From Rouxiella sp. S1S-2 (GTDB taxonomy: Bacteria > Pseudomonadota > Gammaproteobacteria > Enterobacterales > Enterobacteriaceae), in the NCBI RefSeq assembly GCF_009208105.1, contig NZ_WFKL01000002.1:120130-184129 (forward strand): a DNA stretch of 64,000 bases, read 5' to 3'. Shown piece after piece: positions 1 through 64,000 of the stretch (position 1 is the first letter of the stretch; each line of letters starts with the position of its first letter). A program made the position numbers and the translations under genes. The notes beneath the pieces are model-generated. The model saw only the letters and a program-made list of their open reading frames with translations. It made no database searches and was not told where the DNA came from.

Positions 1-72
1 GTCAGTTGCAGGATCACGAGATACCGCAACGTTCAGGACGGGAGTATTTGATGTAAGAGTTTGAGATGACAT
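1..72 (-). CDS. N-terminal end of an unidentified gene, cut by the window edge
   Basis: An ATG at 72-70 opens a reading frame that stays open to base 1 (24 codons). A purine-rich AGGGG lies 8 bases upstream, a good ribosome binding site. The peptide begins MSSQTLTSNTPVLNVAVSRD. The protein cannot be identified from so short a piece. It lies downstream of and in the same direction as the XRE/MmyB regulator; regulators of that type often sit next to a short-chain dehydrogenase or other oxidoreductase, but that is family context only. Confidence 0.45.
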   Translation of the reverse strand, partial: MSSQTLTSNTPVLNVAVSRDPATD

Positions 73-172
73 AGTTATTGCCCCTAATGGTTTGTGAGAA
101 GCACGTTGTGTGCTGCTATGAAATCCAGTTTAGGCAGGTTTAATCATCTCAGGAAGGCGTCTTGTTATCCTA

Positions 173-982
173 TTACTGGGAGTCATAGGCAACGTGTCGT
201 GGAATATACGTCACCAGGGAAAGGTCGGGTCTTCCCTCTGGTGTGAGAGCCACGTAGGTAAATTCAATGTGCCCGGAGGTGGGATGTAATAGGCGCTTGC
301 TTCCCTCCCCCATGCCTTTAACCCCTGTATCCTGCCACCACTCCTTGAATTCAGAACTTTTTTCGGAAAGCTCATCGATCAGTTGGTCGAAAGGCTTTTT
401 GTCCTGAGCATGGGCGCGTGACGCACGAAAAACGGAAATCATCCCACGCGCCATCTGCTCCCAATCAAGGATCTGAGTGCGGTAAGGCCGATAAAGAAAC
501 AGAAGGCGCAGCGTATTACGCTCATGAGGTTGCAGCGAACTGTAATCGATAAATAAATCAGCGATGGCATCATTCCAGGTGAGAATATCAAGTCGGGCAT
601 TTCTCACATAGGCAGGAATAGGGTCGATAGCCCGAACGAGGCTTTCCAGGCCGACGCTTACTCCATCATCAAGCTGACGAGGTACAGGCTCCTCGCGCGG
701 TGAAAGGGCAAAAAGGTGGGAGGATTCAACGCGATTGAGTTTAAGCACTTTAGCTATGCGTTGGAGTGCGTCTGCCGAGGGTTTGATCTCTCTTCCCTGC
801 TCAAGCCAGGTATACCAACTCACACTGACACCAGCCAATACAGCAACCTCCTCACGACGTAACCCAGGGGTTCGGCGCGCCCCTTTGAGCATACCGAACT
901 CCTGTGGGTCCAGGCGTGCGCGCCGGCTTACGAGGAAGGCACCCAGTTCTCGACGTTGCTCCGGTGAGGTTTTTTTTACCAT
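173..982 (-). CDS. XRE-family regulator with MmyB-like ligand-binding domain
   Basis: A 269-residue one-component transcription factor. Residues about 10-85 form an N-terminal helix-turn-helix of the XRE class (TPGLRREEVAVLAGVSVSWYT, followed by a WLEQGREIKPS segment). The rest matches the MmyB-like domain: an aromatic core near DPIPAYVRNARLDILTWN and a C-terminal strand ending in a TPEGRPDLSL-type motif. Full length for the family. Members usually control a neighbouring oxidoreductase gene and bind a fatty-acid-like ligand; neither is visible here. It precedes the partial gene at the window start on the same strand, about 100 bp away. Confidence 0.85.
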   Translation of the reverse strand: MVKKTSPEQRRELGAFLVSRRARLDPQEFGMLKGARRTPGLRREEVAVLAGVSVSWYTWLEQGREIKPSADALQRIAKVLKLNRVESSHLFALSPREEPVPRQLDDGVSVGLESLVRAIDPIPAYVRNARLDILTWNDAIADLFIDYSSLQPHERNTLRLLFLYRPYRTQILDWEQMARGMISVFRASRAHAQDKKPFDQLIDELSEKSSEFKEWWQDTGVKGMGEGSKRLLHPTSGHIEFTYVALTPEGRPDLSLVTYIPRHVAYDSQ

Positions 983-1387
983 AAAACATTAATCCCCTGA
1001 TTTGGACATTCACATGGACTGTATGCGAGCTAATTATCTGAGAGTATTTTATAACAGCAAAATTCTGGTTAAACGAAGGTCATAACGATAGAAATCTGTA
1101 AAAAATCACCGAAGCATTCTGGGGTTGGCCACTCCACTTCGCTAGACATTCCACGTAATCAGATATCCTTCTATAAGTATCCCGCTTAACGGGCCGGAAC
1201 TGATATCACTGGCTCTGACACAATGAGCTGAGGACAATGGTGTAATCGGGGAGGCGACGTGATGTGCGGCCTTTATTCTCCCAGAAGCGTAGCCATTTGA
1301 AGATGACATTGTCATGAATTAATCATTCTGGATAGCCCAGTGATGTGCTGTTTAATACATTCCAGACACTCACTGGGCATTCGTCGT
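983..1387. other. Intergenic region, no gene recognised
   Basis: About 400 bp between the regulator start and the subtilase stop. It must hold the regulator promoter near its left end. I see no conserved reading frame. A long-loop inverted repeat just after the subtilase is listed separately. CCACTTCGCTAGACATTCC near 1132-1151 faintly resembles the end of the dispersed repeat family of this window, but too weakly to count as a copy. Confidence 0.5.
1335..1378 (-). terminator. Possible terminator of the subtilase gene
   Basis: GCCCAGTGA (1335-1343) and TCACTGGGC (1370-1378) are perfect 9-bp inverted arms starting 10 bp beyond the subtilase stop. The loop is long (26 nt) and there is no clean T-run, so this is a weak Rho-independent candidate. 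Confidence 0.4.
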
Positions 1388-3844
1388 TTACTTACATTTA
1401 TCGTGCATGTTGCTAGCCCCTAAAGGGCGCCAGACTCCCGAGAGACCATCTGAACCCGGTTCAGTTCCCTGTATCCACCATCCATTGAGCCATTCTTTCC
1501 CTTGCCAGGAGACTTTTTCACAGGCGACGGTATACTTTTTCGTGCTGCTCCACTCTGGCGCTCCGCCAGTTGGCTTAACCTTTTGTAATATGGTGGTTTC
1601 CTGGCTGCTCTGCGCACCGTGTGTATCGGTCACCGTCAGTTTGAAGCGGTAACTGGTTTGATTTTTCACATCCTGCAGACTCACAGAGGCAGTCAGGGTA
1701 CCAGGATTTTTAAGTATCGCCGCTGGGCCTGCAGTCTGCTGCCAGTGATAGCTCAAAGCATCTTTATCCGGGTCATAGCTTCCTGCACCGGACAGGGTCA
1801 CTGTTCCAGCACCGGTGAGCTCGGCAGGCGAGGCACTGGCTTTTGCGACGGGTAGAAGATTGTTCGGTGGTACGGGAATATCGCGCTCACCAAGCGTTAA
1901 TTCAAAATCATCAAAATGAACATCAGAAGTACTCCCGGCTTTCTTCATGGCCTGAACCAGAATTTCTAACACACTGGCTTTAGCAGGTAAAGTTAAGCTT
2001 ACCTTGTTATCCAGCCATTTTTTTGCTAAGCCCGGTGTATCAATGCTGGCAGTTTTAATCGCATTGCCTTTGTTGTCTCTCGCCAGAAGTTTCACTGTGC
2101 CATAATCGCCATCACCCCAGCCGTTGCTCTTAAATCTTAGCGTTGCCGAGGCTTTTCCTGAACTAATCAGATCCTGATCGAGCTTAATTTTTTGACTGAT
2201 TTGATCGGTAGATTCATGGTCGGCGGCACTATCATTAATATGCCCAGTGAAGAAATAATTTCCTGACGCAGGTTTGATGCCATCCTGTGTTTTTATTACC
2301 CGGAACTGGCCTTGAACCCGCCGCCAGCCATTAAGATTGCCCGCTTCTGCGTTGCCATTTTGTAGAGTAGCATTAACAATATCTTCCTCTTCACCGTAAT
2401 CTTTAAGCAATTTATTGATAGCTTTTCTAAGATCGGGTTGAGTACCGATTTTTGAAGAATCATCATTGATAAGTTGAGTACCTGTTTCGGTTAACAATTG
2501 ACGCAATGCTTTAGGTGATATTTTGATGCCATTAGCTTTTGCTACACCGGAAAGACTTGCTGCTGCTCCGGCAACGATCGGATTAGCTGAAGAGGTACCT
2601 CTAAAACCGTTGGTGTACTCGGCATCAGGTTCATTCCATAAATTACCGCCGTCATGGGTCGTACTCACCACATCCTCTCCCCAACTGGCACTATCAACCC
2701 TTGACCCATAGGTACTAAAACCCGCTTTCCCGCCTGATTGTGGCGAAAGCGCCCCCACAATGATAGAGCCGGAATCCCTAATCTTTCGGTCAAATTTACC
2801 TTTAAAAGCGGGGTCATCAAGATTCACATTACCATTTCCTGCCGCCTGAATAACATGGATGCCTTTATCTGTAGCTGCTTTGATATCAGCAAAAAAATGA
2901 TCCTTTACTTCTATAGGTACCAAACAGTTGCTCGCGCAATTGCCAATAGGACCTATGTTGGTCTGCTGCCCAATTTGTACAACATCCCCCGCTTCTAATT
3001 TATCGAGGACATCATAAAGTAATGAATTACCGTCCAAATAACCAAACTTGGATTTATTTGCAATCCCCGTAATACCGAAACCATTATCTTTTCCACCCAT
3101 AATACCCACGGAAGAGGTATCGTGATAATTAATATCTGGACCGGTACCGTTTTTAACAACCTTAAAAGCATAATCATGCAGATCTACATGTTTATTGTTC
3201 CAGGCCCCCCCTTCTTGAGAAACAACTGTCAATCCTTCACCTTCACCACCGTAGACACCTTTAGCATAATCGTAATTAATACCACCAATTTTATAACCAA
3301 CTCCTCGGTCCTCAGGAGCCCTGAGATAATATTGTAGGGAGGTGAAATCTGGAACACTACTTTTCTTAGGTGTTACGTTATAAACAGAACCGCCCTTTAT
3401 TACATTATATCGAGTAACTACTTTAGAGTCGGGATAAGCTATTTCGATGTTTTTTTCTTTTTCTATCTGTGCAAGGAGTGCATTGATATAGTTAATGTCT
3501 TGGGTTTTACTTGCCGGTAAATCAATTTTATAATAAAGATCGAACCCATATTTGTCATCCAGTGCATCCGTCACGCTTTGATTTTTTGAACGTTTATCTT
3601 CAGTATTATAAAGTGGAGAAACATCGATAGCACCACTTTCAAGCATCAGTTTGTTTGATTGTATAACAGACTGGTTTAAAACACTTCTTTGCGATACCTT
3701 CTCTTTTTTTAATTTTACAATAATTGAACTGTATTCAATACCCTCTACAGCCCAATAATCAATAACACCAGAAGCAGCCGTCGCCAGATTTGCAGAAAAA
3801 GCCCCTATAATAAGAGTGGCGCCAACAGATAGTCGAAATTTCAT
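1388..3844 (-). CDS. Secreted subtilisin-like (S8) protease with PKD and chitin-binding modules
   Basis: An 818-residue exported protein. Residues 1-23 are a Sec signal peptide with an ATA-A cleavage site. A propeptide-like region follows to about 150, then an S8 fold to about 485. Visible catalytic landmarks are H241 in HDTSSVGIMGG, oxyanion N337 in AAGNGN and nucleophile S418 in RGTSSANP. The strand that should carry the catalytic Asp reads TVVSQEGGAW (206-215) and has no Asp; E211 is the nearest acid. Residues about 490-655 look like a beta-sandwich module, 660-755 a PKD domain (GAGSYDPDKDALSYHW), and 762-810 a tryptophan-rich CBM5/12 chitin-binding module. The CBM suggests binding to chitin or another polysaccharide surface. 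Transcribed alone. Whether it is catalytically active is uncertain. Confidence 0.85.
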   Translation of the reverse strand: MKFRLSVGATLIIGAFSANLATAASGVIDYWAVEGIEYSSIIVKLKKEKVSQRSVLNQSVIQSNKLMLESGAIDVSPLYNTEDKRSKNQSVTDALDDKYGFDLYYKIDLPASKTQDINYINALLAQIEKEKNIEIAYPDSKVVTRYNVIKGGSVYNVTPKKSSVPDFTSLQYYLRAPEDRGVGYKIGGINYDYAKGVYGGEGEGLTVVSQEGGAWNNKHVDLHDYAFKVVKNGTGPDINYHDTSSVGIMGGKDNGFGITGIANKSKFGYLDGNSLLYDVLDKLEAGDVVQIGQQTNIGPIGNCASNCLVPIEVKDHFFADIKAATDKGIHVIQAAGNGNVNLDDPAFKGKFDRKIRDSGSIIVGALSPQSGGKAGFSTYGSRVDSASWGEDVVSTTHDGGNLWNEPDAEYTNGFRGTSSANPIVAGAAASLSGVAKANGIKISPKALRQLLTETGTQLINDDSSKIGTQPDLRKAINKLLKDYGEEEDIVNATLQNGNAEAGNLNGWRRVQGQFRVIKTQDGIKPASGNYFFTGHINDSAADHESTDQISQKIKLDQDLISSGKASATLRFKSNGWGDGDYGTVKLLARDNKGNAIKTASIDTPGLAKKWLDNKVSLTLPAKASVLEILVQAMKKAGSTSDVHFDDFELTLGERDIPVPPNNLLPVAKASASPAELTGAGTVTLSGAGSYDPDKDALSYHWQQTAGPAAILKNPGTLTASVSLQDVKNQTSYRFKLTVTDTHGAQSSQETTILQKVKPTGGAPEWSSTKKYTVACEKVSWQGKEWLNGWWIQGTEPGSDGLSGVWRPLGASNMHDKCK

Positions 3845-4497
3845 TTATTACTCTTAACATATTTAATATTTTGAATTATTCTATTGGAGTTATAAGGATA
3901 GGTATATAAGTACATTGTTCTATTAATGGAGAAACTTCTTTTTGCGAGTGAAATTTTTTAACCCTCGACGATATTTTCGGCAGCCAGCGGGAGAGCTCTG
4001 TCGCATTAAGGAGTCCGCTCAGAGTATCATGGAGAAAACTCAGAATGGAATTCGCTATGATAGATATGCAGAGCCAGAAAAAGGAGTAAACAACGCTTCT
4101 AAGCGGGTAGAAGTGCCTAAGTTTACCCGCTTATTTCCCAAGCCATTCTGGCTCTTAATGATGCCGCCCGAGTTTTGTTATAATAATAAGCCCTCGCAAT
4201 GAGATGCCAGACGATATTACGATTTTTTAAAGTGAATGTAAGCACAGGCAAAGCAAAACGAGTCAAGGCACTGATTGATTTATTAATGAAGAAGACCCAA
4301 AAATAGCGACTAACATAGCCTGTTAAACGTCCACATCAGTTTGCAGGAGGATCTCTAAAAGTGGATTGAACGATTGTGCGGGATTCATATAGAAGCTTTT
4401 CATCATTTATTACTATGTGGTAAAATGTGAAAATTCCTCTTGCAAGCTTAGGAATTAATTATATAACCGTGCTATTGCCATTATTGAGGAATGTCCT
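3845..4497. other. Intergenic region with a hairpin and a possible LysR C-terminal scrap
   Basis: About 650 AT-rich bases between two divergent genes, so it should hold the promoters of both. A near-perfect stem is made by AAGCGGGTA (4101-4109) and TACCCGCTT (4124-4132) with one extra pair outside; it has no T-run. Bases 4232-4306 read in frame as VNVSTGKAKRVKALIDLLMK plus four more residues and a stop, which resembles the last residues of LysR-type regulators. This could be a gene remnant, but it is too short to be sure. An 86-codon open frame at 3942-4202 has no recognisable protein features. Confidence 0.35.
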
Positions 4498-5028
4498 GTG
4501 GAACTGAGAACTGAACGTCTGCATCTGTGCCCGGTAAGAGAACAAGATCTCGAAGATTTATTCCGGATTTACGGCGATCCAGCGACTAATACCTTCAATC
4601 CAGCAGGACCTTATCCTGACATCGGTCACGCTAAAAATGTTCTGATGAGATGGGTACAGCACTGGAGTCAGCATGAATTTGGTTGCTGGGCAATAACTGA
4701 AAAGGATGCTCCTGCAAGGGTAATAGGTTTTGGTGGCATCAGCATTCGAAACTTTGGAGAAGTAGTTGTGAATAATCTGGGCTATCGGTTGGCAACAGAA
4801 GCCTGGGGAAAGGGATATGCAACAGAGTTTGCCCGGTTTTCAGTGGAACATGGCTTCAATAATCTCGATCTCCAGGAAATATCAGCAACTGTCAGAGCAG
4901 ATCATCAGGCTTCACAAAATGTCCTCAAAAAATCAGGTCTCCGGTTCATTAGGGAAATTCATGATGTCGAAAATGCCGCTCCAAGTCTGCTTTTTTCTCT
5001 CACCAAAAAAGAATGGCTAAAGGCATAA
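4498..5028 (+). CDS. GNAT-family N-acetyltransferase (RimJ/RimL type)
   Basis: A 176-residue cytosolic acetyl-CoA-dependent acetyltransferase. The N-terminal ELRTERLHLCPVREQDLEDL is typical of the RimJ/RimL subgroup. The acetyl-CoA loop appears as EAWGKGYATE near residues 100-109, followed by a helix and a final NVLKKSGLRF segment. The start is a GTG at 4498, with GAGGA at 4486-4490 upstream; an ATG at 4491 is out of frame. Substrate unknown: the subgroup includes ribosomal-protein acetyltransferases and many antibiotic- or metabolite-modifying enzymes. Monocistronic. Confidence 0.85.
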   Translation: MELRTERLHLCPVREQDLEDLFRIYGDPATNTFNPAGPYPDIGHAKNVLMRWVQHWSQHEFGCWAITEKDAPARVIGFGGISIRNFGEVVVNNLGYRLATEAWGKGYATEFARFSVEHGFNNLDLQEISATVRADHQASQNVLKKSGLRFIREIHDVENAAPSLLFSLTKKEWLKA

Positions 5029-5238
5029 TGCAATATGACTTCTCACCAGCGCTCTTGCAAACCCGTTGTAGTTTTAAGTACCTGTATGGATTATCCATTC
5101 TGACTCATTAATTGCTACCGCCTTCACAGGGGGCGCTCATCTCATTACCCGTAGTTTTAGCTCCCTCACTTCCGCTATTTATTGATGCAAGGGTAATTTG
5201 AACGTTCAGGAAGCGCTTGATGCGTTGGCCCATTATTA

Positions 5239-5565
5239 TTATGTACTGATCAGGCGCTTGAATAATAGCTGCTGAATATCCTGACTATGCGACAAGATAG
5301 CATGAGCAGTTATTGTATTCCCTTCGACAGAATACAATATTCTGTAACCTTCACGGGTGTTACATTCCCGATATTTAGCACAGCCAATTTTAAGTAACTC
5401 GGGGCAAATTTGACAACCAAGAGGGAAATCCGTTACGCGTGTTTCAAAATCCCCGAGAATTTCAGTGACCACTGTCTTGGGTTCAACATTGATACGCCGC
5501 AAATAGTGGGCGATGTCCTCAATACAAATCTTTACCGTATGCGTGTATTCAATCACAACAGGCAT
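5239..5565 (-). CDS. ParE/RelE-superfamily toxin
   Basis: A 108-residue protein with the RelE/ParE layout: an N-terminal beta strand (VVIEYTHTV), a helical hairpin, then strands ending in YRILYSVEGNTITAHAILSHSQD, the C-terminal core of these toxins. RelE members cleave ribosome-bound mRNA and ParE members poison gyrase; the sequence does not decide between them. It follows the antitoxin gene with one base between the antitoxin stop and this ATG, so the two are translationally coupled. The CxxC-like cysteines in the middle (QICPELLKIGC) are unusual for the family. Confidence 0.78.
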   Translation of the reverse strand: MPVVIEYTHTVKICIEDIAHYLRRINVEPKTVVTEILGDFETRVTDFPLGCQICPELLKIGCAKYRECNTREGYRILYSVEGNTITAHAILSHSQDIQQLLFKRLIST

Positions 5566-5566
5566 A

Positions 5567-5794
5567 TTAGAGGCCTGCTAAAAGCTGGTTTTTGGAATAG
5601 ACCTTACCGTCCAATTTATCTTTCTCTGAAAGTGTTAGCAGCTTAAGCAGAGCGATAGCATTCTCGCGCTCCTGTTGCGCCTCATAAGATTCTATGACAT
5701 AGGCGGGGATGCCATTTTGCGTGACCAAGATTGGCTCGGCCAGGTCGAGCGTGGCCGCATTTTTTTTCACATAACTGATTGTTTCATGTTTCAT
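5567..5794 (-). CDS. Phd/YefM-family antitoxin
   Basis: A 75-residue antitoxin. The N-terminal SYVKKNAATLDLAEPILVTQ is the Phd/YefM dimerisation and DNA-binding fold, including the typical PILVTQNGIPAYVIESYE stretch. The C-terminal third is helical and acidic and should wrap the toxin. First gene of the toxin-antitoxin operon; proteins of this family repress their own promoter, and a plausible promoter with repeated CTAAATT motifs lies directly upstream. Family assignment is strong. Confidence 0.85.
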   Translation of the reverse strand: MKHETISYVKKNAATLDLAEPILVTQNGIPAYVIESYEAQQERENAIALLKLLTLSEKDKLDGKVYSKNQLLAGL

Positions 5795-5822
5795 AGTAAA
5801 TCTCGCTTTGTGACGAGGTTTA

Positions 5823-5851
5823 AATTTAGTCCTAATTTAGACTCGTTGCAA
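5823..5851 (-). promoter_or_regulatory. Likely promoter of the Phd-ParE operon
   Basis: On the minus strand a TTGCAA (-35, plus bases 5846-5851) is separated by 17 bases from TAAATT (-10, plus bases 5823-5828), about 30 bp before the antitoxin ATG. CTAAATT occurs twice across the spacer and -10 (plus strand AATTTAG), a possible antitoxin operator. Confidence 0.5.
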
Positions 5852-6211
5852 GATTTGCTACGTTTTACGTCTAACGGCGAATGACTAACCTAAATCTTAG
5901 TTATTTGAATCAATTGGTTATGTATTCAGCTACCTTTTTAGACTCCCACCCTGCGAATTGTTCAGCGTTACACGGCGAATCATAGTATTCGCCAGAATTT
6001 GCCTAATGAAGTTGCACTTCATTTAGTCGTTGAGGGTGTGAACCGCTCATTATCGATCTTTAGGATATCGAAGGTATCACCCTTAAAAACACGAGCAACG
6101 ACTCCCGTTATATCTCCCCATGAAGCTAGAATTACTCGTTCCAACATGGGTAAGTCTGTAAGCGTCTTTTGATTCCTTAAACATCCGTGGTGCGGTCAAA
6201 GCACGTCTCTT
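5852..6211. other. Intergenic region with a short perfect hairpin
   Basis: About 360 bases between the toxin-antitoxin promoter and the end of the AraC gene. A tight hairpin is formed by AATGAAGT (6005-6012) and ACTTCATT (6016-6023) with a 3-base loop. No reading frame with recognisable features. Possibly decayed sequence. Confidence 0.4.
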
Positions 6212-7102
6212 TCACCCATTTATGGCTTTTCGCAACTGCGCCATATCCTTAAGGGGCGGTAGGCCAAAAGCGCGGAAATAGTCCCGGTTAAACTGCGGAA
6301 CGCTGCGGTAGCCAACCTCTTGTGCCACAAATGTTACGCTCTGCTGTCGGCCCAACAACAGGGTGCGGGCATGCAGCAATCTGACGCGTTTTTGATACTG
6401 CAGCGGGCTCATGGCAGTGACTGATTTAAAATGACGATGAAAAGCCGAGACGCTCATCGCCTCTCGCTCGGCCAGAGATTCCACAACAAAATCCTCAGCG
6501 AAGTTGTGCCTTAACCAACGTATGGCATCGCCAATTCGGGCCATCATCGTACCGGGCGAAGCGATGTCTCTCAACATCCACCCGTGTGGTCCTTTTAGAA
6601 CGTGATAGAGAATTTCGCGTTCATAACTGGGAGCCAGAGCGGCAATATCCTCAGGGGTTTTCATTAACCGAAGCATTCTGACCCAGGCATCCAGAAGTTC
6701 TGACGTCACGGCGGCAACTGAGAAACCGCCCTCTGGGCGACATAGTGCTGCCGCAGGCGGCAGATCGTGCAACAAGGCTGCAATGCGCTGCGGTTCCAGC
6801 GTCAGACTGATGGCGAGGTAAGGCGCCCCTGCCGAACTGGGGTGAACCGCGCCTATGGCGGGTAAATCTACCGACATCACGAAATATGAGGCCGGATCGT
6901 AATGGAATACACGCTCTCCCACCGTCATCGATTTACTTCCCGTGAGGATCAGATTGACCATCGGTTCATATACGGCTGCCAGGGCATGGGCGGGAATGTT
7001 TCCCTGCACCATGGCAACACGGGGTATGCCTGTTTCAGTTCGCCAATTGCTGGCATGTGCCGCCAGTTTCCGAAGTTCATCCAACTGACGTTGTACCGTC
7101 AT
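6212..7102 (-). CDS. AraC-family regulator with AraC_N domain
   Basis: A 296-residue regulator. Residues about 20-190 form the AraC_N cupin-like sensing domain (NLILTGSKSMTVGERVFHYDPASYFV is the signature). Residues about 195-290 hold the two helix-turn-helix motifs (AMSVSAFHRHFKSVTAMSPLQYQK and VAQEVGYRSVPQFNRDYFRAFG). Divergent from the SDR/VOC operon, with 131 bp between start codons, and very likely its regulator. AraC_N regulators commonly control aldehyde or quinone reductases; the ligand is unknown. Confidence 0.85.
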   Translation of the reverse strand: MTVQRQLDELRKLAAHASNWRTETGIPRVAMVQGNIPAHALAAVYEPMVNLILTGSKSMTVGERVFHYDPASYFVMSVDLPAIGAVHPSSAGAPYLAISLTLEPQRIAALLHDLPPAAALCRPEGGFSVAAVTSELLDAWVRMLRLMKTPEDIAALAPSYEREILYHVLKGPHGWMLRDIASPGTMMARIGDAIRWLRHNFAEDFVVESLAEREAMSVSAFHRHFKSVTAMSPLQYQKRVRLLHARTLLLGRQQSVTFVAQEVGYRSVPQFNRDYFRAFGLPPLKDMAQLRKAING

Positions 7103-7233
7103 TACCCCTCCCGGTTGTTAAGATTTAGTGAGCATAAAGCAGAAACAGGCAAGAATCGAGTAGCAATGGAGAAGCCTTGTCGTCACCTTTTCTTTACGCT
7201 TATCACACCGAAAATCAAGAAAGAGAGTGCCTC

Positions 7234-7977
7234 ATGAAAATTGTTTTAATCACCGGCGGTAGCAGCGGTATAGGTGCGAGCGCGGCCTTGCAATGTGCGG
7301 CACGTGGCATGGGGGTGGTTATTACTTATCTCCATCAGCCCGACGCGGCTAACGATATCGTCAGGCAAGTCGAAGCTAACGGCGGTAAGGCGGTTTCGAT
7401 CAGACTTGATGTGGCGTGCATCGAGTCGTTTCCAGCGTTTCGTGAAACGCTGGAGGCGTTACTGGCTAAAGTCTGGGATCGTGCCAGCTTCGACGCCCTG
7501 GTCAATAACGCCGGGTTTGGGCTGTTTAGCCCGATAGTCAGCGTGACAGAACGTGAATTCGATAGCTTGTTCAACGTACATCTTAAAGGACCTTTCTTTT
7601 TGACGCAGTCCCTGCTGCCGCTGCTGGCTGATAGCGGGCAGATCATCAATATCACCAGCGCGACGACGCGCGTGGCGACGGCCGGTGTGGCCCCTTATGC
7701 CGCATTCAAAGGCGGACTTGAAGTGCTGACCCGCTATATGGCCAAAGAGTTCGCGCCGCGCCACATTCGTGCAAACTCCGTATCTCCGGGGGCGATCCGT
7801 ACTCGACTGGGCGGTGGATTGAATGATGAGTTCGAGGCTTTGCTGGCTTCACAAACTGCCCTCGGGCGCGTGGGTGAACCTGATGATGTCGGGCGGGTGA
7901 TCGCGAGCCTAATTTCCGATGAAAATGGTTGGCTTAACGCCCAGTCAATCGAAGTCGCCGGCGGCTATCACATCTAA
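7234..7977 (+). CDS. Short-chain dehydrogenase/reductase (SDR)
   Basis: A 247-residue classical SDR, cytosolic NAD(P)H-dependent oxidoreductase. The nucleotide-binding TGGSSGIG is at residues 7-14, NNAG near 94-97, the catalytic Ser in NITSATT, and the Tyr/Lys pair in YAAFK. The C-terminal GQ-type loop is present as NAQSIEVAGGYHI. I chose the ATG at 7234, preceded by AAGAGAG; an upstream in-frame ATG at 7177 would add a non-SDR extension. First gene of an operon with a VOC protein and a broken third gene. Substrate unknown. Confidence 0.85.
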   Translation: MKIVLITGGSSGIGASAALQCAARGMGVVITYLHQPDAANDIVRQVEANGGKAVSIRLDVACIESFPAFRETLEALLAKVWDRASFDALVNNAGFGLFSPIVSVTEREFDSLFNVHLKGPFFLTQSLLPLLADSGQIINITSATTRVATAGVAPYAAFKGGLEVLTRYMAKEFAPRHIRANSVSPGAIRTRLGGGLNDEFEALLASQTALGRVGEPDDVGRVIASLISDENGWLNAQSIEVAGGYHI

Positions 7978-7995
7978 TTTGTTTTGGGAGAGACT

Positions 7996-8394
7996 ATGCT
8001 CGATCATATTTTTATTTCTGTAAGCGATATCGCCCGCTCTGTTGCATTTTATACAGCCGCGCTGTTTCCGTTAGGCATTACGTCGCATGTTGATTATGAC
8101 GGCAGTGATGGACCTGCAGGTCATCCCGATCTTAAGGGGTTTGGCGCCAATGGCCGCATTTTCTTCTGGCTGCGTGAAGGGGCCGCCGCAGGCAGTGCAA
8201 CGCATATTGGCTTTGCAGCCACGAGCAAAGCGATGGTTGAGGAAACCTACGCCGCTGCCATGAATGCCGGGGCTTTGGATAACGGCGCACCGGGCGCACG
8301 ACTGTATTACGACCCACGCTATTATGCCGCCGGAATTATCGATCCTGACGGCTACACCCTGGAATTTGTCTATAAAAGTTGGCAGCACAATTGA
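7996..8394 (+). CDS. VOC-superfamily (glyoxalase/dioxygenase fold) protein
   Basis: A 132-residue protein with the vicinal-oxygen-chelate fold: the start MLDHIFISVSDIARSVAFY and the end IDPDGYTLEFVYK carry the two typical half-site motifs, with the metal-ligand Glu in the latter. Members include glyoxalases, dioxygenases and resistance proteins, so activity is undetermined. The ATG at 7996 follows GGGAGAG; an upstream TTG at 7984 is less likely. It lies 18 bp after the SDR, and its stop overlaps the next start (TGATG). Confidence 0.8.
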   Translation: MLDHIFISVSDIARSVAFYTAALFPLGITSHVDYDGSDGPAGHPDLKGFGANGRIFFWLREGAAAGSATHIGFAATSKAMVEETYAAAMNAGALDNGAPGARLYYDPRYYAAGIIDPDGYTLEFVYKSWQHN

Positions 8395-8540
8395 TGATGA
8401 AAACATTGCTTATTTACGGTGCTACTGGCTATACCGGCCGTATGATTGCGAAACAGGCCAAAACTGTCGGCCTTCCCGGAGTCGTTCTGGCCAGCAAGGG
8501 CGAGAAGCGGCTATGCATTACCTTGCTAACCAGGTTGTGA
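8394..8540 (+). pseudogene. Truncated saccharopine-dehydrogenase-like gene (NADP-binding N-terminus only)
   Basis: An ATG overlapping the VOC stop codon opens a 48-codon frame reading MMKTLLIYGATGYTGRMIAK and on to a stop at 8538. YGATGYTG is the Rossmann nucleotide-binding motif of the saccharopine dehydrogenase/trans-acting enoyl reductase group, which normally runs to 350-400 residues. Homology appears to end near residue 37 (ASKGEK), after which the frame reads unrelated sequence. The preserved TGATG coupling shows it was once the third gene of the SDR-VOC operon. I infer that a deletion removed the rest. Confidence 0.6.
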
Positions 8541-9085
8541 CGGGGAACGATTACCGGAAGCTGATATGAAGAAGAAAGACTCACAGGAGAAAAAGACGGC
8601 AAGCATACTCGAACTTAGCGCCCCTTATGCCGTAGCGGTGAAATGCCGTTGTGTCAGCGATGGAAGCCCGAAGGGGTGAGACAGTTCGCCTGGTTCAATG
8701 CGAAAACACGACGTAGCGCCCGGACACTGTGACCCTCCCCCAAAATCCTGCTTCATTCAGAAACAGAATGCCTGCATGACAAACACTCCCCTGAAGGAAG
8801 ATTGTGTCGGTGAAGAAGTCACAGTCCCAAATATCTAAACTTCTTTCCAATAATGAGTAATTTAATACGCATAAGACTCTAATAAATCACTATTTAGAGA
8901 GAAATAAGTTACATTATCTTACTTTTACCTCGCTCTTTAGTGCCATTAGAAAACAAAGCCATTCTATGCTACGAGTAGTAAAGGTAACAATAATAGCCAA
9001 AAAAACTAATAAAGAGTAAAGTAGGTTACACAAACGACATGCATGCAAATTAATGAGTAATATATCGCTCATGCAATGAGGTGAT
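8541..9085. other. Intergenic region upstream of the HipA-type gene
   Basis: About 545 bases. A 37-codon frame (8566-8679, MKKKDSQEKKTASILELSAP...) has a modest ribosome binding site but no recognisable homology, so it is not called as a gene. From about 8860 the sequence turns very AT-rich and should hold the hipA-type promoter. Short inverted segments (ACTTTTACC near 8920 and GTAAAGGTAA near 8980) could be operator half-sites for the downstream XRE protein. Confidence 0.35.
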
Positions 9086-10435
9086 ATGGATTATCTAACA
9101 TTACAAGCCTTTATGAATAACTGCTGGGTTGAAGTGGCAAAAATCAGTTTTCCCGGCAGTGATCAAGGTTCATACACAATTACCGAACTCGACTACGAAT
9201 CTGAATACGCTCTTGACTTTATGGGTCGGGACGACATACATGCCGCCTCTTTAAACCATCCAGTATCACTGTATTTTGAAGAAGAAGGACGTGCGGGATG
9301 GATGATATTTCTGGATGATATTATGCCGAGCGGTGCGAGCAGACGTTACTGGGCGGGAGTTCTCGACTTAGACGGACTAACTACCGATCAACAGGATTTT
9401 GTCCTGCTTAAGCATGGCACTCTGTCGCCTGTAGGAAATCTTAGAATCAAGGAATCTTTGCCAGAATATTTCCCGCAGGTTGAAGCCATGACGTTCACAG
9501 TTGATGACGTCATTAACAGAGCAGGTGACTTCCTGGATTACGCCCAGCTCCGAGGCGCCGCAGCCGGAGGCGCGACAGGTGCCGGCGGTGAGGCACCTAA
9601 ATTGCTGCTTCGCTGTAGTGATGATCAACGCATATGGATAGACACTTTTCAAAACGATCCCACAAATCGAGATATGCCCTATCTCGTCAAATTCCCTCGT
9701 GGACAACGTTCAGCGGTAGATTGCAATATTTTAAGGGCCGAGTTTCATTATTATCATGAACTGAAAGACATGGGATTTGACACTATAGAAACAGAAAATA
9801 TGCGACTTGAAGAAGGGACACACTACCCTTCTCTGTGGTTGCCAAGATTTGATATTTGCTTTGGTGAAGAAGGAGAAATCAAACGGTACGGGTTGGAGTC
9901 TGTTTACTCAATACTCAGGAAGCCACCAGGAACAGGCCTTGATCAAGAGGAAACTATCAGGCGGCTCATTGATATAATTAATCAAACTAATATGGTACGA
10001 GAGCAAGGGTTTCGGTTTGACGTTGCTGTATTCGTGATCGAATGGGTAAGACGCGATCTCCTTAATATAATTTTTGGCAATAGCGACAATCACGGCCGCA
10101 ATACTTCATTTCTAAAAGATGAAAACGTGATAAAACTCGCCCCGATCTATGATTTTGCCCCCATGAAAGCAGACCCTGAAGGCATAGCCAGAATGACTAA
10201 GTGGAAATCCCCCTTAGAGAGGGGCGGGGAATATGATTTCAATGCTATTGCGACAGCCCTCTCAGACTTGGTACCAGTAGAAGAATTGATGCAGGCATTG
10301 AGACTGACGGCTAACCAATTGACTGGCTTGAAAGAGAGACTGGTTAAAAGAGGCGTGCCTGAACAAATCATTGAGGTGCCAGGGATTGGACTTGATTACA
10401 TTCCTCAAAAACTTACTCGATGGGGATTATTATGA
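9086..10435 (+). CDS. HipA-family serine/threonine kinase toxin
   Basis: A 449-residue HipA-domain protein. A glycine-rich loop (residues 158-172) leads to the kinase core. K202 in YLVKFP, E219 in ILRAEFHYYHEL, the catalytic loop GNSDNHGRN (331-339) with D334, and the metal-binding D356 in PIYDF are all present, so the kinase looks intact. Classical HipA phosphorylates glutamyl-tRNA synthetase and triggers persistence; this one is only distantly similar and its target is unknown. It overlaps the following XRE gene by 4 bp (ATGA). The toxin comes first, the reverse of the usual hipBA order. Confidence 0.8.
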   Translation: MDYLTLQAFMNNCWVEVAKISFPGSDQGSYTITELDYESEYALDFMGRDDIHAASLNHPVSLYFEEEGRAGWMIFLDDIMPSGASRRYWAGVLDLDGLTTDQQDFVLLKHGTLSPVGNLRIKESLPEYFPQVEAMTFTVDDVINRAGDFLDYAQLRGAAAGGATGAGGEAPKLLLRCSDDQRIWIDTFQNDPTNRDMPYLVKFPRGQRSAVDCNILRAEFHYYHELKDMGFDTIETENMRLEEGTHYPSLWLPRFDICFGEEGEIKRYGLESVYSILRKPPGTGLDQEETIRRLIDIINQTNMVREQGFRFDVAVFVIEWVRRDLLNIIFGNSDNHGRNTSFLKDENVIKLAPIYDFAPMKADPEGIARMTKWKSPLERGGEYDFNAIATALSDLVPVEELMQALRLTANQLTGLKERLVKRGVPEQIIEVPGIGLDYIPQKLTRWGLL

Positions 10436-10908
10436 AAGAAAAAAAAACACCGTCTCATAACGACTTTCACTCTGCGAAAGAAACCATTCAGAGAATTATT
10501 AAAAAAAACGAGACGAATAATACTCACCACCCTGCTTCCTTTACTGAAGTCCAGACACCAATGCCAATGGATGTAGCGCTTTCTTCACGTAAGAGAGTAT
10601 CGCACAAGTCAAAACCAGTGAGCACCCTAGACAGAAAACCTGCGATGAACAGCATCATTAAGGATTTGGTATTTGGTACGTTAACGCAAGGCGCAGCTCT
10701 TAAAGCACTCAGAGTTGAAGTGCTCGGGTTAAAACAGGAAGCGTATGCCAATCTTGTATCCGTATCGCGGAAGACATTGTCCGAGATAGAAAATGACAAA
10801 GGCAACTATTCATCAGACATCATAAACAAAGTTTTTAAGCCGTTTGGGTTGAAGGTTGGATTGGTTCCTACTTCAAGCAGTTTGATGACCTCACTGTTTA
10901 AGGAATAG
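10432..10908 (+). CDS. XRE-type antitoxin/regulator paired with the HipA-like kinase
   Basis: A 158-residue protein. The C-terminal half (about 83-146) is a helix-turn-helix: LTQGAALKALRVEVLGLKQE, then YANLVSVSRKTLSEIENDKG. The first 75 residues are basic, Ser/Thr/Lys-rich and probably disordered; HipB proteins are normally about 90 residues and lack this. The ATG at 10432 overlaps the kinase stop, indicating coupled translation. It should neutralise the kinase and repress the operon, as HipB does; that role is inferred from position and fold. Confidence 0.75.
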   Translation: MKEKKTPSHNDFHSAKETIQRIIKKNETNNTHHPASFTEVQTPMPMDVALSSRKRVSHKSKPVSTLDRKPAMNSIIKDLVFGTLTQGAALKALRVEVLGLKQEAYANLVSVSRKTLSEIENDKGNYSSDIINKVFKPFGLKVGLVPTSSSLMTSLFKE

Positions 10909-11395
10909 GTCTCCCCAAAGTGAACGGGCGACCTGTACGCTGGTTAACTGAACGCCCCTCTGTTACTGAAAAGGGAAACAGCTAACGGCAGAGGTGAGGC
11001 TGATACCAGAATGAAGTAGAACAACATGGGCGGCATCCTTAGCGGTAACGAAAGTGGCCAATAAGAGCGGCGAGCCAGTGGGCACTTCAAGCGAACTGTT
11101 GTATTTCGTGCCCTTGGCGGGCAAAAAGCGCGATCTTAGTCAAAATAGGGTCCGCTAATCGTCTTAGGGGGCCGCTTGGAAAACAAAAAATATTCTACGT
11201 CAAGCCCGTTTTTGAGCAGGCATGGCAGTCAGCTTTGTGCGAGGAACGGACGTTATGACGGCACACTTAGATCGAGATATCTTTAACAAAGGGGAGTAAG
11301 CCCGCTTAATGCAGCTATACGGAAAAACTTCGCCTTTAAAACATTTCACCGGAATTGCTTTTCACTTCGTCCAAAATACTGGATTGCCTAGTCAA
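10909..11395. other. Intergenic region with decayed repeat material
   Basis: About 490 bases with no convincing gene. The stretch from 11138 to about 11205 is similar to one at 44621-44670, sharing GTCAAAATAGGG and CTTGGAAAAC blocks. It is followed by TTTGTGCGAGGAACGGACGT at 11234-11253, a degenerate right end of the dispersed repeat family. GTCCGCTAATCG at 11150 resembles a left end. This looks like a site where repeat elements inserted and decayed. Confidence 0.45.
11138..11253 (+). repeat. Degenerate copy of the dispersed intergenic element
   Basis: The right end TTTGTGCGAGGAACGGACGT (11234-11253) matches the family right end TTTGAGCGAAGAGCGGACAT at 16 of 20 positions. The left side is disturbed. 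The block from 11138 resembles 44621-44670 except for about 20 extra bases after AATAGGG. Confidence 0.45.
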
Positions 11396-12304
11396 TCATG
11401 TTCCTTCCTTACTGCGTATATCCAATTGAACAATAGCCTCTTGCAGGTATTCCAGAAACGCCTTCACTTTCACCTGTAGGTATTTTCTGCCGGAATAGAG
11501 CGCGTACAGCACCAAATCTTCGGGTTCGCGGTTACAGTTAATTTTAACAAGGGAGCCGTTATTGATTTCTAATTCACAGGCATGGAGAGGCAAAATGGCG
11601 AAACCAAGTCCTTTTAGCGCAGCGGCCTTGGCCATCTGTCCACTGTTCACCTTATAGCTGGACTGCACCTGGACGCTTTGGTTTTGTTTAAATCTCCAGG
11701 GCATTCCCTGGAGTACCGACATACTCGTAATGCAGGGGGTTTTGGTTAGTTCATCCACCGATTGTGGTGATGGGTGACGTTCCAGAAGTTCCGGTGCGGC
11801 TACCACACAGCTCGGCCAACGCAGAATTTCCCTGGCAACCCAGCAAGAATCCTCCAGTGGCCCACGTCCAAAGCGTAATACCAGATCGAATCCATCCAGT
11901 AGCCCCTCTGTTGGGTCCAATTGTGTGTCACAACTGAGCTGTATTAGTGGATGCTTGATGCAGAAGTCAGCAAGAATGTCTGCCATGAATGGAAGGTCTG
12001 GTGTAATGATCTTCAGGTGGCCTGATAGTGAATCACCAAACAGGGCGACTTCTTGCAGAGCATGATCCAAAGCGTGCGTAAGCGGCGTAATAGATTGATA
12101 CAGCATTCTACCGGCTGCGGTTGGCATTATCTTACGTGTCGTACGCTCCAGTAGCCGCACATGAAGTTGTTGTTCAAGTAAAGCGACATGTCTACTGACA
12201 TTGGACGATGGCAACTGAAGCTGCTCTGACGCGAGCTTAAAACTCAGCTTTTCATAAACAACCTGAAAGCTGATCAGCCACTGCAATTCACATTTATCAA
12301 TCAT
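11396..12304 (-). CDS. LysR-family transcriptional regulator
   Basis: A 302-residue LysR regulator. The winged helix-turn-helix spans about 10-65 (SFKLASEQLQLPSSNVSRHV, then LEQQLHVRLLERTTRKI), followed by a periplasmic-binding-type effector domain to about 295. It is transcribed divergently from the flavin monooxygenase, with 100 bp between starts, and is the likely regulator of that gene and itself. RTTRKIMPTAAG places it near the CrgA/PecT-like subgroup. Effector unknown. Confidence 0.85.
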   Translation of the reverse strand: MIDKCELQWLISFQVVYEKLSFKLASEQLQLPSSNVSRHVALLEQQLHVRLLERTTRKIMPTAAGRMLYQSITPLTHALDHALQEVALFGDSLSGHLKIITPDLPFMADILADFCIKHPLIQLSCDTQLDPTEGLLDGFDLVLRFGRGPLEDSCWVAREILRWPSCVVAAPELLERHPSPQSVDELTKTPCITSMSVLQGMPWRFKQNQSVQVQSSYKVNSGQMAKAAALKGLGFAILPLHACELEINNGSLVKINCNREPEDLVLYALYSGRKYLQVKVKAFLEYLQEAIVQLDIRSKEGT

Positions 12305-12404
12305 TAATTATCCCAAAAAATGAGATTAACAAAGTTATAACTCTATATTTATCAATAATCAGGTGATCATTACAATTTTCGTTAAGTTTCTCAACAGGAA
12401 AGTA

Positions 12405-13532
12405 ATGATGACCAAGCCTAAGAAAATTGCCATCGTAGGTGCCGGCGTTGCTGGAATGGCACTTGGAATACTCGCGACCAAACAGGGCCATCAAGTCAGC
12501 CTGTTTGAGCGTGGCAGCAACGTGTCTTACCTAGGAGCTGGCGTGACTTTATGGCCCAATGCCATGTTCGTCATGCAGAAGATGGGGCTAGACGAAAAGA
12601 TCAAGCACGTAGGTGGTACACCGTGCATGATGCGCCAGTTTGATCGGAATGGTCACCTTCAGACGCAGTTCGATATTTTAGCAGTGAATTCACTTTGCGG
12701 TTTTCCGAGTGTGACAGTGTTACGGCGTGAACTGATGCGCTTACTGGCTGGTAGGTTAGAGAGTCTGGGTAGGGAGATTAAATTCAATTGTCCAATCACT
12801 ACCGCGGACGTCACGAAATTGAGCCTGGAGTTTGATTTAGTCGTCGGGGCTGACGGGCGTATGAATTCAGTCGTTCGTCAGTCATTGCATGGGGAGCAAG
12901 AAACGCCTCGTTATCATGGTTTTGTGAACGTGATAGGAGTGGGAAGGCAACGAGAGGACGCATTGCACAACGCTATTGATGACTTTCGCGGTCAAGGTGA
13001 GCGTTTTGGTATCGTCCCGGTGAAGGATGGGCTGTGCTATTGGGCAGGAGCGTGGAACGCTCCTGTTGACAATAAACGTCCTCGGGCACATTGGTACAAT
13101 GAGTTGCATCAGCGTTTTCGAGACTGGCCGGATCCTGTGCGAAATTTGTTGCTGTCATGTGACAGTGCATCTATTAAAGGCATTTTCGTGCATGACATTG
13201 ATCCTCTTCCCTTTTGGCATCAAGACAATGTTTTAATCATCGGGGACGCGGCTCATGCTTCCTTGCCGACATCTGGGCAGGGAGCATGTCAGGCGCTGGA
13301 AGATGCATGGCACCTTACTTGTTTAATGAAGGAGACAGATGATTTGGAAATTGCTCTGCAGGGCTTTTACCAACAGAGACATATCAAAACTTCAGCAGCG
13401 CAGTTGGTTGGAAGACAATTCGCTAAAAAAATTTTTTCTGAACAGCCTGAGCCACTGCTGCCTGCATCCACTATTTCCGCAGCAGAACTCGGTCGGTTCT
13501 GGATGCAGGGTTTAAAGCATGTAGCCTTTTGA
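12405..13532 (+). CDS. FAD-dependent monooxygenase (class A flavoprotein hydroxylase)
   Basis: A 375-residue NAD(P)H- and FAD-dependent hydroxylase. The FAD-binding GAGVAGMALG is near residues 12-21, the DG motif is VVGADGRMN, and the GD motif VLIIGDAAHASLPTSGQGACQALEDAWHL lies near 285-313. The ending resembles urate/aromatic hydroxylases such as HpxO or salicylate hydroxylase, but the substrate cannot be read. ATG codons at 12405 and 12408 are both possible behind AGGAAAG; an upstream frame to 12363 lacks a site. A LysR regulator is divergent. Confidence 0.82.
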   Translation: MMTKPKKIAIVGAGVAGMALGILATKQGHQVSLFERGSNVSYLGAGVTLWPNAMFVMQKMGLDEKIKHVGGTPCMMRQFDRNGHLQTQFDILAVNSLCGFPSVTVLRRELMRLLAGRLESLGREIKFNCPITTADVTKLSLEFDLVVGADGRMNSVVRQSLHGEQETPRYHGFVNVIGVGRQREDALHNAIDDFRGQGERFGIVPVKDGLCYWAGAWNAPVDNKRPRAHWYNELHQRFRDWPDPVRNLLLSCDSASIKGIFVHDIDPLPFWHQDNVLIIGDAAHASLPTSGQGACQALEDAWHLTCLMKETDDLEIALQGFYQQRHIKTSAAQLVGRQFAKKIFSEQPEPLLPASTISAAELGRFWMQGLKHVAF

Positions 13533-13632
13533 AACCTGGTTATAACGATGCGGTATGACGGTATGTCAGACGAATACTGAACAGTACGATGTTATTGTTA
13601 AACACTGAAATAATAATGTCCGCTTCTGGCAC

Positions 13633-13652
13633 AGGGCTGCTGTTGCAGCCCT
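13633..13652 (-). terminator. Hairpin after recombinase copy 1
   Basis: AGGGCTGC, a TGTT loop, then GCAGCCCT: a perfect 8-bp stem 6 bases past the original stop codon of the recombinase gene. Conserved in copy 2 with a TATT loop. No T-run, so it may instead be part of the element end. Confidence 0.5.
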
Positions 13653-13658
13653 CGTGAG

Positions 13659-14262
13659 TTAAACTTCAATCGATTCAGATATCTCAAGGGCATCATCGAC
13701 TTCAATGCCAAGGTAACGAACTGTGCTTTCGAGTTTTTTATGACCCAACAGTAGCTGGATTACCCACAGATTTTTTTGTTTTTTTGTAGATTAGATAAGG
13801 TTTAGTTCTGCGCATAGAATGCGTGCTGTAAAGCGAATCGTCGAGACCTAGCTTCTCAATCCATTCATGAAAAATACGGTTATATTGCCGGGTTGAGATG
13901 TGGCGTTCTGAGCCGACGCGGGACTGGAAAAGATAGTCGCCACTTCGCAGGTGAGCCATTTTGATCCAGGCCGCTACTGACTCTCTGGTTCCTTTTGTCA
14001 GTTCAAACTGAACAGGACTCCCCGTTTTTTGCTGCAGCACTGTCGCTCTGCCCGAAACTGAGTGCCCATAGGCTACATCAGAAACCTTCAGCTTCACCAA
14101 ATCACAGCCGCGAAGTTTACTGTCCAGAGCCATGTTAAACAGAACCAAGTCGCATACTTTTCCTTCCCGCTCGAGTCGGATGCGAATTCCCCAGATATGA
14201 GATATCTGAAGAGGTCGTTTCTGGCCAATGATACGGCTTTTGTTCCAGGGGGACATTGTCAT
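13659..14262 (-). pseudogene. Short tyrosine recombinase, frameshifted (copy 1)
   Basis: Homologous along its whole length to the intact gene at 37013-37615. It reads well from ATG 14262 (behind GGAG) through the box I Arg (KLRGCDLVKL) and the THSMRR box. After YKKTK an A-run has seven A instead of six, and the frame shifts to a stop at 13738. Removing one A restores the final NL-VIQLLLGH ... VRYLGIEVDDALEISESIEV-type ending to a stop at 13659. As it stands it lacks the box II His and the catalytic Tyr and should be inactive. The translated open frame covers only 13738-14268. Confidence 0.75.
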
Positions 14263-14297
14263 GTTCAATCTCCATTGGGTTAGGAGATTTGATTATG
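14260..14297. repeat. Inverted repeat over the recombinase start, copy 1
   Basis: CATGTTCAATCTCC (14260-14273), a 9-base spacer, then GGAGATTTGATTATG (14283-14297). The arms are degenerate versions of the perfect 15-bp arms of copy 2, with one base missing from the left arm. They contain the ribosome binding site and the ATG of the recombinase. Confidence 0.6.
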
Positions 14298-14368
14298 GAT
14301 GTCCCATATGAGCGAAGAGCGGACATTGAGCACTTCGATCCCATGGTTTTAGTCAGTCGGAATAAATA

Positions 14369-14389
14369 AGTAATTCAGAGTGAATTACT
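14369..14389. repeat. Perfect inverted repeat between element and GntR gene
   Basis: AGTAATTCA, a GAG spacer, TGAATTACT. A second perfect palindrome, ATTCTTGCCGGCAAGAAT, lies at 14499-14516 just after the GntR stop (14522) and may act as its terminator. No gene is seen in 14327-14521. Confidence 0.5.
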
Positions 14390-14521
14390 GCATTTCCCTG
14401 GAACTTACGAGTTTCGTTTTAACCGTAAGCGGATTAGCTTGTCTGTTGCAGTACCGGCAAGTAACCAATATTTATAATAATTCTTCTAATTACAGAGGAT
14501 TCTTGCCGGCAAGAATAATGT

Positions 14522-15280
14522 TTATGAGAAGTTTTCCAGGACCGACAGGAACGAATTTCTGTCTCCATGCCCCTCAGTCAGTCTCACTCGCCCTTCAATA
14601 TCGGCCAGATGGTGATCCATTAACTCACGGGCTTTTATTAAATCCTTAGCTTTGAGGGCGGTGACAATCATGCGATGGTGGTCAGCACCACAGTCATCCT
14701 TTCTTTTTTCCTCGTAAAGTGACATCACGAGAGAGAGTCGCGCCACAATCTTGGCCAGCATTTCAGTCAACACCGGATTACCTGCCAGCTCGGCCAATAC
14801 AATATGAAACTTGCCAGAAAGCACCGTCTTGGATTTTTCATCGCCATGATGATGGGTTTGCTCTTCTTCGTCAGCCAGAATTTCCAGCGCATTTAGCTGC
14901 TCCGGCGTTGCGCGCGCAATGACGAACTCCAATAACAGTGATTCAATCCTTCGACGTGCTTCAAAAAGATTTCTGGCCTGCTCAATGCTCGGCTCTGCAA
15001 CAAAAGTACCTCGATTGCGCTTTCGCTCCAGAAGATGATCGCTTTCCAAAACCCCCAAGGCGCCGCGCACTACCGTTCTGCTGACACCAAAATGTTCGGC
15101 AATCGCTTCTTCCAGTATTTTGGTGCCAGGAGTCAGCGCGCCTTCTCCAATCGCGGCAGCTAATGTCATACGAATACGTTCTGAAACATCATCGTGACTG
15201 TCAGCGCTGTTTATCGCCTTATTGGCGGCTGACGTCGCTTTATTGCTCGTGCCGCGCGATTTTTTGATTATCTTTTCCAC
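14522..15280 (-). CDS. GntR-family regulator, FadR/FCD subgroup
   Basis: A 252-residue repressor. The winged helix-turn-helix is near residues 30-90 (ILEEAIAEHFGVSRTVVRGALGVLE, then RNRGTFVAEPS). The all-helical FCD domain follows (residues about 100-235), with metal/ligand His positions in KFHIVLAELAGN and DHHRMIVTALKA. The GTG at 15280 has AAGAGG six bases upstream; the frame extends to a TTG at 15313 without a good site. It lies beside the isomerase and ABC-transporter cluster and likely controls it and itself through the palindrome at 15323-15340. Confidence 0.82.
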   Translation of the reverse strand: MEKIIKKSRGTSNKATSAANKAINSADSHDDVSERIRMTLAAAIGEGALTPGTKILEEAIAEHFGVSRTVVRGALGVLESDHLLERKRNRGTFVAEPSIEQARNLFEARRRIESLLLEFVIARATPEQLNALEILADEEEQTHHHGDEKSKTVLSGKFHIVLAELAGNPVLTEMLAKIVARLSLVMSLYEEKRKDDCGADHHRMIVTALKAKDLIKARELMDHHLADIEGRVRLTEGHGDRNSFLSVLENFS

Positions 15281-15322
15281 CACAAACCTCTTAAGCACAC
15301 ATGCAGATAACAACGGGTTTTT

Positions 15323-15340
15323 TTATTATCTCGATAATAA
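15323..15340. promoter_or_regulatory. Palindromic candidate operator of the GntR gene
   Basis: TTATTATC-TC-GATAATAA: perfect 8-bp arms with a 2-base centre, 43 bp upstream of the GntR start. Its symmetry fits a dimeric repressor. I did not find the same palindrome before the ABC operon. Confidence 0.5.
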
Positions 15341-15454
15341 TATTTATACGCAAATGTTGATAGCGGCGGTAAATTTTCACGCAGACTGACGTGAGTACTC
15401 GCGCCATTATGCTACAGCTTTAGATTTTGCATCCCATCCATAAGATCCGTTCCA

Positions 15455-16558
15455 TTACGAAAGGCCAATGCCTTGTTTATTACAAATGTGCCGAATATGG
15501 CGGGACGATTTATTGATGAAATTTATGGCTTCCTGAAAACCATAAGGTTGATGCTGGTAATCTGGATATCCGTAATTATCCCTTTCGTAGACTTCCCAAT
15601 CGGCTATCTCGCCGGCGATGACTCTCGTTTCGAACGCATCGACCATTGACAGGTAAGCCTGCTCCTCATCTGTCGATAAATCAGGATGGCCGGCACGCCA
15701 TAACGGATCGTTGAGCTGAATGCACTGCCTTGGATACGCACGTCGAGGATTATCCGCAGTGGATTGTGCAATCTCCAGAGAGAGATTAAGTTGCGGCTTT
15801 ACTGCTGCCAAAATATGCAAAATGGCTGTGAAATCAACGATACCCTCCCCACAAGGTCGTGGCTGAAAGTCAAAACCGCCGGCCGCTCTTCCGATATATG
15901 CATCCTTGATATGCGTTTGGCGGACGTAAGGGGCAAGACGTTTGGTCGCCCACACAGGATGTTCGGCGCGTTGCAGCATGTTTGCCGTGTCGAGCACGAC
16001 GCCTGTACAATCTTCACCCACGGCTTCTATCAGGCGTAGAATTTCGAACGAGGTGATTTCATCATGCGTTTCGATATTCATGTGGATCCCGAGTGCACGT
16101 GCTGCGGGTGCAAGTTTCTTAAGCACTTTTTCGGTAGCGAGCAGCTGCTCTTCCCACGTGACATCGGTGCGGAATCTATCCACCGCCAATCGTCCCCGAT
16201 AGGCAGGCTTAAAATTTCCCGGCGATACCCAAAGTTCATGACAGCCAATTGCCGCGCTGGCCTCCATCATTTTGGTGAGGCCTGCAATGATATCGCCCTC
16301 GCCAATTGCACGCAGCTCCGGAGACTCTGCGCTGCAATAAGGGTTAATTTTGCCTAGTCCGCTCTCCAGATAAAGTCCCAGCTCGTCGGCTTTACTGCGT
16401 ATTTCTCGAAGCCGGCCGAGGTCGAGTGTCGGGCTCATATCCAGAACGGTACTAAAGAAAACTCCTCCTAGACCGAGCATCTTTACGTGGTCAAGGCTAG
16501 CGAGTGGGCCGCGCTTTTTGACTTCGGGTAATTTCAACCCATCAATGCCTAATCTCAT
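15455..16558 (-). CDS. Sugar phosphate isomerase/epimerase family TIM-barrel protein
   Basis: A 367-residue protein of the xylose-isomerase-like (AP endonuclease 2) TIM-barrel superfamily. Metal-site landmarks are IETHDE (the first Glu and His), VVLDTANML, HIKDAY and SLEIA near the C-terminal end of the barrel. It should be a metal-dependent isomerase, epimerase or dehydratase of a small polyol or keto acid; the exact reaction is not visible. Length exceeds the usual 260-300 because of a C-terminal extension (about 290-367). The ATG at 16558 follows GGAG; a TTG at 16570 is less likely. Divergent from the ABC operon. Confidence 0.75.
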   Translation of the reverse strand: MRLGIDGLKLPEVKKRGPLASLDHVKMLGLGGVFFSTVLDMSPTLDLGRLREIRSKADELGLYLESGLGKINPYCSAESPELRAIGEGDIIAGLTKMMEASAAIGCHELWVSPGNFKPAYRGRLAVDRFRTDVTWEEQLLATEKVLKKLAPAARALGIHMNIETHDEITSFEILRLIEAVGEDCTGVVLDTANMLQRAEHPVWATKRLAPYVRQTHIKDAYIGRAAGGFDFQPRPCGEGIVDFTAILHILAAVKPQLNLSLEIAQSTADNPRRAYPRQCIQLNDPLWRAGHPDLSTDEEQAYLSMVDAFETRVIAGEIADWEVYERDNYGYPDYQHQPYGFQEAINFINKSSRHIRHICNKQGIGLS

Positions 16559-16570
16559 TACTGACTCCAA

Positions 16571-17184
16571 GTTTTATAAATGTCGAAAAAACCGTGCAAT
16601 CGGCATGCCACTCTTTACTCTCAAGCAAGAAAGAAAAATATAAAAATTTGATTTTAATGAATAAATTAAACTAATTATATTATTAATAACTTTCGAAAGT
16701 ATTTACGAAAGATAGTTTATCAACTGCTTCTGCTTCATTTGCCTGGTTAAATGAAAACCTGAATAAATTCAGGAACAGACAAGAAATACTTAACTTATTG
16801 AAAATAATAACTTTATCAGAGTGACTCTCGTCTTCTTGCTACCTTTTCCTTTACCTACTCCCCTTAATCGATGAAAGTTTTGGTATTTGCTGCACCAAAA
16901 TGATGACGAATGCGCACCAAAATAACAATAAAACCAAAACATAAAGATTCGCATATTTATTATTATTCTTTTAAAAACAAATGTTCGGATGTATTTTTAA
17001 ATTAAAAATGTTTTAAATCAGTTAGATAAAAACTCACTCTCTACGGAAAATCATATTGGCATGTGGTTTGCTATCTGCTTCCTATGACTCATCATGACTC
17101 AATCACTTACTACTTGGTCTCACTCATTTCTTAAGTTTATGGGTTAACAACGGTCCTTGGATACGACTTGAATCAGGAAGCTAT
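16571..17184. promoter_or_regulatory. AT-rich divergent regulatory region
   Basis: About 610 bases between the isomerase and the ABC ATPase genes, strongly AT-rich, without a credible gene. It should hold both promoters. A perfect 12-bp palindrome, ACTTTCGAAAGT (16689-16700), followed by ACGAAAGAT, is the clearest candidate protein-binding site. The length and base composition suggest foreign or heavily regulated DNA. Confidence 0.5.
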
Positions 17185-18297
17185 ATGCCAGATATGCAGA
17201 ACAACTCGCAAAAAAAACGATTAACTGTTCAGGGGCTTACACACAGTTATGGCGGAAAAAATGCCATAAATGATGTGTCATTCCATATTGAGGCAGGCGA
17301 AATCGTTGCCTTGCTGGGCCCAAGCGGCTGCGGCAAATCAACCGTACTGCGCGCCATTGCTGGCCTGATCCAGCCAAAGGCCGGGCAGATAGATCTGGGA
17401 GGGCAGAACCTTGCGGTCGTCTCTGCCAGAGCGCGTGGTATTGGGATGGTATTTCAAAATTACGCGTTATTCCCGCATCTGACCGTTGCTGAAAATATTG
17501 CCTATCCTCTGGCCTGCCAGCAGATTTCACGCGCCGAACGCAAACAACGCGTAGAAGAGATGCTGGCGCTGGTCAGACTGAATGACTTTGGCAATCGACT
17601 GCCCCGCGAGCTGTCGGGCGGACAGCAGCAGCGCGTCGCCGTAGCTCGCGCCATCGCCGGTCGCCCTTCACTGTTGCTTCTTGATGAACCCTTTGGTGCA
17701 TTGGATCGTGCGCTGCGCTTTGATCTACAGGTTGAACTGCTGCATCTGCAAAAAACGCTGGGCATCACCACGCTTATCGTTACCCACGATCAGGAGGAAG
17801 CCCAAAGCCTGGCTAATCGTCTGGTGCTGATGAATAAAGGTCAGGTTGAGCAGATTGATACCCCGATGGCCGTCTACGACAAGCCGAAGACCTTGTTCGT
17901 TAACACATTTATTGGTCAAACCAACATGCTGCACGGCACGGTAGGCCAGCTAGAAGATGACAGCACGCTGATTACCCTGACCGATAATAAAACCCTTCGC
18001 TTGCCTCGACGTTTGAATTTCACACAGGGTTCCAGGGTCACTGTGACCTTCCGACCGGAGGAGGTTCGCCTTATTCCCCAGCATGGTGAAAACACGCAGC
18101 CCGTTCGTATGACCGTGTCCGTCCCGCTTGGCCCTTCTCTTGTGCACGATCTGGCGCTTGAAGATGGTACCAGCCTGCGCGCATCGGAACTTCGCGGGCC
18201 TTCCACCTTTATACCCGCGCCGGGAACTCAACTTTTCGCAGAAATTGACACCACTCGGTGCCACGTTTTTCCGGCTGAACCGGAATTTACCCGCTAA
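17185..18297 (+). CDS. ABC transporter ATP-binding protein (PotA/FbpC type)
   Basis: A 370-residue cytosolic ATPase that powers the importer encoded by the next three genes. Walker A GPSGCGKS is at residues 45-52, the Q-loop is VFQNYALFPH, the signature LSGGQQQR is near 140, Walker B LLLLDEPFGALD follows, and the switch His is in IVTHDQEEA. A TOBE-like C-terminal domain (about 285-365) is typical of the spermidine/putrescine/2-aminoethylphosphonate/iron group. First gene of a seven-gene plus-strand array. Confidence 0.88.
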   Translation: MPDMQNNSQKKRLTVQGLTHSYGGKNAINDVSFHIEAGEIVALLGPSGCGKSTVLRAIAGLIQPKAGQIDLGGQNLAVVSARARGIGMVFQNYALFPHLTVAENIAYPLACQQISRAERKQRVEEMLALVRLNDFGNRLPRELSGGQQQRVAVARAIAGRPSLLLLDEPFGALDRALRFDLQVELLHLQKTLGITTLIVTHDQEEAQSLANRLVLMNKGQVEQIDTPMAVYDKPKTLFVNTFIGQTNMLHGTVGQLEDDSTLITLTDNKTLRLPRRLNFTQGSRVTVTFRPEEVRLIPQHGENTQPVRMTVSVPLGPSLVHDLALEDGTSLRASELRGPSTFIPAPGTQLFAEIDTTRCHVFPAEPEFTR

Positions 18298-18322
18298 TAA
18301 CAGACTCTCAGAGGTAGGCATA

Positions 18323-19372
18323 ATGAAGGACTTTGAAATCAGTCGTCGTAGGTTCGGTTATTTGGTTGCAGGCGTTGCGGCGTCAACCATGCTGCCGTTT
18401 TCCCTGCGCGCCGCTGCTGCGGCTCAAAGCAGTGCGATTGCCGCAGCATTTCCAGGCAACTGGGAAGATGCGTATCGCAACATCCTGACCCCGATGCTGC
18501 AGAAAGAAGGCTTTGGCCTGACCATCGCCCCGGTGATGGCGCAGGATCAGTTAGCCAAAACGATGGCCAGCCCGGGCCACCCACCCTATGACACGCTGCT
18601 AATGTCGCCGGGGCAAACCACCGTAGCGATACAAAACAACCTGATCCAGAAAATTGATCCCAGCCGGCTCAAGAATTGGTCATTACTGGATCGCTCTTTT
18701 CAGGGTGAATATGGCCCAACGGTCACGGTTGAAGTAAACGGTATCGCCTACAACCCGGATCTAGTTCCGCGGCCTAAAGGCTACCGCGATTTGTTTGAAA
18801 ATCCGGCCTATAAAGGGTTGGTTTCCTGGACGGGCTTTGAGTCAAACACGGCGGTCATGGCCTATACGGAAATGGCCAAAATCTTTGGTACCGGCCCGGA
18901 CGATATGCAGGCGGTGTTTGATTTGTTTAAAAAACACCCCGACCAACTCAAGGGTATCGTTGACAGCACCAATCACCAGATGACGCTGTTCCAGCAGGGC
19001 GAAATTGCCGTCTTCATGTGCAGCACCAACAACGTTGCCCGCCTGAAAAGCCTGGGGATGAATGCCGAATTTGTTCATCCACAAACCGGCTCACCGGCCG
19101 CGCCTGTCAATATCCATTTAACCAAGGGATCGACTAACCTCGATGCCGCTTATGCCTATATGGATGCAGCCATTTCGCAAAGCGTGCAGCAGCAGCTAAT
19201 GCTGCCGCCGACCGACATGTTCCCGACCAATCAAACGGTGGCACTCTCCCCTGCGATTGCCGCCTATGTCACCCGTGAGCAGATTAAGACGCTGGTTTAC
19301 CCCGACTGGGCGTCGATTAACAAAAATCGCGATAGCTGGATCCGCCAGTTCGACACGCTGGTTGCCGGTTGA
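18323..19372 (+). CDS. ABC transporter substrate-binding protein, Tat-exported
   Basis: A 349-residue periplasmic binding protein of the PotD-like class (SBP_bac family). The N-terminus MKDFEISRRRFGYLVAGVAA is a twin-arginine signal, so it is probably exported folded. The mature protein has the segments typical of bilobed binding proteins (YDTLLMSPGQTTVAIQNN and VTVEVNGIAYNPDLV). The ligand is not evident; relatives bind polyamines, opines or small amino-acid derivatives. The start is the ATG at 18323; the open frame extends upstream inside the ATPase gene but has no signal there. Confidence 0.83.
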   Translation: MKDFEISRRRFGYLVAGVAASTMLPFSLRAAAAAQSSAIAAAFPGNWEDAYRNILTPMLQKEGFGLTIAPVMAQDQLAKTMASPGHPPYDTLLMSPGQTTVAIQNNLIQKIDPSRLKNWSLLDRSFQGEYGPTVTVEVNGIAYNPDLVPRPKGYRDLFENPAYKGLVSWTGFESNTAVMAYTEMAKIFGTGPDDMQAVFDLFKKHPDQLKGIVDSTNHQMTLFQQGEIAVFMCSTNNVARLKSLGMNAEFVHPQTGSPAAPVNIHLTKGSTNLDAAYAYMDAAISQSVQQQLMLPPTDMFPTNQTVALSPAIAAYVTREQIKTLVYPDWASINKNRDSWIRQFDTLVAG

Positions 19373-19382
19373 GGAAATAAAG

Positions 19383-20210
19383 ATGAAGCAGAGCGGTTTT
19401 CCTTATGTCATTCCGATGCTGGTACTTTCCATCGTGTTTTTTGTCACCCCTCTGGCAGTGCTGGTTGGCTACAGCTTTGCCGGTCCGAGTGGCGCAACCC
19501 TCGGCCACTATGGGCAATTTTTTGGCGACGATTTTAACTTTCGCGTCCTGATCAATACCGCCCGTCTTGGCATAGAAACGGTGATCGGTACCACCGTGCT
19601 CGGCGTACCGATTGCTCTGCTGTACTGGCACAGTGGTAAAAATGTGCGTCAGGTTTTAGTTTTCCTGACCCTCATTCCGATGCTGACCAGCAACGTGGTT
19701 CGCACCTTTGCCTGGATAGTGATCCTCGGTCGTCAGGGTCCCATTAGCGAGGCGTTATTCTCACTGGGTATTACTGGGACGCCTACCAGCCTGATGTTTA
19801 CCGAACTCGGACTGGTGATGGCCATGTGCCAGATTGATCTGCCGCTAATCATCCTGCCGCTGATTGCCGTGCTTTCGCGCACGCCTTTTCAACTCACGGA
19901 GGCCGCTCAGGTCTCCGGGGCGGGATCGTGGCGAATCCTGACTACCGTGCTGCTGCCGCTGATGCTGCCGGGCCTGCTGGCCGGCTGGATCCTGGTGTTT
20001 GCCAGCACCAGCAGTTCGTTTGTCACCCAGGCGGTGATTGGCGGAGCGCGTAACGTCTACGTGCCGCAGCTGATTTATCGCGAAGTCGGCACGCTGTTTG
20101 ACTGGCCGCTAGCCTCCGCTATTGCCGTGGTGTTGTTGCTGACTACCGGCTGTTTACTGGTCGCACTGACCATGATCTCACGCCACAGGAGACTGGTCGG
20201 CCATGCCTAA
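19383..20210 (+). CDS. ABC transporter permease (PotB type)
   Basis: A 275-residue inner-membrane permease with about six transmembrane segments. The EAA loop that docks with the ATPase reads LTEAAQVSGAGSWRILTTVLLPLMLPG. Start at ATG 19383 behind GAGGAAATAAAG, 10 bp after the binding-protein stop; it overlaps the second permease by 8 bp. It pairs with the next gene as a heterodimeric channel. Confidence 0.85.
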   Translation: MKQSGFPYVIPMLVLSIVFFVTPLAVLVGYSFAGPSGATLGHYGQFFGDDFNFRVLINTARLGIETVIGTTVLGVPIALLYWHSGKNVRQVLVFLTLIPMLTSNVVRTFAWIVILGRQGPISEALFSLGITGTPTSLMFTELGLVMAMCQIDLPLIILPLIAVLSRTPFQLTEAAQVSGAGSWRILTTVLLPLMLPGLLAGWILVFASTSSSFVTQAVIGGARNVYVPQLIYREVGTLFDWPLASAIAVVLLLTTGCLLVALTMISRHRRLVGHA

Positions 20211-21027
20211 TCATCGTGATAACCCTATTCCGGCCGTGCTTTACAAGATCTTTGTTTACGGCTTTGGCACGCTGTGCGTCATCTATCTGGTTGCGCCGAT
20301 CGTTATTGCATTGATGATGTCGTTCACCTCGGGGCAAACCTTGAAGTATCCGCCGCAGGGATTTTCTCTGCGCTGGTATGAAGCGCTGCTCGACCCTGTC
20401 AGGTCAGGCACCGAGCATATCGCGGCTTGGAACTCGCTGAAAATTGCCGGATGGGCGGTATTCGGCTCGCTGCTGTTTGCGGTGCCCGCCACCATCGGCA
20501 TGACCCGCATGAAGCGCCGCAGCGTCAACGCCATTGAGCCGTTGCTTCTGGCACCGCTGGTGCTGCCGAGCCTGGTCTATGGTCTGGCCGCGCTGATCGT
20601 CGCCAACTTTATCGGCTTTCAGCCTTCGCTTGGGTTAACGGTGATCGGCCATGTTGTGGTGTTTGGTCCGCTGATGTATCGCGCCGTTTCGGTGGTGGCT
20701 CAGGGCATGAATCCTTCTTTGGCGGAGGCCTCTACCACCATGGGCGCCAGCTGGTTTATGACGCTGCGTCGCGTAACGCTGCCGCTGCTGACGCCGGGGA
20801 TCCTCGCCGGGGCCTTCCTGGTATTTATTCAGTCGCTGGACAACGTCACGGTCTCGCTGTTCCTTGCTGATGCCCGCACCACGGTGCTGCCGCTGCGCAT
20901 GTTTGCGCTGATTGAAGAGTCGCTCGACCCTCGCGTGGCGGCGATTGCCGGAATATTAATCGCCGTGACGCTGCTTGGACTGCTGGTTGCGCGACGCGTG
21001 CTGTCGCCCGCGCGACAACAGCCATAA
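20203..21027 (+). CDS. ABC transporter permease (PotC type)
   Basis: A 274-residue inner-membrane permease with about six transmembrane segments and an EAA loop LAEASTTMGASWFMTLRRVTLPLLTPG. Second half of the channel. Its start lies inside the end of the previous gene, indicating tight operon structure. The permease pair belongs to the spermidine/putrescine-type importers, but the cluster content does not suggest polyamine use. Confidence 0.85.
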   Translation: MPNHRDNPIPAVLYKIFVYGFGTLCVIYLVAPIVIALMMSFTSGQTLKYPPQGFSLRWYEALLDPVRSGTEHIAAWNSLKIAGWAVFGSLLFAVPATIGMTRMKRRSVNAIEPLLLAPLVLPSLVYGLAALIVANFIGFQPSLGLTVIGHVVVFGPLMYRAVSVVAQGMNPSLAEASTTMGASWFMTLRRVTLPLLTPGILAGAFLVFIQSLDNVTVSLFLADARTTVLPLRMFALIEESLDPRVAAIAGILIAVTLLGLLVARRVLSPARQQP

Positions 21028-21073
21028 AAGTTAACTTAAAACCTCTTATTATCCGATTTAAAAGGAACAATCC

Positions 21074-22498
21074 ATGAATACTCACGCGACCCCCGCCGCA
21101 GGCTATCGCATCGGCTCGCTGCTGTCCGATTTTCAGCCAGATTTCGAATTCTCGGCCCCTTTGCCGCTGCCGCTGGAGGAGTTCGAGGAGCGCCTGCGCC
21201 GCATCAGACGCCAGGCCGTCGAAGCAGGACACGACGCGATGATTGTGCATGCGGGCAGCGTCGGCTGGTTCCACGTCTCTAATGCCTACCTGCGCTATAT
21301 TTGCGACTGGATGCGTGAAGGCGTGCTGATCGTGCCGACCGACTCAGATAAGCCTCTGACTCTGCTTTCATTTTTTACCCAGTCCGTTCTGCTGCCGCCG
21401 GGTGGCGAGCCGCTGTTAGTTGACGAAATCTGGCAGATTGGTCCTATTGGCCGTGAATATGCCGACCGCCCGGGCGATTCGGTGATTAAAACGGCTGAGA
21501 AGTGTGCTGAAATTTTGGCGCGTTCAGGATTAGCCAATGCGCAGATTGCTCAAATTGGCGATAGAACTTCTCTGACCTTCTGGGCTGCGCTGAATGCACT
21601 GGCACCGAAGTGCAAATTCGTTGCTGACAACGGCATTCTCGATCGGCTGCAAAAAGTCCGCTCAGCGCGAGAAATCGCGATGCATCGCGCCGCCGCACAG
21701 CTGATTAGCATTGGCACTCAGGCGGCCTATCACGTTGCCAAACCGGGCGTGACCGACCACGAAATCTTTGCCGCCTTTACCGCCGCACAAATGGCCTTCG
21801 GTGGCGAAACCGGTGACGGCTACCAGATCGGGATTAACGAATTTGGTACCCACTGCGGCAAGCCCTATGGCCACGTTGTCAGGCCGGGTGACCTGATTAA
21901 CCTGTATATCTCCAACGTCACCTGGCGCGGCTATACCGCACAGACTGCCCGCATGATTGCCATCGGGGAAATCACCTCGCATCAGGAAAAGGTGCTGGCC
22001 GCCTGTACCGAGGGCGTGAAGCGGGCCGAAAAATTGATTAAGCCGGGTGCGTTGATGCGCGACATTAATAACGCCGCCTTTGAGCCGATGATCGCACGCG
22101 GCATGCTGAACTCGCCCGAGGCCCGCACCATGCCTTATAACTGGGCACCAGAGGACGACGGTTCGGCACGGCTTATTCCGCGCCAGTATGTCAAAGACAT
22201 TGACTGGGAAGCCCAGGGCAGAAAACTGATGCACGTTTATCCGGCAACTCATGGCCCGCACAACCCGAATCTTGGCCATTCTGTCGGTATGGCGGGCGGG
22301 CAAAACAGCTTTAACATTTCTTCCCATAACTACGATCGTCTGGAAGAAGGCATGGTTTTTGTGCTGCACACCCAATGGCTGGAGCCGCTTGCGGCCGGAT
22401 GCAACATCGGCGACTGCTATGTGGTAACCGCCGACGGATTCGAGAACCTCAGCCGCCACACGCCGCTTGAAACACACCGTATTCGCACCGGAGCCTGA
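21074..22498 (+). CDS. M24-fold (creatinase/aminopeptidase P-like) hydrolase lacking metal ligands
   Basis: A 474-residue protein with the creatinase N-terminal domain and the pita-bread M24 domain. The usual five metal ligands are mostly absent: the first two Asp positions read NLYIS (276-280) and AQTAR (289-293), the two Glu positions read HTQWLEP (432-438) and NIGDC (444-448). Only H402 in GHSVG is kept. Creatinase itself is a metal-free member, so I infer a C-N bond hydrolase acting on a small imported compound, such as creatine- or ectoine-like molecules, rather than a peptidase. It sits 46 bp after the permease gene and 1 bp before the flavin reductase. Confidence 0.75.
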   Translation: MNTHATPAAGYRIGSLLSDFQPDFEFSAPLPLPLEEFEERLRRIRRQAVEAGHDAMIVHAGSVGWFHVSNAYLRYICDWMREGVLIVPTDSDKPLTLLSFFTQSVLLPPGGEPLLVDEIWQIGPIGREYADRPGDSVIKTAEKCAEILARSGLANAQIAQIGDRTSLTFWAALNALAPKCKFVADNGILDRLQKVRSAREIAMHRAAAQLISIGTQAAYHVAKPGVTDHEIFAAFTAAQMAFGGETGDGYQIGINEFGTHCGKPYGHVVRPGDLINLYISNVTWRGYTAQTARMIAIGEITSHQEKVLAACTEGVKRAEKLIKPGALMRDINNAAFEPMIARGMLNSPEARTMPYNWAPEDDGSARLIPRQYVKDIDWEAQGRKLMHVYPATHGPHNPNLGHSVGMAGGQNSFNISSHNYDRLEEGMVFVLHTQWLEPLAAGCNIGDCYVVTADGFENLSRHTPLETHRIRTGA

Positions 22499-22499
22499 T

Positions 22500-23174
22500 A
22501 TGACTAAGCCAACCGCACATACCTATTTTGATTTTGCGTCCTTAACCGAGCGCGAGCGCTATAAAATTCTGATTGGCACGGTGATCCCTCGCCCAATCGC
22601 GTTGGTCACCACGCTCAGCAAAGAAGGTTTACCCAATGCCGGTCCTTTTAGTTTTTTTAATGTTCTGACCCACGATCCGGCAATAGTCGCGATTGGGGTA
22701 GAAAATTACTCTGATATGCGCTTCAAGGACACGGCACGTAACATCCGTGAGACCGGCGAATTTACCGTTCATATCGTGGATGACGCCCTCGTCAATCAGA
22801 TGGAAATCTGCGCCATCAAGTTTGGTCCAGAAGTCGATGAGCTGAAGGAAGCCGGCCTGGAAACCGTGCCCGGCGAAAAGGTGCGCAGCCCACGTATTCT
22901 TGCCGCGCCCGCTGCCCTGGAATGCCGCCGTCACACCATTCTTCAGGTAGGGGCCGCCCGCGAAATTATTCTCGGTGAAGTTATCGGCGTCTATGTTCGC
23001 AGCGATGCTGTCAATCCCGAAAATCTGCACATCGATCAGCAATTAATGGATGCCGTTGGACGTATGGGAGGTAATACCTACTGTCGAACGCGGGATCAGT
23101 TTGATGTTAAAACAATGACCAAAGCACAATGGGAAGCCCGCGAAATGACACAAAGAAATAAGGAAACCGATTAA
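22500..23174 (+). CDS. Flavin reductase-like FMN-binding protein
   Basis: A 224-residue protein of the flavoredoxin/flavin reductase split-barrel family. GTVIPRPIALVTTLSKEGLPNAGPFSFFNVLTHDP is the typical FMN-binding start. Members supply reduced flavin to monooxygenases or reduce small substrates directly. No partner monooxygenase is in this operon; the FAD monooxygenase at 12405 is separate. The ATG at 22500 begins one base after the stop of the M24 gene, so expression is coupled. Confidence 0.8.
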   Translation: MTKPTAHTYFDFASLTERERYKILIGTVIPRPIALVTTLSKEGLPNAGPFSFFNVLTHDPAIVAIGVENYSDMRFKDTARNIRETGEFTVHIVDDALVNQMEICAIKFGPEVDELKEAGLETVPGEKVRSPRILAAPAALECRRHTILQVGAAREIILGEVIGVYVRSDAVNPENLHIDQQLMDAVGRMGGNTYCRTRDQFDVKTMTKAQWEAREMTQRNKETD

Positions 23175-23290
23175 TGGCTAAATAAGTAAAACGCTGAGGA
23201 ATTTATTTGTAAAGTCAAAATCGTTGCGTTAATTGTGGAAAAGTATAACCCCGCAAAGGGGATAATAATATTTACTGACAGGGTAAAAAA

Positions 23291-24364
23291 ATGATGAAGC
23301 GTTCAGTCGTGGCGATAGCAATATCACTACTGCTCGGCATGTGCTCCGCACAAGCTGTCGAGATTTATAATAATGACGGTAATAAACTCGATTTAAATGA
23401 CAGAATAAAAGTTTCCCATGTTATATCTGATAATAGTGAGAATAGCGGCGATGCCTCATCAAATATTCAGGGGGGTTTTATCGGTGAAACGAAAATCACC
23501 AATAAACTGACGGGTTACGGAACCTGGTCTTATCAATTCAGTTTACGTGACTCAGAGGGGAGCGATGCACAGAATGGCAATGCCACCCGCCTTGGCTTTG
23601 CAGGCCTAAAATATGATACGTGGGGTTCCGTTGACTATGGACGTAATTTTGGCCTGATTTACGACGTGATGGCCAATACGGACATGTTACCCTACTTTGG
23701 TAGCGACTCTGACTATAACGATGTCTTTCTGGCTGGCCGTTCTTCCGGTTTACTGACCTGGCGTAATAATGGATTTTTCAATCTGGTCAAGGGGTTGAAT
23801 ATTGCCGCTCAGTATGAGGGCAAAAATGACCGCAGCGGCAGCGACAATGGCGTTACGCGTTCGAACGGCGACGGATTTGCCTTATCGGCCTCTTATACCT
23901 TCGATTCCGGGATAAGTTTTGGCGGTGCCTATGCCAGTCTAGACCGGACCGAAGCGCAAAATTCATTCGTCCGCGGAAAGGGCAATAATGCTCAAAACTG
24001 GGCAACCACCGTGAAATATGATGCTAACCAGATTTATCTGGCGGCTGTATATGGTGAAACGCTAAATGCAACACCGATCAGTGGCGGATTTGCCAATAAA
24101 GCCAACGTTTTTGAAGCGGTTGCGCAATATCAATTTATTAATGGATGGCGCCCCTCTCTGGCCTATATCTCCTCCAGAGGAAAAGACATTGAGAATATTG
24201 GTGATGCCGATATTCTAAAATATGCCGCCCTCGGCACGTATTATTATTTTAATAAAAACATGTCCCTTTTTGCAGAATATCGTCTTAATCTGCTAAAAGA
24301 CAATAATCCTCTCAATGTTGCTACCGACAACATACTTGCTGCAGGTCTCGCGTATCAATTCTAG
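23291..24364 (+). CDS. OmpC/OmpF-family general porin
   Basis: A 357-residue outer-membrane beta-barrel porin with a signal peptide ending SAQA-VE. The barrel starts VEIYNNDGNKLDL, the classical OmpC/OmpF/PhoE start, and ends with Phe (AAGLAYQF), the assembly signal. Loop 3 reads LPYFGSDS in place of the canonical PEFGGD, a change in the pore constriction. It lies 116 bp after the flavin reductase, with a CCCCGCAAAGGGG hairpin in the gap, and is followed by a strong terminator. It probably admits the substrate of the ABC system. Confidence 0.88.
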   Translation: MMKRSVVAIAISLLLGMCSAQAVEIYNNDGNKLDLNDRIKVSHVISDNSENSGDASSNIQGGFIGETKITNKLTGYGTWSYQFSLRDSEGSDAQNGNATRLGFAGLKYDTWGSVDYGRNFGLIYDVMANTDMLPYFGSDSDYNDVFLAGRSSGLLTWRNNGFFNLVKGLNIAAQYEGKNDRSGSDNGVTRSNGDGFALSASYTFDSGISFGGAYASLDRTEAQNSFVRGKGNNAQNWATTVKYDANQIYLAAVYGETLNATPISGGFANKANVFEAVAQYQFINGWRPSLAYISSRGKDIENIGDADILKYAALGTYYYFNKNMSLFAEYRLNLLKDNNPLNVATDNILAAGLAYQF

Positions 24365-24417
24365 TCAGTTGGCAAAGAATTTTCGATATTACGCAATGCG
24401 CTTTACCTCGATAGGTC

Positions 24418-24445
24418 ACCCCCTATGGCGTATGTCATAGGGGGT
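24418..24445 (+). terminator. Strong hairpin after the porin
   Basis: ACCCCCTATG (24418-24427), an 8-base loop and CATAGGGGGT (24436-24445) form a perfect 10-bp GC-rich stem ending in GTTC. It marks the end of the cluster that starts at 17185. Confidence 0.7.
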
Positions 24446-24534
24446 TCAAACCTGCGCGGACCAAGCTCCAATACTGATGGATCATCACGAAGAAGTCGCC
24501 TAGCTTGGTTTACTGATATTCATTTTATATTAGA

Positions 24535-24600
24535 ATTTTCGCTTTTTGAACATGGCAGCCGAAGCAATACTCGGGGCTACTTTGAGCGAACAACGGACAT
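24535..24600 (+). repeat. Dispersed intergenic element, 66-bp copy
   Basis: The right end TTTGAGCGAACAACGGACAT (24581-24600) is clear (18 of 20). The left half is diverged but aligns as CGCTTTTTGAACATGGCAGC in place of CGCTTTTGGCACATAGCAGC. Size fits the 67-bp class. Confidence 0.6.
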
Positions 24601-24620
24601 GCCATTAAATGAATAACTGG

Positions 24621-24851
24621 TTAAAGATACTGTTCGTCCTCCACAGCTTCTCGGACTTTAAGCAACGCTTTTTGTAAGCTCTCAATTGTGACAGACCCAA
24701 GAGCAATCCTGAGATCCTGTGGAACGACCAGTGACGTGCTAAAGGGTTCTGCAGTTGAAACGGAAATATTGCAGCCCATCAAATCCCTTGCGACCCGGTC
24801 CGCTCTTGCTTCATCTGGTAAAGTTAACCCATCCTTTGGGAAACGGCGGGG
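24621..24851 (-). pseudogene. C-terminal fragment of a PLP-dependent aminotransferase/MocR-type protein
   Basis: The minus strand reads RRFPKDGLTLPDEARADRVA and on through TAEPFSTSLVVPQDLRIALGSVTIESLQKALLKVREAVEDEQYL to a stop at 24621. The LRIALGSV...L..AL.KVREA pattern is the C-terminus of fold-type I PLP proteins, especially MocR regulators. About 75 codons remain of a normal 400-480. The fragment is in the same frame as the TetR gene and begins directly after the TetR stop codon, so the TetR gene and this scrap are fused apart from one stop. Confidence 0.6.
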
Positions 24852-25439
24852 TTAGCGTGCCTCTACACATGCATTAATAGCCAATGCTGCAATTTGTTTT
24901 GCTTCCTTACAAGAAAGCGCCTTTGATGCCAGCCTATGACGCATCGTCGCCAGTCCAATGACATAGGAAGCGATCAACGCTGCGCGAGCTTCAGTATCCT
25001 TTCCTGACAAAAGTTTGGATAAGGGACTGATAAACTCTGCGTGAAAAGAATCAGCGATTAGCATGGCAATCTTAGGATTTACTGTTTGGTGAAGTAGCAT
25101 TCCCAGAGCATCAAATGGATGTTGCTCTTCATCATCCTCTATGTCGTCTTTCAGTATCTGGTCGACAAGATAGGCGCCTAAGTTGTCAAGCTCTGGCGGC
25201 AAATGCGCTGCCACATCAAATCCGCCTTTGATAGCAGCGGCAAAAAGTTTTTCTTTACTGCCAAAGTACCGATTGATTAATGCAGCGTCGACCCCGGCAT
25301 CTGCTGCAATGTCACGGGTACCCACACTGTCATAGCCGCATAAGGAGAAGCGGGTTTGTGCAGCAGCAAGGATGCGTTTCTGTGTCTGAGCTGCGTCCCG
25401 TACGCTTACCCCTCTCTTTTTATTGCTAATCTCATTCAT
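24852..25439 (-). CDS. TetR-family repressor
   Basis: A 195-residue repressor. The helix-turn-helix spans about residues 15-60 (KRILAAAQTRFSLCGYDSVG, then TRDIAADAGVDAALINRYFGSKEKLF). The C-terminal helical domain should bind a ligand. Divergent from the SDR-MFS operon; a perfect palindrome in the gap is its likely operator, so the pump and the dehydrogenase should be induced by a ligand of TetR. Its last codons abut a pseudogene fragment read in the same frame; the original C-terminus may be altered. Confidence 0.85.
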   Translation of the reverse strand: MNEISNKKRGVSVRDAAQTQKRILAAAQTRFSLCGYDSVGTRDIAADAGVDAALINRYFGSKEKLFAAAIKGGFDVAAHLPPELDNLGAYLVDQILKDDIEDDEEQHPFDALGMLLHQTVNPKIAMLIADSFHAEFISPLSKLLSGKDTEARAALIASYVIGLATMRHRLASKALSCKEAKQIAALAINACVEAR

Positions 25440-25471
25440 CTTGGCCTCCTGACTTTGATATTTTCTACATT

Positions 25472-25491
25472 ATGTCATCACGCGTTGACAT
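25472..25491. promoter_or_regulatory. Upstream TetR half-conserved operator
   Basis: ATGTCA (25472-25477) and TGACAT (25486-25491) flank a TCACGCGT centre, an imperfect version of the stronger palindrome 24 bp downstream. TTGACA (25485-25490) could also serve as a -35 element for the SDR gene. Confidence 0.45.
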
Positions 25492-25514
25492 TAACTATCT
25501 TTGGGTTGAATATG

Positions 25515-25536
25515 CTTGTCATCAACTGATGACAAG
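25515..25536. promoter_or_regulatory. TetR operator palindrome
   Basis: CTTGTCATCA, AC, TGATGACAAG: perfect 10-bp arms with a 2-base centre, 14 bases before the SDR start. The TTGTCATCA half-site and its symmetry are typical of TetR operators, and its position would block transcription of the SDR-MFS operon. Confidence 0.75.
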
Positions 25537-25549
25537 AGTGGGTATAGCA

Positions 25550-26299
25550 ATGAACGAGAAAAAAATGATGGGTAAGGTTGTTGTTGTTACAGGAGGAAGT
25601 AGCGGTATTGGTCTGGCGGCAAGTTCCTTGTTTATTAAGGAAGGTGCAACGGTGGTAATTGCGGCTCGAAGCAGCGAGGGGCTTAGAAAGGCAAAAGAAA
25701 AGCTAGGAGAAAATGCTAAGACCTTCCCTGTTGATGTAGCTGAACCTGAAGAAATCTGTGCCTTGATGGAGCATGTTGGCACCACTTTCGGACATATCGA
25801 TGTGCTGTTCGCTAATGCAGGGATATCTGAATGTCCTGATATTTTGCAAACTAATGAGACCTTCTTTGATGATCTTATGAACACCAACGTCAAGGGTGTT
25901 TTTTATGCTTTCACATATGCGCTGCCTTGGATGTCAGTTGGCGCCTCAGCTGTTTTCACCAGTTCAGTGATCCAACAACGTGGTAAACCAGGTGATGCGC
26001 TTTATGCCGCAAGTAAAGCTGCCGTGCGTAGCTTCGCTCGGACATTCGCCGTCGACTCGCATGTTATCCAAAAGAAAGTCCGCGTCAATGTGGTAAGCCC
26101 TGGAGCGATCAAGACCCCTTTGACAGTTCAGGCTACTGATAACCCAGAAATATCGGCCTGGGTCAGCGACCAGGTTCCTCTGGGACGCTGGGGAGAGGCG
26201 GATGAGGTAGCTCGCGCCGTATTGTTCCTTGCTTCCACTGATGCATCCTATCTGACCGGAAGCGAGATTGCCGTTGACGGCGGTCTTGGTCAAGTTTAG
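25550..26299 (+). CDS. Short-chain dehydrogenase/reductase (SDR)
   Basis: A 250-residue classical SDR. TGGSSGIG lies near residues 14-21, NAG near 91-93, the catalytic Ser in FTSSVIQQ, the YAASK motif near 155-159, and a C-terminal DGGLGQV. The ATG at 25550 begins MNEKKMMGKVVVVTGG; an upstream in-frame ATG at 25472 lies within the operator region and is unlikely. Co-transcribed with the MFS transporter 33 bp downstream and controlled by the divergent TetR gene. Substrate unknown; such pairs often detoxify quinones or aldehydes. Confidence 0.85.
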   Translation: MNEKKMMGKVVVVTGGSSGIGLAASSLFIKEGATVVIAARSSEGLRKAKEKLGENAKTFPVDVAEPEEICALMEHVGTTFGHIDVLFANAGISECPDILQTNETFFDDLMNTNVKGVFYAFTYALPWMSVGASAVFTSSVIQQRGKPGDALYAASKAAVRSFARTFAVDSHVIQKKVRVNVVSPGAIKTPLTVQATDNPEISAWVSDQVPLGRWGEADEVARAVLFLASTDASYLTGSEIAVDGGLGQV

Positions 26300-26332
26300 T
26301 CCCTTAAGGCTCTTAAAGGAGCATAAATAATT

Positions 26333-27823
26333 ATGCAGGGTTCCTCTATTTCCCCTTCGGGTACAACGCAGATTGGCAAGGTCATGCTGCCTTTACTGCT
26401 CGTGTTGTTTATCAGCACGCTAGATCAAACGATTGTTGCTACGGCCTTGGGGCCAATTAGCCTTGTTTTGGGAAACCAATCGCTGGCACCCTGGGTTGCC
26501 ACCGCCTATCTGTTGACCAGTGCGGTAACGACACTACTTTTCGGTAAACTAAGCGATATTACTGGGCGAAAATTAATGCTTCAGGTCAGTATTGTTATTT
26601 TTGTTGTGGGGTCCTTGCTTTGTGCCTTCGCGCCGACCATGTTGTGGTTGATCGTTTTCCGTGCCCTACAGGGAATTGGCGGCGGCGGATTAAACTCACT
26701 GGTCATGACGGTCGTTGGTGAGTTGATTGCTGCTCGCGAACGAGCACGTTACCAGGCTATTTTGGGGATGGTGCCTGCATTGGCAGTCATCGCAGGGCCG
26801 GTAATGGGCGGCTTTATCGTCGCACATTGGGATTGGATGTGGATTTTCATGATAAATATTCCAGTTGGTGTGCTGGCATTTATGTTATTGGCCGCTCGTT
26901 TGCACCTCCCTCACCTCCGCGTGCCGCGTAAGCTCGATATCAGTGGTGGTTTGCTTGTAACGATCTTCACGACAGCTATTCTGCTTTTGGCTACAAAGGA
27001 TGGTAAAGGTATATGGTCCTCCTGGATTTTAGGTCTTATTGCTGGCTTTTGTTTTTTCGCCTATTTGTTCGTCGAGTCACGTGCTGTTGAACCTATAACT
27101 CCGTTGCATTTGTTTAAAAACCGTATTTTTTCTATCGCATCCATTTTATTTTTCCTCTCCACTGCAGTGCTTTTTATATGCATGATCTTTGTTCCTCTTA
27201 TGCTCCAACAAGTGTTTGGGTTGGGGAGTTTGGGAGCTGGCGGCAGCATTGTCCCTTTGTTACTTGGCCTAATTTTTGGAACCATAGTCAGTGGCGGCGT
27301 GATTACTAAAACGGGTTGCTATAAAATATTCCCGGTTCTCGGCGCAATATTCTCCGCTTTGGGGCTTTATGCCATGAGCCTTATCAAACTTCATACTTCG
27401 TTGACTATGATAATGCTGTCGTTGGGATTGGTCGGTATCGGCCTGGGTTTTTTCATTCAGGTCACTACTCTGGCCGGGCAAAACGCAGTATCACACCGTG
27501 AACTCGGGGTAGCTACCGGGGCGCTCAACTTCTTCAAGACGTTAGGCGGAGCCGTTGGCACGGCGGTTTTTGGTGCCATCCAGACTTCAGCCATGCAGAG
27601 TCTGTCGGGAGTAAAGCCTGAACAAATGATTTCTTCTTTCCACGCGGTGTATTTTTGGGCATTGCCGCTTATGGTAATAGCATTAATCCTGGCATTGTTG
27701 ATGCCGGAGAAACCTCTCTCAGAAAAGGTGTTAGAAATTGCAGAGGGAAATTCGATGTGCCTGAATATTGAGAAAAAGCAACACAAAATGGCCGCATGGA
27801 GCAGGAAGACGATATCAGCATAG
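26333..27823 (+). CDS. MFS multidrug transporter, DHA2 (14-TM) family
   Basis: A 496-residue inner-membrane proton-driven exporter of the EmrB/QacA type, with about 14 hydrophobic segments. The family motif LDQTIVATALGPI is in the first helix, GKLSDITGRK is the motif A loop, and RALQGIGGGGLNSL is motif B. No HlyD partner or outer-membrane factor follows, so it likely pumps drug or metabolite into the periplasm on its own. Part of the TetR-controlled operon. Confidence 0.85.
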   Translation: MQGSSISPSGTTQIGKVMLPLLLVLFISTLDQTIVATALGPISLVLGNQSLAPWVATAYLLTSAVTTLLFGKLSDITGRKLMLQVSIVIFVVGSLLCAFAPTMLWLIVFRALQGIGGGGLNSLVMTVVGELIAARERARYQAILGMVPALAVIAGPVMGGFIVAHWDWMWIFMINIPVGVLAFMLLAARLHLPHLRVPRKLDISGGLLVTIFTTAILLLATKDGKGIWSSWILGLIAGFCFFAYLFVESRAVEPITPLHLFKNRIFSIASILFFLSTAVLFICMIFVPLMLQQVFGLGSLGAGGSIVPLLLGLIFGTIVSGGVITKTGCYKIFPVLGAIFSALGLYAMSLIKLHTSLTMIMLSLGLVGIGLGFFIQVTTLAGQNAVSHRELGVATGALNFFKTLGGAVGTAVFGAIQTSAMQSLSGVKPEQMISSFHAVYFWALPLMVIALILALLMPEKPLSEKVLEIAEGNSMCLNIEKKQHKMAAWSRKTISA

Positions 27824-27825
27824 GT

Positions 27826-27859
27826 CAGTCTCGGCCTGAGAAACCGGAGACTGATTTTT
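27826..27859 (+). terminator. Terminator after the MFS gene
   Basis: CAGTCTC (27826-27832) pairs with GAGACTG (27847-27853), extended by GG/CC pairs with a bulge, and a TTTTT run follows at 27855-27859. It begins directly after the stop codon. Confidence 0.7.
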
Positions 27860-28018
27860 ACAGCAAACCCATTTCTTGGCGGCTTCAATTACCATTATTG
27901 TGCGCCGCATTGCGCATTACCTGAGCACAGGGGTTGAAATAGAGAAAGCTAGTTGATTCCGGCCTATTAACTAAACCCTGAATAGCCGACTGTTCAACGA
28001 TACTCCCTCAAACGGCTA

Positions 28019-28085
28019 ATGTCCGCACTTGGCACTTAGCTGCCTGTATTAGAACCAAAGGCAGCTTTGAGCGAAGAGCAGACGT
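28019..28085 (+). repeat. Dispersed intergenic element, 67-bp copy
   Basis: The left end ATGTCCGCACTTGGCAC (28019-28035) and the right end TTTGAGCGAAGAGCAGACGT (28066-28085) enclose 30 bases with their own inverted repeat, AGCTGCCT and AGGCAGCT. Same length as the copies at 47397 and 48089. The preceding part of this gap (27860-28018) holds no gene. Confidence 0.8.
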
Positions 28086-28225
28086 TGCTAACATTTTATC
28101 TGCATTAACCAGTGGGGAGCAGATCAATAACCTGTTCAAATATTCCTTAACCTCAGAGTAAACTAGATGAACAATCTGTTTCACTTGCAAATCGGCAACC
28201 AATAGCCAGCGCTAGAGGAGTGTTC

Positions 28226-28796
28226 ATGTTCAGTCAGGTTGAGATTGACAGTTTTGGCAGTTTTACAGGCCGTAGTTGGAGAAAGAGCCTTAAGGATGCA
28301 GGCAACACCGTCCAGAATTTCAAGAGTCTCAACATCCTCTACGGACGAAATTACTCTGGTAAAACTACACTCTCGCGGATTTTCCGTGCTTTGGAAACAG
28401 GGCGTATTCCACACAGCTATATGGACCCAAAAGTCACTATTTGCAGTGATAAGGGTGATGTTACACAGGCAGGCCTTGCCGGTCATAGCTACGATGTTTG
28501 GGTCTACAATCGGGACTTTTTGAGCGATAACCTAAGCTTTCTGGTCAATCAAACCGAAGGAGAGATCAAGACGTTTGCTATCGTTGGTGAAAAAGAATAA
28601 AGAGATCGAAGATGCCATTATCGCAATCCAAACTAAGCTAGGCAGTGTTGAAACGAAGGTGGGCCTCCGACATGAACTTGAAGCTGAAAAGAAAGAACGG
28701 GATCGAACGAAAGGCAATTATAAAACGGCGTCTGATGCTCTAAAGGGCAAACTTCGTTCTCATGCCAACAGTAAGATTAAGCAGAACTGTAACTAA
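28226..28796 (+). pseudogene. N-terminal remnant of an RloC/PrrC-like AAA ATPase
   Basis: The first frame (28226-28600) reads FSQVEIDSFGSFTG, then LNILYGRNYSGKTTLSRIFR with a Walker A, and continues to FAIVGEKE, then a stop. The +1 frame continues the homology as NKEIEDAIIAIQTKLGSVET to SKIKQN before another stop. This is the N-terminus of the AAA_13 group, which includes anticodon nucleases RloC and PrrC of 700 residues or more. Only about 185 codons remain, broken by a frameshift near 28590 and then truncated. GAGGAG precedes the ATG. The nuclease portion is absent, so it is not functional as such. Confidence 0.72.
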
Positions 28797-28902
28797 TAGC
28801 GTATCGAAAAAAGCAGAGTTCATATCGATAGTAGAGGTAATAAGAAACGTCTTTCCACCCCCGATATGCAAGCTATGCTTCGTTCGGTCCGAGGATCCAA
28901 AC

Positions 28903-29379
28903 ATGAGTCCCTTTCATCAACTTAATGCCGTTAGCCTGCGTGGCCAGCTCATCTCTATGACCGATTACGCTGGCAAGCTGGTTCTGGTAGTGAATACCGC
29001 CAGCCATTGTGGATTTACACCACAGTACGCAGGCCTTGAGGCGCTCTACAAGAAGTACGCCGCCCAGGGCCTGATGATACTGGGTTTCCCCTGCAATCAG
29101 TTCGGTAAGCAGGAGCCCGGCGGTGCCGACGAAATCGCGCAAACCTGTCACATCAACTATGGTGTGAGTTTCCCGATGTTCGAGAAAGTCGACGTTAACG
29201 GCGCCGCTACGCACCCGCTGTTTCATTACCTGAAGGATGAATTGCCTGGCGTGCTGGGCAGGCGGATCAAGTGGAACTTCACTAAGTTTCTGATCGGGCG
29301 CGACGGCAAACCGCTCAAGCGTTTTGCACCAATTTCCACCCCGCAGAAAATGGAAGCCGCAATTCTTGCAGCACTATAA
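28903..29379 (+). CDS. Glutathione peroxidase family protein
   Basis: A 158-residue thiol peroxidase that reduces hydroperoxides. The peroxidatic Cys is C36 in NTASHCGFTP, the Gln is Q70 in FPCNQFGKQEPG, and the Trp is W124 in KWNFTKFLI; the Sec of animal enzymes is Cys here. Full length for bacterial BtuE/BsaA-like proteins, which commonly use thioredoxin. The ATG at 28903 has GAGGA seven bases upstream. It follows the ATPase remnant and precedes the LysR gene by 41 bp. Confidence 0.88.
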   Translation: MSPFHQLNAVSLRGQLISMTDYAGKLVLVVNTASHCGFTPQYAGLEALYKKYAAQGLMILGFPCNQFGKQEPGGADEIAQTCHINYGVSFPMFEKVDVNGAATHPLFHYLKDELPGVLGRRIKWNFTKFLIGRDGKPLKRFAPISTPQKMEAAILAAL

Positions 29380-29420
29380 GTGTTATCTATCCAACAACCT
29401 GGTCGATATGATTTAAAACA

Positions 29421-30314
29421 ATGAAACTTCCTGATCTAAACTTGATCATAGCGCTCGACGCTTTGCTGGATGAAGGCTCGGTCATCGGCGCTGCAAGACG
29501 AATGAACCTCAGCCCACCCGCGATGAGCCGCACCCTAACGCGCATCCGCGAGCAGTTGGGTGATCCGATACTGGTCAAAGCCGGCCGTAACATGGTGCCT
29601 ACGCCACGTGCACTGGCGCTGCGAGAGGATGTACATCAGGCGATGGAAAACGCCATTCGCCTGTTACAGCCGGGATCGGAGGTTGACCTGCCGTCGCTTG
29701 AAAGAACGTTTTCCCTGCAAGCCAACGACGTATTTATCAGCGCCTATGGTGGCGTGTTGCTCAATCGCCTGCGTCAGGAAGCGCCAAACGTCAGGCTGCG
29801 TTTTATGCCGGAAAGCACGGGTGATGAAGATAGTCTGCGCGATGGTAAAGTTGATCTCTATATCAATGCCCAGCGGCCGCTCGGCGATGATATTCACGTC
29901 CAATCCCTTTTCTCTACGCATTTTATGGGGCTGGCACGCGAAGACCATCCCATCTTCGGCCAGGAAATTACCGCCGAACGTTTTGCCTCATACGAACATA
30001 TCAGCGTCTCGCGTCGCGGGCGGGCCAGGGGGCCAATCGACACTTATCTGGCCCAGATGGGACTGGCCAGGACCATCTCGCTGGTAGTCCCGACCTTTCA
30101 CTCTGGCGTGTTTTCATTGGGCAACTCAGATCTGATCTTACCGCTGCCGGAACACGTGGTATCGGCAGTACAATCAATGGGGATTAAAACGCGCGCTTTT
30201 ACGTTACCCGTCACGCTTGAGACCATCTCCATTATTCAGGCCTGGCATCCGCGTTTTCACCACGATGCCGCCCACTGCTGGTTCCGCCGAATTATTCATG
30301 GCCTGTGTCGATAA
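29421..30314 (+). CDS. LysR-family transcriptional regulator
   Basis: A 297-residue regulator of the NodD-like subgroup: LPDLNLIIALDALLDEGSVI, then GAARRMNLSPPAMSRTLTRIRE, then LGDPILVKAGRNMVPTPRA near residues 3-65. The effector domain follows. It lies 97 bp upstream of and in the same direction as the MFS/HlyD/NodT efflux operon and is its probable regulator. Confidence 0.85.
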   Translation: MKLPDLNLIIALDALLDEGSVIGAARRMNLSPPAMSRTLTRIREQLGDPILVKAGRNMVPTPRALALREDVHQAMENAIRLLQPGSEVDLPSLERTFSLQANDVFISAYGGVLLNRLRQEAPNVRLRFMPESTGDEDSLRDGKVDLYINAQRPLGDDIHVQSLFSTHFMGLAREDHPIFGQEITAERFASYEHISVSRRGRARGPIDTYLAQMGLARTISLVVPTFHSGVFSLGNSDLILPLPEHVVSAVQSMGIKTRAFTLPVTLETISIIQAWHPRFHHDAAHCWFRRIIHGLCR

Positions 30315-30411
30315 GTGCGTCTGACACACTCCTCTACTGCATTCTTGTCAATTCCGCAATTTCTCTCAACTTTCTAGACTTGTCCTCCCAACTATCATGT
30401 GAGGACAAATC

Positions 30412-31953
30412 ATGCACACCCTTGCGCAACCCAAAGTCAAACCGCCTGCCGGTGCTTTTGATCTGCGCATCATGACCGGCCTGATTGGCATCTTGCTCGC
30501 CTCTTTAGTCGCTGGATTAAACGAGCATGTAACCGATATAGCCATGAGCGACATTCGCGGTGCGATGGCGATCAGCCACGACGAAGGCAGCTGGCTCACT
30601 ACGCTGTACGAAGCGGCACAGGTTGCGGCCATGGCTTTTGCCCCCTGGTTTGCGGCAACGCTTTCATTGCGACGCTTTACCCTTGGCGCGACCAGCGCTT
30701 TTATGCTGTTTGGCGTACTTTGCTCTCTGGCACCCAACCTGCAAGCGTTGTATCTATTACGCACTTTGCAGGGTCTCTTCGGGGGTTGTTTACCGCCGAT
30801 GCTAATGAGCGCCGCTCTGCGTTTTTTGCCTCCCGGCATCAAGCTTTACGGTCTAGGGGCCTATGCACTTACCGCGACATTTGGGCCCAATCTGGGGACG
30901 CCGTTAGCGGCATTTTGGACGGAATTTGTGGGATGGCGTTTGGTATTCTGGCAAATCGTGCCGATCTGTCTGCTGGCGATGCTCACCATTGCATGGGGCA
31001 TTCCACAGGATCCTTTGAAACTTGAACGTTTTGCACAGTTTAACTGGCGAGGGATATTGCTCGGCTTTCCGGCGATAACCTCTCTGGTGATCGTTCTGGA
31101 ACAGGGGGCGCGTTTAGGTTGGTTAGATTCTCTTTTTATTTTGCGGATGCTGCTGTTGGGAACGGTGAGTCTGACGCTTTTTATGGTCAATGAGTGGTTC
31201 CATCCTTTGCCCTTTTTCAAAGTTCAGCAGTTAGCGCGCAGAAATTTGACCTTTTCACTGATTGTTCTGGGCGGTGTACTGGTGATCCTGGTTGCTGTGC
31301 CGGGGATCCCGGCGAACTATCTTGCTGAGGTTCAGGGCTATCGACCGCTGCAAACGGTGCCGCTGGCGCTGTACGTTGCATTAGGACAGTTGGCTGCGCT
31401 GCCGCTGGTTTCCGCCCTGTGCAATATTAAACGGGTTGACTGTCGGTGGGTGTTGGCCTGCGGGTTGGGGCTGATTGCCGCCACCTGTTATCTCGGCAGC
31501 GCCATGACCTCAGAATGGATCCGCAGCAACTTCTACGGGCTGCAAATGTTGCAAATTTTGGCCCAGCCAATGGCTGTCATACCCCTGTTAATGCTGGCGA
31601 CCAACGGACTGTCGCCAATAGAGGGGCCGTTTGCATCGGCTTGGTTTAATACCGTGAAAGGCATGGCCGCGGTGGTCGGTACAGGCGTGCTAGAAGGGGT
31701 TACCCAGGCACGTGAGCACTTTCATTCGAATGTGCTGGTCGATCAACTTGGTTATCACCCAGGCTCATATTCCATTCTTACCATCGGTCGCGAAAGCCTG
31801 GCCTTGCTAGCAGAGCAAATTCACCTGCAGTCGTTAGTGCTAGCGTCTGCCGACGTTTACCGGCTCATGGCGCTATTGACCGCTGCCCTGATCATTTTCA
31901 CCCCCCTCATGGCTACGCGCGTTTATCCGCCACGAGCTGTCTCAAATTCTTAA
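30412..31953 (+). CDS. MFS transporter, EmrB-like component of a tripartite pump
   Basis: A 513-residue inner-membrane exporter with about 14 hydrophobic segments and a DHA2-type start (GLIGILLASLVAGLNEHVTDIAM). Together with the HlyD adaptor and NodT-type channel that follow, it should move drugs or toxic metabolites from cytosol to outside in one step. The next gene begins 11 bp after its stop. Confidence 0.85.
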   Translation: MHTLAQPKVKPPAGAFDLRIMTGLIGILLASLVAGLNEHVTDIAMSDIRGAMAISHDEGSWLTTLYEAAQVAAMAFAPWFAATLSLRRFTLGATSAFMLFGVLCSLAPNLQALYLLRTLQGLFGGCLPPMLMSAALRFLPPGIKLYGLGAYALTATFGPNLGTPLAAFWTEFVGWRLVFWQIVPICLLAMLTIAWGIPQDPLKLERFAQFNWRGILLGFPAITSLVIVLEQGARLGWLDSLFILRMLLLGTVSLTLFMVNEWFHPLPFFKVQQLARRNLTFSLIVLGGVLVILVAVPGIPANYLAEVQGYRPLQTVPLALYVALGQLAALPLVSALCNIKRVDCRWVLACGLGLIAATCYLGSAMTSEWIRSNFYGLQMLQILAQPMAVIPLLMLATNGLSPIEGPFASAWFNTVKGMAAVVGTGVLEGVTQAREHFHSNVLVDQLGYHPGSYSILTIGRESLALLAEQIHLQSLVLASADVYRLMALLTAALIIFTPLMATRVYPPRAVSNS

Positions 31954-31964
31954 GGCCCCAAAAT

Positions 31965-33008
31965 ATGTTAAATCGAAAAGTTACCTCGTGGATTGCAGGC
32001 TTAGTGCTGTTGCTGGCCGTTGCCTGGCTCTGCTGTTGGCTGCAATCATCTGGTGCGGACCAAACCACCAACGACGCCTTTGTCAGTGCCGATTACACGC
32101 TCATTGCACCGCGGATCACCGGCCAGATTGTTAACGTCAGCGTTGAGGATAACCAGTTTGTGCATCAAGGGCAGACTCTGGTGGAAATTGATGACCACGA
32201 CCTGCGTGCGGCCTTGAATGCCGAGCAAGCCAATCTGCTGGTGCAGCAGGCCGCTGTGGATAACGCGGCTGCCAGCCTGACCCAGCAGCAATCTATAATC
32301 GGCCAGGCCGCCGCCACGCTAGACGCCAGTCAGGCAAATTATGTGTTCGCCAAGGCGGATTTGGAGCGCTATATCGATTTGGCTGCGCAAGGGGCGGGCA
32401 GTAGGCAAAATGCCCAGCTTGCGCGATCGCGTATCGATACTTCACAGGCAAACGTGGCTCGAGACCGGGCATCCCTCATGGCTGCCAAAGAAAAAATCGC
32501 TATTCTACTGGCCGAACGCGAGCGCGCGGCGGGGGAACTGCAACGGGCCAAGGCAATGCTTGACACGGCCAAGCTAAATTTGTCTTACACCAAAATTGTC
32601 GCGCCCATTGCTGGCTGGGTCGGGCAACGTGTGGCGCGACAGGGGGCGTATGTTACAGCAGGGAGTCCTCTGCTAGCGCTGGTGCCGCTAAAACAGGCCT
32701 ATGTGATTGGCAATTTTCAGGAGACGCAGCTTGAGCACGTTCGCAGAGGGCAGCCGGTGGATATTCACGTCGACAGTTTTGGCGGTGCCACGCTGCACGG
32801 CATTGTTGATAGCTTTGCTCCGGCCACCGGCTTAACCTTTGCGCCCTTCGCCCCAGACAACGCGACCGGCAATTTTACCAAGGTGGTACAGCGAATACCG
32901 ATCAAAATTGTGCTTGATGCCAGGCAGCCGCGAGTGGATCGTTTATTGGTTGGAATGGCAGTCGAAGCGACGATTCATACCCGACCTGTGGCAGGAGATA
33001 GGCCATGA
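31965..33008 (+). CDS. HlyD-family membrane fusion protein (EmrA-like)
   Basis: A 347-residue periplasmic adaptor. An N-terminal transmembrane anchor (about 7-26) is followed by a lipoyl half (DYTLIAPRITGQIVNVSVEDNQFVHQGQTLVEID), a long alpha-helical hairpin rich in Ala/Gln (about 80-195) and the second lipoyl half (LSYTKIVAPIAGWVGQRVARQGAYV). It links the MFS pump to the outer-membrane channel. It overlaps the next gene by 4 bp (ATGA). Confidence 0.87.
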   Translation: MLNRKVTSWIAGLVLLLAVAWLCCWLQSSGADQTTNDAFVSADYTLIAPRITGQIVNVSVEDNQFVHQGQTLVEIDDHDLRAALNAEQANLLVQQAAVDNAAASLTQQQSIIGQAAATLDASQANYVFAKADLERYIDLAAQGAGSRQNAQLARSRIDTSQANVARDRASLMAAKEKIAILLAERERAAGELQRAKAMLDTAKLNLSYTKIVAPIAGWVGQRVARQGAYVTAGSPLLALVPLKQAYVIGNFQETQLEHVRRGQPVDIHVDSFGGATLHGIVDSFAPATGLTFAPFAPDNATGNFTKVVQRIPIKIVLDARQPRVDRLLVGMAVEATIHTRPVAGDRP

Positions 33009-34438
33009 GAAGCGTTTATTTAGCGCTTGGCGCTACCTTGCTGAGTGGCTGCATGTTAGGGCCTAATTTTGTCGCTTCCGACGTGAAAGCACCCAAGAGT
33101 TGGCGGCAAAGTCAGGCAACGAGCCGTACCGTCAACCAAAGCATCAACCCTGAGTGGTGGAACATTTTCCACGACCCAACCCTGACAGAGTTAATCAGCC
33201 GCGCATCGGCTGCAAATTTTGACCTACGTGTTGCAAGCACTCGCGTGGCGCAGGCACGGGCCGAGCGGCAGATTATTGGCGGCGACAGTTTACCTGCGGT
33301 CAACGGCTCTGCGTCTTACCAGCGAGCGCGTAACAGCGCTAAGGGGTTGCAGGATAGCTCAGGATTTGACGGCGAAAAGGCCTTTAGCGTTTGGCAGGCT
33401 GATTCGGATGTGTCCTGGGAATGGGACCTGTGGGGGAGAGTACGACGAGAGCTTGAGTCGGCCGATGCCAACGTTGACGCTCATACCGATCTGCTGCGTG
33501 GCGTACTGTTAAGCGTGCAGGCTGAGACTGCGGGTGACTATATACAGCTGCGTGCTGTGCAGGCACAGCGGGCTACCGCCGAGCAAAATCTTGCCGTCGC
33601 TGAACATAGCCTGAAACTGACCTCAGTCCGCATGAACGACGGCGTTGCCACAAAGTTGGAGGTCGCCGAGGCACTGGCGCAGGTCGCCTCGGTTCAGGCG
33701 CGATTACCGATTCTGCAACAGCAGCAGTCGCACCTGATTAATGCCCTGGGTTTTCTGCTTGCCCAGCAGCCAGGCACACTGAACGCCGAGCTGGAAAAGC
33801 CACAGTCTCTGCCTATAACCCCGGCACAGGTGCCGGTCGGTCTGCCGTCGGAACTGGCCCGCCGGCGGCCAGATATCCGGGCCGCAGAGGCGCGGCTGCA
33901 TGCGGCTACCGCCGAGATTGGGGTGGCGAAGGCGGATTTTTATCCCAGTATTACCTTGTCGGGCAATATCGGTCTGCAGGCAATGCAGTTTAGTCAGTTG
34001 GGGAGCTGGGGTTCACATCTCTACAATTTTGGTCCCAGCCTGAACCTACCCATTTTTGAAGGAGGGCGACTAAAAGGCCAGTTGGCACTGAAAGAGGCTC
34101 AGCAGCAGCAAGTCGCCATTCAATTCCAGCAAACTGTGCTGAAAGCCTGGCATGAAGTCGATGATGCGATGGTGGATTACGAGACCTATCAGCAACAAAG
34201 AGAAAGGCTAAAGGTGGCTGTAGATAACTCGCAGGTGGCCCTGGATAACGCACAGCGACAGTACGTGGCGGGCGCGACCGACTTCCTTAACGTACTGACG
34301 GTACAAAGAACATTGCTGGACGCTCAACAGGCGTCAGTGATAAGCGATGAAAACGTTTCACTTTCACTGGTGCAACTCTATAAGGCGTTGGGCGGCGGAT
34401 GGCAACAGGCTTATCCACTGGCTAAAACAGAACGTTAG
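33005..34438 (+). CDS. Outer-membrane efflux lipoprotein, NodT/OprM family
   Basis: A 477-residue outer-membrane factor. The signal peptide ends in the lipobox LLSGC, so Cys16 should be lipidated. Two OEP repeats follow (ASAANFDLRVASTRVAQARA in the first and RRPDIRAAEARLHAATAEIG in the second), giving the trimeric TolC-like channel. Third gene of the pump operon, followed by a hairpin terminator. Confidence 0.88.
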   Translation: MRSVYLALGATLLSGCMLGPNFVASDVKAPKSWRQSQATSRTVNQSINPEWWNIFHDPTLTELISRASAANFDLRVASTRVAQARAERQIIGGDSLPAVNGSASYQRARNSAKGLQDSSGFDGEKAFSVWQADSDVSWEWDLWGRVRRELESADANVDAHTDLLRGVLLSVQAETAGDYIQLRAVQAQRATAEQNLAVAEHSLKLTSVRMNDGVATKLEVAEALAQVASVQARLPILQQQQSHLINALGFLLAQQPGTLNAELEKPQSLPITPAQVPVGLPSELARRRPDIRAAEARLHAATAEIGVAKADFYPSITLSGNIGLQAMQFSQLGSWGSHLYNFGPSLNLPIFEGGRLKGQLALKEAQQQQVAIQFQQTVLKAWHEVDDAMVDYETYQQQRERLKVAVDNSQVALDNAQRQYVAGATDFLNVLTVQRTLLDAQQASVISDENVSLSLVQLYKALGGGWQQAYPLAKTER

Positions 34439-34446
34439 GCGAAAAA

Positions 34447-34468
34447 CCAGCCCTAAGCAGAGGGCTGG
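34447..34468 (+). terminator. Hairpin after the efflux operon
   Basis: CCAGCCCT (34447-34454), AAGCAG loop, AGGGCTGG (34461-34468): a perfect 8-bp stem 9 bp after the stop. There is no T-run. Confidence 0.55.
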
Positions 34469-34544
34469 AACTGCCCATGAATGGCATCGGTGATTCGACA
34501 GAGATCTTATTTCCGGCTGACGGATCATCGCGCAGAATACCCTG

Positions 34545-34772
34545 GTGGAGTGGGACGTCGTTACTGGGTTACTGAACCGAACTGATCCTGCATTAAATCT
34601 GGATATGGCTTTGATCGTATTTGCCAGAAAGGAGGAAGGTACCAGTCGTGTCACACTGAGCACTCTTCACAGTGCCAAAGGCCGCGAATTTGATGTGGCC
34701 ATTATGTTTGGCGTCAACCCTTATGATAGCACTGGTTTTACAAGCGCAACAAGTTGCGGCCTGAAAGCCTGA
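34545..34772 (+). pseudogene. Internal fragment of a UvrD-like helicase
   Basis: The frame contains SRVTLSTLHSAKGREFDVAI, the conserved superfamily I helicase motif V region of UvrD/Rep proteins, preceded by LLNRTDPALNLDMALIVFAR, also helicase-like. Homology stops after MFGVN, and the following 30 codons are unrelated. No ribosome binding site or complete domain, so this is debris of a larger gene. The sequence from 34773 to 35027 contains no other recognisable gene. Confidence 0.6.
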
Positions 34773-35039
34773 AACTGGATTTGCGCTTCCTGCGGCATGC
34801 CAATTTCGGAGCGCGCTTGCTCGAACCCGAGGCGCTGTCGTGCAATTCCAAAATTCGTCAATGGTTATCACCCTGCGCCGACACTTTTGGATGGAACAGA
34901 AAAATGCAGCTGGAGTAGCGAGTAAGGTAAAGCACACTCATTTATTTTCACAAATGCCAGGAAACTTCGAATGAAGAGGCCCTATTCTCCTGGACGGTTA
35001 CGAGTCAGATTTGGAGTAACCAGAGGTTTAATAGGGGTC

Positions 35040-35056
35040 ATGTCCGCTCTTGACAC
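35040..35056 (+). repeat. Solo end of the dispersed element at the panB break
   Basis: ATGTCCGCTCTTGACAC matches the family left end at 16 of 17 positions. It overlaps exactly the point where panB homology stops (35055). Confidence 0.65.
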
Positions 35057-35456
35057 ACACAGGTATGCCGTTGCGCGTCAGTTGATGCACCGTGTCACAC
35101 AACCACTCCCCGCCCTCGATCTTGACCATCTGCGCACCCGCCTGCATCAGCTGCGCCGAGCTGTGCAGGGCTTGCTCTGGCGAGGAGCAGGTCATGAAAG
35201 AAAGGTCAGCGATGATGAAGCCACCGTTGTTTCCGCGCTTTACGCAGGTCGTGTGATAAACCATATCTTCCAGTTTGACCGGCAGGGTGCTGTCATTGCC
35301 CTGCAAAATCATCCCTAACGTATCGCCGATGAGGAGCATCTCAACACCCGCCGTGCTCAGCTCGTGGGCAAACGTGGCGTCGTAGCAGGTGAGCATGGTG
35401 ATCTTCTCACTGCGCTGCTTGAGGTTTTTCAGGTATGTCAGAGTGATTGATGGCAT
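35055..35456 (-). pseudogene. panB: Truncated panB (3-methyl-2-oxobutanoate hydroxymethyltransferase)
   Basis: The frame encodes the first 134 residues of PanB, the ketopantoate-forming enzyme of pantothenate synthesis, normally about 265 residues. Recognisable parts are [35 protein letters not shown], the metal/substrate IADLSFM, and VKIEGGEWL. After GIPVC the frame runs into the solo repeat end and stops at 35028. The second half of the barrel is missing, so the protein should be inactive. It is likely an extra copy, since panB is normally intact elsewhere with panC. Confidence 0.82.
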
Positions 35457-35634
35457 GGTGTTCTCTGCTAACTCGTTGCGTTATTAAATGTTGTTGCGGG
35501 TACGATAGTACCGACTTTCACAACGCTTAATTGTATTTCTCGAGCCGCCAGTCGCCTTCGAGCCTCGGCATGCCGTAGCACATATAGGGTATCTGCTGCA
35601 TGATATGTTGTTAATTATCCTGTATGTCCGTGCG

Positions 35635-36249
35635 TCAGAGAAACTGTTCTGCCAACAGCAGGGCCGCAATAATAATCATCAGGCCTCCCGAAATCCGGCT
35701 GACATTCTGCGCCGCGCGCGGGCGCGTCCGAAGCACCGTGCCGAAGCCATAGCCCACAAGCAGATAGACCACGCCGCAACTGATCACATGTACTAGCCCC
35801 AGCGCTATCATCTGCAGCGAAAGCGGCCAGGCGGCGTGGACGTCGGTGAACTGTGGCAGCAGAGCCAGAAACAGCAGAAAGACCTTTGGATTAAGCCCGC
35901 TGATGCAAAAGCCCTTGAGCGCCCACTTTAGTCGCGAACCGGCATCGTCACTCTGCCCCGCCGCCGGTGCGGACGGGTGGCGTAACATGCCTATGCCGAG
36001 CCAGAGCAGATAGCCAGCCCCGGCCACGGTCAGAACGGACAGTACGCCCGGCGCTCCCGCAATGACCGAGCCGACTCCCGCTGCCACTATAAGTGTTGCA
36101 ACAAGATGGCCGCTCAGCATACCGGCAACTGCTGGTACAACACGGCGTCCCTTGATGCCGGCTGAAATGGCGTAAGCCCAGTCAGCACCGGGCGTGATAA
36201 CAAAAAGCGCGGAAACAGCCCAGAACGCGGCGAACATACTCAGTGACAT
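35635..36249 (-). CDS. LysE/RhtB-family amino acid exporter
   Basis: A 204-residue inner-membrane protein with about six transmembrane segments. The family start FVITPGADWAYAISAGIKGR and the ISGLNPKVFLLFLALLPQF motif near residues 115-133 are both clear. It should export an amino acid or homoserine lactone-type compound. Divergent from an Lrp/AsnC regulator, a classical pairing in which the exported amino acid is the inducer. Confidence 0.87.
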   Translation of the reverse strand: MSLSMFAAFWAVSALFVITPGADWAYAISAGIKGRRVVPAVAGMLSGHLVATLIVAAGVGSVIAGAPGVLSVLTVAGAGYLLWLGIGMLRHPSAPAAGQSDDAGSRLKWALKGFCISGLNPKVFLLFLALLPQFTDVHAAWPLSLQMIALGLVHVISCGVVYLLVGYGFGTVLRTRPRAAQNVSRISGGLMIIIAALLLAEQFL

Positions 36250-36427
36250 GCGCCGTTATCCTTATTGACCCGATCTCTGACCGACCCTTTATAAACGTCT
36301 GAAACCTGCATATAGAGAAACCTTTACCTGCATATTTGTTTAAAAGTTAAGAAAGAATATCGCTTTTTATGCGGGATGTGCTTTCATAATAAACTTAAAA
36401 ACGTTAAATATCGGGAGGTTTTAAGTA

Positions 36428-36880
36428 ATGGATAAGATTGATTGCAATATTCTTGCTGAGCTTCAGCAGGACGGTAGACTTTCGCTTACTGACTTGGCAG
36501 AACGGGTTGGGATCAGCCTGTCATCCTGTCAGCGTCGTGTCAGAGCGCTTGAACAGGAAGGCGTGATCAGCGGCTACCGGGCGTATCTCGATCCGTCCAG
36601 AGTCGGACTGAACTTTTCAGCCTTAGTCTTCGTTACTCTGCGCGAGGGAGACCGACAGGCGGTCAGTGCCTTCGAGGCGGCAGTAAAAGAGATACCGCAA
36701 ATTATCCAGGCGCAGCGACTGTTTGGCGATCCGGATTATCTGCTTCATGTTATCACCCTGGACCTGCAGGCTTTTCAGCAGTTGTATGATGACAAACTCT
36801 CCGGTATGTCAGGCGTGCAGCGACTTATCTCAACGCTGGTTATGAAAACGGTCGTGAAAGATCGCGCGCTGCCTCTCTGA
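36428..36880 (+). CDS. Lrp/AsnC-family regulator
   Basis: A 150-residue regulator. The N-terminal helix-turn-helix reads IDCNILAELQQDGRLSLTDL, then AERVGISLSSCQRRVRALEQEGVI. The RAM ligand-binding domain (about 65-145) includes GDPDYLLHVITLDLQAF. It should sense an amino acid and control the divergent LysE exporter; 178 bp separate the start codons. Confidence 0.88.
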   Translation: MDKIDCNILAELQQDGRLSLTDLAERVGISLSSCQRRVRALEQEGVISGYRAYLDPSRVGLNFSALVFVTLREGDRQAVSAFEAAVKEIPQIIQAQRLFGDPDYLLHVITLDLQAFQQLYDDKLSGMSGVQRLISTLVMKTVVKDRALPL

Positions 36881-36900
36881 CGCCTGTGCAGGGCGTCAGA
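36876..36900 (+). terminator. Terminator of the Lrp-type gene
   Basis: TCTGACGCC (36876-36884) and GGCGTCAGA (36892-36900) form a perfect 9-bp stem overlapping the stop codon; a T-rich stretch (TTCGATATTTTTT) follows. Confidence 0.75.
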
Positions 36901-36985
36901 TTCGATATTTTTTAAGAAGTTTTTTTGCGCGGAGAAAACGTTGTGTTTAGGATCTGTATAAAAGTCGAACTTCCGCTTCTGGCAC

Positions 36986-37005
36986 AGGGCTGCTATTGCA
37001 GCCCT
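36986..37005 (-). terminator. Hairpin after recombinase copy 2
   Basis: AGGGCTGC, TATT, GCAGCCCT: a perfect 8-bp stem starting 7 bases past the recombinase stop, identical in stem to copy 1. Confidence 0.5.
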
Positions 37006-37012
37006 GACAACC

Positions 37013-37615
37013 TTAGACTTCAATCGATTCAGAGATCTCTAATGCATCATCGACTTCAATGCCCAGATAACGGACTGTGCTTTCCAGTTTCCTATGGCCC
37101 AACAGAAGTTGGATCACCCTGAGATTCTTAGTTTTCTTGTAGATAAGGTAAGGTTTTGTTCTTCTCATGGAATGTGTGCTGTAAAGCGAATCGTCGAGAC
37201 CAAGCTTTGCTACCCACCCATGAAAAATCCGGTTGTATTGCCGGGTTGATATGTGCTGGTTAGTACCGACCCGGGATCGAAACAAGAAGTCATTACTATG
37301 TAAATTACCAAGTTTTATCAATGCAGTAACAGCTTCTCTTGTCCCTTTGGTTATCTCAAATTGGACAGGGCTACCGGTTTTCTGCTGCAACACCGTTGCC
37401 CTGCTTGAAACAGAACTACCATATGCAACATCAGATACTTTAAGTTTTACCAGATCGCAGCCTCGTAGCTTACTGTCCAGGGCCATATTGAACAGAGCCA
37501 AATCGCGCGTCTTACCTTCCAGTTCAAGCCTGATTCGGATCCCCCAGATATGAGATATCTGAAGTGGTCTTTTTTGGCCTACGATACGGCCTTTGTTCCA
37601 CGATGAAGTGTTCAT
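37013..37615 (-). CDS. Short tyrosine recombinase/integrase (copy 2, intact)
   Basis: A 200-residue integrase-family protein consisting almost only of the catalytic domain, like FimB in size but not close to it in sequence. The catalytic set is visible: Arg in SKLRGCDLVKL (about residue 51), Lys in the beta-hairpin LQQKTGSPVQF, H-x-x-R in THSMRR (about 148-151), His in LLLGHRKLE (about 174) and the nucleophile Tyr in VRYLGIE (about 183). The ATG at 37615 follows GGAG; a TTG at 37621 is in frame. It lacks the usual core-binding domain. It is enclosed by the element ends and probably acts on them or on the inverted repeat at its own start. Confidence 0.85.
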   Translation of the reverse strand: MNTSSWNKGRIVGQKRPLQISHIWGIRIRLELEGKTRDLALFNMALDSKLRGCDLVKLKVSDVAYGSSVSSRATVLQQKTGSPVQFEITKGTREAVTALIKLGNLHSNDFLFRSRVGTNQHISTRQYNRIFHGWVAKLGLDDSLYSTHSMRRTKPYLIYKKTKNLRVIQLLLGHRKLESTVRYLGIEVDDALEISESIEV

Positions 37616-37651
37616 ACTCAAATCTCCTGCAATGTGGGAGATTTGAGTATG
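37613..37651. repeat. Perfect inverted repeat over the recombinase start, copy 2
   Basis: CATACTCAAATCTCC (37613-37627), a 9-base spacer, GGAGATTTGAGTATG (37637-37651): 15-bp arms without mismatch. One arm contains the ribosome binding site and the ATG of the recombinase. Two inverted arms around a short spacer are what a tyrosine recombinase core site looks like. The same structure in RNA would hide the ribosome binding site. Confidence 0.8.
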
Positions 37652-37741
37652 GTTGTCCCTTATGAGCGAAAAGCTGCCCTAATATTGTTGTACTTGTTGT
37701 GATTGAAGGACAGGTACACGCGCAGATTAGGCACTATGAGT

Positions 37742-38653
37742 TTATATCTTGCCAGTGAGAGTATTGATTAGCGCTCGCAGGGCAGATGAGACATGCCGAT
37801 GGCCCGAATAGTAAAGACACAGTCCTGGATATTCCGGACACCAGTCTTCAAGACATCGTTCGAGGCGACCATCGTTCAGCGCCTCTGCCGCAAGATGATC
37901 AGGCACGAAAGCGATTCCTATACCATCAATTGCAGCTTCTACCATCAACGGCTGATCGCTCAATGTTAGGGAACCGGTGACGTTAATTCTTTCGACAACT
38001 CCATGCCGTTCAAATTCCCAACGATATATCGCGCCACTTTCAAATCTGAAGCGGATACAATTGTGATCATTAAGATCTTGAGGCTCGACAGGCTGTCCTC
38101 GCTGTTTGAAGTAGTCCGGGGACGCAATGGCTGCGAACCGCACTTGCCCCATGACCGGTACTGCAACCATATCTTTAGGTACACTCTCTGCCAATCGGAT
38201 TCCAGCATCGAAGCCGTCTGCAACGATGTCGCTGAGCCTACCATCACTGACTATGTCGAGATGAACTAGTGGAAATTGGCGAAGAAAGCTCGCAAGAACG
38301 GGTTTTAGAACTAAACGAATAGCTCCTTCACTTGCATTAATCCGCACCATACCCCTGGGATCCTGACTACTACCATCAAGTTCTCTGATAGCTTCTTCTA
38401 GTGAGTCCATCGCCGGACGCAATTTCGTAGCGAGGCGTTCTCCTGCCTCAGTAAGAGACACACTGCGAGTTGTTCGATTAAAGAGCCGAACGCTTAACCG
38501 CTCCTCGAGAACCTTAATCGAATGACTGATCGCCGAGGGTGTCATGTTGAGCTGAATTGCGGCGCTGCGGAAGCTTCGATGGGTCGCCACCGCCAGAAAT
38601 GCGGCGAACCCCGACAGATCGTTGCCTTTTAATTGGTGAATTGCTTTCATCAT
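37742..38653 (-). CDS. LysR-family transcriptional regulator
   Basis: A LysR regulator of about 303 residues. The helix-turn-helix (FLAVATHRSFRSAAIQLNMT, then PSAISHSIKVLEERLSVRLF and NRTTRSVSLTEAG) is near the start, and the effector domain follows. Divergent from the zinc alcohol dehydrogenase. Several starts are possible (TTG 38689, ATG 38665, 38653 or 38650); none has a strong ribosome binding site and 38653 gives a typical length. Confidence 0.82.
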   Translation of the reverse strand: MMKAIHQLKGNDLSGFAAFLAVATHRSFRSAAIQLNMTPSAISHSIKVLEERLSVRLFNRTTRSVSLTEAGERLATKLRPAMDSLEEAIRELDGSSQDPRGMVRINASEGAIRLVLKPVLASFLRQFPLVHLDIVSDGRLSDIVADGFDAGIRLAESVPKDMVAVPVMGQVRFAAIASPDYFKQRGQPVEPQDLNDHNCIRFRFESGAIYRWEFERHGVVERINVTGSLTLSDQPLMVEAAIDGIGIAFVPDHLAAEALNDGRLERCLEDWCPEYPGLCLYYSGHRHVSSALRALINTLTGKI

Positions 38654-38844
38654 ATCATCAATCATTAAGCGGATTGTTTTAATAGTCAACCCTCCATAAG
38701 CTGAGTCTTCAGTGTAAAAATCTGAAACTACAGCTCACCATTGAGTCCCTTCCTGACTGGTAATTGTCTTAAGGACATTTCATTACGCCAGTTTCCTCGG
38801 TGCATGAGTCACTCCAACACTCCAAATGAAACAAGGTGAAAGTA

Positions 38845-39876
38845 ATGAAAATGAAAGCAATAGTGATGACGGGGGCCAATCGCCCTTGGGAAGTTCAAGA
38901 AGTGCCTATTCCTAAGACGGAACCGGGTCAGGTACTTGTGAAAATTCACGCCTCGGGAATGTGTTACACCGACGTATGGGCAACCCAAGGATATGGTGGT
39001 GATATCTATCCTCAAACGCCGGGGCATGAAGTTGTTGGTGAAATTGTCGAGGTTGGCGCTGGAGTGCGTACTCGTAGGGTAGGAGACCGGGTAGGAACGA
39101 CCTGGGTTCAATCCGCGTGCGGTCGTTGCCCATACTGCAGAGAAAACCGTCCTTTGACCGGTCAGACTGCGATGAATTGTAACGACCCTGGCACCACGGG
39201 ATTTGCGTTACAAGGAGGCCATGCAGAGTACATCGCTATCGCCGCCGAAGGGACAGTATTGTTGCCCGAAGGACTGGGTTACGTTGATGCCGCCCCGATG
39301 ATGTGTGCGGGGTATACCACTTGGAGCGGTCTGCGCGACGCTGTGCCACAGCCACGCGATAAAATCGCTGTTGTGGGTATTGGCGGCTTGGGGCACATAG
39401 CTTTGCAGTTATCCAAGGCATGTGGGTTCGAAACCATTGCTATTACACATTCACCGGACAAGAGAGAACTGGCTACCCAGTTAGGGGCTGACCAAGTTGT
39501 TGCCAACGGCAATGAACTTCGAGATATTGGAGGCGCGGACATCCTGCTTGTGACCACAAACGATTTCAGTGCGGCCGGGGCAGCGATCACCGGACTGAAA
39601 ACGGACGGCCGGGTGGTCCTCTGCGGGCTCGACTTCACAAAGCCATTCTCGATCTCATCTGATGGTGTGCCATTCCACATGATGCGGCAAAGAGTGATTG
39701 GCTCAACACATGGTGGGCAACACTACCTCAGCGAGGTGCTTGACCTTGCAGCAAAAGGTAAAGTTAAGCCGATTGTCGAGACCTTCTCTCTTGATCAGGC
39801 ACCCGAAGCATATAATCGCCTTGTCTCCGGTAAAATGCGCTTTCGTGGCGTGTTTACTCCTTCGCAAGGTAGCTGA
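38845..39876 (+). CDS. Zinc-dependent alcohol dehydrogenase (MDR family)
   Basis: A 343-residue NAD(P)-dependent medium-chain dehydrogenase. Catalytic zinc ligands are C40 and H61-E62 in CYTDVWA and PGHEVVG, with another Cys in MMCAGYTTW. Structural zinc cysteines follow CGRCPYC (92-98), with the fourth at about 112; that last spacing is longer than usual. The Rossmann GIGGLGHIALQ is near 178-188. ATG 38845 follows AAGGTGA; a GTG at 38836 is in frame. Probably controlled by the divergent LysR gene. Confidence 0.86.
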   Translation: MKMKAIVMTGANRPWEVQEVPIPKTEPGQVLVKIHASGMCYTDVWATQGYGGDIYPQTPGHEVVGEIVEVGAGVRTRRVGDRVGTTWVQSACGRCPYCRENRPLTGQTAMNCNDPGTTGFALQGGHAEYIAIAAEGTVLLPEGLGYVDAAPMMCAGYTTWSGLRDAVPQPRDKIAVVGIGGLGHIALQLSKACGFETIAITHSPDKRELATQLGADQVVANGNELRDIGGADILLVTTNDFSAAGAAITGLKTDGRVVLCGLDFTKPFSISSDGVPFHMMRQRVIGSTHGGQHYLSEVLDLAAKGKVKPIVETFSLDQAPEAYNRLVSGKMRFRGVFTPSQGS

Positions 39877-39927
39877 CAAACGGCGCGGATTTTTTAGGCT
39901 TGCCTCTCTCTATAATGTCCTTGACTA

Positions 39928-39997
39928 GAGTCAGCTTTTGGCACACAGCAGACAAACACTTGACGCTCAAGGCCTGCTGACAACGACTAGCGGACAA
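39928..39997 (+). repeat. Degenerate dispersed element, about 70 bp
   Basis: The left part GTCAGCTTTTGGCACACAGCA and the right part CTAGCGGACA preserve both ends in worn form at nearly the family spacing. It lies in the 218-bp gap between convergent genes, which holds nothing else. Confidence 0.5.
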
Positions 39998-40094
39998 CAA
40001 ATAGAGCGGAAAGGGAGGAGGAAATCTCGCTGTTTTTCAGGCCAGCCACCTGGTTCAACTGGCCTTCATTGAAACGTTGTTACAGGGGAAGGGG

Positions 40095-41297
40095 TCAGGT
40101 CAGCACGACCCTCACCTTTAGTCCAATAACGAGCGTGGCAAAAAACATTATGCAACCAGCGGTGATGAAAACACCTGTTACGCCGCTGATACCAAAGAGT
40201 AATCCTCCCAACGCAGCACCCGCCGCAATTGAGGACTGAACTGCTGCGACTACCATGCCGCCAGCGGTTTCAGCCTGATCGGGAACGGAACGCGCTACCC
40301 AGTTTGACCACGCAACGGGTACGCCACCAAATGCCATCCCCCATAACGCGACGAACAACATCAATCCTTTTTCCTCTAGTGGCAGCAAAATCATGCTTAA
40401 TGCCGCAAAACCGACAAGCGCTGGCATGAGTATCAGTGTGAGACGCAGGCTTCTCTCCATCAGCCACCCGGTTAGCAGCGTACCGATAAAATTAGCGATG
40501 CCAAATCCAAGCAGTATCAAAGACAAACGATCCACATCAAGTTGGGCAATATTTTCAAGAGCCGGACGAATATAGGTAAACAGCGCATACTGCCCAGTAT
40601 GCGCAATCACACACCCCGTCATTCCCATCGCAATGCCTGGGCGACGGAGTAAATCCATGACAGATGCTGTTGTCATCATTCTACGCGGAGCCATTCCAGG
40701 AAGGGTAAACAGCTGAAAAATCAGTGTCAGCACCCCTACTGCGGTTGCAGCGATAAAAGCACTACGCCAACCATAAAGCCCACCCAAATAGCTCCCCAGC
40801 GGGATCGAAACTACGGTACCGACAGCAATACCGCTAAAAATAATGGAGAGAGCCCGCGGGACGCTTTTAGCAGGGACCAGCCGCATAGCGACGGCCGCAG
40901 CCATACTCCAGAAGCCTCCCAGCGCGATGCCCAACAAAATGCGCATGACTAACAGAACAGCCAGACTGGATGAAAGTGCGACCAGCAGGTTGGAGGCAAT
41001 CATCAGCACGGTAAAACCAAGCAAAACATTTCGGCGATCATAATTACGCGTCAGGCGGGGAACCATCAGACCAGCAAACAGGGCCACCACAGCCGTTACC
41101 GTCACAGCCTGACCAGCAAGAGCTTCGGTCACACCGAGATCGGCAGCCATGGGGGTCAACAGGCTGGCAGGAAGATATTCTGCAGTCAGCAAGCCAAACA
41201 CACCCATAGTCAGTGAAATAACGGCCATCCATGCGGATTCTTTGGGTTCCGAACTATTCAAACTCGCGGATACAGCTTCAGTTGCTTCATTTCTCAT
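40095..41297 (-). CDS. MFS transporter, AraJ/sugar efflux-like (DHA1)
   Basis: A 400-residue exporter with about 12 hydrophobic segments. Landmarks are SLTMGVFGLLTAEYLPASLL in the first helix and ALGGFWSMAAAVAMRLVPA near residues 125-145. This branch exports sugars, arabinose-like compounds or drugs. It is divergent from an AraC regulator, 62 bp away, which likely controls it. A homologous exporter lies at 44886-46085. Confidence 0.85.
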   Translation of the reverse strand: MRNEATEAVSASLNSSEPKESAWMAVISLTMGVFGLLTAEYLPASLLTPMAADLGVTEALAGQAVTVTAVVALFAGLMVPRLTRNYDRRNVLLGFTVLMIASNLLVALSSSLAVLLVMRILLGIALGGFWSMAAAVAMRLVPAKSVPRALSIIFSGIAVGTVVSIPLGSYLGGLYGWRSAFIAATAVGVLTLIFQLFTLPGMAPRRMMTTASVMDLLRRPGIAMGMTGCVIAHTGQYALFTYIRPALENIAQLDVDRLSLILLGFGIANFIGTLLTGWLMERSLRLTLILMPALVGFAALSMILLPLEEKGLMLFVALWGMAFGGVPVAWSNWVARSVPDQAETAGGMVVAAVQSSIAAGAALGGLLFGISGVTGVFITAGCIMFFATLVIGLKVRVVLT

Positions 41298-41359
41298 AAC
41301 ACACTCTACTTGGAGAAAAATTATAACGCTTAGTCTAGAGTTGAGTCGCGGGACGATCT

Positions 41360-42382
41360 ATGATGCCACATCCTGATTTTTTACCCGAAACTCCGATTAT
41401 GCATGTTAATAAACATTTTGCCCTTTCATCCGAGCTCATCAGTGAATTGCTGCTGGAAATGCGTCTGCGTGGCGTGCAGTATCGCCGTTTACAGACTGGC
41501 TCTGAGTTTGGCGTCGGTTTTAGCAACAGACCGGGACATGCCTATTTTCATTACATCGCTGTAGGTACTGCTCTGCTTCGCACACACGATGGTACATTGC
41601 ACGAACTGAAAGCCGGCAGCATGGTATTCATGCCGCAGGGTGAGGATCATCAGCTTGTATCGGATGTCAGCTGTTCATTTCAACATATCGACACGTTAGG
41701 CTCTGCTCCTTTAGGCGAGGCCGTCAGCGGAATCAATACTTGCCCGAGTTCGCATCCGACACCCAGCACGGTTCTGTTTTATGGCTGTATGGAGTTCGAT
41801 CTCGGTGGAATGCAGGGTCTTGGTAAACTGATGCCGCAAGCCATAGTGGTTGAGGCAAATGAACAGATCTATCCGGGGCTGGTTCCCATTCTGGGCGCGA
41901 TGAAATTTGAAATCTGTTCCGGACGCGCTGGCTTCGCGGGCATTCTGGCCCGCCTCGCAGAAGTGGCGGCTGCCATGATTGTGCGTGGATGGATCGAAAA
42001 CGGCAGCGAGAACGCAGCTGGCCTGATCGCTGCGTTACGTGATCCACGACTCGCCCGTGCAATTCTGGCCATTCATCGCGATACGGGTCGGGAGTGGTCT
42101 GTTGCTGAACTTGCTGCACAGTCACATGTGTCACGTTCTGTTTTTGCTGAACGCTTCAAATCAATCATCGGCATACCTCCCCTGCGCTATGCAAGGGAGG
42201 TGCGAATGCGCATCGCAGGTCACTGGATTATTCACGATAAGATCTCAATTGACACCGTTGCTCTTCGCCTCGGCTATGCCTCACAGGCAGCGTTTAGCAG
42301 AGCTTTTAAGCGCATCAATGGATATCCGCCGGGCGCTATGCGTCAGCGACCAGCAAGAGGCGTTAATACAGTAAATGAGTGA
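41360..42382 (+). CDS. AraC-family regulator with cupin sensing domain
   Basis: A 340-residue regulator. An N-terminal cupin (about 40-195; LKAGSMVFMPQGEDHQLVSD is typical of the cupin_6 group) senses a ligand. The C-terminal 100 residues carry two helix-turn-helices (AELAAQSHVSRSVFAERFKS and VALRLGYASQAAFSRAFKRI). Two adjacent ATG codons begin at 41360, another at 41399; none has a strong site. Likely controls the divergent MFS exporter. Confidence 0.84.
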   Translation: MMPHPDFLPETPIMHVNKHFALSSELISELLLEMRLRGVQYRRLQTGSEFGVGFSNRPGHAYFHYIAVGTALLRTHDGTLHELKAGSMVFMPQGEDHQLVSDVSCSFQHIDTLGSAPLGEAVSGINTCPSSHPTPSTVLFYGCMEFDLGGMQGLGKLMPQAIVVEANEQIYPGLVPILGAMKFEICSGRAGFAGILARLAEVAAAMIVRGWIENGSENAAGLIAALRDPRLARAILAIHRDTGREWSVAELAAQSHVSRSVFAERFKSIIGIPPLRYAREVRMRIAGHWIIHDKISIDTVALRLGYASQAAFSRAFKRINGYPPGAMRQRPARGVNTVNE

Positions 42383-42484
42383 ATGTTCCTTTAGCATTTG
42401 CTGGATTCACTGTAGGAGACCGCTCTCAACATTAAAAACTGAGCGGAAACGGCTTTTCACCACTCAAGGTATCGCAATTTCTTT

Positions 42485-42508
42485 TATGTCCGCTATTGGC
42501 ACGAAGCA
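42485..42508 (+). repeat. Solo left end of the dispersed element
   Basis: ATGTCCGCTATTGGCACGAA and the next four bases match the family left end and the GAAGCAG inner bases of the 47397 copy. The expected right end would fall inside the LysR gene at about 42532-42551 and is absent. Confidence 0.6.
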
Positions 42509-42531
42509 GTCCAAAAGGATTTAGTGGCCCA

Positions 42532-43500
42532 CTATTCCAACGTTGGGCCGCTGAAGCTCTTTGAAAGCGATGAGTCGTTTAATTTATGCCCTGAGGGTGT
42601 CAAATTTTCAGCCAGCATTTCCAGTAATTTTCTGACCTTAGGTAACGCTTGACGGCTCTTCAGCCATGCCAGATTAATGGCAAGTCCGTCGGTTGCAAGA
42701 TTGGGTAGCACTTGGACTAGGCTTCCTTCCTCAAGCTGACTTTTTATCAACCACATTGGTAATTGGGTGATGCCATGACCTGCTAGAGCGGCGATCAGCT
42801 GTCCTTCCCCGTCGCCCACGGCGATCCGTCCGGGAAGTACTCTTCTTTCAGTTTCATTGGGATTTTCTCCCACAAAATGCCAGGCGGTTAATCTACCGTT
42901 GCCTTCGCCGTAAACAATACAATGATGGTCCTCTAAATCTTCCTTCGTCTTAGGCTCACCGTATTTTGTGATATATGCCGGTGAGGCGCAGAATACCACG
43001 CGCTGCGCGCCCAAATAGCGATGCCCTAGCGCATTCGACCATATGTTGGAACCGCCAATTCTGACAATGATGTCAATGCCCTCTACTATCGGGTCTACAA
43101 ACCTGTCCGAGAAAGAGATATGCGGTGTAATCAACGGATAGTTTTCAATAAACTTGAGGATCACTGGCAACACGTGTAGACGACCATAGGCCGCTGGAAG
43201 ATCGATACAAATCCTTCCTCTCGGCTCAGTATCTTCAGCCTGCATAGACAATTGTGCTTCTTCCAGATCCGTCAGCACCGCCATACAGGTGCGATAGAAA
43301 GCAATGCCTTTATCCGTCAGTGACAGGGTGCGAGTGGTTCTCTGAAAAAGCTTTACCTTAAGCCGACTTTCGAGCCGCGCGATCCCCTTACTGATTGCTG
43401 AACTTGTTAGATTCATTTTTTTACCCGCGGCGGTAAAACTGCCTGCGTCAGCGACACAGACGAACAAATCAATCCCTTTTAAATTTTCAGACGAAAACAT
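42532..43500 (-). CDS. LysR-family transcriptional regulator
   Basis: A 322-residue LysR regulator: FVCVADAGSFTAAGKKMNLT, then SSAISKGIARLESRLKVKLF and QRTTRTLSLTDKG near residues 12-65, and the effector domain after. Divergent from the NmrA-like reductase. The last 20 residues (after ENLTPSGHK) extend toward a solo repeat end and may be a non-native tail. Confidence 0.85.
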   Translation of the reverse strand: MFSSENLKGIDLFVCVADAGSFTAAGKKMNLTSSAISKGIARLESRLKVKLFQRTTRTLSLTDKGIAFYRTCMAVLTDLEEAQLSMQAEDTEPRGRICIDLPAAYGRLHVLPVILKFIENYPLITPHISFSDRFVDPIVEGIDIIVRIGGSNIWSNALGHRYLGAQRVVFCASPAYITKYGEPKTKEDLEDHHCIVYGEGNGRLTAWHFVGENPNETERRVLPGRIAVGDGEGQLIAALAGHGITQLPMWLIKSQLEEGSLVQVLPNLATDGLAINLAWLKSRQALPKVRKLLEMLAENLTPSGHKLNDSSLSKSFSGPTLE

Positions 43501-43648
43501 GGCACGCTCTTATTGATGAATTAAATTCACTAAACAAAGTTATTTATAGCGTAAATAGGAAGATTATTTTCAAGTAAACTTATTTTTAAAGAAAATAATT
43601 TTTCATTAACTGATTAGGTTAATGGTTTTAAATAGATGAGGCGTTTAT

Positions 43649-44536
43649 ATGAGTGATAGAAAACCAACCATCTTGATTACCGGTGCTACAGGTCAAATTG
43701 GTGGTAGTACCCTTCGTAGCCTACTTAAAGAAAACGCAGTCATCGTGGTTGCCGCCGTACGTTCAGCGGAAAAAGCCAAAATCTTTGAAGAACAAGGCAT
43801 ACGCACCGTTATTCTCGATTTTGATAAAACCGCAACACTTTTACCGGCGCTGGAAGGAATTGACCGTGTTTTTCTGGCAACGGGATACACCGTAGACATG
43901 CTACGTCAAAGCAAAGTATTTTTGGATAATGCTAAGGGAGCCGGTGTTAAGCACGTAGTGCATTTGGGCGCTTGTGGTGGAGATGATGCAACTATAGCTC
44001 ACTGGGTTTGGCATCAGTTGGTTGAGCGCTATATAGAGTGGTCTGGCTTCTCGTTCACGCATCTGCGGCCCGAAGCCTTTATGCAGAATCTGCTGAACTA
44101 TGATGGCACCAAAGCTGTTAAAAATGGCGTAATCCAGCAGTATACCGGCGATGCCCCCTTCAGCTGGGTTGACGGCGAAGACGTTGCGACGGTGGCCGCT
44201 CAAGCGCTGCTAAATCCGGAGAAACATAGTGGTAAAACTTATCGCTTAGGTTATGACGCAAAGTCCTACGATGAAATTGCGGCGATCATGACCGAGGTGG
44301 TGGGAAAGCCTTTCAGCTACGAGTCTTTGGACCCCAAAATCTTCCTGGAAAATATGCGTGAAGCCGGTGCGGAAATGGCCTATATGACCTGCGTATACGA
44401 CAATTTCAGACGTATTGCCGAAAGAGATATTCCAGGTGTTGATGACACTTTTGATAACTTCCCCGAAATTGCTGGTAAAGAACCGGTGCGTTGGAAAGAG
44501 TTTGTTGAAAAACATAAAGACTCATTCCTTTACTAA
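43649..44536 (+). CDS. NmrA-like NAD(P)H-binding quinone oxidoreductase
   Basis: A 295-residue atypical SDR. The Rossmann motif TGATGQIGG is near residues 11-19. There is no classical YxxxK pair, and AGVKHVVHLGACGGDD is typical of the NmrA/QOR2 group. Members either reduce quinones or sense the NADP redox state. Divergent from a LysR gene 148 bp away; no operon partner. Confidence 0.83.
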   Translation: MSDRKPTILITGATGQIGGSTLRSLLKENAVIVVAAVRSAEKAKIFEEQGIRTVILDFDKTATLLPALEGIDRVFLATGYTVDMLRQSKVFLDNAKGAGVKHVVHLGACGGDDATIAHWVWHQLVERYIEWSGFSFTHLRPEAFMQNLLNYDGTKAVKNGVIQQYTGDAPFSWVDGEDVATVAAQALLNPEKHSGKTYRLGYDAKSYDEIAAIMTEVVGKPFSYESLDPKIFLENMREAGAEMAYMTCVYDNFRRIAERDIPGVDDTFDNFPEIAGKEPVRWKEFVEKHKDSFLY

Positions 44537-44885
44537 TAGCCCCGTATAGCCATGAATGGACTAAGGTTCCGTGGCCACTTTTTTGCCTCATCATGGAGAC
44601 CAAATGTGAAGTGTTTATGTCAGTCAAAATAGGGCCACTTGGAAAACGAAAATACCCTACGCAAAGCCTGCTAAAAGGGCGTGAAGCGGACATTGTCGAT
44701 TCGATGACCTCTTCAGGAACGGGTGCTTCTTACTGGCCTCGTCTTGATACAGATACTGTTTAAAGGACTGGGCGCATTCCAGTGCTAATAAAATTTAACT
44801 ATATAATAAGGGGCGTTTTCTGACTCCCCTTATTTCATGACTGCCGGTTAAAGCAGTTTTTAGAATTCGGTCCTAACCCTTCAGT
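44537..44885. other. Intergenic region with repeat block and terminator
   Basis: The 44621-44670 stretch is similar to 11138-11205 (shared GTCAAAATAGGG and CTTGGAAAAC blocks). It is followed by GGGCGTGAAGCGGACAT (44677-44693), which resembles the right end of the dispersed family. AATAAGGGG (44805-44813) and CCCCTTATT (44826-44834) make a 9-bp stem that can terminate either neighbour. No gene. Confidence 0.5.
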
Positions 44886-46085
44886 TCAGATTATCCTCGG
44901 GACTTTTAGCATTAAGACAAGTGTCATGCTGCACAGAAAGACGCTCGCGGCCAGTAAGGCCATGCCCTGAAAACCTATTATGGCTAACATCTGGCCTCCG
45001 GCAAGCGCACCGGTACCAATCGCTGCATTGAAAATTGCAACGTAAATAGCTGATGCCGGTTGTGCAGCGTCTCCAGCGCTACGAAGCAGCCATGTCTGCA
45101 AGCCAACGAATACAATTGAGATACCCGCGCCCCAAATTGTGAGCAGCATGCCTGTGAACCAGAAAGGAAGCGGTGCTGCGCTCCCCATGCCAAGCATGCC
45201 AAGCATGCCTAGCGCGCCCGCACTCAGGAGCAGTGAAATGGAAATGAGCCCTTTGATATGACGATCAATTAGCTTACCGGCAATGATATTTCCTACCAGC
45301 CCAGAGAGTCCTGACATCAGCAACAGACCTGAAATGGAAGCTGCCGGTACTCCCTGACTCTTCGTCAACAAGGGTTCCAGATAAGTGAATGCCGCAAAAT
45401 GCGCCGAAATAATACAGGCAGTTGCACCATAGAGAGAAAGGAGCAGCGGATTTTTGAATATCCCGCAATAAACACTCAGTCTCAGTGGTTTTGGCGCCGC
45501 GAGTGTAGGGAGCGTCCAGAATAAAACACAGGCTGTAGCCAGTGCCAGCAGGGAAATCGCTGTAAACGCACTGCGCCATCCGGTCATGCCTGTAATTAAA
45601 CTGGACAGCGGTACACCCAAAACGCTGGCAGCCGAAACGCCGCCAAAAATGACTGACGTGGCCAGCCCAAGCTTTTCAGCCGGAACAAGCTGTGCGGCCA
45701 CGGTGCCAATCAATGCCCAGAAAGCGCCGTGTGCCAATGCACCCGCCATGCGGGCGCTCATAAATCCGCTCATTGAATGCGCCCGGGTTGCCACAATGCA
45801 GGAAAGGCCAAGCATAAGCATCAGGCCAACAAGCAGAGCCTTTCGCGAAATTCGCGCTGGCATCGCTCCGGAAAGAAGAGCTGCAAGTGCGGCAATCCAG
45901 CCGTATGCGGTCACGACAAGACCGGCACCAGATTCAGTCTGATTTAGATCCTTCGCTAACGTGCTGAGCATGCCAACCGGCGCAAGCTCGCTAGTCACAA
46001 TTGAAAATGCACTTATGCCAAGCGCTGTTACTGCTAGCCAGGTGCGTGCAGGCACCGGACTTACGTTTAAAATGGTTTCGTTCAT
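44886..46085 (-). CDS. MFS transporter, AraJ/SotB-like (DHA1)
   Basis: A 399-residue exporter with about 12 hydrophobic segments: TALGISAFSIVTSELAPVGM in the first helix and GALAHGAFWALIGTVAAQLVPA near 130-150. Exports sugars or drugs. It follows an aldo/keto reductase pseudogene on the same strand, so it was once the second gene of that operon; the reductase remnant ends directly before this ATG. A LysR gene diverges upstream. Confidence 0.84.
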   Translation of the reverse strand: MNETILNVSPVPARTWLAVTALGISAFSIVTSELAPVGMLSTLAKDLNQTESGAGLVVTAYGWIAALAALLSGAMPARISRKALLVGLMLMLGLSCIVATRAHSMSGFMSARMAGALAHGAFWALIGTVAAQLVPAEKLGLATSVIFGGVSAASVLGVPLSSLITGMTGWRSAFTAISLLALATACVLFWTLPTLAAPKPLRLSVYCGIFKNPLLLSLYGATACIISAHFAAFTYLEPLLTKSQGVPAASISGLLLMSGLSGLVGNIIAGKLIDRHIKGLISISLLLSAGALGMLGMLGMGSAAPLPFWFTGMLLTIWGAGISIVFVGLQTWLLRSAGDAAQPASAIYVAIFNAAIGTGALAGGQMLAIIGFQGMALLAASVFLCSMTLVLMLKVPRII

Positions 46086-46099
46086 GTAATCATTACTCT

Positions 46100-46349
46100 T
46101 AAAAGATATTGGGCGAAGTTTACGGAGGAGATTTTTTGCCGGTTGCAGGCAAATACGCCTTTCATTCCTTTTGCCGTGTCACGTTCTCAGGCAATAGGAA
46201 TGGCGGATACGGCGTTATGCAGCCGCTTCAGCTCAGCGAAACTGTCATTGAGTTGTCGTCGTCACGCGGCCCATTCAATTCACCCTACCCATACAGCTCA
46301 GGCCGATTGCGAATACGTTGAGAGATGACGTCAGTGTACGTTTTTGCAT
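46100..46349 (-). pseudogene. Aldo/keto reductase remnant with internal deletion
   Basis: An ATG at 46349 with a strong AAGGAG opens MQKRTLTSSLNVFAIGLSCM and stops after 24 codons; this is the N-terminus of NADPH-dependent aldo/keto reductases (MQKRTLG...IGLGCMG). About 100 bases later another frame reads ELKRLHNAVSAIPIA, a stop, then ERDTAKGMKGVFA, which is the C-terminal region of the same family with Gly changed to a stop. The middle 250 or more residues are lost. The intact promoter side still faces the MFS gene. Confidence 0.65.
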
Positions 46350-46444
46350 GTTTATCTCCTTGTGAGGACTGCAGTATCATCCTGCTGAAAGTGATAAAAC
46401 AGACCTGAAAACGGAGAGCCGTTTTCCATAATTGGAAAAAAGAT

Positions 46445-47338
46445 ATGAAAACAGGTTTTAACTGGGATGATACTCGGATTTTCCTGGCAATCGTTCGTGC
46501 GGGTACGCTGAGTGGTGCAGCAGAAGCGATGGAAATGGGCATTGCAACGATTTCAAGAAGGCTGGACCGGCTTGAACAGTCGTTGGCAGTACCACTTTTC
46601 AGCAGGCATCAGAGCGGATACCGGCTGACAGATGATGGCGAAGCTCTGCTGGAACGGGCTGAGGCACTCGAATATGCGGGTCTCGCTTTCGGTGAAACAG
46701 CGAAACTGCAGGGTAATGTTGCTGGGCTTGTCCGGCTGGCAACATCAGACAATCTGGCCACGCATTTTATCCTGCCTTCGCTGAAAGGGCTTCTGGAAAA
46801 GCATCCTGAGCTGCGGGTGGAAGTGCTGAGCGGTGTTCAGTCAGTCAATCTGCATCGGAGAGACGCCGATATAGCAATAAGGATGGTCAAGCCTGACAGC
46901 GGGAATCTGACGTTAAAGCGTCTCGGAACCATAGGGTTTGGATTATATGGTGATGATGCATATCTAAAAATACTGGCTGATGAACCCGCTGGTTTATCTT
47001 TGAATAACGCTAATTATGTGGGCTGGTCGGAATCACACCAACACCTTCCTGCTGCACGATGGATATCGCGGATGCTTCGCGGCAGGCCGTGCAGAGTGGA
47101 AGCAAACACACTCGTGGCACAGGTATCCGCAGTTTCAGCTGGCCTAGGTTTAGGGGTTTTGCCACATTTTATGGCCAGGAAAAACGGTCTGCATTGTGTT
47201 AACCCTGATATCGGTTTGGATCAGGCATTATGGCTGGTGATGCATTCAGACTTAGCGGGTTCACGGCGAGTCAGAGCAATCGCAGACCATTTAATTGCAG
47301 TATTGGATGGATATAAAGATCAACTGACAATGCCATAA
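46445..47338 (+). CDS. LysR-family transcriptional regulator
   Basis: A 297-residue LysR regulator: DDTRIFLAIVRAGTLSGAAE, then AMEMGIATISRRLDRLEQSL and FSRHQSGYRLTDDGE near residues 6-65. The effector domain follows. Divergent from the broken aldo/keto reductase and its MFS partner. Such regulators normally activate the reductase in response to its substrate. Confidence 0.85.
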   Translation: MKTGFNWDDTRIFLAIVRAGTLSGAAEAMEMGIATISRRLDRLEQSLAVPLFSRHQSGYRLTDDGEALLERAEALEYAGLAFGETAKLQGNVAGLVRLATSDNLATHFILPSLKGLLEKHPELRVEVLSGVQSVNLHRRDADIAIRMVKPDSGNLTLKRLGTIGFGLYGDDAYLKILADEPAGLSLNNANYVGWSESHQHLPAARWISRMLRGRPCRVEANTLVAQVSAVSAGLGLGVLPHFMARKNGLHCVNPDIGLDQALWLVMHSDLAGSRRVRAIADHLIAVLDGYKDQLTMP

Positions 47339-47396
47339 ACATTTTATTCTTACTTCCAGATATTTGTCTGAATGCTGGATAAGGTTGGCATTGGTG

Positions 47397-47463
47397 ATGT
47401 CCGCGCTTGGCACGAAGCAGACATGCTGATGTGAATGGTCAGTTTTGAGCGAAGAGCGGACCT
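47397..47463 (+). repeat. Dispersed intergenic element, 67-bp copy
   Basis: The left end ATGTCCGCGCTTGGCAC (47397-47413) and right end TTTGAGCGAAGAGCGGACCT (47444-47463) enclose 30 bases. It sits 5 bp past the stop of the GNAT gene on the other strand. Best-preserved copy of the short class. Confidence 0.85.
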
Positions 47464-47468
47464 GAGTC

Positions 47469-47978
47469 CTAAAAGATAACCCACATTGCTATACGTCGCG
47501 CCGGAATGAAACCTATAGAGATCTCTTCAGCGATTAGGCTTACCAGATGCGGAGGTCGTGCGTGGCCTTCCACAATATTAAATCCTAATGTACCGTAAAA
47601 TTTGGCATTAAAAGCGACCATTTTGTCTGTTGTCAGCGTGGCCCCAGCCAGACCGCGTTGTTGCCCAGTATGGAGAATTCTCTGCATAAGCAGTCTGCCT
47701 ATCCCATGGCGTTGCCATTGCGGATGCACATCAATTTCAGCAATGTGCAGCCATGTGTCTTCAACCTTTCCTGCTACAAATCCTACAGGAACTGAATCAG
47801 GTGTATAGGCCGTTAGCAACAGGCCGTTACGACTGAAATTGCTCAATTCCTCAAGGCTGCATGCGCCCGCCTCGCCTGTAACCGCACCTGCATTACGCAA
47901 TGTTTCAAAAGCAGCCAGTTCAATCGCGCGAAGTTTGTCAAAGTGCTCAGGATGAGTGGGACTGATAGTGAAATCCAT
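47469..47978 (-). CDS. GNAT-family N-acetyltransferase
   Basis: A 169-residue acetyl-CoA-dependent acetyltransferase. The acetyl-CoA loop is HPQWQRHGIGRLLMQ near residues 84-98, with the YGTLGFNIVEG C-terminal element. The ATG at 47978 has GGAG at a good distance; in-frame ATGs at 48005 and 47993 are less well placed. Substrate unknown. Monocistronic, flanked on both sides by 67-bp repeats. Confidence 0.83.
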   Translation of the reverse strand: MDFTISPTHPEHFDKLRAIELAAFETLRNAGAVTGEAGACSLEELSNFSRNGLLLTAYTPDSVPVGFVAGKVEDTWLHIAEIDVHPQWQRHGIGRLLMQRILHTGQQRGLAGATLTTDKMVAFNAKFYGTLGFNIVEGHARPPHLVSLIAEEISIGFIPARRIAMWVIF

Positions 47979-48088
47979 GACTTGGTTCTCCATGAATGAT
48001 GTCATAATTTTTAGGGTCTTTAGTTCTCTATGAGCTGGAAACAGGAATGAACCCTTCTCACTGAATAAATCTTAACATGATGAATGCC

Positions 48089-48155
48089 ACGTCCGTTTCT
48101 GGCACATAAACGCCCTTAACAGTGACCGCGGCGGCTTTGAGCGAAAAGCGGACGT
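48089..48155 (+). repeat. Dispersed intergenic element, 67-bp copy
   Basis: The left end ACGTCCGTTTCTGGCAC (48089-48105) and right end TTTGAGCGAAAAGCGGACGT (48136-48155) enclose 30 bases. Same length and spacing as the copies at 28019 and 47397. Confidence 0.8.
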
Positions 48156-48215
48156 CGGCTCTTACTCGTCATTTTGATGTAATATGACTGAGCATGTGTC
48201 TAACTGGCGGCTATT

Positions 48216-48761
48216 TTATAAACAGCCATTGTCAGGTATTGGATATATCAACTCTATCTCTGGAGCGTCAGTTAAATGCCTACCTGATCGAGCCATCAAG
48301 TACCCAGCAATCTCTTTAACACTGAGATCAACTTGTAACATCTCAGGATTCTGGAACCAACTATCTGGCCAAAAAATAAGATCAGATGGATTACCGTTAA
48401 AATTCCTCTCAAGTAATGAAAGAGCAAAGTTTTGTTCAGATTCTTTGCCCTCGGAGTCACATATAAATTTGATTGTTTGAATCAATTCGCTCCAGGTATA
48501 GTCTGGGTAAAACCTCTCCAGATTAAAGGCCATCCTGGTAAATTCCCTGGCACTGGTCCAAGAGGAAAAATCTCTGAAATCAGAAAAAGTATAGGGACAT
48601 ACAACCTGGTTGTTCCATTCGCCCATCATGGTTACTAATATGGGATCTTCTTGATCAGAACCTCCATCAATTTTAGAAAGTATCATTTCAGCACTTTTTG
48701 AAAGTTCATTAATTTTGTTACTACTGACTTTGCTTGGTCTCATTCTTTCCGGCAGTGGCAT
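48216..48761 (-). CDS. Hypothetical acidic protein, possibly an orphan immunity protein
   Basis: A 181-residue cytosolic protein that I do not recognise. No signal peptide or membrane segment. It is acidic and aromatic-rich (FSDFRDFSSWTSAREF, YPDYTWSELIQTIKFICDSE and DLIFWPDSWFQNPEMLQVDL). Size and composition resemble small immunity proteins of polymorphic toxin systems, but no toxin is nearby, so this is only a suggestion. It lies alone between two repeats of the dispersed family. Confidence 0.6.
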   Translation of the reverse strand: MPLPERMRPSKVSSNKINELSKSAEMILSKIDGGSDQEDPILVTMMGEWNNQVVCPYTFSDFRDFSSWTSAREFTRMAFNLERFYPDYTWSELIQTIKFICDSEGKESEQNFALSLLERNFNGNPSDLIFWPDSWFQNPEMLQVDLSVKEIAGYLMARSGRHLTDAPEIELIYPIPDNGCL

Positions 48762-48838
48762 TATTTTAATCCTTGAGAAGTTAACTCATCAAACCGATTG
48801 ATTTTAAACAATACTCTTTATGTAAATAAGGTACTACC

Positions 48839-48896
48839 TTAGTCCGCTTTTGGCACTTAGCTGCCAGTAGTGGTCAACAATAACTGGCCACGGCTT
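48839..48896 (+). repeat. Dispersed element, left half preserved
   Basis: AGTCCGCTTTTGGCACTTAG at 48841 continues CTGCC as in the 28019 copy. The expected right end (TTTGAGCG...) is replaced after CGGCTTTAGA. The rest of the gap to 49159 shows no gene. Confidence 0.6.
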
Positions 48897-49159
48897 TAGA
48901 TATTTACAAAACAATCGTTCTGATTCATTCGGCGTCAGGTCATAAGTTAAAAAAAACAACACTTACTAGCAGAACCTATCAATATGTAAAAGAACCTAAA
49001 TATCAAGGCAGTCCCAAATTTTAACCTGCTGAATTTTTTTCCAAATGCGGCACCACGTTGAGATAGCAAAATTGCTTCGCATGTTTCTAACACCAAATTT
49101 GCTTGCATCCGTTATCACCCTCTTTTCAAGCTCTCTCGGATCCCCTGGATTGCGAAGCG

Positions 49160-49290
49160 AACCTGAAATGTACCGTGGGTATGGAGCGTCTCATGAATAT
49201 ATTGCGCGGTATGTCACTTATCTTGCTGGCCCTGACTCTTATTATGTGCCCGGACAATCAGTGCTATCGACCGCGGAATGGTCTTCAATT
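49160..49290 (+). pseudogene. C-terminal scrap of an SDR
   Basis: The frame reads ASHEYIARYVTYLAGPDSYYVPGQSVLSTAEWSSIN, which follows the SDR C-terminal pattern (EEIAR.V.FLAS.D..Y.TGQS...DGG). The final DGG is lost and the start is missing. The open frame continues artificially into the terminator and permease gene; that part is not coding. Confidence 0.42.
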
Positions 49291-49292
49291 AA

Positions 49293-49328
49293 TAAAAAAG
49301 CCTGTATGTCGGGAGTGGCATACAGGCT
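49293..49328 (-). terminator. Rho-independent terminator of the sugar acid operon
   Basis: AGCCTGTATG (49299-49308) and CATACAGGCT (49319-49328) form a perfect 10-bp stem; on the minus strand it is followed by TTTTTT. It starts 8 bp beyond the permease stop. Confidence 0.9.
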
Positions 49329-49335
49329 GCTCTAT

Positions 49336-50691
49336 TTACATCACCGCCGACAATCCCCAGACGATGATAAAACCGGTCAGGCCCATCGCGGTGGTCAGAA
49401 CGGTCCAGGTTTTAAGCCCGTCGGCCACCGAGAGCCCCAGATAACGCGTCACTACCCAGAAACCGGCATCATTGACGTGAGACAAACCGAGTCCACCAAA
49501 GCAGGCTGACAGAGTCACTAATACCAGCTGCGTATCGCTTAACCCCGTCACCGCCTGAGTTAATAATCCGCTGGTAGTTAAAATAGCCACCGTGGCGGAC
49601 CCTTGAGAGGCACGCAAAGCCAGTGAAAGAATAAACGCCGCGGGAATTAATGGCAGATGAATGGTTTCAAGTGACATCGCCAGTGCCTTACCCACGCCAG
49701 ACTCTACCAACACCTTACCAAACGCGCCCCCTGCTCCGGCCACCAGGATCACTCCGGCAGAGCTTGGGATAGCACGGTCAAGAATTTCGCTCAACCGCTC
49801 TCTGCTGGTTCCCCGACGCAGGACCAGCAACCATGCAGACAATGCCAGAGCAATCAGTAAAGCAATCGCGGGCGTACCTATTAGCGTCAGTAGCTGGCGC
49901 AGCAGGTTGGTTGCAGGCAACGCGGTATGTGCCACGGTGCCCACGACGATCAAAATAATAGGGATCACAATCAGCGTCGAAATCAACCAGGCGCTCGGCG
50001 GCTCATCCTGGGTCATGCGTGGGCTGCTTTCTGGTTTTGCCAGCTGCAACTGCTCAAGCACAGTGACTGACAGCTGATAATGTTTTTTATTCATCGAACG
50101 GGCGACAAAATACCCAACGATACCGACCGGGATTGAGATGACTATGCCCAGCAGCATCAACCAGCCCATATCGGCCCCCAACAGACCGGCGGCGGCGGCA
50201 GGACCGGGATGCGTTGGCAGTGCTACGTGCACCGTCAGCATCACACCGGCCATTGGCAGACCGTATTTGATGGGGGAAACTTTAGCGACTTTGGCAAAAC
50301 CGTAGATCAGCGGAATGACGATAATAAAACCAACTTCAAAAAATACCGGAATACCGAGAATAAATGCCGCCATGGTCAGTGCCGCCACGGTGCGTTTTAT
50401 TCCCAGAGTATGGGTAAATTTTTGTGCCAGAGACTCTGCACCGCCCGAGGATTCAATAATGGCGCCAAGCATCGCGCCCAATACGATAATAATTGTAATG
50501 GAACCCAGCAATCCTCCCATACCGGAGACAATGACTTTCATAATGTCATCGGCAGGGATCCCCGTACTTATCGCCACGATTAAGCTGACTACCAGCAAGG
50601 CGACAAAGGGATGAATTTTTACTTTAATCACCAGCAGCAGCAAAATAAGTACGCTCGCTACGGCAAGGGTTAATAATAGGGCGGTAGACAT
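49336..50691 (-). CDS. GntP-family sugar acid permease
   Basis: A 451-residue inner-membrane symporter with about 12-14 hydrophobic segments. GGLLGSITIIIVLGAMLGAII, GIPVFFEVGFIIVIPLIYGF and SACFGGLGLSHVNDAGFWVV are GntP signatures. Last gene of the ltnD-otnK-otnC-otnI operon, 139 bp after otnI, corresponding to YgbN of E. coli. It should import threonate or a related tetronate. Confidence 0.88.
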   Translation of the reverse strand: MSTALLLTLAVASVLILLLLVIKVKIHPFVALLVVSLIVAISTGIPADDIMKVIVSGMGGLLGSITIIIVLGAMLGAIIESSGGAESLAQKFTHTLGIKRTVAALTMAAFILGIPVFFEVGFIIVIPLIYGFAKVAKVSPIKYGLPMAGVMLTVHVALPTHPGPAAAAGLLGADMGWLMLLGIVISIPVGIVGYFVARSMNKKHYQLSVTVLEQLQLAKPESSPRMTQDEPPSAWLISTLIVIPIILIVVGTVAHTALPATNLLRQLLTLIGTPAIALLIALALSAWLLVLRRGTSRERLSEILDRAIPSSAGVILVAGAGGAFGKVLVESGVGKALAMSLETIHLPLIPAAFILSLALRASQGSATVAILTTSGLLTQAVTGLSDTQLVLVTLSACFGGLGLSHVNDAGFWVVTRYLGLSVADGLKTWTVLTTAMGLTGFIIVWGLSAVM

Positions 50692-50830
50692 AATTTCAGC
50701 CTCGTAGGGTTTTATTATAGGTGCTTTAACACACTGTTTTATAGAAGTTATTCCCTGGCTCCACTGATTTTAAGGCAGCAGAAACCTGTCACCCAGCGCC
50801 TGAACGAAGGGTGTTGATGCATAATGACGC

Positions 50831-51607
50831 TTATTTGTAGGGGGTAAACCAGCCGAGGCCTTCCTGCGTGGTGGTACGCGGAATATATTCGCAACCGATC
50901 CATCCCTGATATCCGCTGCAGTCTATTAGCTCGAATAACCACGGATAATTCAGTTCGCCCTCATCGGGTTCGTGGCGGTCAGGCGCAGAAGCAATCTGAA
51001 TATGCTTGTATTGACCTGAATATTCGCGGATCAGATGGCTTAAATTGCCGTCCACTAACTGAGCGTGAAATAGATCCAGCTGAGTAAATACGCCCGGACG
51101 ATCGATACGCTTAACCATTTCCAGCGTCTGATATTGGCTGGAATAAAGGTAACCCGGTTTGGTTTTTGGATTTAACGCTTCCAGCAGAATGCTGATACCG
51201 TGTGGGGCAAAACGCTCGGCAGCATAACGCAGGTTGTCGATAAAGGTGCGGCAATAGGCTTCACGGTCGGCCTCAGCAGGCACCGTCGCGGCCATAATGT
51301 GGATTTGCGCGCAGCCCAGCGCCAGCGCATATTCCAGAGCGCGATCGATATCGGCGCGCGCTTCGGCTTCGCGCCCCGGAATAGCCGAAACGCCCCACTC
51401 CCCCGCCTGTGTATTACCCGGCGCAGTATTGAACAGCACCATCTGCAAATTATTACGGGTTAGCGCCTGTTTCAGGACGTCAATCTCGTACTCATAGGGA
51501 AATAAAAACTCCACGCCCTTGAAACCCGCTGCGGCGGCGGCGTCAAAGCGTTCTAAAAATGGATATTCGTTGAACATGGTCGAGATATTGGCAGCAAACT
51601 TAGGCAT
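50831..51607 (-). CDS. otnI: 2-oxo-tetronate isomerase
   Basis: A 258-residue TIM-barrel enzyme of the hydroxypyruvate isomerase family. Landmarks are [20 protein letters not shown] at the start, [20 protein letters not shown] (metal Glu) in the middle, [15 protein letters not shown], and [21 protein letters not shown] at the end. It converts 2-oxo-tetronate to 3-oxo-tetronate in threonate breakdown. ATG 51607 follows AAGGAA and lies 1 bp after otnC. Confidence 0.88.
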
Positions 51608-51608
51608 A

Positions 51609-52232
51609 TCAGTTCCTTAATTCTGCAACTTCAGCATCGTTCAAATAACGGATCGGACGGTCGCCCAGCGTAAAGATCAATCGGGCAGTTTCTTCCAGCT
51701 CTTCTGTGTTATCAGCGGCTTCTTTCAAGGATTTACCTACCACCACCGGACCATGATTAGCTAACAGGAAAGCCTTGTAATGTGGGGCCAGCTTTGCCAG
51801 ATCCTCCGCCAGACGTGCATCGCCCGGACGGTAATAGGGCACCAGCGGCACGTCGCCCACACGCATCACCACATAGGGCGTAAAGGGGCGAATGCAGTTA
51901 TTCTTGTTTAATCCTTCAAGGCAAGAAAGCGCGGTCAGATAAAGCGAATGCAAATGCACAATCGCACCGCAGGCTGGATTGTTCAGATAAATAGCCCGAT
52001 GAAAGCTGATTTCTTTCGATGGTTTGTCGCCGCTTAGCCACTCCCCTTCTGGAGTTACCACGGAAAGGCGGCTGGCATCCAACTCTCCCAGGCAAGAGCC
52101 GGTTGGCGTCGCCAGTAAATTGCCATCATCCAGTCGCACCGATAAATTACCCGCCGATCCGGTGGCATATCCGCGCTGGAAAAATGACGCGCCGAGTCGG
52201 ACCATCTCTTCACGAGCTTGTTGTTCATTCAT
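51609..52232 (-). CDS. otnC: 3-oxo-tetronate 4-phosphate decarboxylase
   Basis: A 207-residue class II aldolase/adducin-family enzyme. The zinc-binding pair is in [11 protein letters not shown] (HxH) with a later His in [13 protein letters not shown]; the acid is in EISFHRAIY. It decarboxylates the kinase product to dihydroxyacetone phosphate. It overlaps otnK by 4 bp. Confidence 0.88.
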
Positions 52233-53491
52233 ACAGGAAACTCCGTCTGTGCACGGGCAAAGAAGTTTTCATCGCCGAAATTACCGGATTTCAGCGCCAG
52301 TGAAATAGGCTGCGTCACGCCCTTGACCCAGGGAACGCCCGGCGAGATGACTGGGCCGATGTGGAAGATGTCGACCCCCAGCGTCTGGGCCACAGCCCCC
52401 GAAGTCTCGCCGCCCGCGACGATAAAACGCTGCCAGCCACGATGTTGAAGTTCGCTGACAACCAGAACAAATAATGCCTCCACCGCTTCGCTACTTTTCT
52501 GTGCACCGTACTTATCTTGAATCTCTTTAAGCTTTTGCGGCTTGGCGGTGGCATAAAGCAGTGGCGCCAACGGCAGACCGCTGTTGTCTGCCACCCAGTC
52601 ACACAGCTCCTGCGCGTACTCTGATGGCGTTTGCAGTACTCGTTCAATATCGATAGCCTTGGCGGGTGCCTGTTGGCGATAGTGTTCAACCTGAAGATTC
52701 GTCATGGTGGAACAGGAACCCGAGAGCACCACTGCCTGTTTGCCAGTAGGAAAACCTGCCGACTCTGCGGCGGATTTGTCATGCGTGGCGTTTGCTCTTG
52801 CACGCGCCAGCCCCATTGCCAGTCCCGATCCGCCGGTGACCAGTTTCATATGACTCAATGCCAGTCCCTGAGTGACCAGATGCTGTTCGTTTAAAGCATC
52901 GAGCACCACGTAGCGCACGCCTTGAGAAGCCAGCGTAGCGATTTTTTGCCGAACTTCCTGCGCGCCGGCGTCCAGGGTTTGGCTGGTAACTAAACCGGAT
53001 TTACCTTTGCCCTGAGCTTCAATAAGACGCAACAGGTTGCTTTCAGTCATCGGCGTCACGGGATGGTGGCGCATACCAGAATCGGAAAGCAGCTGATCCA
53101 TCACAAACAGGTGGCCTTGATAAACAGTGCGACCATTGATGGGTAAAGCGGGCGATATCACTGTTTGCGTTTCCCCCAGTGCCTCCAACAGGGCGTCCGT
53201 TACCGGCCCGATATTGCCTTTTGATGTACTGTCGAAGGTGGAACAGTATTTAAAATAAAACCGTTCACATCCTTGTTGCTGTAGCCATTTCAGCGCGCGC
53301 AGCGAATCCTCAACTGCCTTCTCAGCCGGACAGGATCGGGATTTCAGGCTGATGACCACCGCGTCAGCGGCAATATTCAGCGCATCGGTCGGAACACCGT
53401 TGACCTGAATGGTCGACATGCCGTTCTGGACCAGAAAACTGGCAATATCCGTGGCGCCCGTGAAATCGTCAGCAATGACTCCGAGATACAT
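52229..53491 (-). CDS. otnK: 3-oxo-tetronate kinase
   Basis: A 420-residue four-carbon acid sugar kinase. The N-terminal substrate-binding domain begins LGVIADDFTGATDIASFLVQ; RFYFKYCSTFDSTSKGNIGP follows; the C-terminal nucleotide-binding domain ends VAGGETSGAVAQTLGVDIFH and KSGNFGDENFF. It phosphorylates 3-oxo-tetronate. It shares a base with the stop of ltnD. A second copy of this family lies at 62696-63967. Confidence 0.9.
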   Translation of the reverse strand: MYLGVIADDFTGATDIASFLVQNGMSTIQVNGVPTDALNIAADAVVISLKSRSCPAEKAVEDSLRALKWLQQQGCERFYFKYCSTFDSTSKGNIGPVTDALLEALGETQTVISPALPINGRTVYQGHLFVMDQLLSDSGMRHHPVTPMTESNLLRLIEAQGKGKSGLVTSQTLDAGAQEVRQKIATLASQGVRYVVLDALNEQHLVTQGLALSHMKLVTGGSGLAMGLARARANATHDKSAAESAGFPTGKQAVVLSGSCSTMTNLQVEHYRQQAPAKAIDIERVLQTPSEYAQELCDWVADNSGLPLAPLLYATAKPQKLKEIQDKYGAQKSSEAVEALFVLVVSELQHRGWQRFIVAGGETSGAVAQTLGVDIFHIGPVISPGVPWVKGVTQPISLALKSGNFGDENFFARAQTEFPV

Positions 53492-54405
53492 TATTTAGGC
53501 TCCTGTTTTTCTGGCAGGGTAATACCACTAAATATTTTGATCACCGCACTGTCATCTTCGCGACCAAAACCGGCGTTACTGGCTGAGGTAAACATATTTA
53601 ATGCCGTCGAGGCCAGAGGCAGCGGGAAATGCAGTGACTTGGCGGTATCAGCCACCAGGCCGAGATCTTTAACGAAAATATCCACGGCTGATTTTGGTGA
53701 GTAATCGCCGTCGACCACATGGCGCATACGGTTCTCGAACATCCACGAATTCCCCGCGGCGTGGGTGACCACGTCATACATGGTATCGAGCGGAATGCCC
53801 GCACGCGCTGCGAGTGCCATCGCCTCCGCCCCGGCAGCGATGTGTACGCCCGCCAGCAGCTGATGAATAATTTTAACTGTCGAACCCAGACCGATTTCAG
53901 CACCGATACGATAAACTTTACTGGCTACGGCATTTAGCACCGGCTCCAGTAAATCAAAGGCGCGATCGCTACCGGACGCCATAACCGTCATTTCCCCCAC
54001 TGCCGCCTTGGCAGCACCGCCAGAAACCGGCGCATCGAGCATGATGAGCTGATAAGCAGCCAGTTGCTGTTCAATGTCTTGTGCATCCTGTGAGGAAATG
54101 GTCGAGGACACCATCACGGGCGTCCCGGCTTTAAGTTTGCTGGCTAATCCGTTATCACCAAAAAGGATCTGCTTAACCTGTTTCGCATTCACGACCAGCA
54201 CCACCACCGCGTCCAGTTCGGCAGCAAAATCAGTAGCATTGGTCTCCGCCGCCTTTGCACCGCTGTCACGTAAGGTTTGTAAAGCCTGAGGATTCAGGTC
54301 AACGCCATAAGTGGTCAAGCCCGCCTTGATACAAGATTGTGCTGCCCCCATTCCCATCGAACCCAGACCTACGACACATACAGACAACGTCGTTGTATTT
54401 GACAT
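53491..54405 (-). CDS. ltnD: L-threonate dehydrogenase
   Basis: A 304-residue beta-hydroxyacid dehydrogenase. The Rossmann motif GLGSMGMGAAQSCIKAGLTT is near residues 14-33, the substrate loop DAPVSGGAAKAAVGEMTVMAS near 128-148, and the catalytic Lys in GSTVKIIHQLLAG near 180. It oxidises L-threonate to 2-oxo-tetronate, the first step of the pathway. First gene of the operon; start behind ACGAGG. Divergent from the DeoR regulator. Confidence 0.88.
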   Translation of the reverse strand: MSNTTTLSVCVVGLGSMGMGAAQSCIKAGLTTYGVDLNPQALQTLRDSGAKAAETNATDFAAELDAVVVLVVNAKQVKQILFGDNGLASKLKAGTPVMVSSTISSQDAQDIEQQLAAYQLIMLDAPVSGGAAKAAVGEMTVMASGSDRAFDLLEPVLNAVASKVYRIGAEIGLGSTVKIIHQLLAGVHIAAGAEAMALAARAGIPLDTMYDVVTHAAGNSWMFENRMRHVVDGDYSPKSAVDIFVKDLGLVADTAKSLHFPLPLASTALNMFTSASNAGFGREDDSAVIKIFSGITLPEKQEPK

Positions 54406-54477
54406 ACGAACCTCGTGTTAAATTTAGTGATGATTTGTTTTTCTGTGTGAACTATAGGCATAAGATTGGGTAATTAG

Positions 54478-54493
54478 AGTGACCAGCTTCACA
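54478..54493. promoter_or_regulatory. CRP-like site between ltnD and the DeoR gene
   Basis: AGTGA-CCAGCT-TCACA matches the CRP consensus (TGTGA-N6-TCACA) at 9 of 10 half-site bases when read on either strand. It lies 73 bp upstream of ltnD, a suitable position for activation by cAMP-CRP. The rest of the 297-bp gap is AT-rich with no gene. Confidence 0.6.
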
Positions 54494-54702
54494 ATAATGA
54501 ACAGAAGAGGCGCTAATAAGCACAATATTTAACATCTGTGAAATAGTGAGTTTTTACTAAATTATTGAATAAATGAGTTTTGTTTATCAGATGCCTCCCC
54601 TTTGATGATATTAGGCTGTTAGAATATGATAAATTATGTGGTACCGATGCGGATGCCTGATTTACACTTTGCTCTGTCAGCTATTTATTATCTGGAGAAA
54701 TA

Positions 54703-55473
54703 ATGATCCCCTTAGAACGACATCAACAAATTTTGGCGTTGGTCCATGAGCGGGGCGTGGTCAGTATTTCCGAGTTGACGGAAAGGCTTGCGGTGTCGCA
54801 CATGACCATTCGTCGTGATCTGCAAAAACTTGAAGAGCAAGGCAATGTGCTATTGGTGTCCGGCGGGGTGCAGTCCACCGAGCGTATTTCCAGCGAGCCT
54901 TCGCATCTCGATAAGTCGTCGATGTTTAGCTTGGAAAAACAGGCAATTGGTAAAGCCGCCGCGCGCAATATACCGATTAACAGCTGCATCTATCTTGACG
55001 CAGGAACCACGACCTTAATGCTGGCAAAAGAACTCGCCTGGCGTGAAGATTTGTTAATCGTGACCAATGACTTCGCCATTGCCAATTATCTGATCGATAA
55101 CAGTCAGTGTCGCATGTTGCACACCGGTGGAACCTTGTCGCGATCTAACCGTTCTTGCGTAGGGGAAACAGCGGCTAAGACCTTGCACGGCCTGTCGATC
55201 GACATCGCTTTTCTTTCTGCCTCTTGCTGGAACGTGCGCGGCAGTTTTACGCCCGATGAAGAGAAAATCTCCGTCAAAAAATCGGCCAGCCACAGCAGTC
55301 GCAAGCTTGTCTTACTGGCTGATAGCTCAAAATACAATAAAGTGGCGACCTTTCTCGCCCTGCCGTTGACCCGCTTCGACAGCATTATTACCGATTCACA
55401 TTTTTCACCTGCCGCTCAGCAGGAAATCGCCCAGCTCGAGGTTGAACTGGTTATAGCCACTGAGATCTCATAG
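54703..55473 (+). CDS. ygbI: DeoR-family regulator of the tetronate operon (YgbI-like)
   Basis: A 256-residue repressor. The DeoR helix-turn-helix reads PLERHQQILALVHERGVVSI, then SELTERLAVSHMTIRRDLQK near residues 3-42. The sugar-phosphate-sensing DeoRC domain follows (YLDAGTTTLMLAKEL near 108-122). Divergent from ltnD and expected to repress it in the absence of pathway intermediates. Start behind TGGAG. Confidence 0.85.
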   Translation: MIPLERHQQILALVHERGVVSISELTERLAVSHMTIRRDLQKLEEQGNVLLVSGGVQSTERISSEPSHLDKSSMFSLEKQAIGKAAARNIPINSCIYLDAGTTTLMLAKELAWREDLLIVTNDFAIANYLIDNSQCRMLHTGGTLSRSNRSCVGETAAKTLHGLSIDIAFLSASCWNVRGSFTPDEEKISVKKSASHSSRKLVLLADSSKYNKVATFLALPLTRFDSIITDSHFSPAAQQEIAQLEVELVIATEIS

Positions 55474-55557
55474 GTTAATGGACCGTCTTCGATAAATCAG
55501 AGCGGTTCTATAGGCAGTCACACACTTCCTCAACTGAATATAGTCGCGAAATGCGCC

Positions 55558-55803
55558 TTATCGGTCATGGTGTTCAGCGGTAAATCCGATGATGTACCGG
55601 ATAGAGTTCATCATGGTCCTTATTGCAATAAAATTAGCATCGGCAGTGTTTTTTTGATTTATGTGACGTATCACCGCTTGAAATATTGCTTTCATATAAC
55701 TGCATTTACGTAATTTATCATTAATACATTGCGTTATTTGATACAAATATGAGAAGTGTTTAACATCAATTTTTGTTAAAAATTTATCTTCTATCAACGC
55801 CAT
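55558..55803 (-). CDS. Doubtful small open reading frame
   Basis: About 81 codons from ATG 55803 (the frame also extends to a TTG at 55839). The composition is protein-like (HFSYLYQITQCINDKLRKCS and MKAIFQAVIRHINQKNTADA), but I recognise no family and there is no ribosome binding site. It fills most of the 365-bp gap after the DeoR gene. A GGGGTTAATACCCC hairpin (55810-55823) lies just upstream. Confidence 0.25.
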   Translation of the reverse strand: MALIEDKFLTKIDVKHFSYLYQITQCINDKLRKCSYMKAIFQAVIRHINQKNTADANFIAIRTMMNSIRYIIGFTAEHHDR

Positions 55804-55838
55804 CAGTACGGGGTTAATACCCCTGTTTGGGTCCCACA

Positions 55839-56243
55839 ATGAAGTTTAATATTTTGTTATGTGTAGGTATTCTTTGGCATGCGAGTTCAGCATTTGGGGC
55901 AGTTGAAAAAGAATTTAACATTGAATGTCTAGGCCGTCCGCCAATGACAGTGGTTCGCGCAAACTATGGGTTGAGCATGTTAATGTGGTCTCAATCGAAT
56001 TTTGTTATTGCTTCTGGTCAAAACATTTCACATCTACCCAATGGGGATAAAGTCTCAATTACACAGTTCCGAGACGGAGACCAACTATTTGATGATAAAA
56101 GTAATGGAGATATTTTCTTTGAGTACCTTCACAGTGAGAATTTGCAGTACTGTCATCGACTTTCATCGGTGGGCATCAACCCTTTAATACCCACTCCTTT
56201 TAAGCCAGGGATCTCGCCAAAAAATTTAAGCCTAATGAAATAA
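55839..56243 (+). CDS. Small exported protein of unknown function
   Basis: A 134-residue protein with a clear Sec signal peptide (MKFNILLCVGILWHASSAFG, cleavage near residue 19-21). The mature part is about 114 residues with two cysteines (IECLGRP and LQYCHRL), which could form a disulfide. Probably periplasmic. I do not recognise the family. No operon partners. The gap that follows (56244-56539) has two inverted repeats (CTCATTTT/AAAATGAG at 56254-56274 and GATATTTTAAAATATC at 56282-56297) and no gene. Confidence 0.6.
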   Translation: MKFNILLCVGILWHASSAFGAVEKEFNIECLGRPPMTVVRANYGLSMLMWSQSNFVIASGQNISHLPNGDKVSITQFRDGDQLFDDKSNGDIFFEYLHSENLQYCHRLSSVGINPLIPTPFKPGISPKNLSLMK

Positions 56244-56539
56244 TCGTGTAAACCTCATTTTTACATAAAATGAGAATGGTCGATATTTTAAAATATCAGA
56301 CACCCTTAGTGTAAAAATGATTACACAGTATGAATGACACGCTTAATATTTAAACGAAGCGATAGGTTTTTATATTAAATAGTCAACACTCTTTAAACCA
56401 ATTGAATATCATAAGGTCACCCTGCTGTTTTTTTGACTCAGAATAATTTGGCCAGCCAATAGCTACAAACTGGATTTGTTAACACGGGATTTCTCACCCA
56501 TCGAAAGGTGGTTTTTTATATTCCACCCTAGTAAATCAG

Positions 56540-57376
56540 TTACAGATCAGTTTTACTGCCGAAAAGTGCGTTAAGCTCCGCAGCCGAGGGGGTTTCTGAA
56601 AAGGCATCGAATCGCCCCTCTTCAGCTATTGAGCGTGCAGCTCGTATAAATCCTCCCATTGCTGCCCGCGCCAGGCCACCCCCGACGCTGATACGCCTCA
56701 CGCCCAGATCGGCTATCTCCTTTACTGTCATGTCACTGTTCGAGCCCATCAATAAGTTAACAGGCTTGGGAGCAACGGCTGCAACAACTGCACGGATCTG
56801 TTCACGCGTTTTGATCCCCGGTGCGTATAAACAGTCGGCTCCAGCCTCTGCATAAGCTTTCAGTCGTTTAATCGTATCGTCAAGGTCAGGTAGGCCCACA
56901 AAGAAGTTTTCAGCCCGCCCGACAAGCAGTGTATCGCCGCCTGCTGCATCAATCGCAGCGCGTGCTGCATGCATCCGTTCTACTGCCTCAGTGATACTTC
57001 TCAGCGGGGACTGTGGGTCCCCGGTAGAGTCCTCAATCGAAATCCCAGCTACCCCAGTCTCCACGGCCAAACGCACACTTTCGGCCAGGTCATAGGTTGT
57101 AGCAGCAAATCCACTTTCAAAATCGGCACTCACGGGCAGATCTGTGGCCTCAACCATGTAACGCATGTGTTCCAGCATGTCTTCACGGCTTAACTGGCCA
57201 TCTGCACGTGAGCACGACCAGGCATAACCGGAGCTGGTCGTGGCCAGGGCTTTGAATCCAAGTTCGGTTAATATACGGGCACTGCCGGCATCCCAGGGAT
57301 TAGGTAACACAAAGCATCCTGACTTGTGCAGGTCACGAAAGATGGCACGTTTCTCGGTAATACTAGGGTGAGTCAT
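56540..57376 (-). CDS. Isocitrate lyase/PEP mutase family protein
   Basis: A 278-residue TIM-barrel enzyme of the ICL/PEPM superfamily. Metal-site landmarks are ADFESGF and GISIEDSTGDP; VLPNPWDAGSARILTELGFK is the family start. It lacks the KKCGH loop of true isocitrate lyases, so it is likelier an oxaloacetate-, methylisocitrate- or phosphonate-related lyase or mutase of unknown substrate. Monocistronic. Confidence 0.8.
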   Translation of the reverse strand: MTHPSITEKRAIFRDLHKSGCFVLPNPWDAGSARILTELGFKALATTSSGYAWSCSRADGQLSREDMLEHMRYMVEATDLPVSADFESGFAATTYDLAESVRLAVETGVAGISIEDSTGDPQSPLRSITEAVERMHAARAAIDAAGGDTLLVGRAENFFVGLPDLDDTIKRLKAYAEAGADCLYAPGIKTREQIRAVVAAVAPKPVNLLMGSNSDMTVKEIADLGVRRISVGGGLARAAMGGFIRAARSIAEEGRFDAFSETPSAAELNALFGSKTDL

Positions 57377-57632
57377 ACGCTTTCCTTAAAATGCGTGCTG
57401 GTCGATTCTCTAAATAGAGCGAACCAGACTGATTGAGGGGGGATTTAATCGCCTGTAACGGGATTATTTAAAGAAGAACAGCATAACAGGATAGAAGGGT
57501 ATTTGAGCCAGTATGGCTGATGTACGGCTAATGACGACAAACATCTCCCATCAATCATCATGACAGTATAGAAAGGACTTTAGGCGTTCTGAATCATTTT
57601 ACTGCCTGTTAGAGCTCGGTCATGTGTAAAAA

Positions 57633-57656
57633 ATGGCCTTAGACACCTAAGGCCAT
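57633..57656 (-). terminator. Rho-independent terminator of the bicupin gene
   Basis: ATGGCCTTAG (57633-57642), 4-base loop, CTAAGGCCAT (57647-57656): a perfect 10-bp stem; the minus strand continues with TTTTTT. It begins 20 bp after the bicupin stop. The rest of the gap 57377-57632 holds no gene. Confidence 0.9.
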
Positions 57657-57675
57657 AGTTGAGGAAACTAAAGCC

Positions 57676-58848
57676 CTATGACTTCGCGCCCTTTGAGATA
57701 ACCAGCTTCTCGGCCGGTCGGGCGTTCCAATCGGCTTCATTATTATTGAAGTTATCGGCCAATACGTACGCTGGGGTTTTCGCCAGCCAGTCTGAGAGCG
57801 AAATATCCTGATAGATACCATTATCCAATATCACCAGAACTTCAAGGTCCTCATCGCCGATATTCTCAATATAGTGTCCGAAACCCTGCGGAACATAGCC
57901 TACATCGGTGGCATCGTATTCTTCGGTTTCGGCGTGACCGTGTGAGCTAAATACCGTCATGCGGCCTTTTCCAGAAATATAATATTGCCACTCATTGGCG
58001 TTTGGATGCCAATGCATTTCTCTCACCGCACCGGGTTTCATTATTTCAATGACACCGGTGATTGTCTTAGACACCGGAAACTCTTTTGATGAAACGATAT
58101 GCACGCTACCTTCGTCGCTCTCAAAAAATGGCGGCACGCTCATCATGGGGTAGTGGTGTTTAAGCGGGGAATCATCTCGGCCACCGTTATTTCGTGCCAA
58201 CGGGAGAGCGGGCGGAACACGACCGGTCACGATATAAGCTTCTCCCTGTTTGGCCTTGGAAAAGATCGACGCGGGTAAATTTGTACTCTTACTCAGAACT
58301 TCTTTGGGCATATGGGCGATCCAGTCGGTAATACTGAACGTCCCGAACTCAGAAAAATGACCATTATCAAAGGTCAGGATAAAATGCGCGCCGCCTTCCA
58401 ATGCCTGAATAGAATGACCGTAGCCTTTTGGGAAATACCAGACGTCACCCTTGCTAAAGTCGGCAACTTCTGACGTTCCTTCGGGATCTATAATGGTAAT
58501 ACGTGCTTTACCCGAAATCATATAAGCCCATTCTGCCGCAATGGCATGCCAGTGCAACTCTCGTACCGCACCGGCTTCTAATGTCATATCAACACCGGCA
58601 ATACCTTCTGATATAGGAAACTGTTTTACCGTCGCCTCACGCGCCCACCCACCCGGCAGACTGCGTTTCTCACTGTCCGAAAACTTGTATTTGTAGATGC
58701 TCTTGGCATTGTGACCAGGCTGATAAGTCGTAGGTGGAACAATATTACGGTTATCATCTGCGGCTGCTTTATTAATAACCGCACCAGTAAGACCGACTGT
58801 AGCGGCGCCAGCGGCAGACATTTTCAACATATCACGACGAGTTAACAT
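57676..58848 (-). CDS. Bicupin, oxalate decarboxylase-like, Tat-exported
   Basis: A 390-residue two-cupin protein. The N-terminus (LTRRDMLKMSAAGAATVGL) is a twin-arginine signal, so it acts in the periplasm. Manganese ligands are complete in both cupins: H99, H101, E106, H145 and H279, H281, E286, H325. The lid over the first site reads SEFGTF (166-171) and keeps the Glu that in OxdC acts as proton donor for decarboxylation. It therefore resembles oxalate decarboxylase (oxalate to formate and CO2) more than oxidase. Monocistronic with its own terminator. Confidence 0.85.
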   Translation of the reverse strand: MLTRRDMLKMSAAGAATVGLTGAVINKAAADDNRNIVPPTTYQPGHNAKSIYKYKFSDSEKRSLPGGWAREATVKQFPISEGIAGVDMTLEAGAVRELHWHAIAAEWAYMISGKARITIIDPEGTSEVADFSKGDVWYFPKGYGHSIQALEGGAHFILTFDNGHFSEFGTFSITDWIAHMPKEVLSKSTNLPASIFSKAKQGEAYIVTGRVPPALPLARNNGGRDDSPLKHHYPMMSVPPFFESDEGSVHIVSSKEFPVSKTITGVIEIMKPGAVREMHWHPNANEWQYYISGKGRMTVFSSHGHAETEEYDATDVGYVPQGFGHYIENIGDEDLEVLVILDNGIYQDISLSDWLAKTPAYVLADNFNNNEADWNARPAEKLVISKGAKS

Positions 58849-59341
58849 TTTACGTTCTCCTTAAAAAAAACAAGGATAAATCGTCTGTCGAGGATGTGTT
58901 AAAAATGTTTATTACTTAATGTTTAAGTGTTGCTAATTGGTAATAACGTTAAATTAAAAGTTAACAAAAATTATTTTATACTGTGAATAAAATATTCGTT
59001 TAGTTTGCATTAATGTTTGTACAATTAATAAGCGGCAAGATGTGCCTAAGGTCAAGAAACTGATCATTGCCGTACGCTCTCATTCAATTAGCCTTTATGC
59101 CTCGACCTCCCTGCCTCAATATCACCCTATGCGCACACTGTTAATATTGCAATTATTAATAATAACGGTGGGTTACTTGACGTTTGTCTACTGTCTTTAT
59201 CTTTTCTATTTCATTGAATCAATAGGGTTTACAAAATCATTAGACAAGAAATTATTTTTTATAGCAGCAATGACCAGGCTATAAAGTTGGAAACATAATG
59301 AAAATATTATCGCTTATAGATTGAGTTGCTTAATACATAGC

Positions 59342-59372
59342 AAAAAGCCCCAACCGATTAAGATTGGGGCTT
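59342..59372 (-). terminator. Rho-independent terminator without an upstream protein gene
   Basis: AAGCCCCAA (59345-59353), 10-base loop, TTGGGGCTT (59364-59372), then TTTTTG on the minus strand. High-quality terminator. Confidence 0.8.
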
Positions 59373-59490
59373 AAGTATTTGATGTTGTAGTGCTGGGTGC
59401 CTCCCAGTGAACCGTTGGCCAACTAACCCGGGTCCGCGTGCTTTATAACATTGAAGCAAAGTAGTTGATTAGCCCCACCGCATAGGGGGA
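59342..59490 (-). ncRNA. Candidate structured small RNA ending in a terminator
   Basis: Read on the minus strand, the block contains CCCC/GGGG (59473-59488), the 10-bp palindrome GTTGGCCAAC (59414-59423), the tight hairpin CTGGG-loop-CCCAG (59393-59407), and finally a perfect 9-bp stem AAGCCCCAA/TTGGGGCTT (59345-59372) followed by TTTTT. No gene precedes it within 500 bp on that strand, so the terminator must end something short. I do not recognise an RNA family. It could be a small regulatory RNA or the leader of a type I toxin. Confidence 0.4.
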
Positions 59491-60037
59491 TTCACGACAT
59501 CCACATAAAAATATCACATTAGAAAAAAAATTAAACCCCAGTATTTGTAACCGGGATCGTCCATATTCTTCACTGTGCGGGATGACTGTTTCCAAATTTG
59601 CCGCAGAGTCTGCCCGTTGCCAAGATATACAGCCGACCTGTTACCTTCGGTAAAAAAACGTATAAAAAGTATGTATTCGGGATGACTCAATAATTACCGT
59701 TAATACCGATGTGATGTTTTTTTAGCATGAGCGTTAGTCTTATGGCAGATTTTTGCTATCTGGCATTTGGAATGTGTCAGGTCCTCAAAGGAGTATGCCT
59801 TTCGTGACTGACTTCTCACCTCTTCATTCATTTGCACAAAAATCCCTTTCAATCCTCATAAATAATTAGGCCATAGCCTGTTAACTTGTGGATCGCCGCG
59901 CCTTAGACTGATTCCACAAACTGATAAGTTCTTTTTCAGTCATTTTAAATTCGAATAAATTATCCGATCTTCCTCCCGCGTCATTTCCATTACAACACTA
60001 TAAATCGCGACGCCGCGGGCTCTACAAACAGGATTTT

Positions 60038-61201
60038 ATGATGCAAATAACCAAAATCGAGGTATTGCGCGTTGCTATTCCTTTCAGCAGTGGCAGGGGA
60101 AAAACATCTGATACCCACACTGATGCTTATAATGCGGCATCTCCCGAGTTAACAAAGATGGAAACCTTGCTGGTAAAAATCAGCACAAACACTGGCTTAC
60201 ACGGCTGGGGTGAAGGGTTCGGACATCTTGCTAATCCCATAACCGAAATGGCGCTAAGCGGGCTTGTCGGCAAGTTTTTCCTTGGGCAGACCTGTCCGCA
60301 AAGCCCATGCGACATTGCCACACTGATGCAACAAGCGGAAATTAACTTCCATGCTTTTGGTCGAACTGGACCCATCATGTTTGCACTTTCTGCTATCGAC
60401 ATTGCACTGTGGGATTTACTTGCAAAAAGCAGGAACCAGCCACTTTGGCAACTATTAGGGGCCAGCCGTCAAACAATCGGGGTTTACGCCAGTCTGGTGA
60501 GTTACGGTAATTGTCCTAAACGCGTCGCAGAAAAGGTAATGAGCACGTATCAGGCCGGTTTCCGCGCGATTAAATTACATGAAACGGCTTATCAGGCTAT
60601 TGCCGCCGCCAGGGAAATCCTTCCTGCAGATGCCGAGTTGATGGTTGATGTAAATTGTCCCTGGAGCGTCACAGATGCCATCGCCCATGCGAAGGCTTTA
60701 CATCCTCTCAATCTGGGATGGCTGGAGGAGCCGGTTTGGCCGCCGGATGATTTAGCAGGTCTGGCTGAAGTCCGAAAACAGGGAACGCGCATTGCCGCAG
60801 GTGAAAATGCCGCGGGCGTAAAAGGGTTCATTGAACATTTTGAACATGGGGCAATCGATGTTGCGCAACCAAGCGTCAGTAAAGTCGGGGGTATTACCGC
60901 CATGCTGCAAGTTTTCGCGTTAGCGAAGCAATATCACGTTCATGTGGTTCCCCACTGTTTTTACTATGGCGCAGGGTTGATGGCGACCGCGCAACTGGTT
61001 GCCACGCTGGACGAAAGCGTGAGTCTGGAAGTGCCTTATATACAGTGGCAGGAAGCTCTGTATCCGCAGCTAAATTTCACGCCGCAGATGACCTTACCGG
61101 AAACGCCGGGGCTGGGATTTGAGCCCTCTCCCGTGGTGTTGAAAAAGTACCTCATCAGCTCACAAACGCTATCATTGAACGCGGAGGTGACTCATGCGTA
61201 A
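60038..61201 (+). CDS. Enolase-superfamily dehydratase (mandelate racemase/muconate lactonising group)
   Basis: A 387-residue enzyme with the capping domain and barrel of the mandelate racemase subgroup. Metal ligands are in LMVDVNCPW (Asp), WLEEPVWPPDD (Glu) and AAGENAAG (Glu). The catalytic base motif is K-x-H (AIKLHE, about residue 190) rather than K-x-K, and a late His is in VVPHCFYYGAG. This suits an acid-sugar dehydratase or a related racemase; substrate unknown. It overlaps the MFS gene by 8 bp, forming a two-gene uptake and catabolism operon. Confidence 0.82.
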   Translation: MMQITKIEVLRVAIPFSSGRGKTSDTHTDAYNAASPELTKMETLLVKISTNTGLHGWGEGFGHLANPITEMALSGLVGKFFLGQTCPQSPCDIATLMQQAEINFHAFGRTGPIMFALSAIDIALWDLLAKSRNQPLWQLLGASRQTIGVYASLVSYGNCPKRVAEKVMSTYQAGFRAIKLHETAYQAIAAAREILPADAELMVDVNCPWSVTDAIAHAKALHPLNLGWLEEPVWPPDDLAGLAEVRKQGTRIAAGENAAGVKGFIEHFEHGAIDVAQPSVSKVGGITAMLQVFALAKQYHVHVVPHCFYYGAGLMATAQLVATLDESVSLEVPYIQWQEALYPQLNFTPQMTLPETPGLGFEPSPVVLKKYLISSQTLSLNAEVTHA

Positions 61202-62510
61202 ATCGAATTATCGCGTCGTGATTGCCCTATTATTGTTCTTTGCGGGCATGCTCAATTATCTGGATCGCGCCGCTTTATCCGTCATGGCGCCGATGATTAA
61301 GGGCGATTTGCACATCGATGATGCTCAAATGGGGGTGTTGTTCAGCGCATTTTTTATCGGTTACTGCCTGTTCTGCTTTATCGGCGGATGGAGTGCCGAT
61401 AAGTTCGGTCCTCGCAAAGTATTCAGCTTTGCTGCCGCGTTCTGGTCGGTATTCTGTGGCGCAACGGCATTGGTAACAGGTTTCACGCACTTGCTGATCG
61501 TACGCGTTCTGTTTGGTATCGGTGAGGGGCCTATGGGAACCACCACCAATAAGTCTATTTCCAACTGGTTCCCACGTAAGGAAGTCGGGCGAGCTGTCGG
61601 TTTCACCAATGCCGGACAACCGTTGGGGGCGGCGATTGCCGCACCCATTGTCGGCCTCGTGGGGCTGAACTTCGGCTGGCGCATTGCTTTTGTTGTGATT
61701 GCTGCGCTGGGTTTCGTCTGGTTGGCCGCATGGAGGCTATTGTTCACGGACAAACCCGAACAGCACCCGAGAGTCTCTGACGCCGAAAAAGCGCTCATTG
61801 CCAGAGACCGCCCAGCCACAACATTCACTCAAGATAAGAAACAAGAAGATACTTATACACTGTGGTATTACGTTTTTTCCAAACCGGTATTGGGCGTTGC
61901 GGCGGCCTTTTTCTGCTTCAATTACATTCAATATTTCTTCCTGTCATGGCTGCCAAGCTACCTCACTGACTTTCAGCATCTGGATATCAAGAGCATGAGC
62001 ATTATTGGCATACTGCCTTGGCTTGGGGCGACCGCAGGGTTTATTGGCGGCGGTATCGTCACCGATATACTGTATCGCCGCAGCGGCAATTTCTTATTTT
62101 CCCGTAAGGCCGTCATTTTCACGGGCCTTACTATCGCTGCAGGTTGCGTACTAATGACGGCTTACACCCGAAACACCGCTGGCGCGGTGGCGCTCATTAC
62201 TGTCGCCAGTATTTTTGCTTATATGACACCGCAGGCCTGTTGGTCATTGTTACAAGATATCGTACCCGCCCATCGTATAGGTACCGCAGGTGGATTCGTG
62301 CATCTGTTGGCCAATCTGGCCGGGATCTTGTCACCGAGTATTACTGGATTGCTCATCCAGTACGGTGGAGGTTACCAATCGGCTTTTATTCTTTCGAGTT
62401 GCCTGGCACTTGTGGGCGTTATCGCTCTGGCAATACTGGTGCGCCAAAATAAAGTGAATGAATTATTTGGTAAAACACCCTCGCAGAAAGAGGCCATTAC
62501 CCAACATTAA
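61194..62510 (+). CDS. MFS transporter, anion:cation symporter (sugar acid) family
   Basis: A 438-residue importer with 12 hydrophobic segments. FFAGMLNYLDRAALSVMAPM is the ACS-family start (GudP/ExuT/phthalate group), followed by GGWSADKFGPRKVF and GEGPMGTTTNKSISNWFP. It should bring the substrate of the upstream dehydratase into the cell, probably an aldonate, aldarate or hexuronate. Followed by two strong terminators. Confidence 0.86.
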   Translation: MRKSNYRVVIALLLFFAGMLNYLDRAALSVMAPMIKGDLHIDDAQMGVLFSAFFIGYCLFCFIGGWSADKFGPRKVFSFAAAFWSVFCGATALVTGFTHLLIVRVLFGIGEGPMGTTTNKSISNWFPRKEVGRAVGFTNAGQPLGAAIAAPIVGLVGLNFGWRIAFVVIAALGFVWLAAWRLLFTDKPEQHPRVSDAEKALIARDRPATTFTQDKKQEDTYTLWYYVFSKPVLGVAAAFFCFNYIQYFFLSWLPSYLTDFQHLDIKSMSIIGILPWLGATAGFIGGGIVTDILYRRSGNFLFSRKAVIFTGLTIAAGCVLMTAYTRNTAGAVALITVASIFAYMTPQACWSLLQDIVPAHRIGTAGGFVHLLANLAGILSPSITGLLIQYGGGYQSAFILSSCLALVGVIALAILVRQNKVNELFGKTPSQKEAITQH

Positions 62511-62599
62511 TCTCTGCGAACGACTCGATAACATGATGCGACGACCTGAGAAATCCGCAAGAGTCATCACTTCTTAATGAGGCTAATCCCATAAGATAA

Positions 62600-62628
62600 A
62601 AGTCCTGGACATTAGACCAGGACTTTTT
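62600..62628. terminator. Bidirectional terminator
   Basis: AAGTCCTGG (62600-62608), 8-base loop, CCAGGACTT (62617-62625), flanked by A-run and T-run, between the convergent MFS and kinase genes. Confidence 0.88.
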
Positions 62629-62638
62629 CATCAACGTG

Positions 62639-62662
62639 AACCACATTACGGTGTGGTTTTTT
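62639..62662 (+). terminator. Second terminator
   Basis: AACCACA (62639-62645), 6-base loop, TGTGGTT (62652-62658), continuing in a T-run to 62662. Confidence 0.75.
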
Positions 62663-62695
62663 ATACATTGCTTTCCTCGTTATTGGCCTACTCCA

Positions 62696-63967
62696 TTACT
62701 GGCCCTGTAGGGCTTTGACCGCTTTGGAAAAGAAATCTTTCCCCCCAAAGTTGCCGGACTTGAGCGCCAGGGCAAGAGGATTGTTGCCTTTGGATACCAT
62801 CGCAGGAACACCGATATCTATCTCGTCACCAATCGTGAGTGCGTGGAGATTAAGCGCGCTGACCACGGCTCCAGACGTTTCCCCACCGCCGACGATGATA
62901 CGCCGGGTTCCAGTTGCCACCAGTTTCTTCGCGGTTTCACCAAACAAATTATCAAGCGCTGCCGCCACATTTTCTCGTCCAAACTCCTGCTGTATTTTCT
63001 TTACTGACTCAGGTGTGCCAGAAGAATAAACCAGCGGTGATTTCCCCTGATGGTGATTGATAAACTCAACCAGTTGATCGGCACCGACTTTTCCGGTGAG
63101 CACGTCTTTTACGTCGACCATCAGGACGGGATGTTCTTTTTGATGCTCTTCAATCTGCCCGCGCGTTGCCCCTGAACAACTCCCAACCAAAATTGCTTCT
63201 GGCCCATTAACCAAGGGAAGCGTTGTTTTTTTGCCCTTTGCCCTCCCCTCTTGAATAAAGTTGTGCCCTAACCCAAGGGCAATACCCGACCCCCCCGTGA
63301 GTAGACGCACGCCTCTACTGGCTCGCCCAATCGTAATAAGATCTTCTTCGCAGATAGCATCGACGAGGAGTAAACAGCGCTCACCGTTTCCCGCTGCATC
63401 CATTGACTGGCGAAGGGCAATCTCCCCCTCACAGACCTTTTGCCAAGCGATATTGAGGACCGCATTTCGCGACTGGCGTTGAAGCACGCGCAGCAGACAG
63501 GCGTCTTTCATCGGCGTCAATGGGTGGTGCTCCATGCCTGACTCATTGAGCAGTTTGTCGTTAACAAAGAGATGCCCCTGATAAAGGGTGCGCCCCATAG
63601 CAGGAAAGGAGGGGCACATGACAACTTGCTGGACTTGAAGCCGCTGCGCCAAGGCATCCGTTACAGGTCCTATGTTGCCTTCATCTGTTGAATCAAAGGT
63701 TGAGCAATATTTGAAAACTATCTGCTCACACCCTTGCTCCAGTAGCCATTCACAAGCAGCGAGTGATTGTTCAACGGCATCCTGAGCGGGGATAGAACGG
63801 CTTTTCAAAGCAATAACCCCGGCTTCAACTTCAGGGCCTGCGGGATGCTGAGGAATACCGAGATACTGAGTTGTTGCTAACCCACCTTGTCCTTTTTCCC
63901 CTTTTGACAGGGTTACGGCGATATCACTCGCCCCGGTAAAATCGTCTGCGATTACGCCAATCAGCAT
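62696..63967 (-). CDS. Four-carbon acid sugar kinase, second OtnK paralogue
   Basis: A 423-residue kinase with the same layout as otnK at 52229: IGVIADDFTGASDIAVTLSK at the start, VFKYCSTFDSTDEGNIGPVT, and VGGGETSGAVVSALNLHALT with KSGNFGGKDFF at the end. It should phosphorylate a 3-oxo-tetronate or similar acid sugar. The last gene before a double terminator, so it is probably the end of an operon that continues past the right window edge. Start at 63967 behind GGAGAGGAA. Confidence 0.88.
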   Translation of the reverse strand: MLIGVIADDFTGASDIAVTLSKGEKGQGGLATTQYLGIPQHPAGPEVEAGVIALKSRSIPAQDAVEQSLAACEWLLEQGCEQIVFKYCSTFDSTDEGNIGPVTDALAQRLQVQQVVMCPSFPAMGRTLYQGHLFVNDKLLNESGMEHHPLTPMKDACLLRVLQRQSRNAVLNIAWQKVCEGEIALRQSMDAAGNGERCLLLVDAICEEDLITIGRASRGVRLLTGGSGIALGLGHNFIQEGRAKGKKTTLPLVNGPEAILVGSCSGATRGQIEEHQKEHPVLMVDVKDVLTGKVGADQLVEFINHHQGKSPLVYSSGTPESVKKIQQEFGRENVAAALDNLFGETAKKLVATGTRRIIVGGGETSGAVVSALNLHALTIGDEIDIGVPAMVSKGNNPLALALKSGNFGGKDFFSKAVKALQGQ

Positions 63968-64000
63968 GACTTATTCCTCTCCAGTCGCAAGGATAGACAA

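What the first reader, a model, noticed from the sequence alone, without database searches (positions are those of the whole stretch)
13616..48155. A dispersed intergenic element family with 67-bp and 711-bp forms sharing the same ends
Copies at 28019-28085, 47397-47463 and 48089-48155 are exactly 67 bp, with a left end near ATGTCCGCTCTTGGCAC, a right end near TTTGAGCGAAGAGCGGACAT and 30 variable bases between. The same ends bound two units of 711 and 712 bp (13616-14326 and 36969-37680) that carry a tyrosine recombinase. More worn copies or ends are at 11234, 24535, 35040, 39928, 42485 and 48839. This resembles autonomous elements with MITE-like short relatives, but moved by a tyrosine recombinase rather than a DDE transposase. 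I am not aware of a standard name for such elements; many may be annotated only as a lone integrase.
Basis: partly seen in the sequence, partly recalled or inferred. Interest (0 to 1): 0.88.

Follow-up and report, generated by a model that had tools for sequence, protein, structure and literature searches.

The report
Self-carried recombinase shuffling gene cassettes
The short repeats are probably not jumping mini-transposons but paired cut-and-join sites that divide bacterial DNA into swappable gene cassettes, with the recombinase gene that probably does the cutting sitting inside some of the sites; it works like integrons and dif modules but we found no description of it.

Summary
Each 67-bp unit is a pair of 28-bp tyrosine-recombinase cores (11-6-11) with two different 6-bp centres: L (TGGCAC) and R (GAGCGA). 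In the 711/712-bp units the recombinase gene replaces the short filler between L and R. DNA from an R core to the next L core is a gene cassette (113 examined, median 1.1 kb, 72 with one ORF). Cores face one way in 39 of 44 loci. Cassettes recur between species and genera with other neighbours; in the least diverged pairs identity switches at the hexamers. A region shared by several plasmids exists as flank-C1-D, flank-C1-R-C2-D and flank-C2-R-C1-D (R = recombinase unit), every joint at a hexamer, as L×L excision and R×R reinsertion of one circle would give. The recombinase is a catalytic-domain-only enzyme, its six catalytic residues invariant in 39 copies; matching DNA is in 880 of 5,426 E. 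coli genomes. The logic is that of Acinetobacter dif modules with integron-like cargo, but sites and hosts differ and the recombinase is carried inside. Shown: modules, breakpoints, rearrangements. Inferred: that this recombinase makes them. Ten full-text searches of an open-licence library found no description.

The parts
13616..14326 (+). Double site whose L-R slot holds a recombinase gene (broken copy); L hexamer 13627-13632 TGGCAC, R hexamer 14310-14315 GAGCGA
   Evidence: ORF 13738-14268(-) lacks the C-terminal motif, which continues in another frame
24535..24600 (+). Worn double site; L centre 24546-24551 decayed (TTGAAC), R hexamer 24584-24589
   Evidence: (49.4 bits)
24590..28029 (.). 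Cassette: TetR regulator, short-chain dehydrogenase, MFS transporter; 97% identical in another genome of the genus (L195) with other slots on both sides
28019..28085 (+). 67-bp double site; L hexamer 28030-28035, R hexamer 28069-28074
   Evidence: (68.5 bits)
35040..35056 (+). Left half-site only; L centre 35051-35056 (TGACAC)
35057..36979 (.). LysE exporter + Lrp/AsnC regulator; homologous block 35033-36993 in Pantoea CP155068 (83%) ends 8 bp past the next L hexamer
36969..37680 (+). Double site whose slot holds the intact recombinase; L hexamer 36980-36985, R hexamer 37664-37669 (outer right arm worn)
37013..37621 (-). Catalytic-domain-only tyrosine recombinase, 202 aa (P0002)
   Evidence: PF00589 66.4 bits; catalytic residues invariant in 39 sequences; model pLDDT 86.5 matching XerA, XerH, Cre
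37670..39938 (.). Cassette: LysR regulator + zinc-dependent alcohol dehydrogenase
39928..39997 (+). Worn double site; L hexamer 39939-39944, R centre 39981-39986 decayed (CAACGA)
   Evidence: (38.0 bits)
39945..42502 (.). Cassette (MFS transporter + AraC regulator) with its preceding site; 97.4% identical in E. billingiae pEB170, flanks unrelated; 91-92% in Rahnella and Pantoea plasmids
42486..42502 (+). Left half-site only; L hexamer 42497-42502
47397..47463 (+). 67-bp double site; L hexamer 47408-47413, R hexamer 47447-47452
   Evidence: (67.4 bits)
47453..48099 (.). Single-gene cassette, GNAT acetyltransferase; same-length cassette at 92-93% in L191 and L195 with other neighbours
48089..48155 (+). 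67-bp double site; L hexamer 48100-48105, R hexamer 48139-48144
   Evidence: (59.5 bits)
48145..48850 (.). Single-gene cassette, 181-aa protein without a Pfam match at E <= 0.001
48840..48856 (+). Left half-site only; L hexamer 48851-48856
11234..11253 (+). Worn half-site with hybrid centre GTGCGA

Best explanation
The 67-bp unit is a double recombination site made of two 28-bp tyrosine-recombinase cores, each an inverted pair of arms (about GTCCGCT ... AGCGGAC) around a 6-bp crossover region: L = TGGCAC, R = GAGCGA. Along the DNA the cores alternate L-R-L-R and divide it into two kinds of module: an L-to-R slot that holds either short filler (L and R centres 33-42 bp apart) or the recombinase gene, and an R-to-L cassette that holds accessory gene(s). 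Because the two centres differ, L recombines with L and R with R. Either reaction between direct repeats excises a circle of one slot plus one cassette (or multiples), which can re-enter at any L or R core and so re-pair slots and cassettes. A circle whose slot holds the recombinase gene carries its own enzyme. Shown: two-core anatomy, alternation, orientation, breakpoints at hexamers, cassette exchange between genera, three arrangements of one plasmid-borne region. Inferred: catalysis by the P0002 family, circular intermediates, no L x R reaction, a double-stranded mechanism, and how a core-free place is first entered.
For: Arms-only search (centre left free, up to 2 substitutions, both strands) in 15 Enterobacterales loci recovers almost only two centres: GAGCGA/TCGCTC 24/24 and TGGCAC/GTGCCA 14/13, next best 2. 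L-to-R distances: 75 of 109 are 33-42 bp (peaks 39 and 42), 21 are 660-690 bp (recombinase; 19 loci), 13 other. 39 of 44 loci with at least 3 cores have one orientation; 13 of 338 cores dissent. Ends of shared blocks without the recombinase gene: 90 of 212 within 30 bp of a core against 2.2% of random positions. 21 homologous cassette pairs, 9 outside one E. coli/Enterobacter set; in the 9, 35 of 36 slot and flank comparisons lie at or below 66% and within or next to the null 5-95% range. In the 12 E. coli/Enterobacter pairs both cassette edges are identical through the hexamer. Shared region in three arrangements: C1-D (L198), C1-R-C2-D (L172, L200), C2-R-C1-D (L146), all joints at hexamers; length differences 2746 and 1692 bp equal L-to-L or R-to-R distances, as does 4811 bp in a separate E. 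coli pair. Catalytic residues invariant in 39 proteins. In 99 genomes 8 of 9 with a recombinase match of 130 bits or more have sites, against 21 of 90 others; Fisher p = 1.8e-4.
Against: No experiment links the recombinase to the sites. 21 of 29 site-bearing genomes lack a recombinase match of 130 bits or more, and some of the 9 matches are fragments or have stops. The matrix and model were trained on 23 hand-picked sites, most from loci fetched through the recombinase, so core counts and the association with the recombinase lean that way, and loci are not independent. The C2-R junction is whole in 1 of 87 matching plasmid records against 42 of 87 for C1-R; the R-C1 junction is also in L197. 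The left flank shared by the three arrangements is about 1 kb and mostly IS26; beyond it the plasmids differ. Of 18 edges in the 9 other cassette pairs 10 switch cleanly (at least 10 of 12 bases shared on the cassette side, at most 8 of 12 on the slot side); 7 of the other 8 are in pairs of 91.4% identity or less, and one (L191/L195, left) is shared about 18 bp into the slot. Five of 44 loci, the window among them, have mixed orientation. Same-type neighbours occur (23 LL, 26 RR against 127 RL and 109 LR). Window intervals of 10.2, 7.0 and 4.9 kb are not single cassettes.
Confidence: 0.86

Rival explanations
1. One reading: the 711-bp unit is an autonomous transposon moved by its tyrosine recombinase, and the 67-bp unit its MITE-like non-autonomous form; both insert at dispersed places.
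For: Shared ends, long form with recombinase and short form without; copies elsewhere in the genome.
Against: One orientation in 39 of 44 loci; breakpoints lie at hexamers inside the unit, and the cassette between units is what is shared; none of 60 listed length differences is a bare site, a test of limited power; the stronger chromosomal copies also bound cassette-like segments.
Confidence: 0.05
2. The sites are attC sites and the array is a true integron: single-stranded, folded sites recombined by an IntI-type integrase at one point per site.
For: Site is an imperfect palindrome of similar length with conserved mismatches; 79% of cells pair against 35-40% when slid; cargo is integron-like.
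Against: 0 of 23 sites has GTTRRRY/RYYYAAC boxes in the outer 25 nt; two crossover points per site; covariation measures do not exceed shuffles; the main ORF of a cassette faces either way, 57 to 54; the recombinase is too short for a core-binding domain and matches the catalytic domain alone.
Confidence: 0.05
3. Host XerC/XerD do the work, as is assumed for Acinetobacter dif modules; the resident recombinase is just cargo.
For: 11-6-11 geometry and alternating inverted cores match the description of pdif sites; many genomes have sites without a recombinase match.
Against: The arms are near-identical inverted repeats, unlike distinct XerC and XerD sites; the recombinase sits in the slot of the double site at near-constant 660-690 bp spacing in 19 loci, though most of these were fetched through it; distant relatives have other recurring centres at their ends.
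Confidence: 0.1
4. Homologous recombination between repeated sites, or IS-borne transfer, created the mosaic.
For: IS elements are common in these plasmids, and IS26 lies about 200 bp left of the shared region.
Against: Shared sequence across joints is about the 6-bp hexamer plus imperfect arms, very short for RecA; the same edge positions recur across genera.
Confidence: 0.04

Closest known systems
dif modules / pdif sites of Acinetobacter Rep_3 plasmids (PMC13141974, abstract and introduction read)
   Same: Sites with a 6-bp spacer in alternating opposite orientation; two alternating module kinds; modules added in pairs; [quoted passage not shown] varied accessory cargo.
   Different: Those have distinct XerC and XerD arms, host XerC/XerD are assumed to act, and the system is called unique to Acinetobacter. 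Here the arms are alike, two fixed different centres mark L and R, one module kind is only short filler or the recombinase gene itself, and hosts are Enterobacterales and marine gammaproteobacteria.
Integrons (IntI, attC cassettes, attI platform; features recalled)
   Same: Small accessory-gene cassettes in one-directional site arrays, cargo such as GNAT, LysE and glyoxalase genes, arrays without integrase.
   Different: No attC boxes, two crossover points, no platform seen, genes in either direction, recombinase without core-binding domain and carried inside a site.
FimB/FimE-type small tyrosine recombinases
   Same: About 200 aa, catalytic domain only (recalled); NCBIfam DNA-invertase model matches at 25.8 bits, far below its cutoff of 222.
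   Different: Those invert a promoter segment (recalled); here sites are many and bound cassettes.
MITEs and their parent insertion sequences
   Same: Long and short forms with the same ends.
   Different: No evidence of insertion of the unit itself; see rival 1.

Membership tests
Integron | attC sites with R boxes GTTRRRY/RYYYAAC | tested here: not met
   0 of 23 sites, outer 25 nt
Integron | IntI-type integrase | tested here: not met
   Best NCBIfam match NF040815 54 bits against cutoff 220; none of the six listed models reaches its cutoff
Integron | Single crossover point per attC | tested here: not met
   Breakpoints at both L and R hexamers
Integron | attI site beside intI | not tested
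   No platform was looked for
dif modules | 11-6-11 sites in alternating opposite orientation separating modules | tested here: met
   alternation is imperfect (49 same-type neighbours against 236 alternating)
dif modules | Exchange at the 6-bp spacer, alternating modules | tested here: met
dif modules | Sites similar to chromosomal dif | not tested
   From recall the sequences are unlike
dif modules | Catalysed by host XerC and XerD | not testable with these tools
   Needs mutants
dif modules | Carried by Acinetobacter Rep_3/OrfX plasmids | tested here: not met
   Found on plasmids and chromosomes of Enterobacterales
MITE / insertion sequence | Clean gain or loss of the unit at a target | tested here: not met
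   None of 60 listed length differences among the loci held; 27 of these are one 108-bp difference in L046
MITE / insertion sequence | Target-site duplication | tested here: inconclusive
   No empty target was found; flanks of one chromosomal array, searched in the 6 genomes of the genus, matched only the own genome
Tyrosine recombinase | Conserved R-K-H-R-H-Y residues | tested here: met
   R53, K81, H150, R153, H176, Y185 invariant in 39 sequences; residue roles from recall of the family

The most novel reading that the evidence does not exclude
A third gene-cassette shuffling system beside integrons and dif modules: its recombinase gene sits inside the recombination site and is itself swapped among cassettes, two orthogonal 6-bp centres (L and R) allow slots and cassettes to be re-paired without limit, and versions with other centres (TGGCCG and GGGTCG) serve Pseudomonas, Xanthomonas and Halomonas relatives.
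Probability: 0.6. Interest if true: 0.93.

Novelty: new variant of a known kind. Interest (0 to 1): 0.87.

Why it matters
Lone 'site-specific integrase' genes of about 200 aa of this family are very common: 7,986 of the 7,999 clusters scored match at E <= 1e-30, and matching DNA is in 880 of 5,426 E. coli genomes, 768 of them with at least 80% of the unit. If they run a cassette system, many unexplained gene swaps in plasmids and prophages of Enterobacterales gain a mechanism. Cargo includes acetyltransferases, exporters, regulators and anti-phage genes such as Lamassu. The sites are simple and sharp, so the claim is directly testable, and two cores that do not cross-react, if confirmed, would also be a new recombination tool.

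Tried and rejected
Integron attC reading: my first guess after seeing one-directional palindromes (note); rejected after two crossover points were found and covariation did not exceed shuffles. RNAalifold's own consensus gave 7 pairs in another register, so I gave a structure by hand. Rfam had no match over the sites at the gathering threshold. Single-sequence structure prediction was poor (pLDDT 36); the 39-sequence one was good. Flanks of one chromosomal array, searched in 6 genomes of the genus for an empty site, matched only the own genome. Phages: 3 of 50,697 records at E <= 1e-20, all below 60% identity. Literature: ten searches, listings read, showed no description of these sites or of this recombinase with cassettes; one search searched motif letters, 386 papers held one and the 20 listed are unrelated. 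The library holds open-licence papers only. Arms-only scores at recombinase ends outside Enterobacterales are not above the null one by one; only the recurring centres TGGCCG, GGGTCG and CGGCCA suggest a variant.
Full report
OBSERVATION. The 67-bp copies and the two 711/712-bp units are present as described. The right-end motif occurs 11 times against 1.47 expected, with 0 of 100 shuffles reaching that. The window is the end of a 184,129-bp contig of a two-contig, 5.36-Mb genome; its best plasmid matches are in Erwinia, Rahnella and Pantoea.

ANATOMY. Aligning 23 hand-picked double sites shows ATGTCCGCT-nn-TGGCAC-nn-AGCGGAC...filler...GTCCGCT-nn-GAGCGA-nn-AGCGGACAT. Each half is an inverted pair of arms around a central hexamer, 11-6-11 bp. 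In the 48 loci (160 distinct L and 171 distinct R cores) the centre is TGGCAC in 128 of 160 and GAGCGA in 133 of 171; the matrix includes the centre, so this is partly by construction. The less biased check leaves the centre free and finds the same two centres in 15 Enterobacterales loci. L and R centres are 33-42 bp apart in 75 of 109 cases and 660-690 bp, with the recombinase gene between, in 21; 13 are other.

RECOMBINASE. P0002 is 202 aa, Phage_integrase (PF00589, 66.4 bits), catalytic domain only. Six catalytic residues are invariant in the 39 stop-free proteins aligned, from Gamma- and Betaproteobacteria. The model (pLDDT 86.5) matches XerA, XerH and Cre; by sequence XerD is the nearest solved structure. 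The passages of PMC8138268 that I saw describe simple tyrosine recombinases as usually core-binding plus catalytic domain. The other window copy is frameshifted. Relatives are very many.

ARRAYS. 44 of the loci held have at least three cores; 39 are one-directional and 13 of 338 cores dissent. The loci were fetched through the recombinase, the sites or shared cassettes and some are near-copies, so this is a description, not an independent sample. Of 127 R-to-L neighbour pairs 113 are 150-4500 bp apart: median 1140 bp; 72 hold one ORF of 75 aa or more, and the main ORF faces either way, 57 to 54; nine of the 113 come from four loci that share cassettes. Cargo: GNAT acetyltransferases, LysE, LysR, MFS, AraC, glyoxalase, short-chain dehydrogenases; some match defence models such as Lamassu LmuA/LmuB, e.g. 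the DUF4297 gene of E. coli plasmid L171.

CASSETTE EXCHANGE. The window block 39930-42502 is 97.4% identical to E. billingiae pEB170 and stops at the L cores on both sides. Ends of shared blocks that lack the recombinase gene lie within 30 bp of a core in 90 of 212 cases (55 of 135 distinct positions), against 2.2% of random positions. 21 homologous cassette pairs were found: 12 within one E. coli/Enterobacter set and 9 elsewhere, two with window 47449-48102 and one with window 24586-28032. For the 9, slot and flank identities were set against non-homologous cassettes (null 5-95%: left slot 47-70, right slot 47-71, left flank 53-63, right flank 53-65): left slots 60-77 with one of 9 above range (L191/L195, 77), right slots 53-63, left flanks 54-62, right flanks 54-66 with one at 66. 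Edges: in the 12 pairs both cassette sides are 12 of 12 and the hexamers 6 of 6. In the 9, 10 of 18 edges switch cleanly by the rule at least 10 of 12 on the cassette side and at most 8 of 12 on the slot side; 7 of the other 8 are in pairs of 91.4% identity or less, where the edge itself has diverged; the last, L191/L195 left, is shared about 18 bp into the slot.

ONE REGION, THREE ARRANGEMENTS. With shared flanks at 99.7-99.97% identity: flank-C1-D in Shigella sonnei CP049174 (L198), flank-C1-R-C2-D in E. coli CP025845 and Enterobacter CP071862 (L200, L172), and flank-C2-R-C1-D in E. coli CP020517 (L146), where R is the recombinase unit; all joints fall at TGGCAC or GAGCGA. The left flank shared by all is about 1 kb and mostly IS26, the right one at least 3.5 kb; the plasmids beyond differ, so this is a travelling region, not one plasmid. 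Excising R+C2 by L×L gives C1-D; inserting that circle at the R core before C1 gives C2-R-C1. The length differences, 2746 and 1692 bp, are core-to-core distances of one type. The C1-R joint is covered in 42 of 87 matching plasmid records, the C2-R joint in 1 of 87; the R-C1 joint also appears in L197 (AP023435). A separate E. coli chromosome pair differs by 4811 bp, the distance between two L cores (L167 against L166).

DISTRIBUTION. In 99 genomes (the own one included) 29 have sites; of 9 with a recombinase match of 130 bits or more 8 have sites, of 90 others 21 (Fisher p = 1.8e-4). Some of the 9 are fragments, and the site model was trained largely on recombinase loci, so the association is somewhat flattered. 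One relative, G025, has 28 site matches and no full recombinase. So sites outlive the enzyme or are served from elsewhere.

COMPARISON. PMC13141974 (abstract and introduction read) describes dif modules: C and D modules alternate, sites have a 6-bp spacer, modules are added in pairs, the system is said to be unique to Acinetobacter, and host XerC/XerD are assumed to act. The present system works like that but differs in host and, from recall, in site sequence; its recombinase appears dedicated and sits in one module kind. It is not an integron by three tested features. Of PMC12907356 I saw two passages. Other papers were seen as listings only.

SHOWN AND INFERRED. Shown by comparison: sites, alternation, breakpoints, rearrangements. 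Inferred: that the P0002 family catalyses them, that circles form, that the substrate is double-stranded, and that L does not react with R. How a core-free place is first invaded is open.

Noticed in passing
window 37595-37680 (-): 15-bp inverted repeat over the recombinase's ribosome-binding site and start codon (85 nt fold at -28.9 kcal/mol); similar repeats at the same spot in distant relatives (printout). Possibly translational control.
   Followed up: partly
window 36985-37005: GC-rich hairpin just after the recombinase stop codon overlaps the inner arm of the L core; could act as terminator.
   Followed up: no
L192 (G003:C68) 7895-7934: Orientation of the array flips at a double site with two L cores facing each other, as an inversion between sites might leave.
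   Followed up: no
L187-L189 (G025 C2): Long arrays, partly of single-gene cassettes of about 600-900 bp, and no full recombinase match in that genome; contig length 571,293 equals that of Duffyella gerundensis LN907828.
   Followed up: partly
L083, L092, L093, L094, L073, L074, L072, L111: Recombinase relatives in Pseudomonas, the Xanthomonas group and Halomonas group have recurring ends with centres TGGCCG, GGGTCG and CGGCCA.
   Followed up: partly
L046: A recombinase copy lacks 108 bp compared with 26 other places.
   Followed up: no
window 59342-59530 (-): STnc100 sRNA, 73.2 bits against gathering score 47.
   Followed up: no
window 11167-11257 and L156 5605-5696: About 90 bp around the hybrid half-site is repeated at 80% identity elsewhere on the same plasmid.
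   Followed up: no
E. coli prophage loci L165 and L169: Recombinase units lie among phage genes.
   Followed up: no
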